Under the pieces are notes generated by a model, which did not search any database, was not told where the DNA came from, and worked only from the letters and a program-made list of their open reading frames with translations. A stretch of 64,000 nucleotides of DNA, taken from Rhynchopus sp. YZ270_cl-10. Its lineage: Eukaryota > Euglenozoa > Diplonemea > Diplonemida > Diplonemidae. The stretch is from the NCBI GenBank assembly GCA_964035575.1, contig OZ037906.1, forward strand, positions 496,001 through 560,000, given 5' to 3'. Shown here in pieces: positions 1 to 64,000 of this stretch; within the stretch, counting starts at the first letter, position 1, and each line of letters starts with the position of its first letter. The translations under genes and the position numbers were made by a program.

Positions 1-1067
1 CCACAAAAAAACCCTCCCACCTTGCATGCACTGCTCCCCTCCCCCTTCTCTCAGGATAAGGTGGCCACCCAGCATGGCGTAGATCAAGCGCCCCCTCAAT
101 ACAATGCATCGTTCGTTCTCCTCATCCCACTCACATTTCGAATCTCATGATGGAACGTAAAAAGCCCCTCATCGCAGCTAGCTACAGCACAACACAGCTC
201 TCTTTATCTCCCCCTCCATCCCCCCAGCAATGAGCCCCTGGTTCACCACCGTTCTAACATTTGAAAAAAAACCCCACCAAATAAAGCTAAAATCTGTCCA
301 GTGTCATCGCAGTCCATTCATCTCTGTGTCGAACCCCATTCTTCGTTTGCATTTGTGTTGTATCGACACTCACCTAAAGACCCTCTTAGTGAACCTCAGG
401 CCTGTACTCAATGTTGGCCGAAGCCTTTGTACACGAGGAAGGTAGAGACGTCAGTCCAGAAGCCCCCAAGCCCCAAGCCCCAAGCCCCAAGCCCCAAGCC
501 CCAAGCCCCAAGCCCCAAGCCCCAAGCCCCAAGCCCCAAGCCCCAAGCCCCAAGCCCCAAGCCCCAAGCCCCAAGCCCCAAGCCCCAAGCCCCAAGCCCC
601 AAGCCCCAAGCCGGCATAATCACAATCATTGTCAAGAAAAGCGGGGGGAAATCTGGCATTGCCCTTTTTATTCAATCATTCATTCTAGAACTGAAGGGGG
701 ACGGGGGGCGAGCTAAAACGCCTTGAGGCGACACGTTGTATAACACTCGGCAAGGTTATCTCTCTCTCTCTCTCTCACTCACTCCTTTGAGCCAAGCACA
801 ATCGTTGAGGGGGTCACAATTTTTCTTATTGAAAAATTAATGCCGTGCACAACATTTTTTACCGCTTTCTCTCCACACTGACACACATTCGGCTTTTTCC
901 CCCCTCAGTATCCCGACAACACCCTCAACAATGTATCAAAAAATAAAATAAAAAAGAGAAACAAAGCAAAAAAAATGTAAAACGAACCTCGCGTAGTAAA
1001 AAGAAAGATTTGACAGATTCAATCAAATTCCAATCAAAATAAGAACAAAATGAGTTGCTCCTCAACA
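1..1067. other. 3' flank without a recognised gene
   Basis: Pyrimidine-rich on the plus strand, so purine-rich in the sense of the neighbouring minus-strand gene. Besides the heptamer array it holds a short CT repeat near 763-775 and A-rich stretches. No coding sequence is supported. Confidence 0.6.
464..612. repeat. Heptamer tandem repeat CCCCAAG, about 21 copies
   Basis: Perfect or near-perfect tandem array of the 7-mer CCCCAAG on the plus strand, CTTGGGG on the minus strand. The minus strand carries regularly spaced G4 runs and could fold into G-quadruplexes. It lies in the 3' flank of the dioxygenase gene. The unit resembles, but is not, a Tetrahymena-type telomere unit. The open frames crossing it (SPKPQAP or LGAWGLG repeats) are artefacts of the array. 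Confidence 0.95.
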
Positions 1068-1922
1068 CTATTCTGTATGACGCACCACCGACGACTGACA
1101 CACAATCATCAGCGCATCGTCCGAGCGTTCAAGGATATCCTCCACCGGAAGCACAATGCATTCACCCTCTTTAAGGGTCGCCTTGCCTTGGGGTGATGAC
1201 AGGACAGAGGTGCCCTGTCTTTGCCAGACCCAGGTTTCTACTCCTTTCTTACCGTTAAAGGCGCCTGCGTTTCCGTACATGAACACCTTGAATTCATCTT
1301 CGAAGATTGCGACCGGGCCTGCTTTGAGATCTTCGTTCTTGCTGGCAACCCATTCCGCGAGGTTGAAAGGTTCGGGGCAGGTGGATGTGGTGTTGATCGC
1401 GAATTTTGGCTCACCAATTGGTTCGGGCACTCTGGTTTCATGCGCCTCTGATGCGAAATACCCTTTTATCACCGGGGCCAGCTGGGTGCCGAGATCTGTG
1501 CAGTGGAACCACCGTTCGTAGAGGATTGTTTCGTTGCTCTCATCGACGTACCAGCGGACGCCGTCTGTCTCGGAGGGGATGCGTTCGCGTTCCACAACTA
1601 ACCCCATGCTGTCAGCTTCAGGGCGGTTTGGAGAATGCGGAACCCCTCCGGGCAGCATAAACAACTGCCCCTCGCTGATCCGAATATCCTTCGGCTTCCC
1701 CTTCTCCATGACCTTCAGCAGCATGCTTCCTTTGATCATATAAAACATCTCCTCCCCTTCGTTCAGATGGTAGTCCTTACGCACATTAGGTCCACCAACA
1801 AACATCACCTTATGCTGGGTACCATCTCCGTACATCAGCTTATTGCACACCGGAGGGACAAACGATGCGGCATTAGAGGCAAGCCATTTGTCAACATGGA
1901 TACCTTCGGTTGAGTACACCAT
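1068..1922 (-). CDS. HAAO: 3-hydroxyanthranilate 3,4-dioxygenase
   Basis: Single-exon 284-residue protein, the usual length for the two-cupin eukaryotic enzyme. It opens the ring of 3-hydroxyanthranilate, giving the semialdehyde that cyclises to quinolinate (kynurenine branch, de novo NAD synthesis; cytosolic). The full active site is visible: Fe ligands His52, Glu58 and His96, and substrate-contacting Arg48, Arg100 and Glu111, with the spacing of bacterial HAAO shifted by one residue. The cupin motif DYHLNEGEEMFYMIKG and the second motif LPGGVPHSPNRP are intact. Residues about 175-284 form the degenerate second cupin of eukaryotic forms; the two C-terminal CxxC rubredoxin-like pairs of bacterial enzymes are absent. 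A pyrimidine tract ending in CCTAG lies about 30 nt before the ATG and could be a trans-splice acceptor. Confidence 0.95.
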   Translation of the reverse strand: MVYSTEGIHVDKWLASNAASFVPPVCNKLMYGDGTQHKVMFVGGPNVRKDYHLNEGEEMFYMIKGSMLLKVMEKGKPKDIRISEGQLFMLPGGVPHSPNRPEADSMGLVVERERIPSETDGVRWYVDESNETILYERWFHCTDLGTQLAPVIKGYFASEAHETRVPEPIGEPKFAINTTSTCPEPFNLAEWVASKNEDLKAGPVAIFEDEFKVFMYGNAGAFNGKKGVETWVWQRQGTSVLSSPQGKATLKEGECIVLPVEDILERSDDALMIVCQSSVVRHTE

Positions 1923-3320
1923 CTTTTTTTTAAAGGGGCTTTTTTTTTGGCTAGGTGGTGGTGGTGGTGGTGGTGGAAAAAGAGGGGGAGGAGAGGAGGG
2001 TAGATTTGAATACGTCAGGGTAAGATATCCCGAAGTTCACGTCCATTTAAAGTTTTGAGAAGGTGAGGAAAAGCGACCCAAATTCCTCTCATTCGCTTTA
2101 CCGTGGAACTCCGTTTTTTTTTGGTGGAAGCTAGCCTGAGGGAAACTTCGGAGTGGAGACAGCTACTAGATGGTTCGGTGGGTCGTCCCTATACCCAGCT
2201 TGGATGAACGATTTGCACGTCAACAGTCCTCCACCAGAGTTTCCCCCCGGCTTCGACCTATCCAGGCATAGTTCACCATCTTTCGGGTTCCCAACAATGT
2301 GTACTTTACCTCAAATCCCTTTTCCAGTAAATCAGGATCGGGCTGTGCTGCGTCCTCAAGGTGAAAGGATAGGTTGAAGCAAGAATCCATCTTTCGGGTT
2401 CCAACAAATGTGCATTCGTGAGTTATGAGGGGCACTGATCGCTGTCACCGCAGACAAAGACCTTCACCTACAAACATGCGCGAGAGGGAGGTGCCACGGC
2501 GACAATGGTGATCCGACGAAGACAGTACGCACTTTCCCTTTGGATATGGGAACATCATATTATGCGCAAGGTAGGACGTATCCCCACCCACCGGGCATGG
2601 TCACAGAGAAAGGGCACAAGTGCAAAGACTGGAACTTGAAGGGGACCCAGAAGAAGCTCACCCTGAGCGCTCTACGGATGATGAGCAAGTTCAACTTCGA
2701 CGACGCACGCGAGAAGGTTCCCCCATCGACAAAATATGTAGCACAACAAAAACGAATTGTATAGAGAGAGAAGAGAGAGAAGAGAAAGGGAGAAAGGGAG
2801 TAAGGGGGGGAAATATCCATTTTTTTTTTTTTTTCAAATACAGTAACTGCAATACAGGAAAAAGTTGGTGGATGGGGGTATTTTTTTTTTTGCTTGGGGG
2901 AGGGGGTGGTAACAGATGGTGTGGGGGGGGGGGGGGGTGTTTTTTTTCGACACGATAACGTAGAAATCTTGTTTATAGAAGGTATAAAAAAGTAACAAAA
3001 AAAGGAAAAACGGATTTACAAAATTTCGGAGGATTTTTTTTTTTTTTTTTTTTGTTGGGGGTTCTTTTTTCCTCCCTTTTTCTCAATTTTTGGGTGACCA
3101 CGTTAGCTTCATCACCGCTCCTCCCCCCCCCACCAACGTTCGAATTTTTTCTTCTTCATTTGTGTTTTTTCCCCCCCTTCAAATTTGTCTTTATCCCCCC
3201 TCAAAAACCGATATGCCCATACTGTTTTCTTTTATGGATATCTGGTGTTGTTGTTTTTTTTTGTGTGCTTGCGAAACTATGTCGTAGATAATCAAATTTC
3301 ATTTTTGGAACAGTGTAGAT
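1923..3320. other. Intergenic, low-complexity and decayed repeats
   Basis: A GGT repeat at about 1956-1974, long T and G runs at 2820-3060, and two related segments at about 2277-2310 and 2389-2420 sharing ATCTTTCGGGTT. A plus-strand frame at 2540-2764 has coding-like composition over its second half, but no start context, homology or splice sites I trust. Confidence 0.5.
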
Positions 3321-3381
3321 CCACCTGATTTTTACCCCGCGTATAGGGGGTAATAACGTATACGGGGTAATAATCAGGTGG
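3321..3381. mobile_element. Short hairpin MITE, related to the copy at 35244-35370
   Basis: Ends CCACCTGATTTTTACCCCGC and its imperfect inverse enclose almost no spacer. The longer relative at 35244 has the same termini. Flanks TAGAT and TAGTT may be a decayed 5-bp target duplication. Immediately to the right is a fragment of another repeat family (3382-3412, ending CAATCTCCACTGTC). Confidence 0.6.
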
Positions 3382-3880
3382 TAGTTGCCACCTGTGCAAT
3401 CTCCACTGTCTTTTAATAGAAGTGGACGTCAAGGTCCTCGGAAGGAAGACACCGGAGGAGGATTTTTTTTTAATGGCACCCCCTTCACTGGGCTGGGACA
3501 ATCAAAGAATTGACTTGAAAATGCACAGCCCTCTCGTGACAGTGTACACAAAAGAAAGGGAGAGGTAAAGGCTCGCACGAAGTGAATCGTGCTCTCGTTT
3601 TTTTTTTTGTTATCAAGCATTTTTTTTATATCATTGCATCAACAAAATCACTTCACACCCATAGTGCTGTTCCAATCCATTTCCCTTTCTTTGACACCCT
3701 CCTATTTTGTAGTAAACTGAGGAGTCCTTACTATTTTTTTTTTTCTTCTCTCAAGAGTTTCCTTTCCCTCCGTACACTCCAACCCATTCTTTTTCCCTTT
3801 GAACAAATACAAAAAATGGATACAATTGTAGTGACAGCCGATGGGGTTCACTATTTTTTTTTTTTGCTTTCTTTTTTTTT

Positions 3881-6800
3881 CTACTTCTTCTTCTTTGTTG
3901 GGGGAGCGCGGGTGTTCAGCTCGTCAAAGATGGTGGTGAAGGCAGCATCGAAGGCGACGGGTGCTGGCGAGAAAGGAGTGGTGGCCGTCTTCTCGCCTTC
4001 TTTCGGGGGGTTCTGTGTGAGCGCGGCAGCAAGTTCTTTGGATGCGAGCGCAGCGTTCTCTTCAACAACGTCGGTAAGCTTTTTGACTGAAGTCCGGCTG
4101 GCCTTGTGGTAGAAGTACACCTGAAAATTTTGTGAATTTTTTGTGTGTTTTGGTGACTTTCGGTTGCCCCTCACTGCCTCCATGAAATCCCCAAAAAAAA
4201 TCACAAAAACCTGCACTAGCGATTCACATAAATTCACATTCATTCACAAAAATTCACAACACCTGCACAAAACCTTCACAAAACATTCACAAAAACCCAC
4301 ACACCCGTGTATCACATGTGTTTTTGCCTCGTTGTGATTTTTTTGTGAATGGCTGGTGAATTGTCCTGAAAAAAAGACCCCAGATAACCCCACTTTCGGT
4401 AGATCGGTTTCAAAACATTAACCCCGTTTCTAAGAATCATACAAACAACGCAAAAAAATTTTTTTGTTGAGTTGTCCATCGACATCTCTTTTGAGGGGAT
4501 TATCCCCCCCTCTTCACGTGCACATTTGAGGGAAATACCTTATCATCTTTGTTCGCCTTTGAGTAAACCTTTTTCTCAATAAGCGATGCAGCAATCGCGT
4601 CTACATCAATGGTGCCGGTTTCGAGGATGTTGTCTAGGACCATGTCGTAGCCGCTTCCGTCGCGGTAGTAGCGAACACGCGATGTGGATGGGTCGTAGCA
4701 CTCCTCCCAGCCGTCGAACTTGCGGAGGGAGACGAGCGCCTTGATTGCGTCCACCTTCTCCTGGGCCTCCTTTGCTGCTGCCTCCTCCTTCGCCTTCTGC
4801 TCAGCCTCAGCAGCCTTCGCAGCCGCAGCCTCCTTCTCCTTGGCTTCTCTCTCAGCCTTCTCCTTCGCCTCCTGGTCAGCCTTATCCTTGGCCTCCTTCT
4901 CCTTGGCGTCTCTCTCTGCCTTATCCTTAGCCTCCTGGTCAGCCTTCTCCTTCTCGGCTTTCTCTGTTGCCTCCTTCTCGGCTTGTTCGGCAGCTTCTTT
5001 TGCTTCTTTGGCGCTTTCTTCTTCAGCTTTGATAGCAGCAGCAGCAGAAGCTGACGCAGCAGAAGCAGCGGCAGAGGCAAGCTCCTCTTCAGCTGCCTTC
5101 TTTTGTTCTTCTTCTGCAGCAGCGGCAGCGGCGGCGGTGGCAGCAGCAGCAGCATCGCTTGCAGCCTTCGCAGCTGCAGCCTCCCTTTCCTTTTCCTTTT
5201 CCTGCTCAGCCCTCTGCTTCTCCAGTTCCGCTTCTTGTTGCTGCTTCTCAGCCTCGCGAGCTGCCCTCTCCTTCTCTGCTGCCGCTTCGTCTTCCGCCTT
5301 TTGTGCAGCTTCCTTGAGTGCCTTCTCCTCATTCTCCTTCTGTGGTTGTGCAGGTTGTGTAGGCTCTGCTGTGCGAGTCTCGGTAGTGGTGGTAGGCAGC
5401 TCCACAACCTCGGTCGGGGTAGGTACAGTCTCGGGCACTGTGACCGGCGACACCTCGCCATGCACAGCGGCACGGATGGACGCTATCGTTGTTGGTGTGC
5501 CTGCCGCAAGAATTGGTGTAGAGGCGGCAGAGGCGGGGGCAGAGACAGGGGCAGAGACAGGGGCTCTGTTCAGTACAGGCGAAGGGGAAGGGGGGACAGC
5601 AGCCTGCTTAGGAAGCGATGCGTGCGAAGAGGTGCGGGAGAACGCTGCCTTCGGTGACGTCAGTTCCGATCCCTATAGAGATTGAAATAAAAAATTAAAA
5701 TGGATGAAGTGATTTGCCTAGAGAACCCTCAGGATATGATAAACAAGAGAGGGATTTCTTAGTCGCATCGCAAGCTATAATGATTTTTTCACTGATGGTG
5801 CTGGTGATGTATGGGGGAAAAGACACACAGCTGCCGTCAAAAATGACAAAAAATGTGGAATATTTTTAAAAAGGCAAACCAACAATACCTTCAACATCGG
5901 CGCTGCCGCTGACCCAGGACTGCACGGACTTCTCATTGATGGTCTACACGGTGGCGAACTTCTCTGCGGCTCCTTCGACACTGAGCGTTGTGTTGTACGA
6001 CGTGTCTCCACACCCTCCCCTCCTCCTCCTCCACCTCCACCTCCCCCCGCTTCCGGCGTCGTCTGCCGCACCACATGCACCGGCGTGTGCACCGCCTGAA
6101 CCTGATTCCCCAATGGCACCAAATGGTCTCTCGTCACTGCCGACGGAGGCGGCAAGCTTCCAATCGGCGGGCTGTTCTCCCTCACGAATGGCGGAGGTGG
6201 GCTCATATCGGGTCTCACCCGCCCCAACGACCCTTCCCTCCCAATCGGTGCAGGCGGGCTCAACCCCGGGGTGGACACACTCCCTACCTGCACATCCCTC
6301 CCCCTTGAATAGGCTGGGGACTCCAACCCTAACGCTCTGTGCACCCTATGGGGGTCCTCCACTGGAGACAGAGGCATTGGCAGGGCACGCATGGGGGGCT
6401 CCTGACGCAGGGCTGTGATGGGGCTTGGGAGGTGCGCCACAGCAGCAGGGGAGACTGCAGGGGGTGGTGTGGCTACTGCAGCGGCAGCAGCCAAAGCATA
6501 AGAGGAGAGAAGAGGGGAGACAGGGCGGACTGCAGGAGGGAGCACCCCAATGGGGGTCGGGGTAGGGGAAGAGGAGCGCAGCCGCTCTGCACGGAGTTGG
6601 TGTGCAAGGGCCTCGGCACGCATATTCGAATCTGCCAACTTCTGCTCCAATGCAATGACCATCTGTCTATCATCCGGTGTTTGTCTTGCAGGGGATTGCC
6701 GCATCGGGGATTTGCTGCGAACCCTCTGTGAAAAAGCTCTAGGAGGGCTTGCTCCGATAACCTTGGGGCATATTTCCGCTTCGGTCCGCAATCGCCGCAC

Positions 6801-7331
6801 ACCGTCGACGTCGACAAGCCACCAGCTCCCCTCCAGCACATAGCTGTCCCCTTCGTACTTAGATTCAATCACTGCGCTCTTGCTAGTCACAGTGTCAACC
6901 ACCTCGGCACCAGGGCGGATCTCCCCCATACTCTGTCCAGCTCGCTTTAGCCGTGCAGACCCACGCGATTGGTTGTAGTTGTTCAGGTACGACCCTGCCA
7001 AGATCCCGGAGAGCTGCCGTTCTACCTTCACAGAGGACACAAAGCCCGCCCCCCAGTGCAGGTTGAACGTCGCCCAGTTGTTGTCGTAGCTCCCCTTCAC
7101 GGCAAAGTGCGACCCGCTCACCTCAGCAGTCCCGGTCAGGTCTTGTGTCGTTGTGTTGTGTGTGATGCTGATTGGGTATGTTGTCAGCTCCTCCCGTTCA
7201 GTTTCACGCGACTCCATTACCCATGTCCCTGTCAAATCCACCGGTGCGCGTGGCGGGCTGACACTCGCGCGGCGGTAAGGGGAGGTAGCATCGTACGAAG
7301 GCATCCCGACCACCTCCGGTGGACGCTCCAT
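3881..7331 (-). CDS. Lipocalin-like/coiled-coil protein, three exons, 938 residues
   Basis: Exons 7331-5889, 5672-4539 and 4120-3881, all phase 0. Donors are AAG|GTATTG and AAG|GTATTT, acceptors CTATAG and TTTTCAG; the joined frame is open to a TAG. Residues about 32-131 (opening DLTGTWV) look like a beta-barrel, lipocalin-type domain. A short coiled coil lies near 220-250, then a Pro/Ser-rich stretch with poly-Gly. Exon 2 encodes about 200 residues of Ala/Glu/Lys coiled coil, then a WW-like patch (GWEECYDPSTSRVRYYRDG). Exon 3 adds a short helical tail ending in KKKK. I do not recognise the family; a cytoskeletal or flagellar structural role is possible. A pyrimidine tract ending in GCAG lies 11 nt before the ATG. 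Intron 2 (418 nt) is full of CACAAAAA-type short repeats. Confidence 0.75.
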
Positions 7332-7362
7332 CGAATGCTTCCCTGCGGGTGTGGTGTGTTGT

Positions 7363-7411
7363 GGAGGATGTGGAGGATGTGGAGGATGTGGAGGATGTGG
7401 AGGATGTGGAG
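7363..7411. repeat. 9-mer tandem repeat GGATGTGGA
   Basis: Five to six copies just upstream of the 938-residue protein. On the sense strand it is the pyrimidine-rich CATCCTCCA array leading into the candidate trans-splice acceptor, so the minisatellite may itself be the polypyrimidine tract. Confidence 0.9.
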
Positions 7412-7816
7412 AAGGGTTTTAGATGCACTAAACACAACTTAATACGATGCAACCGTAGCGTCGTAACCGACATTAAAACAAACCAGGCCTCAAATGACAT
7501 TGCAAGACACCTTTGAAGTGTATAGGAATTTGAGTAAAGCAACGCCAAGAGGAATATGCCAATCGGAGTTACAGAAGAATACAGAAAAGAACGGCGGGAG
7601 ACATCAGAAGCATGGTGGCGAACCCCCCATCGCTATGTTCGAAGATATGCCCCTCAAGGACCCCTAAGGGAGGACCTTTCATGGAACGTTCATGTTGTGA
7701 CTTAAGGGAACAAACCTATAGTCCATGGATTCACCCTGAGGGTCCTCAAAAAACCGAAAGGAAGGAAGAAAGCTAGACAAGAGCTATGGAAATGTCTTGC
7801 GCAAAAAAAAGGAGCA

Positions 7817-7888
7817 CCGTATTCGTACAAATTGATCGTACTAATGTTCGACCTTTTTTTACGGTCGAACATTTTTTAACGAATACGG
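7817..7888. repeat. Hairpin-forming inverted repeat
   Basis: Nested inverted arms: outer CCGTATTCGT with ACGAATACGG, inner AATGTTCGACC with GGTCGAACATT, around a T-rich loop. The size suggests a solo MITE or a cruciform. No target duplication is evident. Confidence 0.75.
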
Positions 7889-7945
7889 TTGAAAGGTGCT
7901 AAAACGCGGCTCGGTCGTGATGCAAAGGGGGTGTATGCAAAGGGG
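7889..7945 (+). repeat. Dispersed repeat family G copy (GTGCTAAAACGC...)
   Basis: Shares GTGCTAAAACGC, TCGNGNTCATGCAAA and spacing with copies at about 42101-42160 and 60345-60415. In the copy at 60345 the body is preceded by the common head GAGAAGTTGAAA. Confidence 0.6.
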
Positions 7946-8156
7946 TAGAAAATAATAATAAAAATGGGAGTCTTTGTTTGAAGATGAGAGTAGGAAAGAG
8001 AGGAATGCTTTTAAATTCTCGTTGTTCGTATGAAAGTCCTTCTGTGGAAGATATTACAGATGTCACGCCGTGTACTACTGGAATGGCAAAAGAAAAGAAA
8101 AGAAACTTTGTAAGATGAACGTACCTCTCGTCCACACACCTTACAAAAAAAGGGGG

Positions 8157-8205
8157 TTTGGTAAGATGAACCTAAGCCTGTGCCCAGTCATCGTAGACTT
8201 AAAAC
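8157..8205 (+). repeat. Dispersed repeat family C copy (AAGATGAACCTAAGCC...)
   Basis: Follows AAAAAAAGGGGG. Other copies read GATGAACCTAAGCCT, a short loop, then a stretch ending AGTCACC that can pair back with CTAAGC. In this copy the pairing arm is weaker (CCAGTCATC). Confidence 0.55.
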
Positions 8206-8612
8206 AAAACCCTCCTCCAATAATGTGCCACCTAGGGGAAAAAAATGGGCCGTACGAATGTCTCAATTTGGTCAAAAAAAAGGGGGATAAATGCAAATTG
8301 AGCTATTTCTATAAGTACAGAATGGGGTGGCCTTCTGTCTTCGTTTCATGGCAAGGCAAGTCCCATCTTGCTCGGTGGGACTATGTACCGTTTGTCAGAA
8401 GATGGTCTTTCCACAGTTGTTGAAAATGAAGGAAGAGGGGGGGGGGAAAAGATTGAAAAAAGATGAATGAGCCTTTCAGGGCCCAAAGCAGTTTTTCAAA
8501 AATTTGGAAGAGGAACAAAAAAAAAAAAAAACTCTTGTAGAAGACAGATCACGTACTTTACATTTCAGAAACAGAACTTTGAGAACGGGAGGCTTTTTTG
8601 AGGGCTATTTTT

Positions 8613-9383
8613 TGAGGTGATCCAGTCTCACGCTTTTTCACACATTTTCACTTGGTTTCACACATTTTCACACATTTTCACATGGTTTCACACATTTTCA
8701 CTTGGTTTCACACATTTTCACCTTGGTTTCACACGTTTTCACTTATTTTCACATGTTTTCACGGTGTGAAAAAGTGTGTACGAAAGTGAAAAAAAAACTG
8801 CTTCACGCACTCTGAGTGGATTCCTCCAGAAAAAAAACTTGGTGTTTTCACATGGTTTCACACATTTTCACTTGGTTTCACATGTTTTCACATGGTTTCA
8901 CATGGTTTCACTTGGTTTCACATGGTTTCACATATTTTCACATGGTTTCACATATTTTCACTTGGATTCACATGTTTTCACTTGGTTTCACACATTTTCA
9001 CTTGATTTCACACATTTTCACCTTGGTTTCACACGTTTTCACTTATTTTCACATGTTTTCACGGTGTGAAAAAGTGTGTACGAAAGTGAAAAAAAAACTG
9101 CTTCACGCACTCTGAGTGGATTCCTCCAGAAAAAAAACTTGGTGTTTTCACATGGTTTCACACATTTTCACTTGGTTTCACATGTTTTCACATGGTTTCA
9201 CATGGTTTCACTTGGTTTCACATGGTTTCACATATTTTCACTTGGATTCACATGTTTTCACTTGGTTTCACACATTTTCACTTGATTTCACACATTTTCA
9301 CCTTGGTTTCACACGTTTTCACTTATTTTCACATGTTTTCACGGTGTGAAAAAGTGTGGAAAAGTGTGCGCTGGATCACCTCA
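8613..9383. mobile_element. TIR-bounded satellite element built of TTTCACA-type repeats
   Basis: The inverted termini TGAGGTGATCCAG (8613-8625) and CTGGATCACCTCA (9371-9383) are perfect for 13 bp. Between them are short repeats of the type TTTCACATGGTTTCACACAT, organised in a larger tandem duplication: the block from 8761 recurs at 9061 (300 bp), and its end recurs at about 9341, so the second unit is about 20 bp shorter. The flanks are T runs, so a target duplication cannot be read. Confidence 0.85.
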
Positions 9384-9783
9384 TTTTTGAAGCAAAAAAA
9401 AAACCAAATATAACAGGAAGAGAGAATAAAAAAAATGCGCAAAAAGATATGAATAGGCCTCGTTGGGCGTAGCATGCAAATCTTTTTGCAGGCATTGATC
9501 CTAATGTAGCGAAGAAAATAAATTCCTCGAAAAAACTACCTTCTTTTTTTTTTTCGGAATTATTCGAACACATTCCTCTGACACAAAACTCTTCTAGCAT
9601 TTTCTCCGAGTTGTACTGTCCTTTGGGCCACTGAAACAGCGTGGGACAAGAAAAAAAAAACGCGGGGACGAGAAAAAAAAAGTTTCCTGAAAATCCCATT
9701 TCTATGTAGGATCATGCCTGATTTTTTTTCAAAAAAAGGGAAGCTTTGTACAGACAAGCGACAGAGGGGTGGTGATAGCTGTA

Positions 9784-9872
9784 TTGTGATAATTTCCCCT
9801 CACAATACATAACACACAACACAATACCTATATCGTGTTGTGTATTATGCATTGTGATGGGCAATTATCACA
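9784..9872. repeat. Long imperfect inverted repeat
   Basis: Two arms of about 38 bp (left begins TTGTGATAATT; right ends AATTATCACA) enclose a 12-nt spacer. The arms contain ACACAACAC and GTGTTGTGT. Probably a hairpin MITE. Confidence 0.8.
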
Positions 9873-10498
9873 AGCCAACATTACCGAGGGGGGTATAGCC
9901 AATAACATGGACAAACACCTATACACACCCATGGACAAGGATCGTCAATTTGGAAAGAGGGTGGTAACAGACTTGCGAATGAATAAATAAAAAAAAAGGA
10001 GATGAAAAATGTGCCTTTTGTGCACACAAAAAGGCAACGTAAATGAAATGTGTCGCGCTATGCACACACTTTTTATACAATGCGGGCTAAAAAAAAGTTG
10101 TGCCTTTTTTTTGTTCTAATAATGAAAATGACAATTAGATCAGATTCCATAATTCATTTGACATTAGACACACAAAAAAGCACCACCTATTTGACCTACA
10201 CGGTAATTAGAGGAGAGACCCGATGGGGGGGATTTTTTTTACACCACCTATTTTGCCTAGCTTCTGGGTAAGCTAGCAGAAAGGCACTAGAAAAGAGGGA
10301 CACTAGGGACAAGACCAAAAAAAAAAAAATGTGGTAAATAACACTTTGTTCGTCGTTTGCCTCTACCCTTCTACAATTTGAATTGGTACAATAGGAAAAT
10401 AGAAATGACTTGGCACAACAGCTAGTATCATGTGCGTAAAACCCTCCCGACACTCTCCCCTCCCATCTCCCCCTGAAATACCCCACCATTTAATTTGA

Positions 10499-10562
10499 TG
10501 AAAAAGAGAAGTTGAAAAAGTGCAAACGCCTCACCGTTCAATCAGCGGACGCAGGCACTGAA
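10499..10562 (+). repeat. Dispersed repeat family D copy
   Basis: Head AAAAAGAGAAGTTGAAA, then a body with GCAAACGCCTCACC and GGACGCAGGCACTG. Close relatives at 19326-19385, 41560-41612 and 43827-43885. Confidence 0.7.
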
Positions 10563-11182
10563 AAAATGGAAGGAAAAAAAACTAAAGAAAATGAATGTGC
10601 CCTTCTTACACACATTGCCGCTAACGTTTTGAAAAATTCAAGAAAAAAAAGGGGAAAAAAAAAATGCTCCAGGATGCCTTACAGGTGTCCCGTTTATACC
10701 GACAAACCACTTTCCCTAAGTAATATCATTTCTACACACGCCTCCTTCTTTTGCCGTGTCTACTGACTATGGGGGGTGGCTAAGGGTAGAGCGATTTGTT
10801 GGAAAATCGAAAAATAGATATTTTTGCGTTGACTGTAGGGTGCACTGCGTAGCTTTTTTTTGTTGATAAATTGACAACGTGAGTCACCTTGCTTTTTTTT
10901 TTCGTGTGATCTCCGCGCACTTTGTATCTTATCTTGCGGCGTTGTGCTGTTGCGAGAGGGCAGGGAATGGTGTTCTTGGTTTTGTATTTTTCTTTTTCTT
11001 TGAAATATTGGTAGTTGTGTGTTGGCGCCACACCCGAAAGGATGTGTTGTAGTACTTTTTCGTTCTTTCTCATTCTGAAAAGGGGAAGAAAAATGGAACA
11101 GTGAGAGTTGCCAACAATATTTCTTTTTGAAATATTGGGCATGGTGTGAGTGCCGAGACTCTTCACTGTGAAGTTGCCCCCT

Positions 11183-11258
11183 CTTTTTTGATAAATTGTT
11201 GGAGTGGTGTAGTTGCCTCGGTTGTGTTGCCACAGTTGCGCAATCTCCACTGTCGTTT
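11183..11258 (+). repeat. Dispersed repeat family E copy
   Basis: Opens TTTTTTGATAAATTGTTGG, contains GTGTAGTTGCCTCGG and ends CAATCTCCACTGTC. Near-identical copies at 35547-35624 and 43577-43652. GGAG near the left end can pair with CTCC near the right end. Confidence 0.75.
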
Positions 11259-11591
11259 TTTTTGTCGTTTTTTTGGACAAATTCACCGTTTAAATTAACA
11301 CAAAAAGAGCAAATTTTCTGGACAAAAACGGTGTTGGCTGAGCTACTAAGCTACTTCAGTACGGCATATATGCCTCACGAATGAGGCTCGTGTTTGCTTG
11401 TTTGTCGTCACAAAATAAATTATCAACGAAGATAAAATAAAAACAGAACAAGAGACTGATTGCGTATACTTTCCGTTCGAGAAAAGAGAGAGAAAAATCT
11501 AGATTTTTGGGTGTTTCCAACACTGGATGATGATACCAACACCATCAGGGGGTTGGGTGGGGCAGAATTTCGTGGTCGGTGAAGTAGACGA

Positions 11592-11667
11592 CTTGACTTG
11601 CGGTTTTACTTATGGTTTCACCGTTGTAAGTCAACGGTGAAAACCACAAATAAACCCATAAGTCAAG
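11592..11667. repeat. Inverted repeat with nearly perfect arms
   Basis: Left arm starts CTTGACTTG and ends CACCGTTG; right arm starts CAACGGTGAAAACC and ends AAGTCAAG; five-nt spacer. One of several solitary hairpins in the window. Confidence 0.8.
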
Positions 11668-12048
11668 CCAACATCACCATGCGGGGCGTTGTAATACCCA
11701 AGTAATGTCCAAATGGAACTTCGTTTTCACTATAAAAAAGTTTGAGAGAAAAAAAGAGCGACGAGAGCAAAAACAGACATCGTCCGACAACTGAGTTATC
11801 TGAAAGCACTACTCAGAAGAGGAAACGAGGTGGGAGAAACCCCAAGAAAGAAAGTTTTTTTTTTGTAAGATTGAACCCAAGCCTCTGCTGAGTCAGCTTA
11901 AAATGAACAAAAAAAAATTACACATCGGAACAGAACGGAATGAAGACATACAGGACACACATAACAAGGCTTTGTATAGTTTGCACCTTGGATGGCGTTT
12001 TGTTTTTTTCTACGTTACAGAAATTAAAAAATATTTTGTAAATTTCTA

Positions 12049-12075
12049 AATGCGTCTCTCGTGCACACATCTTTT
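12049..12075 (+). repeat. Dispersed repeat family B copy (short hairpin with CTCTCGTG)
   Basis: Body ATGCGTCTCTCGTGCACACATC: outer bases pair around the CTCTCGTG apex. The copies at 19564 and 37723 keep the pairing while changing stem bases. Confidence 0.55.
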
Positions 12076-12854
12076 CAAATGAAGAGTGAAGGTTGAGAAG
12101 ATTTACAAATCCCTCTGCGGGGCGAATTCACCAAACGCAAGAATATGTTGACTGGAGCTCATGCAAACTACATGTGCGCACACAAAAAAAAAAAAAAACA
12201 AACAAACAAACAAAAAAAGGTTAGAGACTACCATTAGCCTCGCATGTAATTTAGGTCAGCAGCCACATTTGTGTCCACAACATCCATAATACAGAAAAGG
12301 AATACCCCATAAAAATAGAATCTGACTTCAGGACAGGACAAATGAATAAAAAGGGGAGGAAAAAAACAACCTTTTTCATTTATCGGCAAATTTTGTTGTG
12401 TTTTTCGCTGTATGAGCGTGAGTGGTGATCACACAAATACTGAATAAAAAAAACCAATTTTGCAGGTACCTTCCATCGATTCTATTTCCTCCTTTACCAA
12501 TACTTGGTATAAAAAAAAATTCCTAACTCTCGGGCAGAGACTCGCTTTTATGCGGCTCTCTACTCCACTCTACTTATTCTATCCATCAAAAATATTCAAC
12601 TTTTTTTTTCCAATTCTTTGATATCTGAGCTACCAGGATTGGTCTTTTTTTGCTCTGTAAATTCATTGTTCGTTTTACTTTTTTTTTGAAAAATTAATTC
12701 CACTATTCCCCCCCATACACTCCCCTTTCCCCCCCCCATTTCTATAGGCAATATTCCACGAAGAAACCCTACTTCCAATATTTTCTATGACATCATATCT
12801 GCTTCTTCTTCTTCTTCTTCTTCACCCACCCCTCACCCCATCAGCCCCTTTCCC

Positions 12855-15101
12855 TTACCAGACATCTGCTGAAGGCGGGGAGCGAGCGGACGAGATGGAG
12901 GCGCGTGAGGGTGGGGAGAACTGTTGCGTTGGTGGGGAGAGGGGCATGGTAGATCCTACGGCGCTGCCAGCACCAGCACCTCCTCCTCCTCCTCCTCCTC
13001 CTCCTCCACCACGTGATGAAGAAATCGAATGTCTGTGTCCACCCCTCCCACTACCCCGTCCAAATGAAGTTGGTGCAGGAAGACTCATTTGATGTGGCGT
13101 GCGACCACTCCCATAGCCACCAGTAGAGCCAAGCACAGAGAGCTCCACATCCCCACTGCCAACAAGAAAGTCTGGGTCGCTTCTCGGTGGTGCGCGTGCA
13201 CGGGACATCACCCCATCGCCTGTCTTCATAAGGCCTCCAGCGCTGCCGTTGGTAGGAAGGCGGTACTTCCGTGTGTCCACAGTGATGCCGTTGGCTGGTT
13301 GGATAAACGGTATGTCCCCGTTGTCTGAGATCTCTTCCTCCGGCGCCTCGAGGGTGAGCTGCTTGCTGCTCTCGGAAGACGTTTTGTCGCGGTCCACCTT
13401 AAGCGACTCCCGCATGCTCTTCGCCTTCATGTCTTCCTCTTCAATTTCCTTGAGGGATTTGAACCCGCCGTGGTCCTTGCCTGCAGCGCGTTTCAGTTTT
13501 TCGTCTTTCATTGCTTCTTGGCGGAGCGAGTCTGCTTGGGAGTTGAGTTCTTGCTTGCGCTTTTTGAGGTACGACGTCATGGACCCGCTGTAGAGGAAGT
13601 AGATGCCACAGAGGAAGACACACACAGCGATGGACGCGATGAGGATGAGGTCGAGCACTGTCAGGTCCTGTGTGTTCTCCTCCTCCTGGGAGAGCTCCTG
13701 TACACCGGGCGGCAGGAGGACGCGGTTTAGTTTGTACAGAACTCCGTCCGTCGCGGTAAGGTTCGACACCTCACGCGCGTTGATTGAATTCGACGCAAAG
13801 AGAGGGACAGACTCATTGAGGAACACAGCAATAGGCGTCTCGCCGTCAAGCGATGTCAGCGTCACCTTATCAAAGATTGCTTCCTGAAATAAAATGCGCT
13901 GTCCATACGACCCACGCACCAAAGCATGCCGTACAATGCGCTGGAGTGACTCAAAACTGTACTTCTCCAGATCCTCGGTAGAAGACACGCCAATCTCCTG
14001 AAACGCTTCGTCTGTGGGTGCGAGAACCGTCAAATTCGTTGATTGTATAGTGCTCTCCAGCCCTGCCTGCGTCACAGCGGACTTAAAAATTGAGGGCAAA
14101 ACGCCGAAGTCGAAGAGGCGCTTCTGTGGTATCTCTACTCCAAGTGGTTGGATGTATTGATCAAGGATGTGCACAACGCCGTTCTTCGCGTTCGCACTGC
14201 TTTTGATATTGATATTCGTATTGATAACAACCCCGTTAGCCCCATCGCCAGTCTGCATCGCGAGGTTGAGCTGTTCACCGCTTTCCTCTGGGTCTAGGAT
14301 CAGCGCCGCGCCTGCAATGAGATCTGTCAAATTTTGCGCAGTATGGTAACCACGTACAACAGAGACCTGAACCAGACTCTGCAGAACGTGTGTTGGCCAT
14401 GCGGTGAGCTGTGCTGCGGTGGTGATACCAGAGATTTTCATGAAGGCAGCATCCTCGGGGGCAAAAACTGTGCAGTCAGAAGGAAGGGTGATGCCGCTTG
14501 CCTCTAACATTGCGGCAAAAAATGAGGGCATAATCGACGTATCCTTCACATCCAACGTAGGCAGCTCCAAATCTGAATAGTCAATCACATTATCCAAAAT
14601 GTGGATCACACCGTTCGTGGTCTTCACCTCCTTCAAGGTGATCGCAGGCTTTGCATTGATGCCCCCTTTTTTTGCGTTTGCTGTGAGCTTGCCGTTATTA
14701 ACACTTAACGACACTAATATACTGTACTCATTTGTGTAGTCCTGCGCTCCGCGTGCACCAACAAGCTTTGTAAGGGAGTCTTCGGTGACGGTGGTTTCGG
14801 TGATTGAATGCATTTGACAGAATTTGGAGCGTGCGATTGAGTCATATCGGATATACCGTAGAATGCCAGCCTCAAGCGATTGAAACGCTGAGTCAGCAGG
14901 CGCCAGCACAGTATAGATCGACCCCGAAAGGTCTTTCAAAAGGTTTGTTTGAGACCCAATCAGCTCCGTAAAAATGGAGATCTCAGAAAGAGACTGCGCA
15001 ACAGCAAGAAACTGCGCATCGCACCCCACGAAGAGATGCAGCAGCACGACGAAGAAGCCCCACCCACACCCTCGTCGTTGCCGGTGGTCCGCAGAAGGCA
15101 T
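12855..15101 (-). CDS. Membrane protein with three fasciclin (FAS1) domains
   Basis: 748 residues. An N-terminal hydrophobic signal sequence (about 13-29) is followed by three FAS1 domains at about 31-174, 180-318 and 327-464. Each shows the H1 box (TVLAPADSAF 64-73, TVFAPEDAAF 211-220, TVLAPTDEAF 358-367) and the closing motif (NGVIHILDNVI, NGVVHILDQYI, DGVLYKLNRVL). A single transmembrane helix spans about 482-505, then KKRK and a cytoplasmic tail of about 240 residues: a charged coiled segment, then a Gly/Ser/Pro-rich part with poly-Gly. FAS1 proteins mediate cell-surface or matrix adhesion, so a type I adhesion-type receptor is likely. A long pyrimidine tract ending in CTGAG or AAG precedes the ATG. 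The TAA stop lies inside a donor-like TCTG|GTAAGG, so a further 3' exon cannot be excluded. Confidence 0.9.
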   Translation of the reverse strand: MPSADHRQRRGCGWGFFVVLLHLFVGCDAQFLAVAQSLSEISIFTELIGSQTNLLKDLSGSIYTVLAPADSAFQSLEAGILRYIRYDSIARSKFCQMHSITETTVTEDSLTKLVGARGAQDYTNEYSILVSLSVNNGKLTANAKKGGINAKPAITLKEVKTTNGVIHILDNVIDYSDLELPTLDVKDTSIMPSFFAAMLEASGITLPSDCTVFAPEDAAFMKISGITTAAQLTAWPTHVLQSLVQVSVVRGYHTAQNLTDLIAGAALILDPEESGEQLNLAMQTGDGANGVVINTNINIKSSANAKNGVVHILDQYIQPLGVEIPQKRLFDFGVLPSIFKSAVTQAGLESTIQSTNLTVLAPTDEAFQEIGVSSTEDLEKYSFESLQRIVRHALVRGSYGQRILFQEAIFDKVTLTSLDGETPIAVFLNESVPLFASNSINAREVSNLTATDGVLYKLNRVLLPPGVQELSQEEENTQDLTVLDLILIASIAVCVFLCGIYFLYSGSMTSYLKKRKQELNSQADSLRQEAMKDEKLKRAAGKDHGGFKSLKEIEEEDMKAKSMRESLKVDRDKTSSESSKQLTLEAPEEEISDNGDIPFIQPANGITVDTRKYRLPTNGSAGGLMKTGDGVMSRARAPPRSDPDFLVGSGDVELSVLGSTGGYGSGRTPHQMSLPAPTSFGRGSGRGGHRHSISSSRGGGGGGGGGGGAGAGSAVGSTMPLSPPTQQFSPPSRASISSARSPPSADVW

Positions 15102-16747
15102 GGCAGCCTTTGCTTCTCAGAGGGGGAAAGGGGGGGCGGGGTTTGGTTCGTTTCAAATGACGCGCATGACTTTGGGGTTGTGTATGAGGTGCAGTGGTGC
15201 AGTGGTGCGCTTTCTGTCGAAGGGGGGGGATTTTTGAGGAAAACGAAGAAGTAGTGTGCGTAGTGAGATCAAAGAGAGGTGCTGAATCGAAGCATGCTTG
15301 GTCATCAGTACGGAGAACGTACCGTGCATCCCCCAGGCAGGTCGTCGCAGCATCTGAGCAAAGACCACCACCCGAACAAAAAAGGACACAGACCTGAAAA
15401 CTCATGTGTATTTTGCTAGAGTATTCTTCTCCCCCCACCCAAAGCCCCGAACCACGGTCTCCGTCGTGATGGCCAAAAGGCCAACAGTCAGGGGTAAAAA
15501 TCGCTACAGTTGCGATTTGGCAGAGATTGGTATATCCTAGCCACCTTCACCACCCGTTATCGTCACAGCGGCTGCTAGACAGTAGTCTGTGTCGTCTCCT
15601 ATATGAAACACAGGTCATATCGTCTTTTGGAACACTCTACCCGAACCTAACCCCTCACTCTAACCCCTTACCCCTTACCAATCCAGATCTCAACTTATTG
15701 AAGCAGCGCTGCTGTCAAGCCCCCAACCTCAAGACAGCTTTCGTCGCCATTTTGTGTCCGTTAACTACATATTGGACCAGAAGGTGCGAAGACAGGCGGG
15801 GTCACCTGGGGTCGAGAGGTGAAATCTGTCAAGTTGACAGGTTCCACCTGTCGAGTCCACTAGCGGTTTCGCCTACTGGTCCACTAGACCCCAAAGACCC
15901 ACCACCCCCGCTATCGCTGATAGGTGAACAGCCCCCACCAACCCCGCCACTGAGGTGATTTCCTCAAGTAGCTAAAAGTGCTCAAAACCCCATTGCCCTC
16001 ATTGAAACTCCCCCCCCCTCGAACCATACAGTTCTGTTGCACGTTCCGCCCACAGCTGGCTTCCGTTCTGAAGTGCAACGGCTCTCTCGCCTCACCGCCC
16101 CTTTTTTGAGTGGCAGACAGGGTTTGCTGCTCACCTGCATAGGAGATTCAGCTTCCCAGGGTCGCAATGAGTATCACCTCTCTCACTCCTCCACCTTCAT
16201 TCCCCCTCTCTCTATGTGACAAACAACCCTCCTCAAAGTGGTCGAAGAGAAGAGAATACCATAGCAGTATCAGTACAAACCCACAACCCAAAACCCCTCA
16301 GGGTGCAACATCGGCGCATACACACACACGACGAACAGGAACACCTTCTCTCTCGCCCCCACCTTCCCCACTACAGCCCATCGAGACACAGCTACAACCA
16401 GACGTATTTTTTTGCAAACTCTCCCCTCCCTCCATCTCGCGAAAACACAGCGCCACCAAAGACATCGTAATATTCATACCCCTCAGAGGCAGGCACCTGA
16501 TCTCTACATACAAATCCTTGCAAAGTCAACCCTAAAGCCACCTCATATGCTCACCTTCAGAGAGAAGAAACCCCTTCAAATACAAAGCCCTCTCATGACA
16601 GTGTACCTAACAAACCACGCCACAAAGACTCAACAATGAGCATAGACCCTGGGTTGCTCTCACCAAAGGCGGGTGCTCCTTTAGGGGAATGATCATCGAC
16701 AGCAACAACAAAGAAGTATCCATCCCCTCGCTCCTGTATGGATTGAT

Positions 16748-16778
<31 letters not shown>

Positions 16779-17812
16779 CACCCCCACCCCACGAACACTG
16801 CATCCCCACAATACATCCCATACCATGGAGGACACACAGTAAGGTTTATTCGATGATGTGAACACCACCTATTTGGGTTGAGGCAGCGAGACTGAATGTG
16901 CACCTCTCCCCCGCGCTCCCCCCTCCCCCTTCTCCCCCTGCAACAGAAACTCAGCATACTCAGCATCCCCCTCCCTAACCCTAAGGAAAAGGTCCAGACA
17001 TTTGGCAAAAAGGTCAAATGTCGTTTTGCATCTCCAAGGTCATCACTGTGCATCGCACATCCTGTCCCCTCTTCTCCCCTCCGCCTCACATAGCGTGCAG
17101 TATTCTATGAGCAAACCTCCCCTATTGAACAGTTGTTTTCCTACGAAGAACTGAAACTTCTGTTACAACGAGGTTTTCGTGTATGAAGGTTGGTACAAAA
17201 AAAGCCCCCTCCTCCCACGCAGTCCAAAGACCCAATATGCAAACCGCAGTAAACCCCGAAGGTGGTGCCATCATGGAAAAAAACTCCAGTGTTTTTGTAT
17301 CAAATAACAGATCTCTCCTTGACTCAGAAAACCGCTCCCAGTGTGCGTACCTCCCCCCGGTTATGCGTCGCGAGCACTTCGTCGCCCACCCCTACTCCCC
17401 TCAAAAACCCCCCAGCAAAGGGGTTGAATTAGAGAGGTTGATTCGCTTTCGTGCCGTTCACATCCCCCTCCTCAGTGCCCCCAGGGTTGCCCACGGGGTA
17501 CCCCCAAATGCTTTTTTGAAAAGAAGCTGGACGTTCAGAGAGGTACCCCCCACTCCCACTAAACCCATTCCGAGAACAAAAGAATCACCTATGTCCCCAT
17601 GCAACCAGAACCAAATGAAACCATACCCCAGAAGCAGACCCTTCTTCAGGGGAGCATAAGATATGCGACAGTCAAAAGAAACACCACAATCTTTTTTAAA
17701 AAATTCTGTACACTTCTTCCCCAACCCCCTCTCTCTCTCCCCCTCCCACCACGCTGAGATCCATCAGATGCGAAAAACGCATCTGCAAATAAGCTTCCAT
17801 CTCTACACCACC
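15102..17812. other. Intergenic, pyrimidine-rich plus strand
   Basis: About 2.7 kb with no supported gene. The long plus-strand frames at 15527-15958 and 17183-17659 have no recognisable domain and follow the C-rich bias seen downstream of several minus-strand genes. A small cluster of short palindromes lies at about 15820-15900, a family A copy at about 16583-16690, and a CT repeat at 16750-16780. Confidence 0.5.
16583..16690 (+). repeat. Dispersed repeat family A copy, diverged
   Basis: Begins TACAAAGCCCTCTCATGACAGTG; its right half is weakly related to the better copies at 20392 and 34861. Confidence 0.45.
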
Positions 17813-18805
17813 CTATTTCTGCTTTGGAAGCACCCCTGGTGGGAGGTCGCAGAGGAACTCCCTTTCGTAGTCCTCTTGGGTACGGTCGTTGAGGGGCGCT
17901 ACTGGGGGTTTCGCTTCCATTGCACCACCTCCACCACCACCACCACCCTTCCCCCCACACCTCCGCCCCTGAAGACACGCCTGCCTCCTAGCAAGGCAGG
18001 CAGGCAGGGCTTGCGGCTGCGGGGAGCGGGGCTGCAAAGGGTGCAACGTCGCAAACCCCGGCTGCTTTGTCATCTGCTGGGCCGGGGAGAGCTCTTTCCT
18101 CCTCTGCCCAGGCATGCTGTCGTACGTCTGCTTGCAGGCCCTCTCAATCAGAGCACGCCTCTCCACCATCCCCACCTTCTCCCTGCACAACATCAAACCG
18201 TACACCGAATGCGGCACAAACAGCTCCTCCCCTTGCGTCTCAGCGGAACCTTTCTCTTGAGGACTCTGTGTTGGACTCCCTGTTAACACTTCAGTTGGTG
18301 TCGCTACCCCTGGACTGTCCTTTTTCCTTTCATTATTTTCGATTCGGTCCTTTATAGCTGGTTTTGGATGATGCAAAGGTTGTGTTGGGGTGGTGCGTTG
18401 TGGGATAAACATTGCCTGAGCCCCGGTAGGGTCTTGCACAGCTTTGACCATAGCCTGCATGGGTTGGGATGTGTGTTGATAGAACTTTGCATGAGAGGAG
18501 GCACGGCGTCGTTTGGGTTGTGTTGGTAATGTGTGAGTCCCCGCTTCATAGTGTCCGTGAGGCATACGATGGGCTGCAAAACCCTCAAAACTAAAATTGT
18601 TCATTGCAAACTCCACCCCAGGAGACACATAGTCCGTCTCAGGTGGGGTGCTTCGTAAACACTCTGTGACCCTCCCGATACATCGTCCCAGCTGTTTTAG
18701 TGATGTGCGGTCAAGAAATACATTACGCCGTACCGGTGCATCTACGTTAACCCCATCAAAGAATTGCCAATCAGAGCGACGCAGTTTGGCACGTTTCTTT
18801 CGCAT
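17813..18805 (-). CDS. Hypothetical basic protein, 330 residues
   Basis: No family recognised. The N-terminus is strongly basic (MRKKRAKLRRSDWQFFDG). The middle is Pro/Thr/Gln-rich and probably disordered. Residues about 210-250 (VYGLMLCREKVGMVERRALI) look helical, and the tail has poly-Gly and ends DYEREFLCDLPPGVLPKQK. The frame is open for 993 nt. The ATG stands only 3 nt after a good acceptor (pyrimidine tract, then CATCGTAG), matching the pre-ATG splice sites of its neighbours and supporting this start. A nuclear or cytoskeletal role is possible, but nothing in the sequence decides it. The 3' side could continue in another exon that I cannot see. Confidence 0.6.
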   Translation of the reverse strand: MRKKRAKLRRSDWQFFDGVNVDAPVRRNVFLDRTSLKQLGRCIGRVTECLRSTPPETDYVSPGVEFAMNNFSFEGFAAHRMPHGHYEAGTHTLPTQPKRRRASSHAKFYQHTSQPMQAMVKAVQDPTGAQAMFIPQRTTPTQPLHHPKPAIKDRIENNERKKDSPGVATPTEVLTGSPTQSPQEKGSAETQGEELFVPHSVYGLMLCREKVGMVERRALIERACKQTYDSMPGQRRKELSPAQQMTKQPGFATLHPLQPRSPQPQALPACLARRQACLQGRRCGGKGGGGGGGGAMEAKPPVAPLNDRTQEDYEREFLCDLPPGVLPKQK

Positions 18806-19102
18806 TTCCTACGATGTGTTAAGAAAGAAGTGAAATATATTGCTGTACACACATTATTGGAAGAAACGAATAATGAGAAATTATTGATCCTTTTTTAAAA
18901 GAAAATTGAGGGAAACGGAGGGGGAAAAAAAGATTAGATATTGTGTAAAAGGGTGAGAAATTGAGTGCAAAGTGATAAAATATCGGGGGTGGTGGTACTG
19001 AAAAAAGAGGGAGTAAAAGTGGATGTGTAAATAAAGTCGCCCCCCCTTTCCTGAAGTATGGTTTGTGTGTTGTGTTGGTAGTGTTGTTTAAAAAAGGTTG
19101 AT

Positions 19103-19208
19103 TTTGAAATACAAAATCCCGTTCGTGAAAAGTGTACCTTTGGTATGACCGGCTGTACTGGGGGGTGGATCCCATGCAAATCCATCCATTTCGTGGTTTA
19201 CATCTGAA
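19103..19208 (+). repeat. Dispersed repeat family A copy
   Basis: TTGAAATACAAAATCCCG, then GTGTACCTTTGGTATGACC, GGGGTGGAT and ATCCATTTCGTGGTTTACAT. One of the longer copies of the family. Confidence 0.75.
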
Positions 19209-19325
19209 GAAAAAAGAGGTTACTTTTCATTCTCTTGACGGTTCTATTTCTATTGGTGAAGGAGAAGGGGTTGGGGATGTGGGTGGGATGGGGATGGGGA
19301 TGAGGAGAAGGAGGAGGGGGGAAAA

Positions 19326-19385
19326 TGAAAGAGAAAGTTGAAAGCGCAAACATCTCACCGGACACCGGTGGACGCAGGCACCGCT
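19326..19385 (+). repeat. Dispersed repeat family D copy
   Basis: Head AGAGAAAGTTGAAAGCGC, then ATCTCACCGGACACCGGTGGACGC. The central ACCGG/CCGGT forms the stem of a small hairpin. Confidence 0.7.
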
Positions 19386-19418
19386 TCCCCCCGCAGGACA
19401 TCAAACCCCAGAGAACAC

Positions 19419-19530
19419 TTCAAATGCAAACCCCTCTCGTGACAGTGTACCTTTGGTGTATGACCAAAACACCGTGGATGCAACCCATAACCATGGTCCC
19501 CTACATCCATTTCGCTGCTTCACATCGTAA
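19419..19530 (+). repeat. Dispersed repeat family A copy
   Basis: Begins CAAATGCAAACCCCTCTCGTG, contains GTGTACCTTTGGTGTATGACC, then GTGGAT and ACATCCATTTCG. It follows the family D copy directly. Confidence 0.65.
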
Positions 19531-19563
19531 GGTACTGAAAGCAAATAAAAGAACCCTTGAGAT

Positions 19564-19595
19564 ATGAATGTCTCTCTCGTGCACACACATCATAA
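19564..19595 (+). repeat. Dispersed repeat family B copy
   Basis: GATATGAATGTCTCTCTCGTG, then CACACACATC; pairs around the CTCTCGTG apex. Confidence 0.5.
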
Positions 19596-20391
19596 AAGAG
19601 ATTCAAAAAAAAGTTGTCAAAATGATACCAAATCTCTATGATTGGGTCGCCAACTTTTTTTTTAACAAAACCTGAGGGGTATTGCGATGAGAACACTTCA
19701 ATGCGGCCATCAGAAAAAGGTGGGGAAAAATTCTAGTATAAAAATTTATATATAAAAAAAAAACGCTCTAAGCCTGCCCTAGCTCCCTTTGTTGTTACTT
19801 AGATTTATTATCAGTAAGTCCTAATAACTTGGCGTCCAAATAAGGCGGATTTGGGGTGTTTACGGTTAATTTGGCAACATTTTTTTGGACGTCAAATATA
19901 TTTGGATTACCGTACTTTCAATTCAGGAAAACAGAAAGCATTTTTAGAGTTGCTTTAAAAAAACCGTTCATTTCTAATCATGCGGACTATATGCTATTTT
20001 TTCTTGTAGCCGTAGGTGCCTCATACTCTTTGTTAGGGTGAGATATGAACGAGCTCACGACACAAAAAACCTACTTCAAAAAAAGAATGTTTTGTTTATT
20101 TGCCATCATTTAGAACATAGAGGCTAAAAGATGCAACAGAGAAAATCTTGAACGATGAATTAGCTGTGTACACCATTACAATGCAACCAGGCAGACTACG
20201 CCTGAAAATAGGCATGTCTGGAAAATCTATTTGAGGCGCACAAATACTTACAATCACGCCTCAGCCACGCCTGTATCAGGCCTTAGCGAGGCTTGTTCGG
20301 CCTCGTTGCATTGTATGATACCCCTATACAAAACTATAAAACCCCCTCCGAACCAGTTGGGTGGAGAGAAAATGAAGGGAATAAAAAGTAG

Positions 20392-20515
20392 AGTTGAAAT
20401 ACAAAAGCCCTCTCGTGGACAGTGTACCTTTGGTATGACCGGGTGTACCGGGGGGGTGGACACCCCAACCATGCAGTCCTACAATCCATTTCGTGGTTTT
20501 CATCTAAAAAAGAGG
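20392..20515 (+). repeat. Dispersed repeat family A copy, near full length
   Basis: Preceded by AAAAGTAGAGTTGAAATAC. Contains CCCTCTCGTGGACAGTG, GGTATGACCGGGTGTACC, GGGTGGACACCCC and ATCCATTTCGTGG. Very similar to the copy at 34861-34975. GGTGGACACC is self-complementary. Confidence 0.8.
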
Positions 20516-20937
20516 TTTTAAAGTGTGTCAACGCCTCACCGTCCGGACAAACCGGGGATGCGGGCATTTAAAAGAAAATGGGGGATTGATTAGATAATCC
20601 TTCAGCCGTACTTAAGTCACAAAAAGAAGGTTTTGTTTGTATTTTGCCTCCATAAGGAAGCAGTCATGGGCGTATAACAACAACAACAACAACAACAACA
20701 AATGAAATTGAAGACTGCAAAACGTTCTACAAAAAAATGTGTTAATGCACCGTATGGAAACACCATTTGCACATATCGAGTCGCTGAGCACTGCTTCATT
20801 GACATACCAAAACAACAAAAATCTACCTTTTTTTTGAAAATTAAATACCCAACGAGAATACAACACCTGAAGGAGATGAGTCTCCCAGGTGTTCTTCACT
20901 CTGTACTTTTTTTGCGTGCATTTTTATTTTTTTTTTT

Positions 20938-20987
20938 TTTGAAAATTTGTAGTAGTGTTGACACCCGAGGATGAGCTTCACTAGTTT
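20938..20987 (+). repeat. Dispersed repeat family F copy
   Basis: T run, GAAAATTTGTAGTAGTG, then GACACCCGAGGATGAGCTTCACTA. AGTG at the left pairs with CACT at the right. Confidence 0.65.
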
Positions 20988-21766
20988 TTCTTCTTTTCTC
21001 TGAATTTTCTTCTGAATAGTCATTTATCACGTTATACAGTGACTCTCTTTTTGTTTATCTATAGCACAGAAAATGAATGTGTGTTGAATCAGTAAAATCA
21101 GAGTCCTAGCTTGCCTGGGTCAGTGGGTCAAGCTGACCCAAGTGCCTGGGTCGCGACCCACGAAAAAAAAAAAAAAAGGGAATTAATTAATTTGGAAATT
21201 GGGAAATTCTGATTTTTTTCCCTCTTTGGGGGGCCCACCACCATTTCTGGGGTAAGAAAAAAATATCGACAAAAAAATCCGGCACCGTCCAGGGCTGGGC
21301 CCAATTTTTTTTGCCTGCGGCGCCATTTTTCCTTTTTTGCTCCGCAAAAAAGGGTTCGTAGAGTGACTCTGTGGTGTAAAAAGCTACATTTTTACACCGT
21401 ACCCTAATTTTTTTCGCCTGCGGCGCCATTTTATATATTTTGTGTTGGGTGATCTATGAACGGGGAGTGATTTTTATGGTTATAGTAGAGTTCCATTTAA
21501 CGTTGTGAGCAACTCACTAGTCGTAGTGACCAAAATTTGTATCAGTCAAGAACTTGTCCATTTTTCTGAAATGACCCCACCACAGTGAGGGTAGAGCTCG
21601 GAAAACCCAAAAAAGCCAAGACAAGCCCCCCAAGGCCCAAAACCTCTGCTGACCCAAAAAAAAAATTCTGACCCAGATTTGGCATTTTTTTTCAAAACCA
21701 AGCTAGGACCCTGGTAAAATTCGAAAGAAAAAAAAAAAAATGAAAAAAAAAAAAAATATGGAGTTG

Positions 21767-22099
21767 CACGGTGGCCCATTCCTACCCTTAGGGTAGGGTC
21801 CGCGGGGGGTACCCCATGGGGTACCCCCCAGACTACCCCATGGGGTACCCCCGCGGACCCTGAGGGGTACCCCATGGGGTACCCCCGCGGACCCTGGGGG
21901 GTACCCCTCGGGGTACCCCAAACCCCCCAAAGGGTACCCCGCGCGGACCCTACCCAACCCTGTGGGGTACCCCCTGGGGTAGCCCACGCGAGGGGGTACC
22001 CCCCGCGGACCCTACCCTGTGTGGTACCCTACCCTGCGGGGTACCCCTTTTGGGGGTACCCCCGGGGGTACCCCCAAAAGGGTCCGCTGGGCCACCGTG
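21767..22099. mobile_element. 333-bp element made of GGTACCCC palindromes
   Basis: The 12-bp inverted termini CACGGTGGCCCA (21767-21778) and TGGGCCACCGTG (22088-22099) enclose repeated palindromes of the type GGTACCCCATGGGGTACC separated by CGCGGACCCT. Very GC-rich against A/T-rich flanks. A TG-type duplication at the ends is possible but too short to trust. Non-coding. Confidence 0.8.
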
Positions 22100-22403
22100 T
22101 GCCCATCGACATCTCCTCTAGTGGGGGGGAAATATGGGAGCGTGTGATGGGGGATACGCCCTCCTGCTATTTTCTTTTTTTTCTCCGCTTTTTTTGTCAG
22201 GTTGTTAGCTAATTCACTTCCGCTTCCCGCGATTAGCGCAGACGGATTCCGGAGAGGCCGACAAAAAAAAAAATGCTTCCTGATGTCGGAATTTTCCGGA
22301 AAATTTCCAGAATTAGCTAACAGCCCTGTATTTTGTTCTTCTTTTTTCCCTCCTTTTCTTAACCCCGAGCGGTTCTCTCGTTCTGTGTCGTTGCCTCACC
22401 GCT

Positions 22404-24797
22404 TCATTCCATTGTCCTTTTCGCCACACCCACCTTCGTTGAATTGACTCTCTTCGCGAACCTGAGGGACTTAACAGTTTCTTCTACATGGTCTTTGAAC
22501 GGGCTGTATTGGTGAGATGTGATTTATAAACAAAAAAACATATTACCTGCCAAAAAAGCCTTTCAATAGATAGAACGTTAAAATAGTCGGCCACAAGACC
22601 ACAGACAATGTACTTTCAACACAATGTATAACTACGCACTGCAAAGCATGCAAGCCAGGTATGCATCTCCTCAGCAAAACCAAAAAAAAACTACCCAGCC
22701 TTTTTTGTTGGCATTCTTTTACAATCCGTTGCATGAGTGCAGCGTTGCCACGCAACGCTACACTGTCCAACAATCTCACTTTCAGGAAAACCCCCTGCAC
22801 ACCCTATACACCATCTTGCCCCTTTTGCCTTTCCTCCTGTACAGTCAGGCCGTTCGTCCTTCCCCACCCTTCTTTTCACACTTGGACACCACAATAAAAA
22901 AAATCACCAACACCAACACACCTAACATTCTCCCCCCCTACAGACCCCCCCCTTCCTCTCTCTCAACCCAAAAAACATACCTTGTGTTGACCAACATCAA
23001 ACATTTGCTGGATCCTCCAAGACTGGGTCTGAGGAGGCGTGTGAGTGTGCAGTTTCTGAAAGGGACGTGCCCTCCAGCGCCGATGGAGTAGATGACGTCC
23101 CCGAGGTGGGTGAGGCTGGTGTTGATGGCGATGGCTTCTTTGAGGCGTTGGCCTTGCACTTCGGAGTCGCTGACCTTCTCGCTGCCCGCGAGGTCAATGA
23201 GGTTGAGGAGGCCGCTGAGGGAGACGCCTGTGACAGGGTTGTGCAGTTTGATGCGAAGCATGAAGACAGAATGCGACCTGCTCGATTGGTTGTTCATCTT
23301 CGTCGAGGCGCACGCCCGCTTGCTCTGCGCAATGCTCAGCAGATCCACGACAGTCTGCTCATCCGTCACAACATGCTCCGAAAGCCCATCCACCACCACC
23401 TCACTCTCACTCCCCCCCAACCGCAGCCCCCCACCACTCTTCTGCAGCAGATCGATGATCTGGTCGTTATAGATCTCCAGGAATGAGCAGCTCAGTTGGC
23501 AGGTGAAGCCGCGCTCGGTTTTGAGGGTGCTTACTTTACGGAATATCATATTAACGGCACGGGGGATGACTCCTTTGTTGGTGGGAGGGCCTTCCATGGT
23601 AAAGGTTTTCCCTGACCCGGTTTGGCCGTACGCGAAGATACAGACTTTGAATCCATCAAGGCAAGACTGCACCATGGGGGCAATCTCTGCGAATACTTCC
23701 TCCTGTGTGGATTGCGGACTGAACACGTGGTCGTAACGGAAGGAGTAGTCCTCCGCCTTGCTGCTCGGTCCTGCTAGCGCAGCACGCTCCTTTCCACGTA
23801 GACGCAACGTACGACGCTGTTCGATCTCGTACTCAATGATATCCCGGTCAACAGTTAGTGGTTGACGAATCCGACAGAACACACGAATGTTCCCCTTCAG
23901 CTCCTCCAACTTGTTGTGCAGCCTCCGTCTCTCGTCTTCGTGATGCACCAAAGCAAGCTTATCGCTCTCCATCTGTAGCGCTGCAGATTGTTCACGCGCC
24001 TGCCACTCACCCATCTCCGCCTCCAGTTGTCTCTTTTCTGCAACAATCACCCCGGTGCTTTGTTTGATGGCGTCGTTCCGCAAAGAAGCGGCTTGGGTTT
24101 TCTCAGACGCAAGCCGTTCCTGCACTTTATGTTCTTCGGTGAGAAGCAAGGTTTCCTGGCGTCTCTGAAACTCAAGGTGTTGCTGTTGTGTGCAGTGGTT
24201 GGTCTTCAACGCAAGATTCGTCACGGTGATCTCTGAGGTAAGGAAATGAAAGTCGCGGGTCTCCAGGCGGGCGATGTGGCTGCGGTTTTGGGCTTCGTGC
24301 TCATCCAGAAGAGAGGACATTGTTTCGACCCAGGAGGCACGGTGCTGGGCCTTTGCCTGCAGGACTTCTTCTGCTTCGCGCAGCCGCTTGACATCTCTCT
24401 GCTCAAGATCCGGCTTCATAGCCTCTGTGTGTTGAAAGTCCATCGCAACGATCTCCTTTTGGATAAGCATCTTCGCCCTCTCCTTGTCCTTGATGATCGT
24501 CTTCTTCTTCTCAAGCACCGCAGGCAGCTTCAAACGAGGCATCTTTGAAAACTTCTCCCTCAACGCCGCGTCATTGTCCTCACCCAGCTGTGGAGGGGCA
24601 ACCCGCGACGGTGTGCTTGCAGGCTGTGCACTCAATCGCTTGGGAGGCGTGCTTTTCAATGGTGTTGCGGTGAAGCCTGAGACACCAGAATCACCACGTG
24701 ACTTAGCTGCACCATCTGCAGACCGCTTCAGACCACGAGGAATACCAGGCTTGCGTGGAATCGGGGTGGAGCGTGGTCCTAAAGTGGCCCGATGCAT
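22404..24797 (-). CDS. C-terminal-motor kinesin (kinesin-14), two exons
   Basis: Exon 1 24797-22981 (605 codons plus AG), intron 22980-22504 (donor GTATGT, acceptor ATACAG), exon 2 22503-22404; 638 residues. The tail is Pro/Arg/Ser-rich (1-90), the coiled coil about 100-300, and the neck KGNIRVFCRIRQP at 301-313, diagnostic of minus-end-directed kinesin-14. Motor motifs: P-loop GQTGSGKT 391-398, switch I NNQSSRSH 502-509, switch II DLAGSE 535-540. The splice restores the family ending: exon 1 stops at CLMLVNT and exon 2 supplies SPFKDHVEETVKSLRFAKRV, the last motor helix. Expected to act in spindle or axonemal microtubule organisation. Without the intron the frame ends in an unrelated tail, so the exon 2 call is firm. 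Confidence 0.95.
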
Positions 24798-25252
24798 GGT
24801 TTTTATTTATTTTTGTTCTTTTTTGAGGTAATGGGGGAGGAGAGGGGAGGGGGGAGAGTTTGTAATGGAGAAAATAGTGGGAGGTGGGGGAGGGGGAGAA
24901 TTTTTTTTTTTTTTGATGGTTTTTTTTGCAACTGTCTGCCCAAAAAATTCCAGAGGGAGGAAAAAAAGAACAACAAAATAAAAGTTCCCACACACAATAC
25001 CTGCCAATTATTCACCACATTCAGAGAGTAAAAAAAAATGGTGCAAGAGGGTGAAGAAATAGAGAATCGAAAAAGGTAAGAATCTGGTGGCGGCAGGGTG
25101 GGTGAGGGGAGTATTGAATTCTTTTTCCGTTGGAAGAGAGGGACTTTTCTTGGTTTCTGTTGTCAGTCTTGTATGATTGGCACAAGGTCGTGTCACAGCG
25201 CAAAAAAGGGGTTGGGGTTTGACTTTGCGTTGTCTAGACAAAAGCCGCACTT

Positions 25253-25737
25253 CTACTTGTCCTGGAGCTCACGGAGACGGCGGATGGTGGACTTCACAGT
25301 CGCGCTGTTCACGGTGTGAAGGGACCAGGCGCCACCAGCGTAGGTGACCTGGCATGGTCCGTGGCACTTCCAGATGCCGACAGCCTTACGCTTGATGGAG
25401 AACTTTCCGCATGACGCGCAGAAATGCTTGGAGTGCTGCGAGATCTCAATCTTCTTGACACGCTTACGCAGGTTGGCTCCGTACCTGGGTGGTGGGTTGG
25501 GAAAATGGAAATTAATCAAAAAATTATCAACAAAAAAAAAAAAAAACATCGTCAATACCCCCAAGATATATTGTCTCCATCAGGACATCAAAGGAATGGA
25601 ATAATAACAAGATGAAAAATCTCATTTTGCATTTCTTGCTTTTTCTTATGTAGCATGAGGAATAGGAGGGGGGGGAAAGGACTGTACCTGGTACCGAACT
25701 TTCCGGTGATTCCGACCTTGACGGTACGCTTTCCCAT
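25253..25737 (-). CDS. RPL37A: 60S ribosomal protein eL43 (L37a), copy 1
   Basis: Exon 1 25737-25688 and exon 2 25484-25253; the intron (GTACAG...CCCAG) splits the Arg17 codon; 93 residues, normal for the family. Zinc-ribbon cysteines are C39, C42, C57 and C61, followed by the family core [21 protein letters not shown]. The second pair is C-x3-C (KCHGPC), whereas most eL43 proteins have C-x2-C, so one residue is inserted; the second gene copy shows the same. A pyrimidine tract with CAG acceptors lies 20-40 nt before the ATG. The encoded protein appears identical to that of copy 2, 1.3 kb upstream. Confidence 0.95.
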
Positions 25738-26536
25738 TTTGTGGTTTGTGTGTTAAACTGGGGAGTGCCTGAGAGGGTGGGTGTGTGAAGTTGTGGTTCA
25801 GAAAAAAACATCATCTCTGTTTATCAACGAAGATGGGATGTGATGCTAACATTGATGAAACAACACACTACATGTTGCGGTGGCTACGATGACATAAAAA
25901 GGGTGCATATCGTATCTCATATTACTGCAAGCAGGAGCAGTAAGCGAGCAGCAAGCGGTGCTAATGAGTCGTGCACTGTTACTGTTGGTGATCTCGATAA
26001 TGAGGGCGAGGGTTTGCGTCTCAGTTAACCTCTCCCGGATGGTGTCCGGATTTTGCGGGAATGCTGCACAGTAAGCTGCTGACTGAAGAATCCTTCAAAT
26101 ATTTGCAAGCTAAAATAATCCTGTATTTCTTTTGATAAAAAAAAAGGCAAAGAAAAAAGTGGGTATATGGGGGATTAGGTCTTCTGTTATTTTCTTTTTT
26201 CTGTCGGACGAATAACAAATAAAACACCTAAAAAAACCCCCTCCTTGCAAGACGATTGAACCTCACGGGGCGCAAACACATCTTAAAGTGCACACACTCA
26301 ACTGATAACCTTGACAGGCAAAAAAAAAAGAATAAAATGCCACCCCACTGTCCACTGACATCGAACGTTGTAACCCTTGAGAGCAAGCGTCACCTGCTCG
26401 CAGTCTCCCCGTGAGACTGTTCCCTATCACTGGAGCAGGTAACCCCCCCCATTCCCGATTCCCTTTGTTTTCTTTTGTCCCGCCCATTGTTTTCGAAAGG
26501 GGGGAACCTTATCCCCGGCACTGTGTGACCTTCAGT
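25738..26536. other. Spacer between the two eL43 copies
   Basis: About 800 bp with no gene. Homology to the spacer upstream of copy 2 is not obvious, and the 73-bp block found before copy 2 is missing here. Confidence 0.6.
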
Positions 26537-27025
26537 CTACTTGTCCTGGAGCTCACGGAGACGGCGGATGGTGGACTTCACAGTCGCGCTGTTCACGGTG
26601 TGAAGGGACCAGGCGCCACCAGCGTAGGTGACCTGGCAGGGTCCGTGGCACTTCCAGATGCCGACAGCCTTACGCTTGATGGAGAACTTTCCGCATGACG
26701 CGCAGAAATGCTTGGAGTGCTGCGAGATCTCAATCTTCTTGACACGCTTACGCAGGTTGGCTCCGTACCTGGGTGGTGGGTTGGGAAAATGGAAATTAAT
26801 CAAAAACTAAACAACACACAAACACCTTCGTTTATGTACATTCAAAACATCGCCCCAAAAAATAGATAAAGGTTGGTACATTAGCTCTCGTGGTGGTCAC
26901 TTTAAAAAGTCGTTCGAGTTAGGAGAAAAGAGGAATGAGGAGTGGGGAATGGAGAGTGGGGGAAAAGGACTGTACCTGGTACCGAACTTTCCGGTGATTC
27001 CGACCTTGACGGTACGCTTTCCCAT
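26537..27025 (-). CDS. RPL37A: 60S ribosomal protein eL43 (L37a), copy 2
   Basis: Exon 1 27025-26976 and exon 2 26768-26537, with the same intron position, phase and splice sites as copy 1. The coding exons and about 30 nt of intron next to exon 2 match copy 1 nearly base for base, while the middle of the intron and the outer flanks differ. That pattern fits gene conversion or a fairly recent duplication. Zinc-ribbon spacing is as in copy 1. CATCAG, 22 nt before the ATG, is a candidate trans-splice acceptor. The 73-bp upstream block lies 113 nt from the ATG. Confidence 0.95.
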
Positions 27026-27138
27026 TTTGTAGTGTTGTAGATGTCTGATGCATATTGTGGTGGGGGGTGGGATGATGACGGAGCAGGTGTGATCACAACA
27101 AGACAAAGCCGCACCTCCAGGTAGTGCATGCTGCCTTC

Positions 27139-27211
27139 GAATATCACCGGGGTCTGGTGGTTAAAAAGTCTCCACAGAGTTGGGAGGTAAACCGTGGAGT
27201 TAATCCGGTTG
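27139..27211 (-). promoter_or_regulatory. 73-bp conserved upstream block, copy 1 (before eL43 copy 2)
   Basis: Identical over 73 bp to blocks at 31741-31813 and 32924-32996. On the plus strand it begins GAATATCACCGGGGTCTGG and ends TTAATCCGGTTG; CTCCAC and GTGGAG inside can form a 6-bp stem. It lies 113 nt upstream of the eL43 copy 2 ATG, in the same orientation to the gene as the other copies. Copies 1 and 3 share five further bases (CCTTC) on the left. It could be a regulatory module, an ncRNA or a SINE. Confidence 0.7.
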
Positions 27212-27785
27212 TGATGTTGAATGTGCGTGGTCGCCTTCTGAACGGTGTTCAGGAGAGATGGCAGGGGTGTGTGAGGGGTGTAGGGTGAAGGGAGGATGGA
27301 ATGCAAAAAAGGTACAAGCTAAATGGCGGGTTATCTGTTACACAAAGCATTTAAAAACCATAGTTACTGAAGGCTGCAACGCCTAGGCAGAACGCAGACC
27401 GTAAGAGGGGGAACGGGAATATAAAGCAGCATCGTACACACGGGCTGCAATTGGTGATGAAGTGTCGAAACACACGTGGGGGCAAAAGAAACGAGAATAT
27501 CAAGAAAAGGTAAGGGCAACGCATGACATGAAGCTGCAAACATTGTGGTCTGCAAGAAGGACTGGGATGTCTCTCATGTGCGCATGCATTGCTTATAACA
27601 AAGATAATTGAAAGATGGTCGTGCCCGAGGCACATAAAAGAAAGAACGTGAATAATAAAATTGAAGAAATCTTGTTGATGAACCTAAGTCTCGTGGTCAC
27701 CTACATGACGAGTTCAATGGGAGGGAATGCTGGGGCAGGTTTCACAACCAAGCCCAGCACGAATACGTTGGTGGGTGATGTATGT
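27212..27785. other. Intergenic
   Basis: No gene seen. A weak family B relative lies at about 27561-27595 and a family C relative at about 27676-27712 (GATGAACCTAAGTCTCGTGG). Confidence 0.5.
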
Positions 27786-28886
27786 TCAGCACTGGTCGTC
27801 CATCGGGATGTTGACACAGTTAACGGAGCCACTGCTGCACGTGCACCTCTTGCAGTAGCCGTTGAACCACGCCAGCCACGTGTCTCCATGCTTCCTGGTC
27901 ACGCCGTTCTGGTTAAAACAGTCCCCCCCAGGTGGTGTGGGTGGCCCGATGATAAGAGGGCTGAACGTCCTTGGCGGGTTCGTCGGAGCAACGGGCATGG
28001 GTGTTGGCGGTGCAGATGTCGGGGGCGCAGACGTAGGTGGTGCCGATGTGGGTGGTGCGCTAGTCGGGGGTGCAGATGTGGGCGGTGCCGATGTGGGTGG
28101 TGCAGATGTAGGGGGCGCAGATGTGGGCGGTGCTGAGGTCTGTGGCGGCACTGTCTGAGGAGCAGCTGTTGGTGGTGCAGCCGTCTCCAGGTCTCTTCCG
28201 ACGCAGGTCTCGGGCGCACACCCACGGGAAGGGCCCTGCGACCTGCACAGGTTTGCCTTGCACACCCCAGCCGCCGTCCACTGGCAGAGGCCCGGTGCAT
28301 CGGAGCCTTCGCACTGCGCCTCCTCCTCAAACATCGTGCAGGCCACAGCCGCCTTCCGGCTCACCGCAAACACAAGCCACTCAGCGTCACCCTCAAGCGT
28401 CACCGTCGTCGTTGTGCCCGCCCCGATCGCCATCCGCCACGACACCATGTGGTGTGCCAGGCCCCCTGCCTTCCCGGTCCTGAAGTGCGGGCCGCAGGCC
28501 GACCGCTCAAACCCCGCCTCTGCCAGCGTCTGCGCCACGCCCCCCTTCGCTGACTCACACGGCGCGCAGTGGTACATGAACACCACAGCGTCGCAGTCGC
28601 CGTCACGCTCCTCCGGACAGCTGAACGTCACCTCCGTCCCCGACAGCAGCTTCACCGACGTCGGCACCAGCGCAATGAAGCCTGTCTCGTAGTACGCGGG
28701 GAAGCCGCCCAGCGACGAGGGGCCGTCCGCAAGCCCCACGTCCCACCCCGCCATCCCCTCCACCAGGGGCACAGAGGGCACAACCGGCTTCGCCACAGGC
28801 TCCACCATCGACACTGTCGGCATCGGCACAGTCACACCCGTCGCTGCTGCAACACACATACTCACAAAACACATCAGACGCGCCAT
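27786..28886 (-). CDS. Secreted Cys-rich protein with TSAPP repeats
   Basis: 366 residues. A signal peptide (about 1-18) leads into a globular region to about 175. A Cys-rich segment follows (about 180-232, including CTMFEEEAQCEGSDAPGLCQ and further Cys pairs), then a Pro/Thr/Ser/Ala stalk with about 11 TSAPP pentapeptides (about 236-305), a probable O-glycosylation linker. The C-terminal 47 residues carry six cysteines (CFNQNGVTRKHGDTW ... YCKRCTC ... CVNIPMDDQC) in a von Willebrand factor C-like pattern. It looks extracellular or cell-surface; there is no membrane anchor. Third codon positions are GC-rich, as in the neighbouring cathepsin and eL43 genes, suggesting high expression. CCACCTTCAG, 29 nt before the ATG, is a candidate acceptor. 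I cannot name a family. Confidence 0.85.
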   Translation of the reverse strand: MARLMCFVSMCVAAATGVTVPMPTVSMVEPVAKPVVPSVPLVEGMAGWDVGLADGPSSLGGFPAYYETGFIALVPTSVKLLSGTEVTFSCPEERDGDCDAVVFMYHCAPCESAKGGVAQTLAEAGFERSACGPHFRTGKAGGLAHHMVSWRMAIGAGTTTTVTLEGDAEWLVFAVSRKAAVACTMFEEEAQCEGSDAPGLCQWTAAGVCKANLCRSQGPSRGCAPETCVGRDLETAAPPTAAPQTVPPQTSAPPTSAPPTSAPPTSAPPTSAPPTSAPPTSAPPTSAPPTSAPPTPMPVAPTNPPRTFSPLIIGPPTPPGGDCFNQNGVTRKHGDTWLAWFNGYCKRCTCSSGSVNCVNIPMDDQC

Positions 28887-30630
28887 GTTGTGGATGCTGT
28901 CCTTGAAAATAAGTCTGAAGGTGGGTGTGGTGTGGTGTGTTTGATAACGGTTTTAGAGTGGGTAACGCCTGAACGGAGTATGGCCCACTTGTCACTTCTA
29001 CCAGCCATATTGAGGGAGAGGCTACGGCTTATTGATACGGTTTTGGTGACTCCTTACGAATAAAATAAAATAAAAAGGGGGAGGGTTCTTCGCGGACGAT
29101 TGGAGCGGGGGGTATACAAAATCAATTTCTCCAACCGTCATTCAACATCAGGATTTGATCTTCACCCTGTGGGGTTTTCATCTTCGCGGGCACCTGCCCT
29201 GTGATACATGGCGGTATGACGCACTTACCATGAAACACCAACTAGTGGTGTAGCTGCGGCGCCTGTGACCATTTTGAACAGTCTCTGCGGAAAAAAGGTA
29301 CTATGGCTAAATAAAAGTTGAATGTCTTTCCAGGCAGCACACCTCACCCGAGGATGTGGCAAGCTCCCTCAGTGCAATGAGCTTGGCCTGACTTTGGGCA
29401 GTTGTACAGTCGGCACACTTCACCACCCAGGGTGTGGCAATGGGGCCTGCGAGGTGCAATGCAGGTTGCCCACTGGACTGACCGTCACAAAACAAAAGGG
29501 GAAAAAAAAGGGGGGGTGACGTTTAACCCTCAGGGTTCTTCATGGGGCTTCTGGAGGCGCCATATACCCCCGGATGCAATTTACCGTCCAGCCCAGGACG
29601 TGGTGTGGTGTGGTGTCGTGTGGTTGATATCAGTTTCCCGAAGGTAATTCGTGCTAATCAAATCAAGGCCGCACTTACAAAGTTTAGCCACAAACTACAC
29701 CCCCCTGCCTACTATCATATACTGCCAAGCCTGGGTGTGGTGTCGTGTGGACATGAAGGTGTCAGGGGAGAGAAGGGAAGAGATCAGGAAAAACAAAACA
29801 ACAAAGGGGCTTTTACTTTCGTTTCTCTTCTTCTGGCAAAGCGGACACAAACCAAGAATCCCACAGACACTCCCTCAGAAGGGAGGCCGCCTGGGGCACG
29901 CGAAGGATGGGTCGTAATGCAGTATTGCCACTAATGCGAGTTGAATAAAGAGAACAACAAAACAAGACAAACATATCACACTGGTGTGCAGTAAACAAAC
30001 AGGAAAAGAACACCTCATGTGTGCAAAATGTATGCACGCGTGGTGTACTTTTCTCTTTTCGAGTGAAAAAGAACAAGTTGTAAAAAGGAAGAAGGTGTCC
30101 TGCACAGAGTCCAGACACCTCCAAAAAGGAGAAAATCGTTGTGGTGGTCCCATTGCCAAACAAAAGCAACAGCTACGGCAGTGGTTGTTCTGGCCACGTC
30201 TGTGAAACAAGGCCAAAAAGCATAAAAAAAGGGATAAGGGGGGTCAGTAAGATAAAAAAAAAGAGCGTTCAGTCTTGTTCATGTTCAAATAGTATTCGCG
30301 TTACCCAGCCCTCACCAAAGAAGTTCACGTACAGGGAGAGGACACACACCGACTAGGGAATCAAAATTGAAAACCCTGACGAAGGAGGTGTTTGTACGAG
30401 TCCCCTTCTTGGCAGACAAAATAAAAATTATTGCTCTTTTGTTTATACTTTTTATCACTGACCCCATACGCAGCAAAGCTGGTCAAAAAAAAAAACAAGT
30501 TTGGTTGAGAGGAGATTATAACGATCAAAACGTTGTGGTGGCTTTCGTTAGTCGTCAGCTCTCTTGGCTCTTGTATGTAAGTAGCAACTCGAAGGACTGG
30601 GACAGGCTACTATTCCAGCACACCAAACAC
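28887..30630. other. Intergenic with family H repeats
   Basis: Two tandem, related units at 29332-29403 and 29401-29490 (GGCAGCACACCTCACCC and TCGGCACACTTCACCACCC bodies, each with a TGCAAT core). No coding sequence supported. Confidence 0.5.
29332..29490 (+). repeat. Dispersed repeat family H, tandem pair
   Basis: The first unit closely matches 42389-42450: AGGCAGCACA, GGATGTGGCA, GTGCAAT, AGCTTGGCCTGAC. The internal AAGCTC and GAGCTT pair. The second unit is a diverged relative. Confidence 0.6.
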
Positions 30631-31599
30631 TCAGACAATCGGGTGGGACGGGGAGTTCTTCAGGAGGCACTGGTTGGTGCCACGGGCAAGGCGGATGTAT
30701 CCAGACTCTCCCCAGCCAGATGCCCAGGAGTTCTTCACAATCCAGTAGTCGGGGGTCACACCGACGGCAAGGACTCCGTGGTCAAGGTAGCTGGACTTGC
30801 AGTTGTCCATCACTCCACCCTGGTACGTCTGCCACGAGGTCGCGTCAACGGCAATCGAGATCGGTCCATTGGCAATCAGCCATGTCGCCATCTCGTCCTC
30901 ATCATGGGCAAGGTCCTTGTAGCTCGAGATCGTGGAGCCGACCTTCATCGACGACTCGTACTTGCAGCTTCCGGTGATGCCACCTCCGCTCGTGTACGGG
31001 TAGGCCTCCTCAGTCACAATGTCTCCGTTGTGGTTGTCCAGAAGCCACTGGAACGCGTTGTCCATCAGACCGCCGTTGCAGCCAGCGTCGACCTTGTCGC
31101 ACGACACAAGCTCCTGCTCGGACACCGAGGTCAGGGTGTTGTCCTTCGACCACTGACCCTCAATGCCTCCGGTTGCTGAGAACGACCAGCACGACCCGCA
31201 CTGCGCCTGGTTCTTCACGTGTGTCACACGGTTCTGCGTCCTCCAGTCCACAGACGTGGCCTTCACCTTCAGCACCTCCGACTCGGAGAACTGCTTCTTC
31301 GGCGACTCCTTCGCGGGCACGCTCAGGGTGTGGTACGCCTTGAACTCCTCCGCAGTCAGGTCCGTGAAGGCGTTCATGCCGTGGCGCACACCGGTCTTCG
31401 ACCCAGCCTCACGCTCAGCAGCCTTCAGCATGTTCTGCTTGAAGATCGCACGGCGGGCAGACTCGTCCGCACCGCTGTACTGCTTCCCGTAGGTCTGCTT
31501 GAAGTTCGCCCACAGCAGGCCCTCGTTCATCTCCACGTACGACGCGGGCAGGGCTGTCGAGGCTGCCGCCATCGCCAGAACAGACAGAGCTGTCTTCAT
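30631..31599 (-). CDS. Cathepsin L-like papain-family cysteine protease
   Basis: 322 residues from Met at 31599. An in-frame upstream extension is rejected because a signal peptide (MKTALSVLAMAAASTALPAS) starts here and a strong acceptor (CCCCTCTGCCACAG) lies 33 nt upstream. The I29 inhibitory propeptide (about 27-86) has an ERFNIN-like helix and ends near the GMNAFTDLTAEEF motif. The mature enzyme starts near TSVDWR. Catalytic residues: oxyanion Gln131, Cys137 (CGSCWSF), His274 (LDHGVLAVG), Asn290 (KNSWASGWG). CNGGLMD is cathepsin L-type. A lysosomal or secreted endopeptidase for digestion of ingested protein is expected; there is no C-terminal extension. The 73-bp block lies 141 nt upstream of the ATG. 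Confidence 0.97.
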   Translation of the reverse strand: MKTALSVLAMAAASTALPASYVEMNEGLLWANFKQTYGKQYSGADESARRAIFKQNMLKAAEREAGSKTGVRHGMNAFTDLTAEEFKAYHTLSVPAKESPKKQFSESEVLKVKATSVDWRTQNRVTHVKNQAQCGSCWSFSATGGIEGQWSKDNTLTSVSEQELVSCDKVDAGCNGGLMDNAFQWLLDNHNGDIVTEEAYPYTSGGGITGSCKYESSMKVGSTISSYKDLAHDEDEMATWLIANGPISIAVDATSWQTYQGGVMDNCKSSYLDHGVLAVGVTPDYWIVKNSWASGWGESGYIRLARGTNQCLLKNSPSHPIV

Positions 31600-31740
31600 C
31601 GTTGTCTTTTTGTGTGTTTGAGGTCTTGTCTGTGGCAGAGGGGTGTTGTGTATGTGTGAGAGGCACAGCAGGACAAAGGGGCGGCAGCTTCCATGGCAGG
31701 AACGTGGTTGACAACAAAACCCAGATTGCTGGTTGCTGTT

Positions 31741-31813
31741 GAATATCACCGGGGTCTGGTGGTTAAAAAGTCTCCACAGAGTTGGGAGGTAAACCGTGGA
31801 GTTAATCCGGTTG
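31741..31813 (-). promoter_or_regulatory. 73-bp conserved upstream block, copy 2 (before cathepsin L)
   Basis: Identical to the block at 27139. Copies 2 and 3 share a further GAAGTGT on the right that copy 1 lacks, while copy 2 lacks the left CCTTC, so the transferred or conserved unit ends differently in each place. Confidence 0.7.
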
Positions 31814-32448
31814 GAAGTGTGGTATATGTTTCACAAGATGCGATGCAAACAGAGTCATCAAGATGGAAAGATAGAGACAAAGCAAAGAGGAGTGGGGTGG
31901 ATCTGGACTTTTTGAATACAACATATTTGGGGAATGTGGAGGGTGAAACAAGGGTGAAGGGTGAAGGGGAGGCAGCTCACAAGCAGCAAGAGGCCTGCAC
32001 ACAGCTCATACGTGTGGTCTTGTGTCCAAGTGCAGGTGGGGTGCAGCACGCAGCATGTGGTTGTGGGAGTTATGTGCGAAAAGGGTTAGCTTCTCCTCCC
32101 ACACCACACACATCGCACACACACCCCACCAAAGCTGGCACCACACGGCTGTGTGCAGGCTTCTCCTCTCCTCTCTGGCCACTTCCAAACACAGCAGGTT
32201 GCACAAAAAAGGAAAAAGAAAAAGGCAGATTCATAATCAAACTCAAACCCAAACGTCAGCAACAGGAGCATAACATAACATCGGATTGAACAAACACAAA
32301 CGCAGGGGGGAATGCGGTACAAACAAAATGCGGCGACAATCAGGCCACACAGCACTCGTGTGTGCTATCAAAAGGAACACGTTGTTGTGCAGGCCCAACA
32401 GCAGCAGCATCACAAACATCACAAGCAGCAGCAGCAGCACTGCCCACC
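31814..32448. other. Intergenic
   Basis: No gene or recognised repeat; a purine-rich stretch at about 31840-31990 and A-rich tracts. Confidence 0.5.
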
Positions 32449-32727
32449 TCAGTAGTACGGCGAGTACGCAGCAAGACGTGCACGGCGCACAGACGCAGAC
32501 AGCGCAATGTCGCTTGCCACAGCGTTCGCGTGTGCGGTGGCGTGTGCGTTTGCAATCGCTGCGTCTGCTGCGTACGTCGAGTAACGCGGCGACAGCGGCA
32601 CGTACGAACGTGCAACTGCAATGTCGGCAGCCGCACGTGCACTTGCGGCAGCAGCGTCAGCCGCAAGGATCGACGACGTGTACGACGGGTACACTGGTGC
32701 CGGTGCGTAGTACGGGTAGTAGGACAT
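32449..32727 (-). CDS. Small Ala/Tyr-rich protein, 92 residues
   Basis: Starts MSYYPYYAPAPVYPSY and ends LAAYSPYY, with a central Ala-rich helical stretch (AADAAAASARAAADIAVARS, then AADAAIANAHATAHANAVAS) showing an approximate internal repeat. No signal peptide or membrane helix. Family not recognised; low-complexity proteins of this kind can be structural. Reasons to believe it: coding-type GC3 like the adjacent high-expression genes, a pyrimidine-rich leader before the ATG, and the 73-bp block 196 nt upstream, as before eL43 and cathepsin L. It could still be a chance frame in GC-rich DNA. Confidence 0.6.
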   Translation of the reverse strand: MSYYPYYAPAPVYPSYTSSILAADAAAASARAAADIAVARSYVPLSPRYSTYAADAAIANAHATAHANAVASDIALSASVRRARLAAYSPYY

Positions 32728-32923
32728 CTTCTTGTTGTGTGTGGGTGAGGTGTTAAGAAGGGAGTATTTAGTCTGGACGTGGGTGTGATATTAGTTAGTG
32801 GTAGCGGGGTTGCGGTGGTGGTAACGCAGAAGTGAACAAAAGGAACTCACCGTACTCATCAAGCTCGCACACAGGATGTGGTTCTCAGTGAGAAGTACAT
32901 CTCTAGAGAACTATGTCACCTTC

Positions 32924-32996
32924 GAATATCACCGGGGTCTGGTGGTTAAAAAGTCTCCACAGAGTTGGGAGGTAAACCGTGGAGTTAATCCGGTTG
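32924..32996 (-). promoter_or_regulatory. 73-bp conserved upstream block, copy 3
   Basis: Identical to the blocks at 27139 and 31741 and longest in shared flank: CCTTC on the left as in copy 1 and GAAGTGT on the right as in copy 2, so this copy is nearest the full-length unit (about 85 bp). It lies 196 nt upstream of the 92-residue gene. Confidence 0.7.
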
Positions 32997-33634
32997 GAAG
33001 TGTTTCGTGCATGGCTTCAGCCATTCAGGACTGCCCTGCTTGGTTTGGTCTGTACGTGCCATGCAATGTATGCAAATGAGATATCGCTGCTTAGCGCAAC
33101 AACGAACAGTACTGTCCTCCTGCCCTCCTGCCCTCCTGCCCCCCCTTCGCCTGATGCAAGCAAAAGAAGAACTTTATTTTTTAAAAAGCGTGTCTACTGC
33201 ACAATGCTGCGAATAGCACTTAACCTTGGCACTGCCCCACACCCACACACCCACATGTGTTCCACACAACTGATAATTAGGGTGGGGAACACAAACTCCG
33301 AACACATCACCGTGAGTGATAAGTGGTCTGGATGACTGCAGCAAAAGAAAACTATAACGTTTGGGGCAATAAACATAACCCATATCAACCCAACACCATC
33401 TCCCCCCCCCCCCCCCCCCTTCAGTACCTCACCGCACCCCCAACGCGAGGCCCATTTCAAACCAAAGCAACATCTCACTCATGGTCTCTAAAGACGGTAT
33501 ACCTCTCTGTTGACCACCTTTGCCCAACACTGACAACACTCTAAACCCCCCCCACCCACTCACCACTCCATCCTATCTAAGCACGCCCTTCTCTCAATAC
33601 CCACCCCATCCCCGTCATCTCGGATCCCCACGAT
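32997..33634. other. Intergenic
   Basis: Holds three CCTCCTG units at about 33117-33138 and a C run at about 33402-33418. No gene seen. Confidence 0.5.
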
Positions 33635-34732
33635 TTAGTCATCCTTCTGCTTCTGCCTGGAGCGTCGCATCACAATGACACTGAAGAGGACGTGCCCGAC
33701 AATCAGCACGCACAACGCAATCACCGCGGTGAGGATGTACTGCGTTCTGAAGCAGCCACATTGCTGAAGGGAGAGGGTGGCGTCCTCATGGATGGAGAGC
33801 ACCGCAGTGTTGCCTGAATAATCCCCTAGGATGCTGCGTACCGTCACTTCGGTTACATACCCACCCCCACTTTCACCCTCACCCTCACCCCTACCCCCAC
33901 CTACAGGGTGATTGTACTGACACCCCTCATGGTCGTGCCCTGACAGAACCAAATCCGGCTTAACATTCTTCAAAATCCACTCCGAAGTCTCCTTAGATAG
34001 GGTTGTCTGCGTCACCACCCTGCCCTGCTGATACACAATCTCAGGCATATCCCCCTCACACGACCCCTCCGGCTTCCACAACGGGATATGCAACAGCAGC
34101 ACCAACCCCCCCTCCCCTCTCCCCTCCGCCACCCCCTTCAGAAACTTCCAGTTCGAACTCCCCGCCTCATCGCCATCCAGCTCCATACCATCGCACGCAA
34201 CCACCTGCACACTACCTACATCTCTGGACCACACCCTTTTATTGTAATACTGTTCGAAACGCTTTACATTGCGTGGATGGGTGGTGTATCCGAGATCATG
34301 GTTTCCTGCAAGGAAATAGTAGGGGGCGCGAAATGAAGAGGAGTGTTCTGGGACGTCGAAGGACCAGGCTATGCGGGCGGCGATGTCCCAGAACTGCTCG
34401 TCGTTGTGGTACTGAAAGGAGAAGATGTCGCCAAGCAGCCACACCTCATCAAAGACACCGAAGACCCGCCCCATGGCCTTTGTGATGAAGCGGTAGTACA
34501 CATCGTTCATTGCGTTGTTCAGGTACTCCCCAGTCGTCCCTTTCTTATGCCCCTCCACCTGGGGGTCCGCCACTACCCAAATCCGTTTTGCTTCTCTGCG
34601 TGATGTCGATGACGCAGTATGTGAAGCCAACACCGTCTCCCGACACATCATTAATGGATAAATCGGGAGAAAACAAAATACAAAAAACAGAAGTCCCACA
34701 GTAACAACAGAAAGCAGGCTAGCAAGCTTCAT
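33635..34732 (-). CDS. MPPE1: PGAP5/MPPE1/Cdc1-like metallophosphoesterase
   Basis: 365 residues: N-terminal transmembrane anchor (about 5-27), lumenal metallophosphoesterase domain, C-terminal transmembrane helix (about 330-352). Metal-binding motifs are complete: DPQ 56-58 (the DxQ variant typical of this subfamily), GD 101-102, GNHD 143-146, a His near LLLHIPLW, and GHDH near 264-267. The protein ends KQKDD, a K-x-K-x-x ER-retrieval signal on the cytosolic tail. PGAP5/Ted1 removes ethanolamine phosphate from the second mannose of GPI anchors so that GPI proteins leave the ER; topology and retrieval signal match that role. A pyrimidine tract ending GCAAAAAG lies just before the ATG. Confidence 0.85.
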   Translation of the reverse strand: MKLASLLSVVTVGLLFFVFCFLPIYPLMMCRETVLASHTASSTSRREAKRIWVVADPQVEGHKKGTTGEYLNNAMNDVYYRFITKAMGRVFGVFDEVWLLGDIFSFQYHNDEQFWDIAARIAWSFDVPEHSSSFRAPYYFLAGNHDLGYTTHPRNVKRFEQYYNKRVWSRDVGSVQVVACDGMELDGDEAGSSNWKFLKGVAEGRGEGGLVLLLHIPLWKPEGSCEGDMPEIVYQQGRVVTQTTLSKETSEWILKNVKPDLVLSGHDHEGCQYNHPVGGGRGEGEGESGGGYVTEVTVRSILGDYSGNTAVLSIHEDATLSLQQCGCFRTQYILTAVIALCVLIVGHVLFSVIVMRRSRQKQKDD

Positions 34733-34860
34733 GTTATTATTTCTTTTTGCGACAAAAAGGAGGGGTATGTGTAATGGTCCTAAGCACTGCTTAGTTACCT
34801 AAAAGGGGGGGTAGGAAAAAATGGGTGAAGTGGGGGGAATGTGTGAGGTATTTAAAAGTA

Positions 34861-34975
34861 GAGTTGAAAATACAAAGCCCTCTCGTGAACAGTGTACCTT
34901 TGGTATGACCGGCTGTACCGGGGGGGGGTGGACACCCAACCATGCAGTCCTACAATCCATTTCGTAGGTTTACAT
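34861..34975 (+). repeat. Dispersed repeat family A copy, near full length
   Basis: Preceded by AAAAGTAGAGTTGAAAATAC. Contains CCCTCTCGTGAACAGTG, GGTATGACCGGCTGTACC, GGTGGACACCC and ATCCATTTCG. Closest relative at 20392. Confidence 0.8.
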
Positions 34976-35243
34976 AAAAAAGGGAGGAATTGAGGGGATC
35001 ACCAAAGGGGTAGGGTGGACAGACGTGAAGGGAAAATGGGGGGGCATTATTTTTGCAAATCTGTTGAGGTGATTTCTTTTTTGTATCAACAGAGCCATAG
35101 ACAAATCTAACCAGGGGGGGGAAAGGCACAAGAACATTTTGTGTACACTCGCCAAAGAGGAAAATTGCAGGGTTACTTTTAATCCACTCCAACAAAAAAA
35201 AAACTAAACTAAACTGAACTGAATAGGATGCGTCTATTATGAT

Positions 35244-35370
35244 CCACCTGATTTTTACCCCGCGTATAGGCGCGTACAGGCCCGTATAGGCAAAACCCCA
35301 CCCATTTTCCCCAGCCTTTACGCGCCTTTACGCGCTATACGCGCCTATACGCGGGGTAAAAATCAGATGG
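35244..35370. mobile_element. 127-bp MITE with 5-bp target duplication
   Basis: Left end CCACCTGATTTTTACCCCGC and its near-perfect inverse at the right (one mismatch), with CGCGTATAG-type palindromes inside. The host duplication ATGAT stands at 35239-35243 and 35371-35375. Same family as 3321-3381. Confidence 0.85.
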
Positions 35371-35546
35371 ATGATGTGAGAAGGGGGCAAATAAAAACCC
35401 CTTTTGAAGGGCTCTGTTGGTATCTATACCTGATCACCCCACTCATCCCTTGTATCTCCCAGTCAACTCTCTCTGTGCTGTCACCCAGTATCAGGCCAGA
35501 GCATCCGTCAAAAGATGAAGGAAGATCTCGCAAAACGTACACATTT

Positions 35547-35624
35547 TTTTTTGATAAATTGTTGGAGTAGTGTAGTTGCCTCGGTAGTGTTGCCACACAG
35601 TTTGTGCAAATCTCCACTGTCCAA
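35547..35624 (+). repeat. Dispersed repeat family E copy
   Basis: T run, GATAAATTGTTGGAGTAGTG, GTTGCCTCGGTAGTGTTGCC, and a CTCCACTGTCC end. Confidence 0.75.
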
Positions 35625-35802
35625 AAAAGTTCGCTCACGAAAAAGGCCTCTTTTAAAATGTGCTTTGAAATACAAAACCCTCTCGTGACATAAAGGGGAA
35701 GAGGTAAAGTTTTTTTTAAAAATGCACAAAAAATTCGTCGTATTTATAAATTTAAAAAAAAAAATGACGGCGCCGGCAAGAATGAACTTGCTAGGTGGTT
35801 TA

Positions 35803-37484
35803 CAGGGTAGATCCTTATTTTCGCTAAAAACGCTAAAAATCCCAGATTTATTTTCGTTTTTTTCCTTTTTTTTTCTCTCCCGTTTTTGAATTTTTTCCGC
35901 GCAGGCCTGACGCTAACTTTCATGTTTTTGGGAAATCGTGGGGTGTTGATGGTTTGTCCGCGAGCGAAGCGTGCGAAAAAAAAATGTAAGGTGTACCTCC
36001 GCGAGCGCAGCGAGCGGAAAAAATGAGTGACGGTCTAAAAAAAATCCAACAAGCAGGTTGGTACCGTACTCAGGCAGAATAGTGGTGTTTTTTTACACAT
36101 CTCAGCTGTCGTAGAACTAGACCCCAGGGGATAATATAGGTTTTGGGGGTTTTCGCTGAAACTCGGTCGAGCCCAACCCAGCTCGTTAGGGCCTCCGGCG
36201 GAATATGAGAATTCCGTGGTTATCCTACTGCGGAGTTCGGCACTGCATTGATATTTGCACCAGGCACACGCAGTGACCTCAGTATATTTACAAAAAGAAA
36301 CGGCGGTCGTGGCACCCATGGCGAAGCCACGGTACGCAACATTTCTAAAAATTGCGCTCAAAATTGCAGATATTTACTGCCAAACTAGTCATGGGAAGGG
36401 TGGGTTGCAATCTTGTGCCGCAGGCACGGTACGCTACTTTTTTTTTTTTTTTTTTACGATTACCTACATTGTAGGCGGGTTTAGTGCTGCCGCGAGTGCT
36501 GGCACATGACCCTGGTACTGCCTCATACCACGTTTACTTGTTGTTCTACGTGGCGGGGTTCCTCACCGCTCAAGGCAGTGGGGGACAGTTTCCCTGTTCT
36601 TGTTTTGAGGGGACTACACACTTTTTTTCTTTCGCATGCTTCCTTTTCCTTCGGCGTTTGACCAATTAAATCGCATTCTGGCTGTGACCCTTGTCGGACA
36701 CTGCGCCCTCTGACAAGGGTAATACTTTCTAGAAACATTCTGAAAAAAAGTGGTAGTGCCCGGCAAGAAAATTTTCAAAATTAAATAGGTAGTGCCGATG
36801 CACCAGCAGTTTGGGTGGGCGAGACAGCATTGGGTGAACCTCCGCGAGCGCAGCGAGCGGAAATTTTTTTTCGCAGTTTTTGGGCAAAGTTCAAAATCTC
36901 ACTAAAAATTAAGTGGGGATTTTCGACAACAATACTGGGGCCCCTATGGATTTTTGGATTTTGGCCGAACAGTGCTGTGTTTCTGCCTTGGTCCGGTTGA
37001 AGTCTTTATTACTGGATCTCATACTCCGTACAGGTGACCCATACCCGACCTTTAACACACACGCACTTCTTCGAAACCTCCACCCTCAGCACCAACCTTT
37101 TTACAATGGTCCGCTTTGCGGGTTTGCGGACATAGTAATTGTGTTCTTCAAGGTTATGCTTAAAAATTGTCTTCTGCAAGGTGACACTGAGAATTGACAC
37201 TCATTGGTCCTTGTCTTATGAACTGAAGACAAATATTAAAGGGGCATTAAGGGGCGGGCCGAAGGCCAGCCAAAGAAACGGTAGCGAACTTTTATTTTTT
37301 TTCCTTTTGGTTTCCCCCTTATTTTGACTTTCCGGATCGATTGCGGACCGTGGTGGTGCCACTCTGTGCCTGGAAATTAGTAGGTAACCAAAAAAATGGG
37401 CCAGAGAAAAAAGGAAAAAAAAAAAGGAAAAAAAAATAAAAAATCTCGAATCCTTATTTTCACTTTCGCTAAGGATCTACCCTG
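35803..37484. mobile_element. Non-autonomous hAT-like DNA transposon, 1.68 kb
   Basis: The 15-bp inverted termini CAGGGTAGATCCTTA start at 35803 and, inverted, end at 37484. They are flanked by the 8-bp direct repeat GTGGTTTA (35795-35802 and 37485-37492). The 8-bp duplication and CAGGG ends fit the hAT superfamily. Subterminal TTATTTTCGCTA recurs at the right end. No transposase frame. Inside are several GCGAGCGCAGCGAGCGG-type palindromes and a segment at about 36319-36430 that recurs at 55053-55150. Confidence 0.88.
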
Positions 37485-37722
37485 GTGGTTTATTTGTTTG
37501 TTTTTTTTTTCTTTTTTTTTTTGCCCATCTGTTAGTTTCTCGCTGCCTTACAGATAGTCTTTTACTTCTCAGTGGTACTTTTTTTCTTTATTGTGTACAT
37601 TTCTCTCTCCTCTTCCCATCCATTTCCATCCTATTTTATCTACCCCTCCCTTTGGAGATAGAGAAGCATTGGGCAATGCTGTATACTTAAGAAATGCCCA
37701 AAAAAACAAAGAAAAATTGAGA

Positions 37723-37752
37723 TAAATGCGACTCTCGTGCACACGCATCTAA
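37723..37752 (+). repeat. Dispersed repeat family B copy
   Basis: ATTGAGATAAATGCGACTCTC, then GTGCACACGCATCT: ATGCG pairs with CGCAT around the CTCTCGTG apex. The cleanest hairpin of the family. Confidence 0.6.
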
Positions 37753-37831
37753 CAAAAAAAATATACTAAATTCAACCGTACAGACACAACCTTCTCGATA
37801 ACCCTTGCTGCAAGCCACCAGACGAAGTATC

Positions 37832-39796
37832 CTACAGCTTCCCTATTTCAATGAGGATCACCTTAATGAACCAGAAGCACCAGAGGATCTGTGGTAGTGT
37901 TGATGGAGAATGTGTACAACTTTCTGCGACACTATTTTTTGGGACAACTCACAAAACGCTGTGCAAAAAAAAGCTCCGTTCTTCATTTAACAGAAAAGAG
38001 CTGAAACAAACCTACATTTTACCCCGTTTAGTTACAAAGAAAGGTTTATAAGATAAAACCTAAGACTCTCGAGCTTAGTCACCATCCCTCCCCAAAACTG
38101 TATACAGTTGTATTGTAACGAAGGGTGGGGACAAAATTAGCATAGTTATCACACCATACACCTTGTCCTCTGTAATGCCCATTGAAAGGGGATGTGTTTC
38201 CTCTCCCCCCTATTCTTTCCCTACAGATAATGTGCGATTCCCAGAGTTCCTCTGACCATGCAAAGACAACATACCGTCCACGTCCAAAAGCCGATGTCCA
38301 GGTCCGTCACGCAGTTATAGTCCAGCCCGACGTAGTCAAACTTATTGTTATCCCAGCCGCCCAAGAAGCAGGCCCAACTGTAGAGGGGGGAAAATGGCAA
38401 TGAAAACTATGGAGGGAATCGTATGTTGTTGTCATGTGACGAACGCAGGTTATAGTAATATAGGGAAAATCATTACAGAACGGTAAGAAAATGGCAAAGG
38501 AATAATGAATTCACCAAAAAATTGTCTCTCCTTGGGGGGGAAAACAAAACTTTCGGTGGACTTCTCCACAAAAGGAGTAATAAATCCAAATGATCCGAAC
38601 AATAACAATAACACAATCCTCGGAGATCCACTTCAGTCATATATGAAGCGATCCCTCATGCATTGTAATTTAGAATTGTGAAAAAAATGAGGAATCAGTT
38701 CGAGTAATGATGAGGAAGTGGATAGGGGACACAACAGCATACGTTAATAGCATAAAGATCCACGACAGATGCCTCAATATTCTTGCAACAATCTTCGACG
38801 CAAAGCAGACCGGAAGCTGTGTATATTATGTTACATTCGTTTAATTGGATACTCTGGTTACGCCATTCAGACAGTTTCTTCACTATATTATTGGCGAATC
38901 CTTGAAATACAGTCATTTCTACGCCCCACATCACAAACTTTAAAATAAATGAGTAATATCAACATTAACAATATCATCATATCAGACCACAATCAACATT
39001 GTGTACAAAGGTGACACAAGACAAGAGGAAGGCCGGATTACTCTACGACTGCAGAATGATTTTTACACTTTGCAATATTCCGTTACAATCAGACGAGCAT
39101 CCGCAGTTCTTGCACACAGAAACTGCCACACGCCAAACCTTCCATACGAAAGGATTAAAACGCAAGCCTACGGGGGTATTATAAAATCGTCAAAAATTTT
39201 AGCTATAACTCCCCCTCTCCCTATCCACTTCAAAATGCACATACAAATCCAGGGAAGAAGAGCTCTGTCGCCTCTACGGAGAGTCTGTACGAGAGCACCA
39301 CGACGAAGAGAATCGCGAAGGCGAGCGAGGCTGTGAAGGACGGCTCGTTCCACTTCATGCCGGAGAGCACGTAGTCACACTGCTCTGTTTCGAGGGGCCC
39401 GACACGGGAGGAAGACGACCAACCTTTGTAGCATGCACTGACGATACCAAGCTCCGCACGCTCCAGGAAGACACGCTCCGATACGTTGCCTACTGTGTCA
39501 ATGCGGTACACAATGTCAACAACAATTGAGTCCCCCCTCGCCCACGTTCTAGTCGAGATGATCACAACGCAAGTAATAAACGTCAATAACCTCGCAAAAA
39601 ACCACAACGGACCCTTCGCTCCCCAAGGCCCCCCATCTTCATCCTCAACCCCACCCCGCACCCCAGTTACCCGCACCTTCACGTCCCCCATTTTCCCTTT
39701 GTCCTCACGAACCCTGACGCTGATAGGATCAGCACCACCTCCAGCCTTCGACCCTAAAGGGTGGAAGTCGCTTGGCTCTGGTGAGCCTGGATACAT
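37832..39796 (-). CDS. Four-pass membrane protein, multi-exon
   Basis: Exon 1 39796-39248 (phase 0, donor GTATGT), exon 2 38937-38743 (donor GTATGC), a tentative exon 38630-38515, exon 38377-38275 (donor GTATGT, acceptor CTCTACAG) and a last exon 37888-37832 (acceptor CCACAG, stop TAG). Phases agree throughout, giving about 339 residues. TM1 is near residues 65-83 (WFFARLLTFITCVVIISTRT), TM2 about 155-175 (FTASLAFAILFVVVLSYRL), and TM4 is the final exon joined to the previous one (FWTWT then ILWCFWFIKVILIEIGKL). The loops carry paired Cys. TM3 would come from the tentative exon, the weakest link. Topology is like claudin or amastin-type tetraspan proteins, but no signature is conclusive. The leader has CCAATCAG before the ATG. 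Confidence 0.6.
38042..38085 (+). repeat. Dispersed repeat family C copy, inside an intron
   Basis: AAGATAAAACCTAAGACTCTC, GAGCTTAGTCACC: CTAAG pairs with CTTAG around a TCTCGAG-like apex. It lies in the last intron of the four-pass membrane protein, so the family is not strictly intergenic. Confidence 0.6.
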
Positions 39797-41317
39797 AGTT
39801 GCAGTTTTTTGTTTTGTATGTTCTGATTGGAATGATATTTGGTGGTTTTAAAGCATGGGTTGTGGGTACCGGCCGGTTACATATTACGGTGGCCACTAAG
39901 AATATTTGCAACACCCTCTTAAGAAATGACCACCTAAATACAGCGGAATTTACACAGATCATTTCTCTGGAGATCGAAATTCTGTCTTAATTAGTGACCA
40001 CCAAATCACACCCGGACTATGTAACCGGTTGGTAGTTCCTAAGTAACCTTGCTCAGTCCAGTAGTTAGATTTGGGTTTTAAAAAAGTGGGGAAGAGAAAG
40101 AAAATGAGATGTTTTATTTTGAGAGGGTGTGGGGTTGGATGCGAGGTGTGGAGACATAACGTAGTGGGGAGAGGGGAGAGGAGGGGAGGAGGGTTTTTTC
40201 TCAAATATAGGAAATATCTCTTTGGTCAGAAGAGAGGTTACTCTCGGTTATCTTTTTCTTGTCTTTTATTTTTTTTTTTTTTGTGTTGGATCGGGAAAAA
40301 ATCAAAACAAAAAATAAAATCACCCCAGAGAGAGAGAGAGGGAGGTTCTGGGTATGAAGGGGGTTGAAGGGAAAAAAGGGAAAAAAAAAAGACTAATTTG
40401 ACTTAAAACACAAAGCCCTCTCGTGAACAGTGCACCTCAGAGAAAGAAAGAAAACTTGAGAGATGAAGGTGCCTAAGTGTGCACAGACATAAAAAAAAAA
40501 AAAGGGAGGGGGCTTTTGACACATCGCGGGTAATGAACGTACTCAAATGGATGGGTGTCAAAAAGTTTGTGTTTTTCATGAAAATCGCAAAATTCTTGCA
40601 ACCCAAAAAAAACCGGTCTCCAAACTGAGAAAAACAATAGAAATTATCAGATAAACTGTGCCTCTTGTGCATACACAGTAGAGTGATGTACAATACCCCA
40701 TGTAATGTTTCTGCTAATGTTTCGCCAACTGTTTTAAGGCTTTCTTTTTTCAAAAGGCGACTGGCTATACCCACAAGGCATAGGTTCATCTGAGTGTCTC
40801 TGGCACACCAACACAACCACTACCAACAATTTTATTTGTCTGAAAACCTACTGCTGGAAAATACTGTCGCATTTTTTGCTTAAATTTGAAAAACTTAGTG
40901 AGTATTGGTGTGCACACACCCCCCGAGGATGCGTTTTTCACTCATAATTACTTAATTTTTTGCTGTCAGACCTTTTTTTCTCCCTCTCTCCCTTTCCTCC
41001 ACCTCTACCAAAAAAGGTAGAAAACTTCACTTTGCAAAAATCTGCAGATTCCAAAAAAAAGATAGCTGAAAAAGAGGGGAGGAAAAAAAAACGTGAATGA
41101 TGAACAGACCTTACAGGCGTGTACATAATGTTCGTTATTCTTGTTTCAAAGTTCATTTTGAGGGAAGTTTTTTACTTCCCCAAAAAAAAATAAGCAATGT
41201 CACCATTGGGATATGTGTCTCCCGTGTCTGCACATTTTTTTTAGATTTAATTCGTTGACTCTAAATTCATGGAAAAGAAAGCACCAGAGCGCTATAGACC
41301 TTGAAACCTTGCCACAA

Positions 41318-41385
41318 AAAGTGAAGTTATTGATGCAGGCACCTCCGACGTACCTGCATACGATGCCAGCCCCGGATGAAAGAAT
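41318..41385 (+). repeat. Dispersed repeat family I copy
   Basis: AAAAAGTGAAGTTATTGATG, CAGGCACCTCCGACG, then ACGATGCCAGCCCCGGATGA. A second copy lies at 50660-50728 with the same layout and diverged stem. Confidence 0.65.
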
Positions 41386-41692
41386 AAGTACCCTGCGGCC
41401 AACAAAAGGTGTAAAAAAGAAATCCAATGGCTTGCCCGTAACGTAGCGTGAACGAGGGCGGTACACAACCGCTCGTCAGCCGGCGGGGCTCACCTTCCGC
41501 TGAAGAGTTGTGAGCTTACAGATACTCCCGTTCGCTTCAACCCAACTCTTAGTGAACGATAAAAAAAGAGAAGTTGAAAGCGCAAACACTTCACCGGGGA
41601 AGAAACACAAAATCTGCCCGCCGTTTTTTGTATTATTATTATTTTTTGAAGAAGAAGAAGAAGGCGGGCTCTGCTAGCTCTGCTTTAAAATT

Positions 41693-41790
41693 TTAAGAAA
41701 AAAAGGTGAAAATTGATAGTGCAAACGCTGGGAAATGCAGGCACTGATATTCCATAGGGTTATCCAACCCCTCGGAGTGCACTGTGGGGA
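41693..41790 (+). repeat. Dispersed repeat family D copy, long form
   Basis: TTGATAGTGCAAACGC, GCAGGCACTGATATTCC and the palindrome GGGTTATCCAACCCC, then GAGTGCACT. The same long form occurs at 51103-51192 with GGGTTATCGAACCCC. Confidence 0.7.
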
Positions 41791-42100
41791 AAAACAAAAC
41801 AAAGAAAATAGGAAAACTTTTATGAATCTGCCTCTCATGCACACCCATCTTCAAGAAGGCTTGAAAGATGGGTGTGCTTGATAGGCACATCTTTGAATGG
41901 CAAGTGTTCTTCTTTAACTGTTCGAAGAGAGAGACAGAGAGAGACCTCAACAGAAAGTATGAGAGATAGGCAACCGAAAAAAAATGAGGATTTTCGTGGA
42001 CAACTGACGGGTAATCGCACGATGGTAAACCTATATACCAGAACCGAACTAAACAGAAGCACAAGGGAGGGGGGAAGAGAAGAAATAAAAAAATAGTTGG

Positions 42101-42160
42101 AACGTGCTAAAACGCATCAGTCGAGCTCATGCAAAGGGTCGGGCGTGAGTGGTCCGTACC
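42101..42160 (+). repeat. Dispersed repeat family G copy
   Basis: GTGCTAAAACGCATCAGTCG, AGCTCATGCAAAGG, then GCGTGAGTGGTCCGTACC. Confidence 0.65.
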
Positions 42161-42388
42161 GTAAGAGAACAGAAGCGGTTCACAACCGCTCGGCGAATCA
42201 CGCGACCTCTTTATACCCCAGCCTTTTTGTAACGGCCAAAAAAACTAATATGATTTTGCACGATATTTCGTGGGAGCATAGTGAGGACGCTCAGGGCAAT
42301 CATGGCTCAGTTCGTAAACGCGCGCATGCCATTCAATGCCATTGAGGCTACCGCGAAAGTGCAATGCGGACTCGAGAAGTCATTAGCA

Positions 42389-42515
42389 GGCAGCACATCT
42401 CACGCCTGGATGTGGCAGCTCTCCCGTGTGCAATAAGCTGGCCTGACGCACAAAAAAAAAGGGGGTTGGTGAAGATGAATCTAAGGCCACTGTGCTTAGT
42501 CACCTCAAGCACCTC
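42389..42515 (+). repeat. Family H copy followed directly by family C copy
   Basis: 42389-42450 is AGGCAGCACATCTCACGCC with AGCTGGCCTGACG. After an A run and GGGGGTTGGT comes AAGATGAATCTAAGGCCAC, TGTGCTTAGTCACC at 42464-42515. Confidence 0.6.
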
Positions 42516-43398
42516 AAGGGGGACGGATCCGAAACAGAAAGGTTTTTAGAAGGCCAGAAATAAGTGCAGTTTTGATTTGCTTTAAAAAAAGGTGAAGTTG
42601 GTAACGTACAGATACCTTTGGGACCTGTCATGTGCTTTAAATAATTAGCTCGAAAATTTTCGATTCAAGAGAAAAGAAATATCAGAGAGAGAGAGAGAGA
42701 GAGAGGGAAGTACCCTCAAAAAAATTGGTCAGATGAACCCTTGAACCCATGAAAGCTCCTTGTTAAATAAGTAAAAAAAACAAACAGACTCTCAACTTTT
42801 AAAAAATTGAGACAAAAAAAACAAAAACTAATTCGAAAGATAAATGAGCTGTACTGGGAACAACTTTAGGGGGGGGGGGGGGGGGGGAACACTAAAAAAG
42901 ACGAACACTCGAAGACAGCACGACAAACAGCAATTATTTTTGCACCTCAAAAGCGCAAGACAACCTATTACCCCAAGAAGGAGAGATCCAGCCCAGAGAG
43001 ACCCAAGCACCCCCACCCGCTTAAGGCCAGTACCCACTCAAACCCCCTCTATCCTCCCCTCTCCTTCCCAGACAGTATCCAGGAGTCCAGGGTGATTGAG
43101 CTCCGCCTTTTGGATAAGCGAACCACTCTCCTCCCGCAAACATGGTTGTCTGGAGTGTGGAGCCCTATGGTAAGGGAAGGGGTTTTTTTTATAAATTGGA
43201 GCTACACAGTGAAGGATTGGTACAGCACCCAAAAAAGGTTAGTACAGGTTGATACACCTGTTTTTTTTTCAAACACTCTAACACTCTTGTACTAAAACTT
43301 AAAACCGTGCCAAACACTGGGTCTACAGTACCTAACTAATGGGGCAACAGTGCTGTTGTATTGGTGGGTTATCGCACAGAGAATTGCTTTAAGGGTTG

Positions 43399-43432
43399 GC
43401 AAAATAAACCTAAGTCGCACGCGCTTAGTCAC
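43399..43432 (+). repeat. Dispersed repeat family C copy
   Basis: AAAATAAACCTAAGTCGC, ACGCGCTTAGTCACC: CTAAG pairs with CTTAG. Confidence 0.55.
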
Positions 43433-43576
43433 CAATAAAGAAAAATACACAATGACAGACGAAGGGCCTGACGGAGGAACAGATCCGATCTTTAAAAAAA
43501 AAAAAAAAAAAAAGAGAATAAACAAACAAATTGTTATCAAAAGAATACACAACACACTGAGCTAGAATACATTTCT

Positions 43577-43652
43577 TCTTTTTTGATAAAATATTGGAGT
43601 AGTGTAGTTGCCTCGGTAGTGTTGCCACAGTTTGTGCAATATACACTGTCCT
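43577..43652 (+). repeat. Dispersed repeat family E copy
   Basis: TTTTTTGATAAAATATTGG, GTAGTTGCCTCGGTAGTG, ending ATATACACTGTCC (the CTCC of other copies has changed). Confidence 0.7.
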
Positions 43653-43764
43653 TTTTTGAATAATTTGAATATGGAGAACAGGAAAACAAACAAAAAAAAA
43701 ATGGAACGAATATTGAGGATACAACCCCTCCCGAGAGAAGCAACCCACACAATCAAAAAGAATG

Positions 43765-43885
43765 GCTTGGTAAGGTAACCCCTAAGCCTCTCTTTGCTTT
43801 AGTCAGCTCCAGGTTTAAAAAAAAAAAAAAAGAGAAGTTGAAAGTACAAACGCCTCACCGGACACCGAAGGGCGCAGACACTGGT
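43765..43885 (+). repeat. Family C copy followed directly by family D copy
   Basis: Family C 43765-43812 (GGTAAGGTAACCCCTAAGCC, GCTTTAGTCAGC), an A run, then family D 43827-43885 (AAGAGAAGTTGAAAGTAC, AAACGCCTCACCGGACACCG). Confidence 0.65.
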
Positions 43886-44351
43886 TCTCCGCGCGGGAAA
43901 AAATAAAAATGAATGTGAACTGTCGCCCCTCATCTACACTATCTACTCAAGACCAGCACTGAAAAATCCACAAACCATAGGGAGCAAGGGAAGCACCTTA
44001 GATGGGATGTTTAGAGTAGTAAAAGAAACAGATTTTTCATTTAAAAGGTGCACTCCGACATATCCAAAAGCAGAGGGGGAGAGAGGAACACGGAGACATC
44101 CATTGGTCTGCACAGATGCGCATACCATGGGAAATACCTTCCTCAACCCTCCCCCCCGCTCCTACACCTTCTCCCCCACGGAATTACGCGAAAAAGATAC
44201 CCAAAAAAATGGTCTCGGCGCAGATCGACCCCACGCTTTACGATGTGCAAGAGTTCGGGGGCATTGGGATGTGCATGACACCTCAACCCAGAAGCTGCCG
44301 GCTATTCAAAGGGATCCATCAATGTGTAACCATTTTCGCCTCTTTTTTTCT

Positions 44352-44405
44352 CATTGAAAACTTGGTTGTATTAGTGTAGATACCAGAGGATGAACTCCAC
44401 TATTT
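44352..44405 (+). repeat. Dispersed repeat family F copy
   Basis: TTGAAAACTTGGTTGTATTAG, GTAGATACCAGAGGATG, AACTCCACTAT; near-identical to 47123-47173. It lies just downstream of the VPS9 gene stop. Confidence 0.75.
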
Positions 44406-44441
44406 CATTATTCATCCCCTCTCTACGGTTTCCCCTTCATT

Positions 44442-46127
44442 TCATTTATCAAGCAAACTTGATAAAAAATCGCCGACTGGTTTTGCTTCGTCTACATCAA
44501 TCGAGGTTTTGATGCTGATACGTCGTTCGGGTTCATCATCGAGAAGACTTGCACGCGGTTCGAGAAGGCTTTTCTTTCCGTTAGAAGGAGTCCCATTGGT
44601 TGCATTGCTTTGTCTGTTATAGCTACTGCCGCCACTGCCTCCAAAACCCCCACCCCCAAACCCACCACCATAACCACTTCTTCCATTCTGGAATGCTCCT
44701 GGCGGGGTGGAGTTGACGCCTCGAGGTGATGCCACCTTCCGTTCCGTCTCCTTCCGGAGGGTGTGCACCGGGGCACCTTTCTCCCCTCCTCCTTCTCCAA
44801 AACGTTGCCGAAGCTCTTCAATAGAGTCTCCAATCAGCCTCATCCCATCCCCATCCCCTCCACCCTCATTCCCCCCCATACTCGAGATAATCCCCACAGC
44901 TGCTTGGAAGGTGGTTAAGGCATAGCCCATTTCTGAATGAAGCATCGGCTCTGCAGTGAGGTTCATGACATAGGACAGCGTTGCTTCAAGGTGGGGGACC
45001 TCTGCACGCACTATGGTGTACGCCAAGGCAGGGAGGAGATCGTCTGCGCAGATCTCCTTTTGGTCTTTCTTTGGTAAAATCCCTTTAATTCGTTCCAATG
45101 TAGTGTGCATTAGGGTCATAAATCCAAGAGGGGTGACCCTCTCTGGTACGTTGTAGATGTCAGCAAGGGTACGTGAAATTGGCTCGAGGTCGCGGGGGTC
45201 GACTAAATGGAATGGGTTTGCTTCAGATTCGCTGAGGTTTTTCACAAAGGCTTTGTACGTCCAGGAAGAGCGGAGGGCGGTGGTCGCATTGGTAAGGGTG
45301 ATATCATATTCTTTGTGATCGGTCAGCCAATAAGGAAAGAATTTTGGTAGAAGAACTACTGCAACGGAATGAGAGGCGGCAATCAGACAGACCTCTCTGT
45401 TGCGCTGCCCGGTTGCGGAGGAAGGGGAGAAGTCGACCAGTTTCGTTTCGTCTCCTGCAATTTTTTCGACAACACGCTCTGTACATTCAGTGTAAAGCTG
45501 TTGTATCCGTTCAGCCGCCTCCGCAGTACACCCAGGCAGCAATACATAGGACTTCAAAAACGCAGTAGCGACCCCTTTCGTTAAGGCAGAAATATCAAAC
45601 CCGAGCACCTCCTGAAGCCGTCCTACATCTTGGATATGCTTGATAGGGTTGAGCGTGATGTTTTGACGGCTAGCATTTGGGCCGGATTTGTTTGCCATCA
45701 TCGCGTTTAGTTGGTTTTCTAGGGCAAAAAAGTGTTCGTTTACAAAGAAGACCCTCAGATCGCCGCCAGAAGTGCTGTAGAGGCGCTCCTGTTTGATGAT
45801 ACGCACCTTGCAGGCGCAGCGCCAGCCACGTCCTATCGTGATGAGGTAGATGCCGTCGCGGTTCTCAACTCCGCAGTCCTTCGCTTTGCCCCAGGAGAGA
45901 AATTGCTCTTTAAAGTATGGCGACGGTCTTAGAATATGCGACTCAAGAAAGGCGCGGGTAAGGGATGCCGGAAGTGTCTCGTTCCGCGGTAAAACCAAAA
46001 CCCCTCGTGCCTCGGTCACCTCCTTGAGAAGCCGAGGAAACCGCTTCTTCAACTCGCAGTACACAGTGTTCTCGTTTGCATCGCATTCTGCTACCCATTC
46101 CTCACGGAACTCATCTGAGGCACTCAT
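44442..46127 (-). CDS. VPS9-domain protein, putative Rab5 guanine nucleotide exchange factor
   Basis: 561 residues from Met at 46127. An in-frame ATG at 46169 lies within the pyrimidine tract of a strong acceptor (CACCTCCCCCTCCC...TATCAG), so it should be removed on splicing, and I take the second Met (MSASDEFREEW). The VPS9 domain is at about residues 316-418, with the helix-signature ADDLLPALAYTIVRAEVPHL and the closing GYALTTFQAAVGI. The first half has no recognised domain and contains a possible helical bundle; the tail (about 420-561) is Gly/Ser-rich and ends GDFLSSLLDK. VPS9 proteins load GTP on Rab5/Rab21-type GTPases on early endosomes. No ubiquitin-binding, SH2 or RasGEF module is visible, so it does not match Rabex-5 or RIN architecture. 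Confidence 0.88.
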   Translation of the reverse strand: MSASDEFREEWVAECDANENTVYCELKKRFPRLLKEVTEARGVLVLPRNETLPASLTRAFLESHILRPSPYFKEQFLSWGKAKDCGVENRDGIYLITIGRGWRCACKVRIIKQERLYSTSGGDLRVFFVNEHFFALENQLNAMMANKSGPNASRQNITLNPIKHIQDVGRLQEVLGFDISALTKGVATAFLKSYVLLPGCTAEAAERIQQLYTECTERVVEKIAGDETKLVDFSPSSATGQRNREVCLIAASHSVAVVLLPKFFPYWLTDHKEYDITLTNATTALRSSWTYKAFVKNLSESEANPFHLVDPRDLEPISRTLADIYNVPERVTPLGFMTLMHTTLERIKGILPKKDQKEICADDLLPALAYTIVRAEVPHLEATLSYVMNLTAEPMLHSEMGYALTTFQAAVGIISSMGGNEGGGDGDGMRLIGDSIEELRQRFGEGGGEKGAPVHTLRKETERKVASPRGVNSTPPGAFQNGRSGYGGGFGGGGFGGSGGSSYNRQSNATNGTPSNGKKSLLEPRASLLDDEPERRISIKTSIDVDEAKPVGDFLSSLLDK

Positions 46128-46938
46128 TTTTTTGTGTCTTTCTGTGTGATTTTTTCTGATAGGAAACATGGTGGGAGGGGGAGGTGATAAATATGCTAAG
46201 GTAGAGATGCGTGACGGTGTTGAAACCTTGGTATGACCGGTGCACCTTTTGGTGTGGACCCCCCCAATCCATTTCGAGGTTTAGATCTAAAAAATAGTTC
46301 CTTTTTTGTTTTCGATTCGAATTTTAAAGAAACAAATAACAAAAGAAAAAATGCCTGATATATGTAAAGGTGAGGGTGAACCCCCTTCCTTCAAAACATA
46401 CAGTTCTAAATGAGCATTTTCTTTCCATCATATGATCAGGGAAGAAGGGGTAACTCTTCTTTTGTTTTAGCAGCTGAAAAAGAAAATGAGATGGGTGGAG
46501 ATGGATGTGCCCATTCGAAAATGGACAACACACACACGCACACCTCATTTTTCTTCTCTGTGTTTAGGTGTTTTTAAAATAGCTGTGTCAACCATCGCCT
46601 AAGTACCTGCTTTAGTGGACCAGGGATTGCACTCAACATCACCCAAAGTCTTTGATACTTGTACAGTGCAGTGACTTAGGCATTTGGTGTGTTCAACACT
46701 GCCTCCTCTTGTACTGTTATTTGGTTAAAACAGTGACCAAAAGGAGAGGGAAAAAAAAAACAAAAGTACACAGATCGTGGTTGTCTCTCATACCCCAATA
46801 TTCCCCTTCCCAATTTCAACCCAAAAACCCCCCCACACCAACACAGAAACAGAACCTTAACTGAACGAAGTAAAACATTTTTTTTTTTTTTACGGAAACA
46901 CGTAAACACCAACCGATTTTCTAGGCGAGGGCTGCCAT
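46128..46938. other. Intergenic
   Basis: A family A copy at 46211-46290; otherwise A/T-rich with no gene seen. Confidence 0.55.
46211..46290 (+). repeat. Dispersed repeat family A copy, 5' truncated
   Basis: GTTGAAACCTTGGTATGACC, GGTGCACC, GTGTGGACCC and AATCCATTTCGAGG; the CTCTCGTGACAG part is missing. Confidence 0.65.
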
Positions 46939-49176
46939 TCAGTGGTGGCCGTGATCGTCACCGCTCGGGCGCTTGTGTCCGTGACGGGTGTCGTCAAAGA
47001 ACGGCGAGAACAGCTTAGGGTCGTTCGTACCAATCGCATAAGCCTCTCCACGGGAGAAGTTACCTAACCCAGGGGCGTTACAACCTGTTGTAGTGTGTCA
47101 AATGGCAGTTTCTTTCTTTTTCTTTGAAAACTTGGCTGTATTAGTGTAGACACCCGAGGATGAACTCCACTATACTTTCTTTTTTTGGATAATTGAACCA
47201 TTGATAACGTATAGACACCTCCCTTTTTCCTCGTGTGAACTCCACGCATTTTTAGGCAATCCCTACGGATGGAATATAACCAATATGTGTTTAAATCAGT
47301 GTGTAACTTCTTAAGCATTGCCCAACGGAGGGTTGACGAAATAGGCAAAAGAGAAAGGGGGAACCCCAAACAAAAGGGGGGGCTAGATAGACAGATACTC
47401 ACCGATAGATGCTCCTGAGCCTCTCTGTACATAGCAGACACGGCATAATACAGGATGGCCTACTTCCCCTTTTGGGTGATAAGCACCTTTTAGCGCAGGA
47501 TCATCTGCACCGCGTTTGGGCCGCATGGGTAAGCATAGGAATAAGGAAACTTTTGAAAAAAGGACACATGCCTCATCCGCTAAGAGACGCAGGGGATGAG
47601 ACAGTGAAGCAAGTTGTTTGTAATACATTTTTTTTTTCGATCTTGCTAAGATTGCGTGATATGCAGTGAACACAAGTGACATACTGAAAGAGACTGCCTT
47701 TCCCGGATGGTACGCCACCTTACCGAACTGCCCGTACTCAAACCTGTGTTGTGATGTATTTTTTTTGTTTTCGTACACCATGGACTCGTAATGACATTAC
47801 GCGCGTCATGACGAGGTAATTACGAGTGCCTTGACGAGGGCACCCCCTCGTAATTACGAGGGGGTGCCCTCGTCATGACGAGGTAATTACGAGGGCACCC
47901 CCTCGTAATTACCACGTCACGACGTCGTCATGACGTGGGCACCCACGACAAGGCGATTTTTGACCAATACAAAAAAAAATTTTTTTTTCAAAAATCGGGC
48001 GTGGTAGGTCATAAAGTGGCCCAAAAAATCCAAAGAAAACCTCAGATTGACCAAATGGTGAAAAAAATTGTCAAGTCAAATTTCAGCCAAAATACGGCCA
48101 TTAGACCCCCACAGATGCTTAAAAGTGCCAAATTTTGCTTTTAATGGCCTCAAATCGTCGAAATTAGCCCTATATAGGGGCCAAAAAAAAAAATTCGAGA
48201 GTCCCTTTCCCTGGGAGGCAATAGCCAGACAATGACCACGGGAGCACCCCTCGTAATTACGAGGGGTGCCCTCGTAATTACGAGGGCACCCCCTCGTCAT
48301 GACGTCGTAATGCCGTCGTCGTGACGAGGGAAACCCCACGTCATGACGTCGTCATTACGAGGGGGTGCCCGCGTCGTGACGACGTCATTGCGCGCGTAAT
48401 TTCCCACGTAATTTCCCTCGTCCCTCGTCACGTAATGTCATTACGAGTCCATGGTGTAACGCCAAACTCTTTACCCTCTGTTTGAGCTTTACCGAATCGC
48501 TCAACTGCGATGGGGAAAAAATCGTGGGTGCTTTTGATATCGTCTCTGAAATTAGTTTAGTTGAAATTCAAGATCTGAACCGCTACGATAATTTGAGAAA
48601 TCCAGAAAGCAGTGCCAACTCCCTTGTAGTTTTCGCGCCCCACCCTAGGAATTTCTTCCAACGTTCTGCCTTTTTCAGAGTGGTTGACCCCCATTTTATT
48701 TTTTCCCCATGTGCGCCCTTTATGTTAGGCTAATGAATTGCAAAAAGGTATGAGTCAGATCTTGTATTTCGTGAAAAAAAAATAAAATATAGTTTTTGGG
48801 TCATTCCAACTTTTAAAAAAGAGTGGAGGAGAGTTGGGTCCGGTTATATTGATGTGTAGAAAAAACGTGCAAAGATGATTGGAAAAAAAATTCTGATATT
48901 TTTTTACCGAATCGCCGTGAAAGAAACATACACATTGTGAAGATGGTTTCTGGTGGACAGCCCTCCGAGGGTCTTTTCGTACATGATCAGCACGAAGGCG
49001 AAGCAGCAACCGATCCAGAACCCGTTTGACAGAAATGGGGGGATACCGATCCAGGTGGTGCCGTGGTGCATTCCCGAGGACCGCAGGTAGGGGTGATCCT
49101 TGTAGCGGAAGAGGTTCTCAGTGAAGAAGGCGGGTCTGGTTGCGGACAACATCCGCGGCGCGGTGCGGCGCAACAT
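46939..49176 (-). CDS. Small probable mitochondrial membrane protein, four exons, 176 residues
   Basis: Exons 49176-48932, 47743-47685, 47504-47403 and 47063-46939; phases 2, 1, 1 agree; donors GTATGT, GTATGT and GTGAGT. The exon 3 acceptor is the least certain choice. The protein opens with an Arg/Ser/Thr presequence (MLRRTAPRMLSATRPAFF). It has one hydrophobic segment at about 47-66 (FLSNGFWIGCCFAFVLIMYE), continues FEYGQFGKVAYHPGKAV and NDPALKGAYHPKGEVGHP, and ends in a His-rich tail (KRPSGDDHGHH). A single-span inner-membrane subunit of a respiratory complex or ATP synthase fits this form, but I cannot assign which. CCTTCCACAG, 23 nt before the ATG, is a candidate acceptor. Intron 1 (1188 nt) contains the transposon at 47776-48456. 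Confidence 0.65.
47123..47253 (+). repeat. Two dispersed family F units in tandem, inside an intron
   Basis: 47123-47173 (GAAAACTTGGCTGTATTAGTG, GACACCCGAGGATGAACTCC) and 47190-47253 (GATAATTGAACCATTGATAAC, TCGTGTGAACTCCACGC). Both lie in intron 3 of the four-exon gene. Confidence 0.65.
47776..48456. mobile_element. 681-bp TA-flanked element of CTCGTAATTACGAG palindromes
   Basis: The inverted termini start CACCATGGACTCGTAATGAC and match for 26 bp (47776-47801 and 48431-48456). The flanks are TA on both sides (47774-47775 and 48457-48458), as in Tc1/mariner-type insertions. About 170-220 bp at each side is a tangle of short palindromes (GTAATTAC, GTCATGAC, CTCGTAATTACGAG); the centre (about 47950-48230) is unique A/T-rich DNA with no frame. 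It sits in intron 1 of a probable mitochondrial gene. Confidence 0.85.
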
Positions 49177-49793
49177 GGTGTCTGTGTGCTGTGTGTCTTC
49201 TGTGGAAGGTGGTGCTGTCGTGCGGAGGGGGGAAGGGGGGAGAGGGCAACGCGAGGTGCGTTGTGAACAGCCTGTTTAATTTGTGGGTTTTTTTTCTGAT
49301 CAGGGAAAATGGAGGACCCTCCAGATGTTTTGGTGGATGAGGAGGAGGAGGGTTCAAGAGGAGATTTGAGTAAACTGAAATACGACGATATCAAGATAGG
49401 AAGGGGGAAAGGGTATTTTCATCATATGCAGGGGAAAGGGGGAAAAACTGAGAAATCTCAGTATATTTTTCTTTTTTTTCTTCTCACAATCTCTTTCGAA
49501 GAGGATGCGACATACTGGGGAAGAAGAGGAAGAGAGGCTATGAAAAGACTGTCGCAAAAATAGAGTTTTTTTTCTCTTTTTTGCGCAGCAGCAATGTTTG
49601 CAATGACGAGCATTAGCCCGGAGCGTTTTGCCGTATTTTTGTTTTGTTTTGATAATCTGAAAACCGGCAGACACCACGCAAGCGGTCTACACGCATTATT
49701 CTTATTTGAGACTATCCACTAGGCTCAAAGCAGGACCTTCTGCCCATCGGAGGCTATGTCAGTATAAACAACAAATTCCGGTCTTTACACTGG
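49177..49793. other. Intergenic
   Basis: No gene or recognised repeat; pyrimidine-rich just before the gene on its left (in sense), A/T-rich elsewhere. Confidence 0.5.
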
Positions 49794-51014
49794 TCATGCT
49801 GGTGATGATGCTGGTGCTGGTGCTTCTGAGGCCTTCTCCGCAGGAATAAGAGGAATTTGCTGTAAAAGATGTGTTGGAATTGAAAAATATGTGTGGTGTG
49901 GCCGACGACCCCAAAATAGCACAAAATAGCAACCCCCCTTCAGCCACACCAATATAACTAATACAAAAGCCCTCTCATGACAGTGTATCGGATGCATGAT
50001 CGGTGCACGGGGTGGACCCCCCCCAAGACCCATTTTTTTCACTAATACGTACCCCATTTCCGGCCAAAAAATTTTCCTCAAAATCTTTGCAATATTGACC
50101 CCTCCCTACATTGATTTCAATAGTATACCTTCCTTCACCTTGGTTACCCTTACGGGGGTGAAGGAAGGTTGTGGGGCACATACATGTTCAGGTGACAGGA
50201 GTACGTGCAGAGTTTGCGCTCCGATCAACGCTCCTGCAAGCGCACTGCCCAGGAGACGCCAGTACAGCCCTTTTGCCATCTCTTTTTTCAGCCCGGATTC
50301 AGTTGCGATGTGGCTTGCGGTGTGGCTTTGCGACTTCCATGTCACTGCCTTAAGGGGCATAAACCTCTGTTTGAATTTTTGTGCAAGATCGAAGGAAGTG
50401 TCCTCGCTTGTATCCCGCGACGTCATCCTGAGGGTTTTTGAGATGTTCATTTTTTTTCAAAAAAAAAAAAACGAGAAAAAAAAGGGGGCTTGACTTCAAA
50501 TACAAAACCCTCTCGTGACAGTGCACTTTCGGTGAGTGACCAGAAGTGGGTGGACCCGAGAATGAGTATTAACGAGAATGGGTATTAGAGAAGGTTCACA
50601 TATAAACTCATTCTCTCTTTTTTCCTACTTCTTAGGTATCTATTTTTACAATAAAAAAAAAACTGTGGTTGTTGATGCAGGCACCTCCAACTGACCCACT
50701 GTACGATGCCAGCCATCCGGATGATAAAAAAATGGTTTAACCAAAAGCAAAAAAAAAAAGGGGGAAAGAAAGCAGACATACTTTGTGGGCATATTCAAAG
50801 TGGCCGCTGTCATTGCTTCGGGAAGAGGGTTGTGGTCCTTGACAATGTCATTAATCTTCGTGATCCCTGCCTTGCGCACCTCGCGCTGCAGCTGTGTGAA
50901 CTTCTCTGCCTCCTTATTCGGTGTCAGGTTTACACCGCGAGTCACCTTCTTCTGCTCGAAGGTGTCATACCCAGCGGCGCTCGATGATGCCAATCTCACT
51001 GCACTTCGCCGCAT
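49794..51014 (-). CDS. Small probable mitochondrial membrane protein, three exons, 180 residues
   Basis: Exons 51014-50782, 50427-50184 and 49859-49794; donors GTATGT both times; acceptors CCCTCAG and TTTTACAG; phases 2 and 0 agree. The N-terminus is presequence-like (MRRSAVRLASSSAAGYDTF). A charged helical region (about 37-60) precedes a hydrophobic helix at about 137-155 (LYWRLLGSALAGALIGAQTL). The last exon is short and Ala/Pro/Ser-rich (ending APAPASSPA). No family recognised; the form suits a single-span mitochondrial inner-membrane protein. Introns 1 and 2 contain family A copies, and intron 1 a family I copy. An alternative reading through the second donor would end in an unlikely tail, which favours splicing. 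Confidence 0.65.
49961..50035 (+). repeat. Dispersed repeat family A copy, inside an intron
   Basis: TACAAAAGCCCTCTCATGAC, GTGTATCGGATGCATGATCG, GGGGTGGACCC, AAGACCCATTT. Confidence 0.6.
50496..50560 (+). repeat. Dispersed repeat family A copy, 3' truncated, inside an intron
   Basis: CAAATACAAAACCCTCTCGTG, ACAGTGCACTTTCGGTGAGTG, ACCAGAAGTGGGTGGACCC. Confidence 0.65.
50660..50728 (+). repeat. Dispersed repeat family I copy, inside an intron
   Basis: GTGGTTGTTGATGCAGGCACC, TCCAACTGACCC, ACGATGCCAGCCATCCGGATG; compare 41318. Confidence 0.6.
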
Positions 51015-51533
51015 TGTTTGTGTATCCCCTCTGACTCTGATTGGTTTTCGTAAGATCTCAGGTAAGGGGGTAGGTAAACCACAAAATGATAGAATTTACA
51101 AGAAAGTGAAGTTGATAGTGCAAACGCCCTCGGGTACGCAGTCACTGACACTCCGTGGGTTATCGAACCCCTGAGGTGGTGCACTTGGGATACATTTACA
51201 GGGAAACTGTAAGCAGGTACACAGTCATTACCCCATCCTGATTGGGAAGGAGGGATAACATGATTTAAAGATTCAAGAAAATTAAAAGAAAGAGAAATCT
51301 ATACTTCACCTGAATATTTTGCCCTTATTGCAAAGGGGGTAAACATCTAGGTTTCTTTGAGTCAGGAGAGAGAGAGAGAGAGAGAGGAAAACTAAGGTGA
51401 GAAGCACAACAAAAGCAACAAAAAACCACGAGAGTGAGAAGGTCATTTTTAACAAAAATCCCAAAAAAATGGTCTAAATTCTCGACATCCACCAGGGGTA
51501 AAACCCGAGAACCTACATCAAATCTCAACAAAA
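51015..51533. other. Intergenic
   Basis: Long-form family D copy at 51103-51192, a GA repeat at 51367-51386. The minus-strand frame at 51325-51531 starts MLRFDVGSRVL, faintly like LRFEIGSRVE of the adjacent CobW protein, but the likeness stops at once. Confidence 0.5.
51103..51192 (+). repeat. Dispersed repeat family D copy, long form
   Basis: AAGTGAAGTTGATAGTGC, AAACGCCCTCGGGTACGCAG, TCACTGACACTCCG and GGGTTATCGAACCCC; compare 41693. Confidence 0.7.
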
Positions 51534-52724
51534 TTATGGTGAGGCGGTACGGTGTCGAATGAAGACATCGCTGTCAACTGGGGCGTAAACTTTGCGTCCG
51601 GGGACGTTGGGGATACGGGAGTCGATGACCACCAGATAGGGGCTGCCTTCTTTCCAGGTGTCGGTGACGGTTCCGTCCTGCCAGCCTGCGGGGGTGGAAC
51701 ATTCTACTCTAGAGCCGATCTCAAAGCGCAGTGCATCGGTAGCTAGGCACCCTTCGAGGCCAGCACGCAGCTCTGCCTCGTCTAGCTCAGTACCTATGAA
51801 CACCATGAGGCAGCCCTTCTCGGGGGGACCCCAACCGCTGCCACGCAGCAACTCCCCGCCAAAGATCTGGTGCACACCTTGAAACAGATACTGCATCTCC
51901 TCATGGCCGCGGATCGGCATAATGCCTTTGTACCGGAACATATTCTCGCCTTTGCGGTCAACGAGATCCGACAGCCATAACTCCACCGCAGAAAGGTTCA
52001 TGACAGCGTCCGGGAGGTTGATGGAAAGCGTTTTCACGGCGTTGAGTGCCTCCTGGTGTGCTTTGGTGTCGGTGTTGGAGGCATCAGGTTTGTCCGTTTC
52101 AAACCATTTTGCAGACACCACTTTTTCCAAAGGAACTTCACAAGAAACAGCTGGGATCACTTCTGCAGAAGGGTTCATCGTAGAAATTAGCTTTGTTGTG
52201 GTCACAACATCGCTTGGGTAAACCAAATCGATTTTGTTGAGAACGATTAAATCCGCGAAGGCAATTTGAGGTCTCACTTGCGGATGGTGTACGGAATCCA
52301 TCTGAAGAGGGAACTGCTTTGCGTCTACAACAGTCACAACACCGGCAAGGCTGCAACGTGATGCAACGTCGCTGTCGCCAATGAGGGTTTGAATAATAGG
52401 ACCAGGGTCTGCAACCCCGGAAGACTCAAGAAGAATACTGTCCACCGGAGGCACCTGGTCTGCCATCTGCAGCAGCGCCCGCTTCAGATCGCCTCGCACT
52501 GCACAGCAAAGACACCCATTGCTCACCTCAATGACGGGGTTCTCATCGGTCAGCTTCTTCGCCGCAACGACACGCCCATCGATGCTCACCTCCCCATATT
52601 CGTTCTCAATAACCCCCACCCTACCTAGTCCATGCTCCTTCGTCAATATAGCATTCAAAAGAGTCGTCTTCCCGCAACCAAGAAATCCAGTCAAAATCCG
52701 AACCGGGATTCGCTCCTTTTCCAT
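51534..52724 (-). CDS. CobW/COG0523-family GTPase (ZNG1/CBWD-like) with extra C-terminal domain
   Basis: 396 residues, single exon. G1 loop GFLGCGKTT at 13-21; the metal-binding GCLCC at 70-74 that defines the family; ESSGVADP at 100-107; NKID at 163-166. The CobW C-terminal domain lies at about 235-335. Residues about 336-396 (LRFEIGSRVECSTPAGWQDG ... GRKVYAPVDSDVFIR) form a small added domain, probably SH3-like, not part of the minimal COG0523 protein. ZNG1-type proteins hand zinc to methionine aminopeptidase in the cytosol; other COG0523 members serve cobalt or iron. The sequence shows metal binding but not which metal. CCACAATCAG lies about 18 nt before the ATG. Confidence 0.93.
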   Translation of the reverse strand: MEKERIPVRILTGFLGCGKTTLLNAILTKEHGLGRVGVIENEYGEVSIDGRVVAAKKLTDENPVIEVSNGCLCCAVRGDLKRALLQMADQVPPVDSILLESSGVADPGPIIQTLIGDSDVASRCSLAGVVTVVDAKQFPLQMDSVHHPQVRPQIAFADLIVLNKIDLVYPSDVVTTTKLISTMNPSAEVIPAVSCEVPLEKVVSAKWFETDKPDASNTDTKAHQEALNAVKTLSINLPDAVMNLSAVELWLSDLVDRKGENMFRYKGIMPIRGHEEMQYLFQGVHQIFGGELLRGSGWGPPEKGCLMVFIGTELDEAELRAGLEGCLATDALRFEIGSRVECSTPAGWQDGTVTDTWKEGSPYLVVIDSRIPNVPGRKVYAPVDSDVFIRHRTASP

Positions 52725-53716
52725 AGTTTTTTTTTCTCCTCTGATTGTGGAATTAGGGGTAGTTAAAGGTTGGTCTCACGAAGGGTTCCCATTTAGTACC
52801 CAAAACGTCTTGATGAATATTTTGAGCGAAAAAAAGGGGCAGTGGTCGCGCTAATTATGGGAAAAAATGGGGGAAAAATGGATTTCGGGTACGGAAAAAC
52901 GTTCCTTGAAAAGGTTAGCTGGGGAGGCCCGGAAACCCCGTTTTGTGGCATTTCCGGGCCAATCCCGGCTTGTGGTGGGGTATATACGGAAAAATGGACA
53001 AAATTTTAGTGACTTAAATTTTCGCAAAATATGAACCCATACTCGTAAACAAGGGTCATTTTCAGGAAAATTCGGAAAATTCCGAGATTTGGAAGCAATT
53101 TTTCTCCTGAAAATCAGTGGGTTTTCAGCCTCAAAACATACCGCGATTGGAATTTCCGGAATCCGTCCGCGCTGTGGTGGGGTCACTTTGCCGAAATGGC
53201 CAATTTTTTGGTTTTGGTCAAAATCCATGTAGGGTAAAGAGGGCCAATGTAAATCCCACAACCAGATTTTCTCTCCCTGATCCTGACGTCTTGCAACATG
53301 AAAATGCGCGAAAACACCGGCATTTGCATTTCCGGAATTCGTCCGTTCTGTGGTGGGGTCAATTTGCCGAAATGGACAAGTTCTTGGTTTTGGTCAAAAC
53401 CCGTAAGTGTAAGGTAAAGGGGGCAAGTGTTTGCCTGTAGAAACTGGAAGGGAACAGGCAGCGCCGCAGGCGCACGGTAACCAACTTTTTTTTTTTTCCT
53501 TTTCTTTTTTCTCCTCTTTCTTTTGACTTTCCGAGCCAATTGCGTTCCACGGCGGGGTCACATGTATATGCAAGTCCACTATGTGGTGGTCTTACTCAAC
53601 AATATTAGAACTTCTGGTTTCTTAATGAAATCCCCGTACTGCAAAAAAAAAACGTTCCTACCAAAACCCCCAAAAATCCCGGGATGAGGGATGGACTTTA
53701 GCGCGAGCTCTGAAAA
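52725..53716. other. Decayed repeat DNA with TGGTGGGGTCA units
   Basis: Two related units at about 53130-53240 and 53320-53430 share CTGTGGTGGGGTCA, TTGCCGAAATGG and TTGGTTTTGGTCAAAA. Similar units recur at about 55460 and 55650. No gene. Confidence 0.55.
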
Positions 53717-55052
53717 CATAGGGTGAAAACGATCGTTTTTTTTTTATTTTTTTTTTTACGAATCTGGGAAAAAGTGATCGGTCTTTTTTTTTTTTTTTTT
53801 TTTTCACGATCGTGAAGAAAAAAAAAACGATCGTTTTTTTTTTTTTTTTTTCTTCACGATCGTGAAAAAAAAGCACCTTTTTCTTCACGATCGTGAAGGA
53901 AAAAAAAAACGATCGTTTTTTTTTTCCCATATTATGTCGTTGATCGCTGGCCCACACCAGGGAGGGAGCCCCCACAGGTGCCCACAACCCCCCTGAAATC
54001 GGCCGAGAGTAACTTTTAGCGGTGTTTTGACGTAAAATGTCACCTTTTTTGCCATTTTTGGGGTGTACTTTTCTGGAACAAAATTCGCAAAACCCGAAAT
54101 ACGAATCGTAAAAAATCGCGACATTCTATGACATACGTATACCATGAAGCAGCACGTCACGGCATGGCATGTAACATGCACATGTAATATCGCCAAAAAC
54201 CTAGTCGTAGTAACATCATCACTGTGCAAACCCCTGTCCATCCAATACAATTCACACTCTTTGTGGGTGGTCTTGCTGCCTTTTTGCCACAGTAATTTTT
54301 GGCCCGGCAGGCATGCTCTTGAAGCATGGCAATTTAGTGTGTATGGGGCAGGGTGTTGTTTTGTTCTGAATTCCCTTTGTTACAATATCTATCCAATCGC
54401 GAGTGGCTGTATGTGTATCGTGAGACACTCTTTTTAACCCTTTACGGACCAAGAGGACATTTATGCCCATTGTGGCGGGGGATGCGGCGTTCAACACCAG
54501 GCCAAGTTGGCCAAAAGCCCAACTTTTGTACTGTCCAACCTCTGTACAATTACGGTATATTTCGTTGGCTGGTGGTCTGAAGAGTGATCTGACCATATTC
54601 TCCAGGTATAACAAATGCCCAAATAATGCATTGGCGAAGGAATTTTGCACTTTTGACCATCACACATTACTTGTATTTTTACCGGTTTTTTAATGAGTAC
54701 AACCTATGTCAGAGCACGCTGTCCCACAGATTTTAGAATTTGGGGGGGTCACGCAACAGGGATTACGCAGCTCCCCATACTTATCGCTAAATATGCCGTT
54801 TTCCCCGAAAAATTTTAGAATTCCACGCCCAATTTCTTTCTTTTTGGCAAAAAAAAAAATTTTCGCGCTTCGCGCGAAAAAGGTCCTCAGAAGCTCAATT
54901 CCGGAAACAAATACGGGGGGAGCGACGTTTTCCAACTCCTCCGCCATCAGCAGGAACACCTCCGTTTTCTCTTGAATCTGGGACGCTTGTTGCTGAGAAA
55001 CAGGGCAACAGCGCGTTCAAGCATATTCCCCATCTTTTCAGTGTTAAACTCG

Positions 55053-55150
55053 TGGCGAAGCCACGGTACGCAACATTTCTAAAAATTGCGCTTAAAATTG
55101 CCTACTATGTCGCGGGAAGGGTGGGTTGAAAGCTCGCGCCGCAGTGCATC
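55053..55150. repeat. Segment shared with the 35.8-kb hAT element
   Basis: GGCGAAGCCACGGTACGCAA followed by CATTTCTAAAAATTGCGCT, and later GGGAAGGGTGGGTTG and a GCGCCGCAG end, as at about 36319-36430. It suggests both elements belong to one decayed family. Confidence 0.75.
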
Positions 55151-55794
55151 TTCCTTTTCCGGTAAAATAGAAGAAAATTGTCTTCTAAAAATAGAATTCT
55201 GTGGGGGGTAGGTGAGAGGTGGGCGGAGCCCCCACTCCTCCACCCCAGCCTCAATCCAAAACCCTGTATTTTTTTTTTTGGTATTTTTTGAGCTGAGATT
55301 TTCAAAAAATACCAAAAATACCAGGGTCAACCGCTGTGATGCTCATTGTTTAGAACACAGGGCTATTTCTAAATATGGGGTCCGGAGTCCAAAATCCAAT
55401 CCGGGACACAATTTTGGCAGATTTATTTTGGGCCAAAAACGTCTTTATTTACATTTTTGGGATTCGCCCGTGCAGTGGTGGGGTCAATCTCGAAAATTGG
55501 ATTTTTTGACCACTTAAATTTTGAGAAATATGAGCCCGGTCACTTATACGTGGGCCCATTTTCGGCTAAAATTTTCCTCAAAATCCGGGTTTGTAAAATT
55601 GACCCTTCTGTGAAGGAAGGTTGTGGAAAAGGGTCCTTATTTGCATTTTTGGAAGCCGCCCGTGCAGTGGTGGGGTCAATTTGCAGAATTGGGCAAGTTC
55701 TTGCAAGACAACGGGTAATGTTTGTTAGCTCTAAGGAGGGAAGGGGAGCGTTTGTAGCTCACACAGCACCCCAAACCCTGGCCTCTCTGTCCAC

Positions 55795-56110
55795 AGCACA
55801 CAGCTCTTCCCCTGAGTTCCATTTGTGCCTCAACATGCTGAGCGCATCTTCAGTACGATGGGTGGATGAGCGAGAAGAGGCGCAACTGGCTAGTTGCACC
55901 AAAGCTGCACAAGCTTGTGGTCGTAGCACGCAGTTTGCGCGAGAGCAAGCCGCCACAAGAGAATGGTTGGTGGGATGAGGAGAAGCTGGTGCAGGAGGAG
56001 AAGGAGCGTGCGGGAGCTATATTGACTGCGACGCGACAGCTGAGGACCCCAAGGTTGATGATGATGCTGAGCATCACGACTCTGACATCAGTGAAGGCTC
56101 TTGGGACTAA
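55795..56110 (+). pseudogene. hAT transposase C-terminal domain relic
   Basis: In one frame QHAERIFSTMGG is followed by TGA. In the next frame MSEKRRNWLVAPKLHKLVVV and ARSLRE follow at once, which together is the hATC dimerisation signature (ERxFSTxG...KRRNxL...KLxxLVxxxxxLRE). A third frame near 56045-56110 supplies an acidic tail ending SDISEGSWD and a stop. At least two frameshifts separate these pieces, and no N-terminal or catalytic part is readable upstream, so the gene is dead. It would be a source family for the non-autonomous hAT-like element at 35.8 kb. Confidence 0.7.
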
Positions 56111-57338
56111 ACGCATACAGTCTTGTCCGTACCCATTTCTCCCACACAAGTCACCACCCCCTTGTGACTTGCCTGTAACAGTGGAAACGTTTCCCTCCCA
56201 GCCGCAAACCCGTTCAGTGTATCGTGAGCCACTGCAGTGACCCACTCACGCTCGACCCTGTCCCTCCTTGTAAACAGTTCGCCTTCTCCTACGTTGTGCT
56301 AAGGAAAACCAAAAAACATGCTCAAAAATGATGGGCACGGGGGTCAGACTCCACTTCTGACCACTTAAAATTAGGTCATACACGTGTTATACCCCAAACT
56401 GACCAAGAAATTTTCCCAGTGTTCGATGGTGATCGAATTAAATCGGTGGTAAAAAGTGAAAAATGGGGCATGCCAGGCCCACGTCAATCAGCCTAAAAAT
56501 GTTGCAACTTTAAACGCGCGTCTCTCCCGTACACCAATATACACTTTTTAACACATACAGTACAGCAAGGGAAAACCAAGGGATTTTACCCTGTGTTCTC
56601 CTTGTTACGGCTGCACTAACCTAATCATCAAAACTGCTCGATTTTGGCTTTATCTAAAAGATCGACATCAATTCTTACGAAATATAATTTATTTTACGAT
56701 TTTGAGTAGAATTCTGTTTGCAGGGCGAAGTCACGAGGCAGGGGGTGATTTTGGGGGTGAGCGCCAAAAAAAGTCCTTTTCCTAGGGTTGACCCACCTCC
56801 CTCCAGCATCCAACGATATGACATTTTCACGAAAGTTGTCGATTCTTGCCTTATTATTGTCACACAGAAAAAAAAATGTTTTTACGAAAATGAGTAGAAC
56901 CCCATTCCTACCAACGTGTGGCATTCGTGCGCCACTATAGTGGCACTTGCCATGGGTAAAAACGGTTTTCTGGTTTTAGTGCCTCGCTGGCGACATCCGT
57001 TGGGGGGGATTCTGGTGTGAGAATGTTCTCGATTTTTGCTTTATTTGAAAGATTCGCCACAAAATCGTTTCAAGGAAAAGAGTCGGTCAAAAATTCCAAG
57101 TAGAACCCAGAAACTCTCCCTTGCCACCCATTTCACGCCCATGCCCCTTGTACTACTAGGGGAAAAAAAAAAAACGATCGTGAAAAAAAAAAACGATCGT
57201 GAAAAAAAAAAAAAAAATGTCAAGATCTTGAAAAAAAGTTCAAGATCTTGAAAAAAACCGTCACGATCGTTCTCACACTATGTGAAAAGGGGGCAACTTT
57301 TTTTTTTTTTTTTGCTTCCCTCCATTAGGAGAATTTGG

Positions 57339-58631
57339 TTAGGTTGTGAAGAGGCGCTGTGCTTCACAGCGTATTTTATCAAATATATCCCCTCGCTTGG
57401 TAGAGAGTGAGTAACAGGAGCACTGCAGGACTGAGAGAGAGGACTTCATGATGGGTCTGTTGTCGCGCTGCTCCATCGGTATAATAAAGTCTTTGAAGAA
57501 CAGAAGCACCTGAAAGAGACAGAGCCGTTGTAGGGTGTGTCTATCATGCTGTCGCGCATACTTTGCCATGACGGACAAACATTTCAAAACCACATCCAAA
57601 AACACTGCATCAACCCCGTCGCACGCTTCATCCACCGTTGCTGCATGCAAAACCCTTAGCGCCACTTCAAATCTATAAACTCTTACCGCAAGTGCCGCGA
57701 GAGCAGTGTATACCGCAGCAGATCGTGAATGCAGTCCCATAGAACGCATCATGGTCACCACTTTAAACCCTTTTTGTAAGCTTTGGCATGACACCAAAAG
57801 CGCCAAACAGGTGGTGAAATCTGCGGTAACACCATCAACCTCTCGCATGCGTTTGAATACGGAGAACGCCGCTGCTTCATCCTTTGCCTTGCCGAAGCCC
57901 GCAATCACATCAGCATATTGATACGGCATGCGTGGTATCGACAACCTTTCCATCTTATCAAAGGACAACGCAACCTTCTCCACATCACCTGCCCTGCTAT
58001 ACGCTTTCAGAAGGCTATCAAACACTTCTTCACGCTGCAGCAACCCTGATTGTATTAAACTCTTCGCTAGCACCTCCGTTTCACGCACCAAAGCGTTGCG
58101 TGCAAACATACGAAGCGACATCTGAGCAGAAAACGCATCAACACCTATCACCTTGTGCGCCGAGGCCAGGTACACACCTGCTTCTTCACCAAGCCCTCTC
58201 TCCCCTCGAAGGGCGCGGGTAACGAAACGGCGTACGGTGGCCTCAATTTTAATATGGTTGTCGGGTTGTCCACGCAGTTCTGTGGTCTCATAGCGGAACC
58301 GGAGGAGGTCGTACCCACTGCTGGTACCTACAGTGGGTGAGCGGTTGTGGACACAGTTGATTCGGACTTTGCGACGTTTCCCTTCTCTGCGAATTTGACT
58401 TTGCCATTTTTCACTCATTATTGAAGTCAATGAATCACTGTCCAGGACCGCTGCATGGAAATGCATCACCATATCTGTCACAGGTACCGGCGACACTGTC
58501 TTCCAAGTAATATCCTCTTCGGGAGCTGTATGAAAAGCAGGAACCGCATTGCTTGGGCTATCGATATGACACCACGCACACCCCCTATGTAACGATGTAA
58601 CGGAGGGTGCCCTGTGGAGAAGCCTATACAT
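57339..58631 (-). CDS. Pentatricopeptide repeat (PPR) protein, probably mitochondrial
   Basis: 430 residues from the first ATG (58631); the open frame extends slightly upstream without one. The N-terminus (MYRLLHRAPSVTSLHRGCAW) is an Arg/Ser-rich, acid-poor presequence. From about residue 190 there are helical-hairpin repeats in PPR register: VFDSLLKAYSRAGDVEKVAL, YADVIAGFGKAKDEAAAFSV and FTTCLALLVSCQSLQKGFKV, with MRSMGLHSRSAAVYTALAAL following. Four or so P-type repeats are readable; no DYW or other editing domain is present. PPR proteins bind organellar RNA in processing, editing or translation. The C-terminal about 90 residues have no recognised domain. CCTCTCCAG lies about 60 nt before the ATG. 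Confidence 0.8.
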   Translation of the reverse strand: MYRLLHRAPSVTSLHRGCAWCHIDSPSNAVPAFHTAPEEDITWKTVSPVPVTDMVMHFHAAVLDSDSLTSIMSEKWQSQIRREGKRRKVRINCVHNRSPTVGTSSGYDLLRFRYETTELRGQPDNHIKIEATVRRFVTRALRGERGLGEEAGVYLASAHKVIGVDAFSAQMSLRMFARNALVRETEVLAKSLIQSGLLQREEVFDSLLKAYSRAGDVEKVALSFDKMERLSIPRMPYQYADVIAGFGKAKDEAAAFSVFKRMREVDGVTADFTTCLALLVSCQSLQKGFKVVTMMRSMGLHSRSAAVYTALAALAVRVYRFEVALRVLHAATVDEACDGVDAVFLDVVLKCLSVMAKYARQHDRHTLQRLCLFQVLLFFKDFIIPMEQRDNRPIMKSSLSVLQCSCYSLSTKRGDIFDKIRCEAQRLFTT

Positions 58632-59439
58632 TATGGTCGACCCAACAAAAGAAGACACATTACATCGTTTGTGTGTATAAATGTTCTGGAGAGGTGGTTT
58701 GGAAACAGGGGAGTGGATAGTGAATAGTGAATAGTGGGTAGAGGGGTGCTGTAAATACGCCTATTTTGCACTCCATTATGTAATTAATTTTTTTTTCTTT
58801 GAATGAGCTGTCAGTGTAGACACTTACCACTTACATGTGAACTCCACGCAAAGCCGTTCCTCGGCTATCTCTCATTTCGTGGATACTGCCCCTACGGTTC
58901 TACTCCCGCCCTCCACTCAGGTAACAAACGGGGATGAGTGGGTGTCCAAGGGTCATGACTTCCCAGGTGATATTAGGTTGACACCAGGCTTTATCCCTGT
59001 AGAGTATTTTTTAAAAAATGTTTTAAAAATAGGGAAGGGAAGGAGGGGAAGGGAAGATGTTCGTTTTGTGGTCAGTTTACCCTCTTTTAGGTAAAATTTA
59101 AATTTACAATATGTCCTGCCCCGAAGATGAGATAAAAAACCCCCCCGCCCGCCCACCCGCCCACCCCTTTCTATTGTTAGCAATATTGTCTTTGTTTTTG
59201 CTTTTTTTTTCTTCTTTTTATTGGGTCAAGAATAATATATCTTGTAGAATTCCTATGTCAGGTTTGCGTTTTGTTTTTTCCCCCATTTTTTGCTGGTGTG
59301 TACTATAGAACACCAAAAGAGGCCCGTACTCAATATCAATGTCACCAAAAAAAAGGAGACAAAATATGCACAGATAGCACACCTCTTCCCTAAAGAGTGT
59401 GGCGGAGATGAGAAAAAAAAATTGAACGTTTTCTTCTTC
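58632..59439. other. Intergenic
   Basis: A family F relative at 58798-58852 (GAATGAGCTGTCAGTGTAG, TGAACTCCACGC); otherwise no gene seen. Confidence 0.5.
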
Positions 59440-60228
59440 TTAGTCCGTCTTCGCCTTTTTCGCAGCAGGGCGGAGGAACGGGATCATGAAGTAGATCAGC
59501 AGAATCTGTTGTAAAAAAGGAAGTGGGAGAAAAAAAAAAGAAAATAGTTTGGGTAAAAGACAGAAAGATAACGTGTAATGCCAAAGTTGAGGGACACAAG
59601 GCCAAGCCTGTCATTTTAAAATGAAAAACGATAATTTTGTTGAAAGAAAAAAAAATTGGAGTTGTCCAGCATCGTCTCCTCTTCGGTTTTTTTTAAAAGG
59701 ATATTTTTCGGTATAATCTGATTCAAAAGATAATTTCAGTTCTCTCTTTTCATCACAAAGATGCAACACAGATCTTTCAAAAAAAAAAAAATAGTTTCAA
59801 ACCCTTTTTTTCACACATACGATGATAGTCCTTGGCCCCCAGGGGATTTCGAAGAACGGATCTTCTGAGTCAATCGGGAGTGCTGCGAAGGTGAGGGCCA
59901 CTGCGGGGAGGCAGATTGCGAGGAAGGGGATCTTGCTTTGCGGGCGGTGGGTGTGCTGGTCGACGATGCCGACAATGTGAGAGGTTTGAATGCCACATGC
60001 ACCACAGGAGGCCCACACAGCGACACCCACAAGCAGGCCCTGGTACACCGCCAGGTCACGCACACCGTAGAACCCACGGTGCGACCAACGCAGCCAAAAA
60101 TTCTCAAAGTCGGGAACGTGCCGCAAATGAATGCACCAAGGGTTCAGCGACCCATACACATACGCAGCGACCCCCAACATCAACAGCATCCACAACACGA
60201 CCCATTGGACGGAGAGTAATCGCTGCAT
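59440..60228 (-). CDS. Four-pass membrane protein, two exons, 157 residues
   Basis: Exon 1 60228-59821 and exon 2 59505-59440, phase 0; donor ATC|GTATGT, acceptor TTTACAACAG. The join completes the fourth membrane helix: exon 1 ends PWGPRTII and exon 2 reads ILLIYFMIPFLRPAAKKAKTD. The other helices are at about 8-28 (QWVVLWMLLMLGVAAYVYG), 60-79 (VYQGLLVGVAVWASCGACGI) and 101-119. Loop 1 (WCIHLRHVPDFENFWLRWSH) is rich in aromatic residues and His. No family recognised; the basic tail suggests a cytosolic C-terminus. A long pyrimidine tract and CATTCCACAG end 13 nt before the ATG, one of the best candidate trans-splice acceptors in the window. Confidence 0.75.
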
Positions 60229-60611
60229 CGTGTTTGTTTTGCTGTGGAATGAATTAAAGGGAGGAGAGAAGAGGATACGGTATGGATAGGGAGAACGAAG
60301 ACGCCAAGATAGGCACCACAGTGCATCTTGAAGAGAGAAAAAAAAAAGAGAAGTTGAAATGTGCTAAAAAAGCATCTCAGTCGAGTTCATGCAAATGGCG
60401 GAGACGTGAGTGGTAAAAAAAAATTACCATGAGAGTGAGTTATAGTAAGATTGTAAAATAAGTTTGAAATTTTCGTTAAAATCTGATAGGGGAGAGTGGT
60501 TTTTTGGAACTTTCAGGCTTTAGAGTATTTTTTTTGTGTTTGTGTAACTGAGAAACAGAGGGGGAATAGTTTTCCTCGATTTTTTTTGAAAAAAGAAAAG
60601 AAAAAAAAATG
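60229..60611. other. Intergenic with family G repeat
   Basis: 60345-60415 carries the common head AAGAGAAGTTGAAA joined to the family G body (TGTGCTAAAAAAGCATC, GAGTTCATGCAAATGG, ACGTGAGTGGT). Nothing else recognised. Confidence 0.6.
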
Positions 60612-63600
60612 TTATTCATCTACTGGCATTAGAGAGGCGATGAGCCCCTCCCAGCTTTGGTACCAGACCACCTCTGAGTGGAGGAGCTGTGAGAAGAGTT
60701 GGTTGAGCCAGGCGACCTGGTCGGTGTGGTTCTGCTGCATTGCAAGGGACGCCTGGGTGCGCTGTTGGATGATGGCTTTGAAAATCATCTCATCAGGAGC
60801 CTCCAAGATAGGGCTTTTCTGTGGTACATCCTCTACCTCCCCTGCTGCAGGTGCAGCCTTTGCACCTCCTTTGTCTGGCGTCGCACGTCCTCCCTTCTTG
60901 ATGTTAGGCTGTTAGTCAGAAGAGAAATTGTAGTGGAAAAACCATAAATTATATGGGTCGAAGAAAGAAAGCAATTTCGCTCAGTAAATATGAGGGGAGT
61001 ATATTTTTTTATCAATTTCATTGGTATGTTTCTAGTATTTTGCGATCAAACCATTTTCCGTTTATGATGTGCAAAAAAAAATTCTGGCAATACCTTGGCC
61101 ACAGGCTCTGCAGGTTCCTGAGGAGGTTTGACCCCTTCCCCGAGGTGGTCGGCGATTTCTATCCCGGCGTTTTCTTCTTGGTACTTTGCAAAGGCTTTGG
61201 ACTGCTCGAGGGACATGCCTGGGTATTGCACTAGGGTGCGTGCGTCTGTGGGTGGCTTGTCGTCCTGTTTTGTGTCCTTTGCTGCTTTGGGTGGCGGCTT
61301 GCCTCCTTTAGGTGGTGGCTTTGATGCAGCTGCCTCTGGAGCGGCGAGTGGGGCAGTGCTGTTTTCCTTGCGCTGCCGTGCAATGCGCAGTCGCTTCAAA
61401 GACTTATGTGTCCCCACAACCACATCCCCTTGTGTGCTGATCATGTCTGGTGTCAGTAGTGTATTGAAAATTTTGAACAACGTAGTCGCAGACTGCGCTG
61501 ACTGCTTCATAAAGGCGTTCGCAATGGCAACCTCTTCCCGCAGGAGAACACCTTGGAAGACTTTCAGAATGCGTTTGCATGTTTCGTGGCGGAGGGCTTC
61601 GGATGATTTGGTTTCTTCGATGACGCCGCGGTTGTTAGGGTTCGTCATGCACCCCTTTACACGCGCACCGTGTGTCTTGCGGGTTGTGGTGGAGCGGGTG
61701 TACAGCTCATCGAATATTTCCTTGCATGCACCGACACTGCCTTCGAGGAAGGTGAAGGCGAGGTTGTAAAGACCGCAGAAGACTTCGTTTGGGACGCGTG
61801 GTGCCACCAAGGCAACACGCATTACATGCGTCTTAAATGCAGGTGCCGCAGTGCTGAAGTGCGTCTGCAACAACCCCCCTACATCCTGCACACGTTGCGT
61901 CAACACCTCCTTCTGCTCCTCCTCCGTCGCACGGATCAGTGAAGGCCTTGTAATCGCACGGTCCCCAAGACCACTATAATACGCCTTCAGAGGTGGCCGG
62001 ACACGCTCCCAAAAGCCCTCCACATGGCCTTCTACGATCTCTGTTGCAGGTTTGGACGCTACGCGGTCTTCCACATCCGTCTCGATGTCATCCTTGCGTG
62101 TGGCAAAGTAGGTGTGTGGGGGGATAGGTGTGAACACAATGGTGCGCTTTGCTGCACCCAGGAACGTCGCCCTGGAGTAGATCGCCCTAGACAGCCCGTC
62201 CATGTGGTGGATAAGGTGGAATGCAGGGATTTCTTGGATCTGTGCTTCACGGTTGACCTTCGCTTTGCGTAGTTTGGTGGCAAGGACGGCGTCGATGGCG
62301 TCCTGGCTGTCGGATGTTGCGTCGGATGGGGCAACCTCGCGCACCTTGGCAGTGTACATCTTGGATGAGCTTTGGTGCTTTGAGGTGAGTGCCTTCACAC
62401 GGTCTTCTAGTTCGCAGACAGCGGTTTCAAGACGACGTTCTGCCTCGAGAGAGCCTGCGATGCAGACGTTGACGCCGCCCTTGGCTGCAGAGAGCGCCTC
62501 GTTGAGGCATTTGAGGAAGGTGAGGTCCTGGTGGTTGTAGTCGTACGCCTTGTCGTAGGACGCAAGCTCGTCGAGGATTGTCTGCTGTTCACGCTCGCGC
62601 GCATCGCTGACAGCCTTGCGTTGCTGGTCGACAACGTCTGCCGCAGACTTCTCCATCGCACGAATCGCCTCTGTGTTCTTCGCAACCTCCTCCGGGCTGA
62701 GCAGACCACCGTTCTCAAAGGTCCTGCAGTGCTCCGCAAGGTAGCGCTCGCCTTCACGCTCGAGGGCAGCCTTGGCCTTCACGAGGAGGGTGTCGAGCTT
62801 TGCGGTGGTTGTCTTGGCACGCTTGCGGAGGGATGCGTAGTCCGCCTCCGTCGCCTTCCTGTTCACAACGATTGCGGGCAGGTTGGTGACCGCAGGCAGC
62901 TGTGCCTCATGCGCCTTGAGCTGCTGTACTTCCTTCTCAAAGCCGGACTCATGGTTCTCAAGCGACACCTTCACCGCATCGACGCTGTTTGTGAAGCGCT
63001 CACCGATCCAAGAGAATTCACGCAGTTTTAACTCCTCAGATTCGACAAGCTCACGCATGCGGGTGTCAAACTCTTGCGAAGCAAGGGAAGGCATGCGGCG
63101 CTGGTGTTGCCGGAGACGTTCGCTTAGCCACAGCTCCAGGGCAGCACTGCGTTCTGTGCAGCAGGCAACAACGGAGGCACGGAGGGAGGCGACGAAGCTG
63201 TGCAGCCAGTCCACAAGAACGCTTTGGAGGTGGGTGAGGATCAGCTCGGTCGATGCGTTGAGCTTGAAGACGTCGACCTTGAGCAGGTCTGTATGCTTCT
63301 CAACACGACGCACCATGTCTGCCTCTCCACTGTCCGCTGCCTCCACCGGGGCTGCCTCCTCCTCCACGGGCACTACCTCCTTCCCCTTCTTCCCTGCCGG
63401 AGGCTTACCCTTTGGAACCGACTCAGGCGACTCCTGCACCACTGCCTGCACACCCCACACTATCTTCGCCGGGGCCGGCTCCGTCGGAACTGGACGGGGA
63501 TGCGGATCCTCCTGCCCAAACAAAATCTCGGTCACCGGCTTTGCCTGCAAGAAGTGCAGGCCCTCGGTAGTCTTCACCAAGGTGAGCCCCTCTGCAGAGG

Positions 63601-64000
63601 TAGCCTCGGTGGCGTCACCTTCTGCAGAAAAGCCTTCTTTTGGAACAGGGCAGCCGTCCACTATGGTGCAAGGAATGATGCAGAGCGACTCGGCAAGCTG
63701 CTTCTCGAGGGTGGCAGCAGCGTCGTCGACCTCTGCCTGCAAGGCACGGAGCGACTTCTCCTTCTTCTTCTTCACATCGCAGTATAGTACTTCTATCGCA
63801 CAAAGCACCTGCAGTGCGTCCTTGTAGCGTTCTGTCGCATGGTGCTTGTCGGGTGCACGTTGTAGGTCGTTGACAAGGCCTGCAAAGGAGGCCTCCCGTT
63901 GTGCATGGTTGTCCACAAAGTCCAGCTCAAGGATGAGGTACTGCTCCATGTAGTTTGTTACCGTTGTGTGCAGCGTGGTTGCAGCCTTGCAGAGATACCC
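60612..64000 (-). CDS. Large coiled-coil protein, 5' end beyond the window (CCDC180-like?)
   Basis: The frame is open to the right window edge, so the N-terminus is missing; a Met at 63949 is internal or alternative. Exon A 64000-61094 (donor AAG|GTATTG), intron 61093-60909 with a textbook branch region TGACTAACAG, exon B 60908-60612; at least 1067 residues are visible. It is mostly long charged helix and coiled coil, with a Pro/Ala/Lys linker near the middle of exon A (VPKGKPPAGKKGKEVVP) and another near its end (KPPPKGGKPPPKAAK). The last exon ends in a helical segment (about 45 residues: LAMQQNHTDQVAWLNQLFSQ and on). Size and layout recall the ciliary protein CCDC180, but I see no diagnostic motif; other axonemal coiled-coil proteins are equally possible. 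Confidence 0.75.

What the first reader, a model, noticed from the sequence alone, without database searches (positions are those of the whole stretch)
7889..60415. Modular superfamily of short repeats: common purine head plus interchangeable hairpin body
Families A, D and G have different bodies but the same left module beside an A run: AAAGTAGAGTTGAAA (A, 20388 and 34855), AAAAAGAGAAGTTGAAA (D, 10499 and 43827) and AAGAGAAGTTGAAA (G, 60345). Family I has GTGAAGTTATTGA. Families E and F begin with a T run and GATAAATTG or GAAAACTTG, a similar GANAANTTG pattern. Bodies of about 25-100 bp then differ, and most can fold on themselves. One head with many bodies is not how a single SINE family normally looks. 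Composite retroposons, or a set of small structured RNAs spread by one mechanism, would explain it.
Basis: partly seen in the sequence, partly recalled or inferred. Interest (0 to 1): 0.8.

Follow-up and report, generated by a model that had tools for sequence, protein, structure and literature searches.

The report
Strand-locked LINE tails in a protist
Most of these scattered short repeats match the 3' ends of one clan of jumping genes (LINEs) in a likely diplonemid flagellate, each with a predicted hairpin beside a run of T or A, and nearly all that could be checked point the same way as the genes around them, which suggests that insertion is steered by transcription or replication.

Summary
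The repeats are real, but the modules were read backwards. On the opposite strand each 'head' is the unpaired 3' linker of a LINE RNA (CAANTTNTC-like) next to a T-run or A-run, and each 'body' is that family's terminal hairpin, cut at a variable 5' point. LINEs in the same 152-Mb genome end in tails H, P (close relative of D/G) and F; endonuclease and reverse transcriptase domains were shown for the H LINE. No parent was found for A or for the exact D tail. Nearest named relatives: Diplonema papillatum proteins.
Unusual: (1) most families sit at T-runs, one relative (F) at A-runs. (2) Many copies start within 3 nt of the terminal hairpin's base, giving ~46-nt units. (3) Orientation follows the genes: listed T-tailed sets are 50:0, 23:0, 67:0 and, for LINEs, 41:0 sense (overlapping sets; 33-50% of places unassigned). 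F is biased, not absolute (18:4). LINE families outside the clan's search list are 15:22, 28S rRNA scraps 13:7. T-run asymmetry is only 1.45-fold.
Known kind (LINE 3' ends), new variant. What sets the strand (replication fork, transcription, selection) is not shown.

The parts
3511..3547 (-). family A tail (hairpin + linker)
   Evidence: profile hit
8157..8192 (-). family H tail
   Evidence: profile hit
10503..10560 (-). family D tail; head at 10505 on +
10858..10889 (-). family E tail (linker CAATTTATC, A-run)
   Evidence: seed of its own profile, which found only itself
11862..11895 (-). family H tail
   Evidence: profile hit
16574..16606 (-). family A tail
   Evidence: profile hit
19328..19385 (-). 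family D tail
   Evidence: profile hit
19417..19450 (-). family A tail
   Evidence: profile hit
   Evidence: profile hit
20520..20566 (-). family D tail, diverged
   Evidence: profile hit E 0.0009
20936..20983 (-). family F tail (A-tailed)
   Evidence: profile hit
   Evidence: profile hit
35662..35690 (-). family A tail, cut inside the hairpin
   Evidence: profile hit
38040..38083 (-). family H tail
   Evidence: profile hit
40399..40435 (-). family A tail
   Evidence: profile hit
41321..41333 (-). family I linker, P-type with internal loss
   Evidence: read by eye
41565..41597 (-). family D tail, cut inside the hairpin
41711..41747 (-). P-type tail (upstream hairpin to about 41780)
42472..42505 (-). 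family H tail
   Evidence: profile hit
43767..43805 (-). family H tail
   Evidence: profile hit
43829..43886 (-). family D tail
44353..44402 (-). family F tail (A-tailed)
   Evidence: profile hit
47121..47172 (-). family F tail (A-tailed)
   Evidence: profile hit
49960..49987 (-). family A tail
   Evidence: profile hit
50491..50526 (-). family A tail
   Evidence: profile hit
51103..51148 (-). P-type (D-related) tail
   Evidence: profile hit
60345..60364 (-). family G = D-type end, about 17-18 nt long
   Evidence: exact head, weak hit of the P profile, E 0.008, by eye

Best explanation
Read on the gene-sense strand, the H, D/G and F repeats match the 3' ends of LINEs with related reverse transcriptases (family A likely likewise), likely inserted by target-primed reverse transcription into homopolymer runs, with cDNA synthesis likely ending at the base of the terminal hairpin and first-strand priming likely tied to the direction of replication or transcription. 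SHOWN: LINEs of three lineages end in the hairpin + linker of H, P (relative of D/G) and F; T-tailed copies often lie in T-runs and F copies in A-runs; a large share of copies begin at the hairpin base; T-tailed copies and LINEs are sense in every place that gene markers could assign. INFERRED: the LINE protein binds the hairpin; the RNA 3' end pairs with an A-run 3' end in the target; the nascent cDNA (or a processed template) ends at the hairpin base; priming uses the template (antisense) strand because that is the nascent lagging strand if forks run with transcription, or because of transcription itself. The window copies look like dead scraps; no function is shown.
For: Parents: the LINE at C73 and 14 further copies all end ...AAGGTGACTRAGCACGAGAGGCTTAGGATCATCTTATAAACTTTTC followed by T-rich sequence (T-run 2-21); LINEs with 60-62% identical RT end ...AGTGCCTGCGTCCCAGAGGCGTTTGCACTATCAACTTCAC + T3-T9 in 6 of 6 ends fetched; one copy of a 56% relative ends in tail F + A16. 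RVT_1 and Exo_endo_phos in the H LINE. Fold z: H -3.3, P -4.0, D -3.4/-4.4, F -1.6/-2.3, A -0.4. Sites: of 5 truncated H LINEs, 3 have oligo-T on both sides with 7-8 nt that could be a duplication; at distinct hairpin-base junctions T4+ in 16 of 25 (H) and 10 of 19 (D) against 0.11, A4+ in 11 of 21 (F) against 0.08. Hairpin-base starts: 26 of 36 (H), 21 of 25 (F), 20 of 30 (D) complete-hairpin copies lack a LINE match in the 14 nt upstream. Strand (sense:antisense): first 100 listed of 1504 heads 50:0, 50 unassigned; 40 scored D places 23:0, 17 unassigned; first 100 listed of 1130 A places 67:0, 33 unassigned; T-tailed LINEs 41:0, 28 of 69 unassigned. LINE groups F1-F5, outside the RT search list, 15:22, 15 of 52 unassigned; 28S scraps 13:7, 15 of 35 unassigned.
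Against: No classical target-site duplication: none of 11 nt or more among 124 pattern matches (98 distinct ends); one of 5 LINE copies has no T-run at its 5' junction and one is unclear; P LINEs are followed by only 3-9 T. Family A's hairpin is no better than shuffled. No LINE with the exact D tail or the A tail was found. A-tailed F is not absolute: 18:4, LINE F8 3:1, 18:2 in the fetched loci. P47, in the same RT list at 47%, is 4:3; its tail was not seen. Between 33 and 50% of places are unassigned. Selection against antisense copies is not excluded. Replication direction is unknown here.
Confidence: 0.6

Rival explanations
1. Same LINE tails, inserted in both orientations, but antisense copies are purged by selection on polycistronic transcripts (for instance because an antisense tail gives a harmful processing signal).
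For: A milder sense bias exists in relatives: Leishmania SIDERs are about 4-fold commoner in sense within gene clusters (PMC2689281 passages). In the window 0 of 25 copies overlap an ORF of at least 200 aa.
Against: LINE groups F1-F5 in the same genome are often antisense (15:22) and 28S scraps are 13:7; 40-nt tails would have to be more harmful antisense than LINEs with an RT domain. A 41:0 count for LINEs is hard to reach by purging alone. Caveat: where F1-F5 sit relative to gene-poor stretches was not examined.
Confidence: 0.25
2. Independent small structured RNAs (SINE-like hairpin genes of about 46 nt) copied in trans by the LINE proteins.
For: Many copies are one hairpin + linker.
Against: The box-B-like GGTTCGATAACC of family D corresponds to the end of the P LINE reading frame with its stop codon; ARAGORN finds no tRNA in 8 loci; no other promoter search was made. 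Copies of other lengths exist, some reaching LINE coding sequence, and D copies also stop at a second hairpin base (4 of 52).
Confidence: 0.15
3. Strand bias is only a by-product of targeting T-runs, which are commoner on the gene-sense strand.
For: T-tailed copies often sit in T-runs.
Against: T-runs of 8+ are only 1.45 times as frequent as A-runs on the sense strand (305 against 211 in 214 kb; 246 against 181 away from elements), and A-tailed F would then lean antisense, but it leans sense.
Confidence: 0.08

Closest known systems
Stringent-type LINEs with a 3' stem-loop tail (UnaL2, ZfL2-1, ZfL2-2; PMC4176376, passages read)
   Same: A stem-loop near the 3' end of LINE RNA that differs between families; the paper reports that each LINE protein needs its cognate stem-loop.
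   Different: Here a T-run or A-run at a homopolymer target follows; binding is untested; the hairpin base also marks the 5' end of many copies.
SIDER retroposons of Leishmania (PMC2689281 and PMC11520807, passages read)
   Same: Numerous truncated LINE remnants in polycistronic gene clusters of Euglenozoa, mostly in gene orientation.
   Different: The large SIDER2s carry a 79-nt signature at the 5' end and an A-rich tail, and shorter ones seem to have lost the 3' end; 82% of those in 3'UTRs are sense. Here the 3' end is kept, copies are mostly about 20-160 nt, and T-tailed families are sense in all assigned places.
LINEs of Diplonema papillatum (PMC10161547, passages read)
   Same: Closest named protein relatives, 46-49% identical over nearly the whole RT region; the paper reports about 2500 retroelement gene models and about 3600 scattered 28S pieces.
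   Different: The passages read say nothing of tails, hairpin units or strand; the D. papillatum genome was not available here and the supplements were not read.
Human L1 (sequence relative in the PDB, 8sxt; the rest recalled)
   Same: Endonuclease + RT, 5' truncation, insertion at homopolymer runs.
   Different: L1 is A-tailed and, as recalled, has no such tie to gene orientation.

Membership tests
LINE (non-LTR retrotransposon) | reverse transcriptase of the non-LTR type | tested here: met
   RVT_1 E 1.1e-24 in the H LINE; best PDB matches human L1 ORF2p and R2
LINE (non-LTR retrotransposon) | APE-type endonuclease | tested here: met
   Exo_endo_phos E 1.9e-13 in the H LINE; not tested for P or F LINEs
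LINE (non-LTR retrotransposon) | constant 3' end, variable 5' truncation | tested here: met
   with a peak at the hairpin base
LINE (non-LTR retrotransposon) | target-site duplication | tested here: inconclusive
   none of 11 nt or more in 124 matches, 98 distinct ends; oligo-T of 7-8 nt on both sides in 3 of 5 LINEs
Stringent-type LINE | 3' stem-loop bound by its own protein | not testable with these tools
   stem-loop predicted for H, P, D and F; binding not testable
SINE | Pol III promoter, separate from a LINE ORF | tested here: inconclusive
   box-B-like motif of D matches the P LINE frame end; no tRNA in 8 loci; no wider promoter search
SIDER | 79-nt signature at the 5' end | not tested
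   signature not searched; copies keep the 3' end instead
Small independent structured RNA | discrete transcript | not testable with these tools
   no RNA data

The most novel reading that the evidence does not exclude
A LINE clan whose integration is wired to the direction of the replication fork or polymerase: the LINE RNA is primed on one strand only (the nascent lagging or transcribed strand), and reverse transcription is cut short when the newly made cDNA snaps into the terminal hairpin, so that tens of thousands of 46-nt hairpin units are laid down as strand markers along each chromosome arm.
Probability: 0.35. Interest if true: 0.8.

Novelty: new variant of a known kind. Interest (0 to 1): 0.62.

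Why it matters
LINE insertion is usually thought of as close to strand-blind with respect to genes (recalled). A clan whose T-tailed members are sense in every assigned place, beside LINE groups and 28S scraps that are not, makes a natural test of whether replication, transcription or selection sets insertion strand. The hairpin-base starts offer a readable trace of how cDNA synthesis ends. The simple gene order of the chromosomes (one divergent switch fits all 86 units with two or more markers) makes the strand map easy to read.

Tried and rejected
tRNA/SINE reading of family D: set aside, the box-B-like motif matches the P LINE reading-frame end, ARAGORN empty in 8 loci. A 21-nt duplication round the L042 copy: set aside, a near-copy of the same motif occurs a third time nearby, so it may be a local duplication. 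T-run asymmetry as the cause of strand bias: rejected. Head as a chance purine run: rejected. GANAANTTG as a motif on its own: not enriched. Rfam: one LSU piece only. The strand test used a hand-typed list of 99 of the 100 strands with slips; superseded. First tally of heads without splitting C1 and C2: 55 sense, 11 antisense, 34 unassigned; the split at C1 1.45 Mb and C2 1.0 Mb is post hoc, based on SL-like arrays inside them and on the strand order; after it, and with more markers, 50:0 with 50 unassigned. Gene markers: 373 of the 418 rows were entered; the others are second pieces of a gene or tandem neighbours, left out by hand. Of the 144 rows, 137 were tallied; of the 150, those in groups F1-F5 (52); F6 (14 places, all unassigned), 22 rows of groups with very long frames or short RT matches, and four single rows were not tallied. 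Groups F1-F5 are my grouping by score, not a tree. In one search, 7 of 42 rows were left out (5 of the rDNA array C111, 2 second pieces). One search listed 40 of 487 candidates, all on +, so its 18:4 rests on one strand of the listing. The 124 matches are 98 distinct ends. Literature: T-tailed LINE searches and a hairpin-termination search returned 0 papers; this says only that these terms did not meet in the held library.
Full report
WHAT IS THERE. The window is C74:496001-560000 of a 152.4-Mb, 126-contig genome. Of 19 ORFs of at least 200 aa, 14 are on the minus strand and each of the 5 on plus overlaps a minus one; minus ORFs include 3-HAO, fasciclin, kinesin, metallophosphoesterase, VPS9 and PPR proteins. 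The D/G head lies at 10505, 41567, 43831 and 60347 on +. Genome-wide the exact 14-mer occurs 732 + 772 times against 4 + 4 for the reversed pattern.

ORGANISM. Not named by the tools. A diplonemid spliced-leader pattern recalled from memory matches 734 times within one mismatch (listed: 1 exact), 0 in the control, many in arrays. The best named relatives of the LINE reverse transcriptase are Diplonema papillatum proteins at 46-49%. The window carries a 28S rRNA piece followed by A9; about 3600 such pieces are reported for D. papillatum (PMC10161547, passages). So it is likely a diplonemid other than D. papillatum (inference).

THE MODULES ARE LINE 3' ENDS. I looked downstream of RT domains. 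One LINE family (F7, here H) stops at TAA and a few bases on reads AAGGTGACTGAGCACGAGAGGCTTAGGATCATCTTATAAACTTTTC + T-run; 14 further copies end the same way, with 2-10 T before the first other base and T-rich beyond. RT paralogs at 60-62% end in AGTGCCTGCGTCCCAGAGGCGTTTGCACTATCAACTTCAC + 3-9 T (6 of 6 ends fetched): the close relative of the D/G tail; D also keeps the reading-frame end (...SGVR*) by hand translation. One copy of a 56% paralog ends in tail F + A16. Thus head = reverse complement of the 3' linker (TTTCAACTTCTC, TATCAACTTCAC, AAACTTTTC, CAAGTTTTC), body = terminal hairpin. No LINE with exactly the D or the A tail was found; A is placed here by likeness (loop CACGAGAGG shared with H, linker TTTCAA). 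The H ORF has Exo_endo_phos and RVT_1 and resembles human L1 ORF2p and R2 among solved structures.

HAIRPINS. Minimum-energy folds give one hairpin for H, A and F and two for P and D, with an unpaired linker of 10-16 nt. z: H -3.3, P -4.0, D -3.4 and -4.4, F -1.6 and -2.3, A -0.4. P and D share the same two-hairpin layout with partly different stem letters (by eye). No covariation statistics were run; the copies are scraps, so I do not lean on it. An alignment of 22 of 44 distinct H copies is.

INSERTION SITES. T-tailed ends are followed by T (D: 74-93% in the first six positions of 54), F by A (64-100% in the first six of 11). Five 5'-truncated H LINEs: three lie inside T-runs with 7-8 nt of oligo-T that could be duplicated, one is unclear, one has no T-run at its 5' side. 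Ordinary duplications are absent: none of 11 nt or more in 124 matches (control 0.3%); at 10 nt or more 3 (control 0.8%), at 8 or more 13 (control 6.3%) (98 distinct ends). D copies have T5+ at the 5' junction in 24 of 57 against 0.125 (this set includes the 20 loci chosen for long D matches).

START AT THE HAIRPIN BASE. H: 22 of 47 copies start within 3 nt of the base, 4 inside, 21 beyond; F: 13 of 29, 0 inside, 16 beyond. Some of the longer starts are chance alignments, and five H rows are one duplicated insertion (by eye). D: 15 of 52 at the base of the last hairpin, 4 at the base of the one before, 18 inside, 6 between, 9 beyond. Among copies with a complete terminal hairpin, 26 of 36 (H), 21 of 25 (F) and 20 of 30 (D) lack a LINE match in the 14 nt upstream. 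The F figure is an upper bound, as several F copies share an upstream GTTTTGTA-like motif, perhaps of another subfamily. No single significance test was run on the peak.

STRAND. In the window 24 of 24 profile copies, and the E copy, are on the gene strand. In window + 20 loci 150 of 151 copies share the majority strand of their locus; against ORFs 113 are sense, 3 antisense, 35 unassigned. Two of the three antisense cases are in L023, where the largest + ORF is a hAT-type transposase; the third is an F copy in L019. With 373 gene markers (Pkinase, Helicase_C, AAA, Kinesin) all 86 units with at least two markers fit one divergent switch (59 '-+', 15 '-', 12 '+', 0 other). Heads: 50 sense, 0 antisense, 50 unassigned of the first 100 listed; D places 23:0, 17 unassigned of 40; the strand order of the heads alone breaks the one-switch rule in 3 of 100 (random mean 30.5). 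A places 67:0, 33 unassigned of the first 100 listed, including a tandem array of 8. These sets overlap. T-tailed LINEs 41:0, 28 unassigned of 69. A-tailed F places 18:4, 18 unassigned of 40; LINE F8 3:1, 4 of 8 unassigned. Other members of the RT list: F10 10:1, F11 3:0, F12 5:1, P47 4:3. Groups outside that list: F1 3:11, F2 0:3, F3 2:2, F4/F5 10:6. 28S pieces 13:7, 15 unassigned. T-runs of 8+ on the sense strand 305, A-runs 211 in 214 kb.

HOW IT MOST LIKELY WORKS. Shown: LINE 3' ends, homopolymer sites for many copies, hairpin-base starts, sense orientation of T-tailed members. Inferred: the protein binds the hairpin, the RNA end pairs with an A-run 3' end, cDNA synthesis ends when the cDNA hairpin forms (or the template was cut there). 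For a sense insertion the primer strand is the template strand of the genes; if forks leave from the central switch, that is also the nascent lagging strand. Since other LINE groups and 28S scraps are not locked, I favour a cause in the LINE machinery over general purging of antisense copies, at about 0.6 to 0.25.

SCALE. 24 profile copies in 64 kb would scale to some 57,000 in the genome (extrapolation from one window).

LITERATURE. Stem-loop tails: PMC4176376 (passages). SIDER orientation: PMC2689281 (passages), PMC11520807 (passages). Searches for T-tailed LINEs and hairpin-limited truncation gave no papers. Listings on strand and fork (10 of 262 shown) and on orientation and Okazaki fragments (10 of 53 shown) were seen as listings only; none of those papers was opened.

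Mended on recount: E is its own seed; the share unassigned is 33-50%; 124 matches are 98 ends; endonuclease tested for the H LINE only; 'unrelated' LINE families are groups outside the RT search list.

Noticed in passing
whole genome G000: All 86 contig units with at least two of the gene markers used fit a single divergent strand switch (minus genes left, plus genes right); no convergent order seen.
   Followed up: partly
G000:C1 about 1.39-1.50 Mb and C2 about 0.96-1.05 Mb: Spliced-leader-like arrays inside the two longest contigs, with a second minus-to-plus block beyond: each looks like two chromosomes joined.
   Followed up: partly
window 2159-2422 (-): 28S rRNA piece followed by A9; 35 places with this piece or part of it (window included, rDNA array left out) are 13 sense, 7 antisense, 15 unassigned.
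   Followed up: partly
LINE groups F1 and F2: Lean to antisense (3:11 and 0:3), the opposite of the T-tailed clan.
   Followed up: no
window 25252-25538 and 26536-26822: 287-nt direct repeat, 98% identical.
   Followed up: no
window 27125, 31727 and 32910: 87-nt repeat in three copies, 93% identical to the first.
   Followed up: no
window 47774-48458 and 21790-22018: Dense palindromic arrays of short units.
   Followed up: no
window 53726-53925 and 57169-57235: Repeated ACGATCGT-type palindromes among T-runs or A-runs.
   Followed up: no
G000:C37 about 1.182-1.199 Mb: Eight family-A tails about 2.32 kb apart, a tandem array.
   Followed up: no
L023 2-2074 (+): hAT-type transposase ORF against the direction of the tails there.
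   Followed up: no
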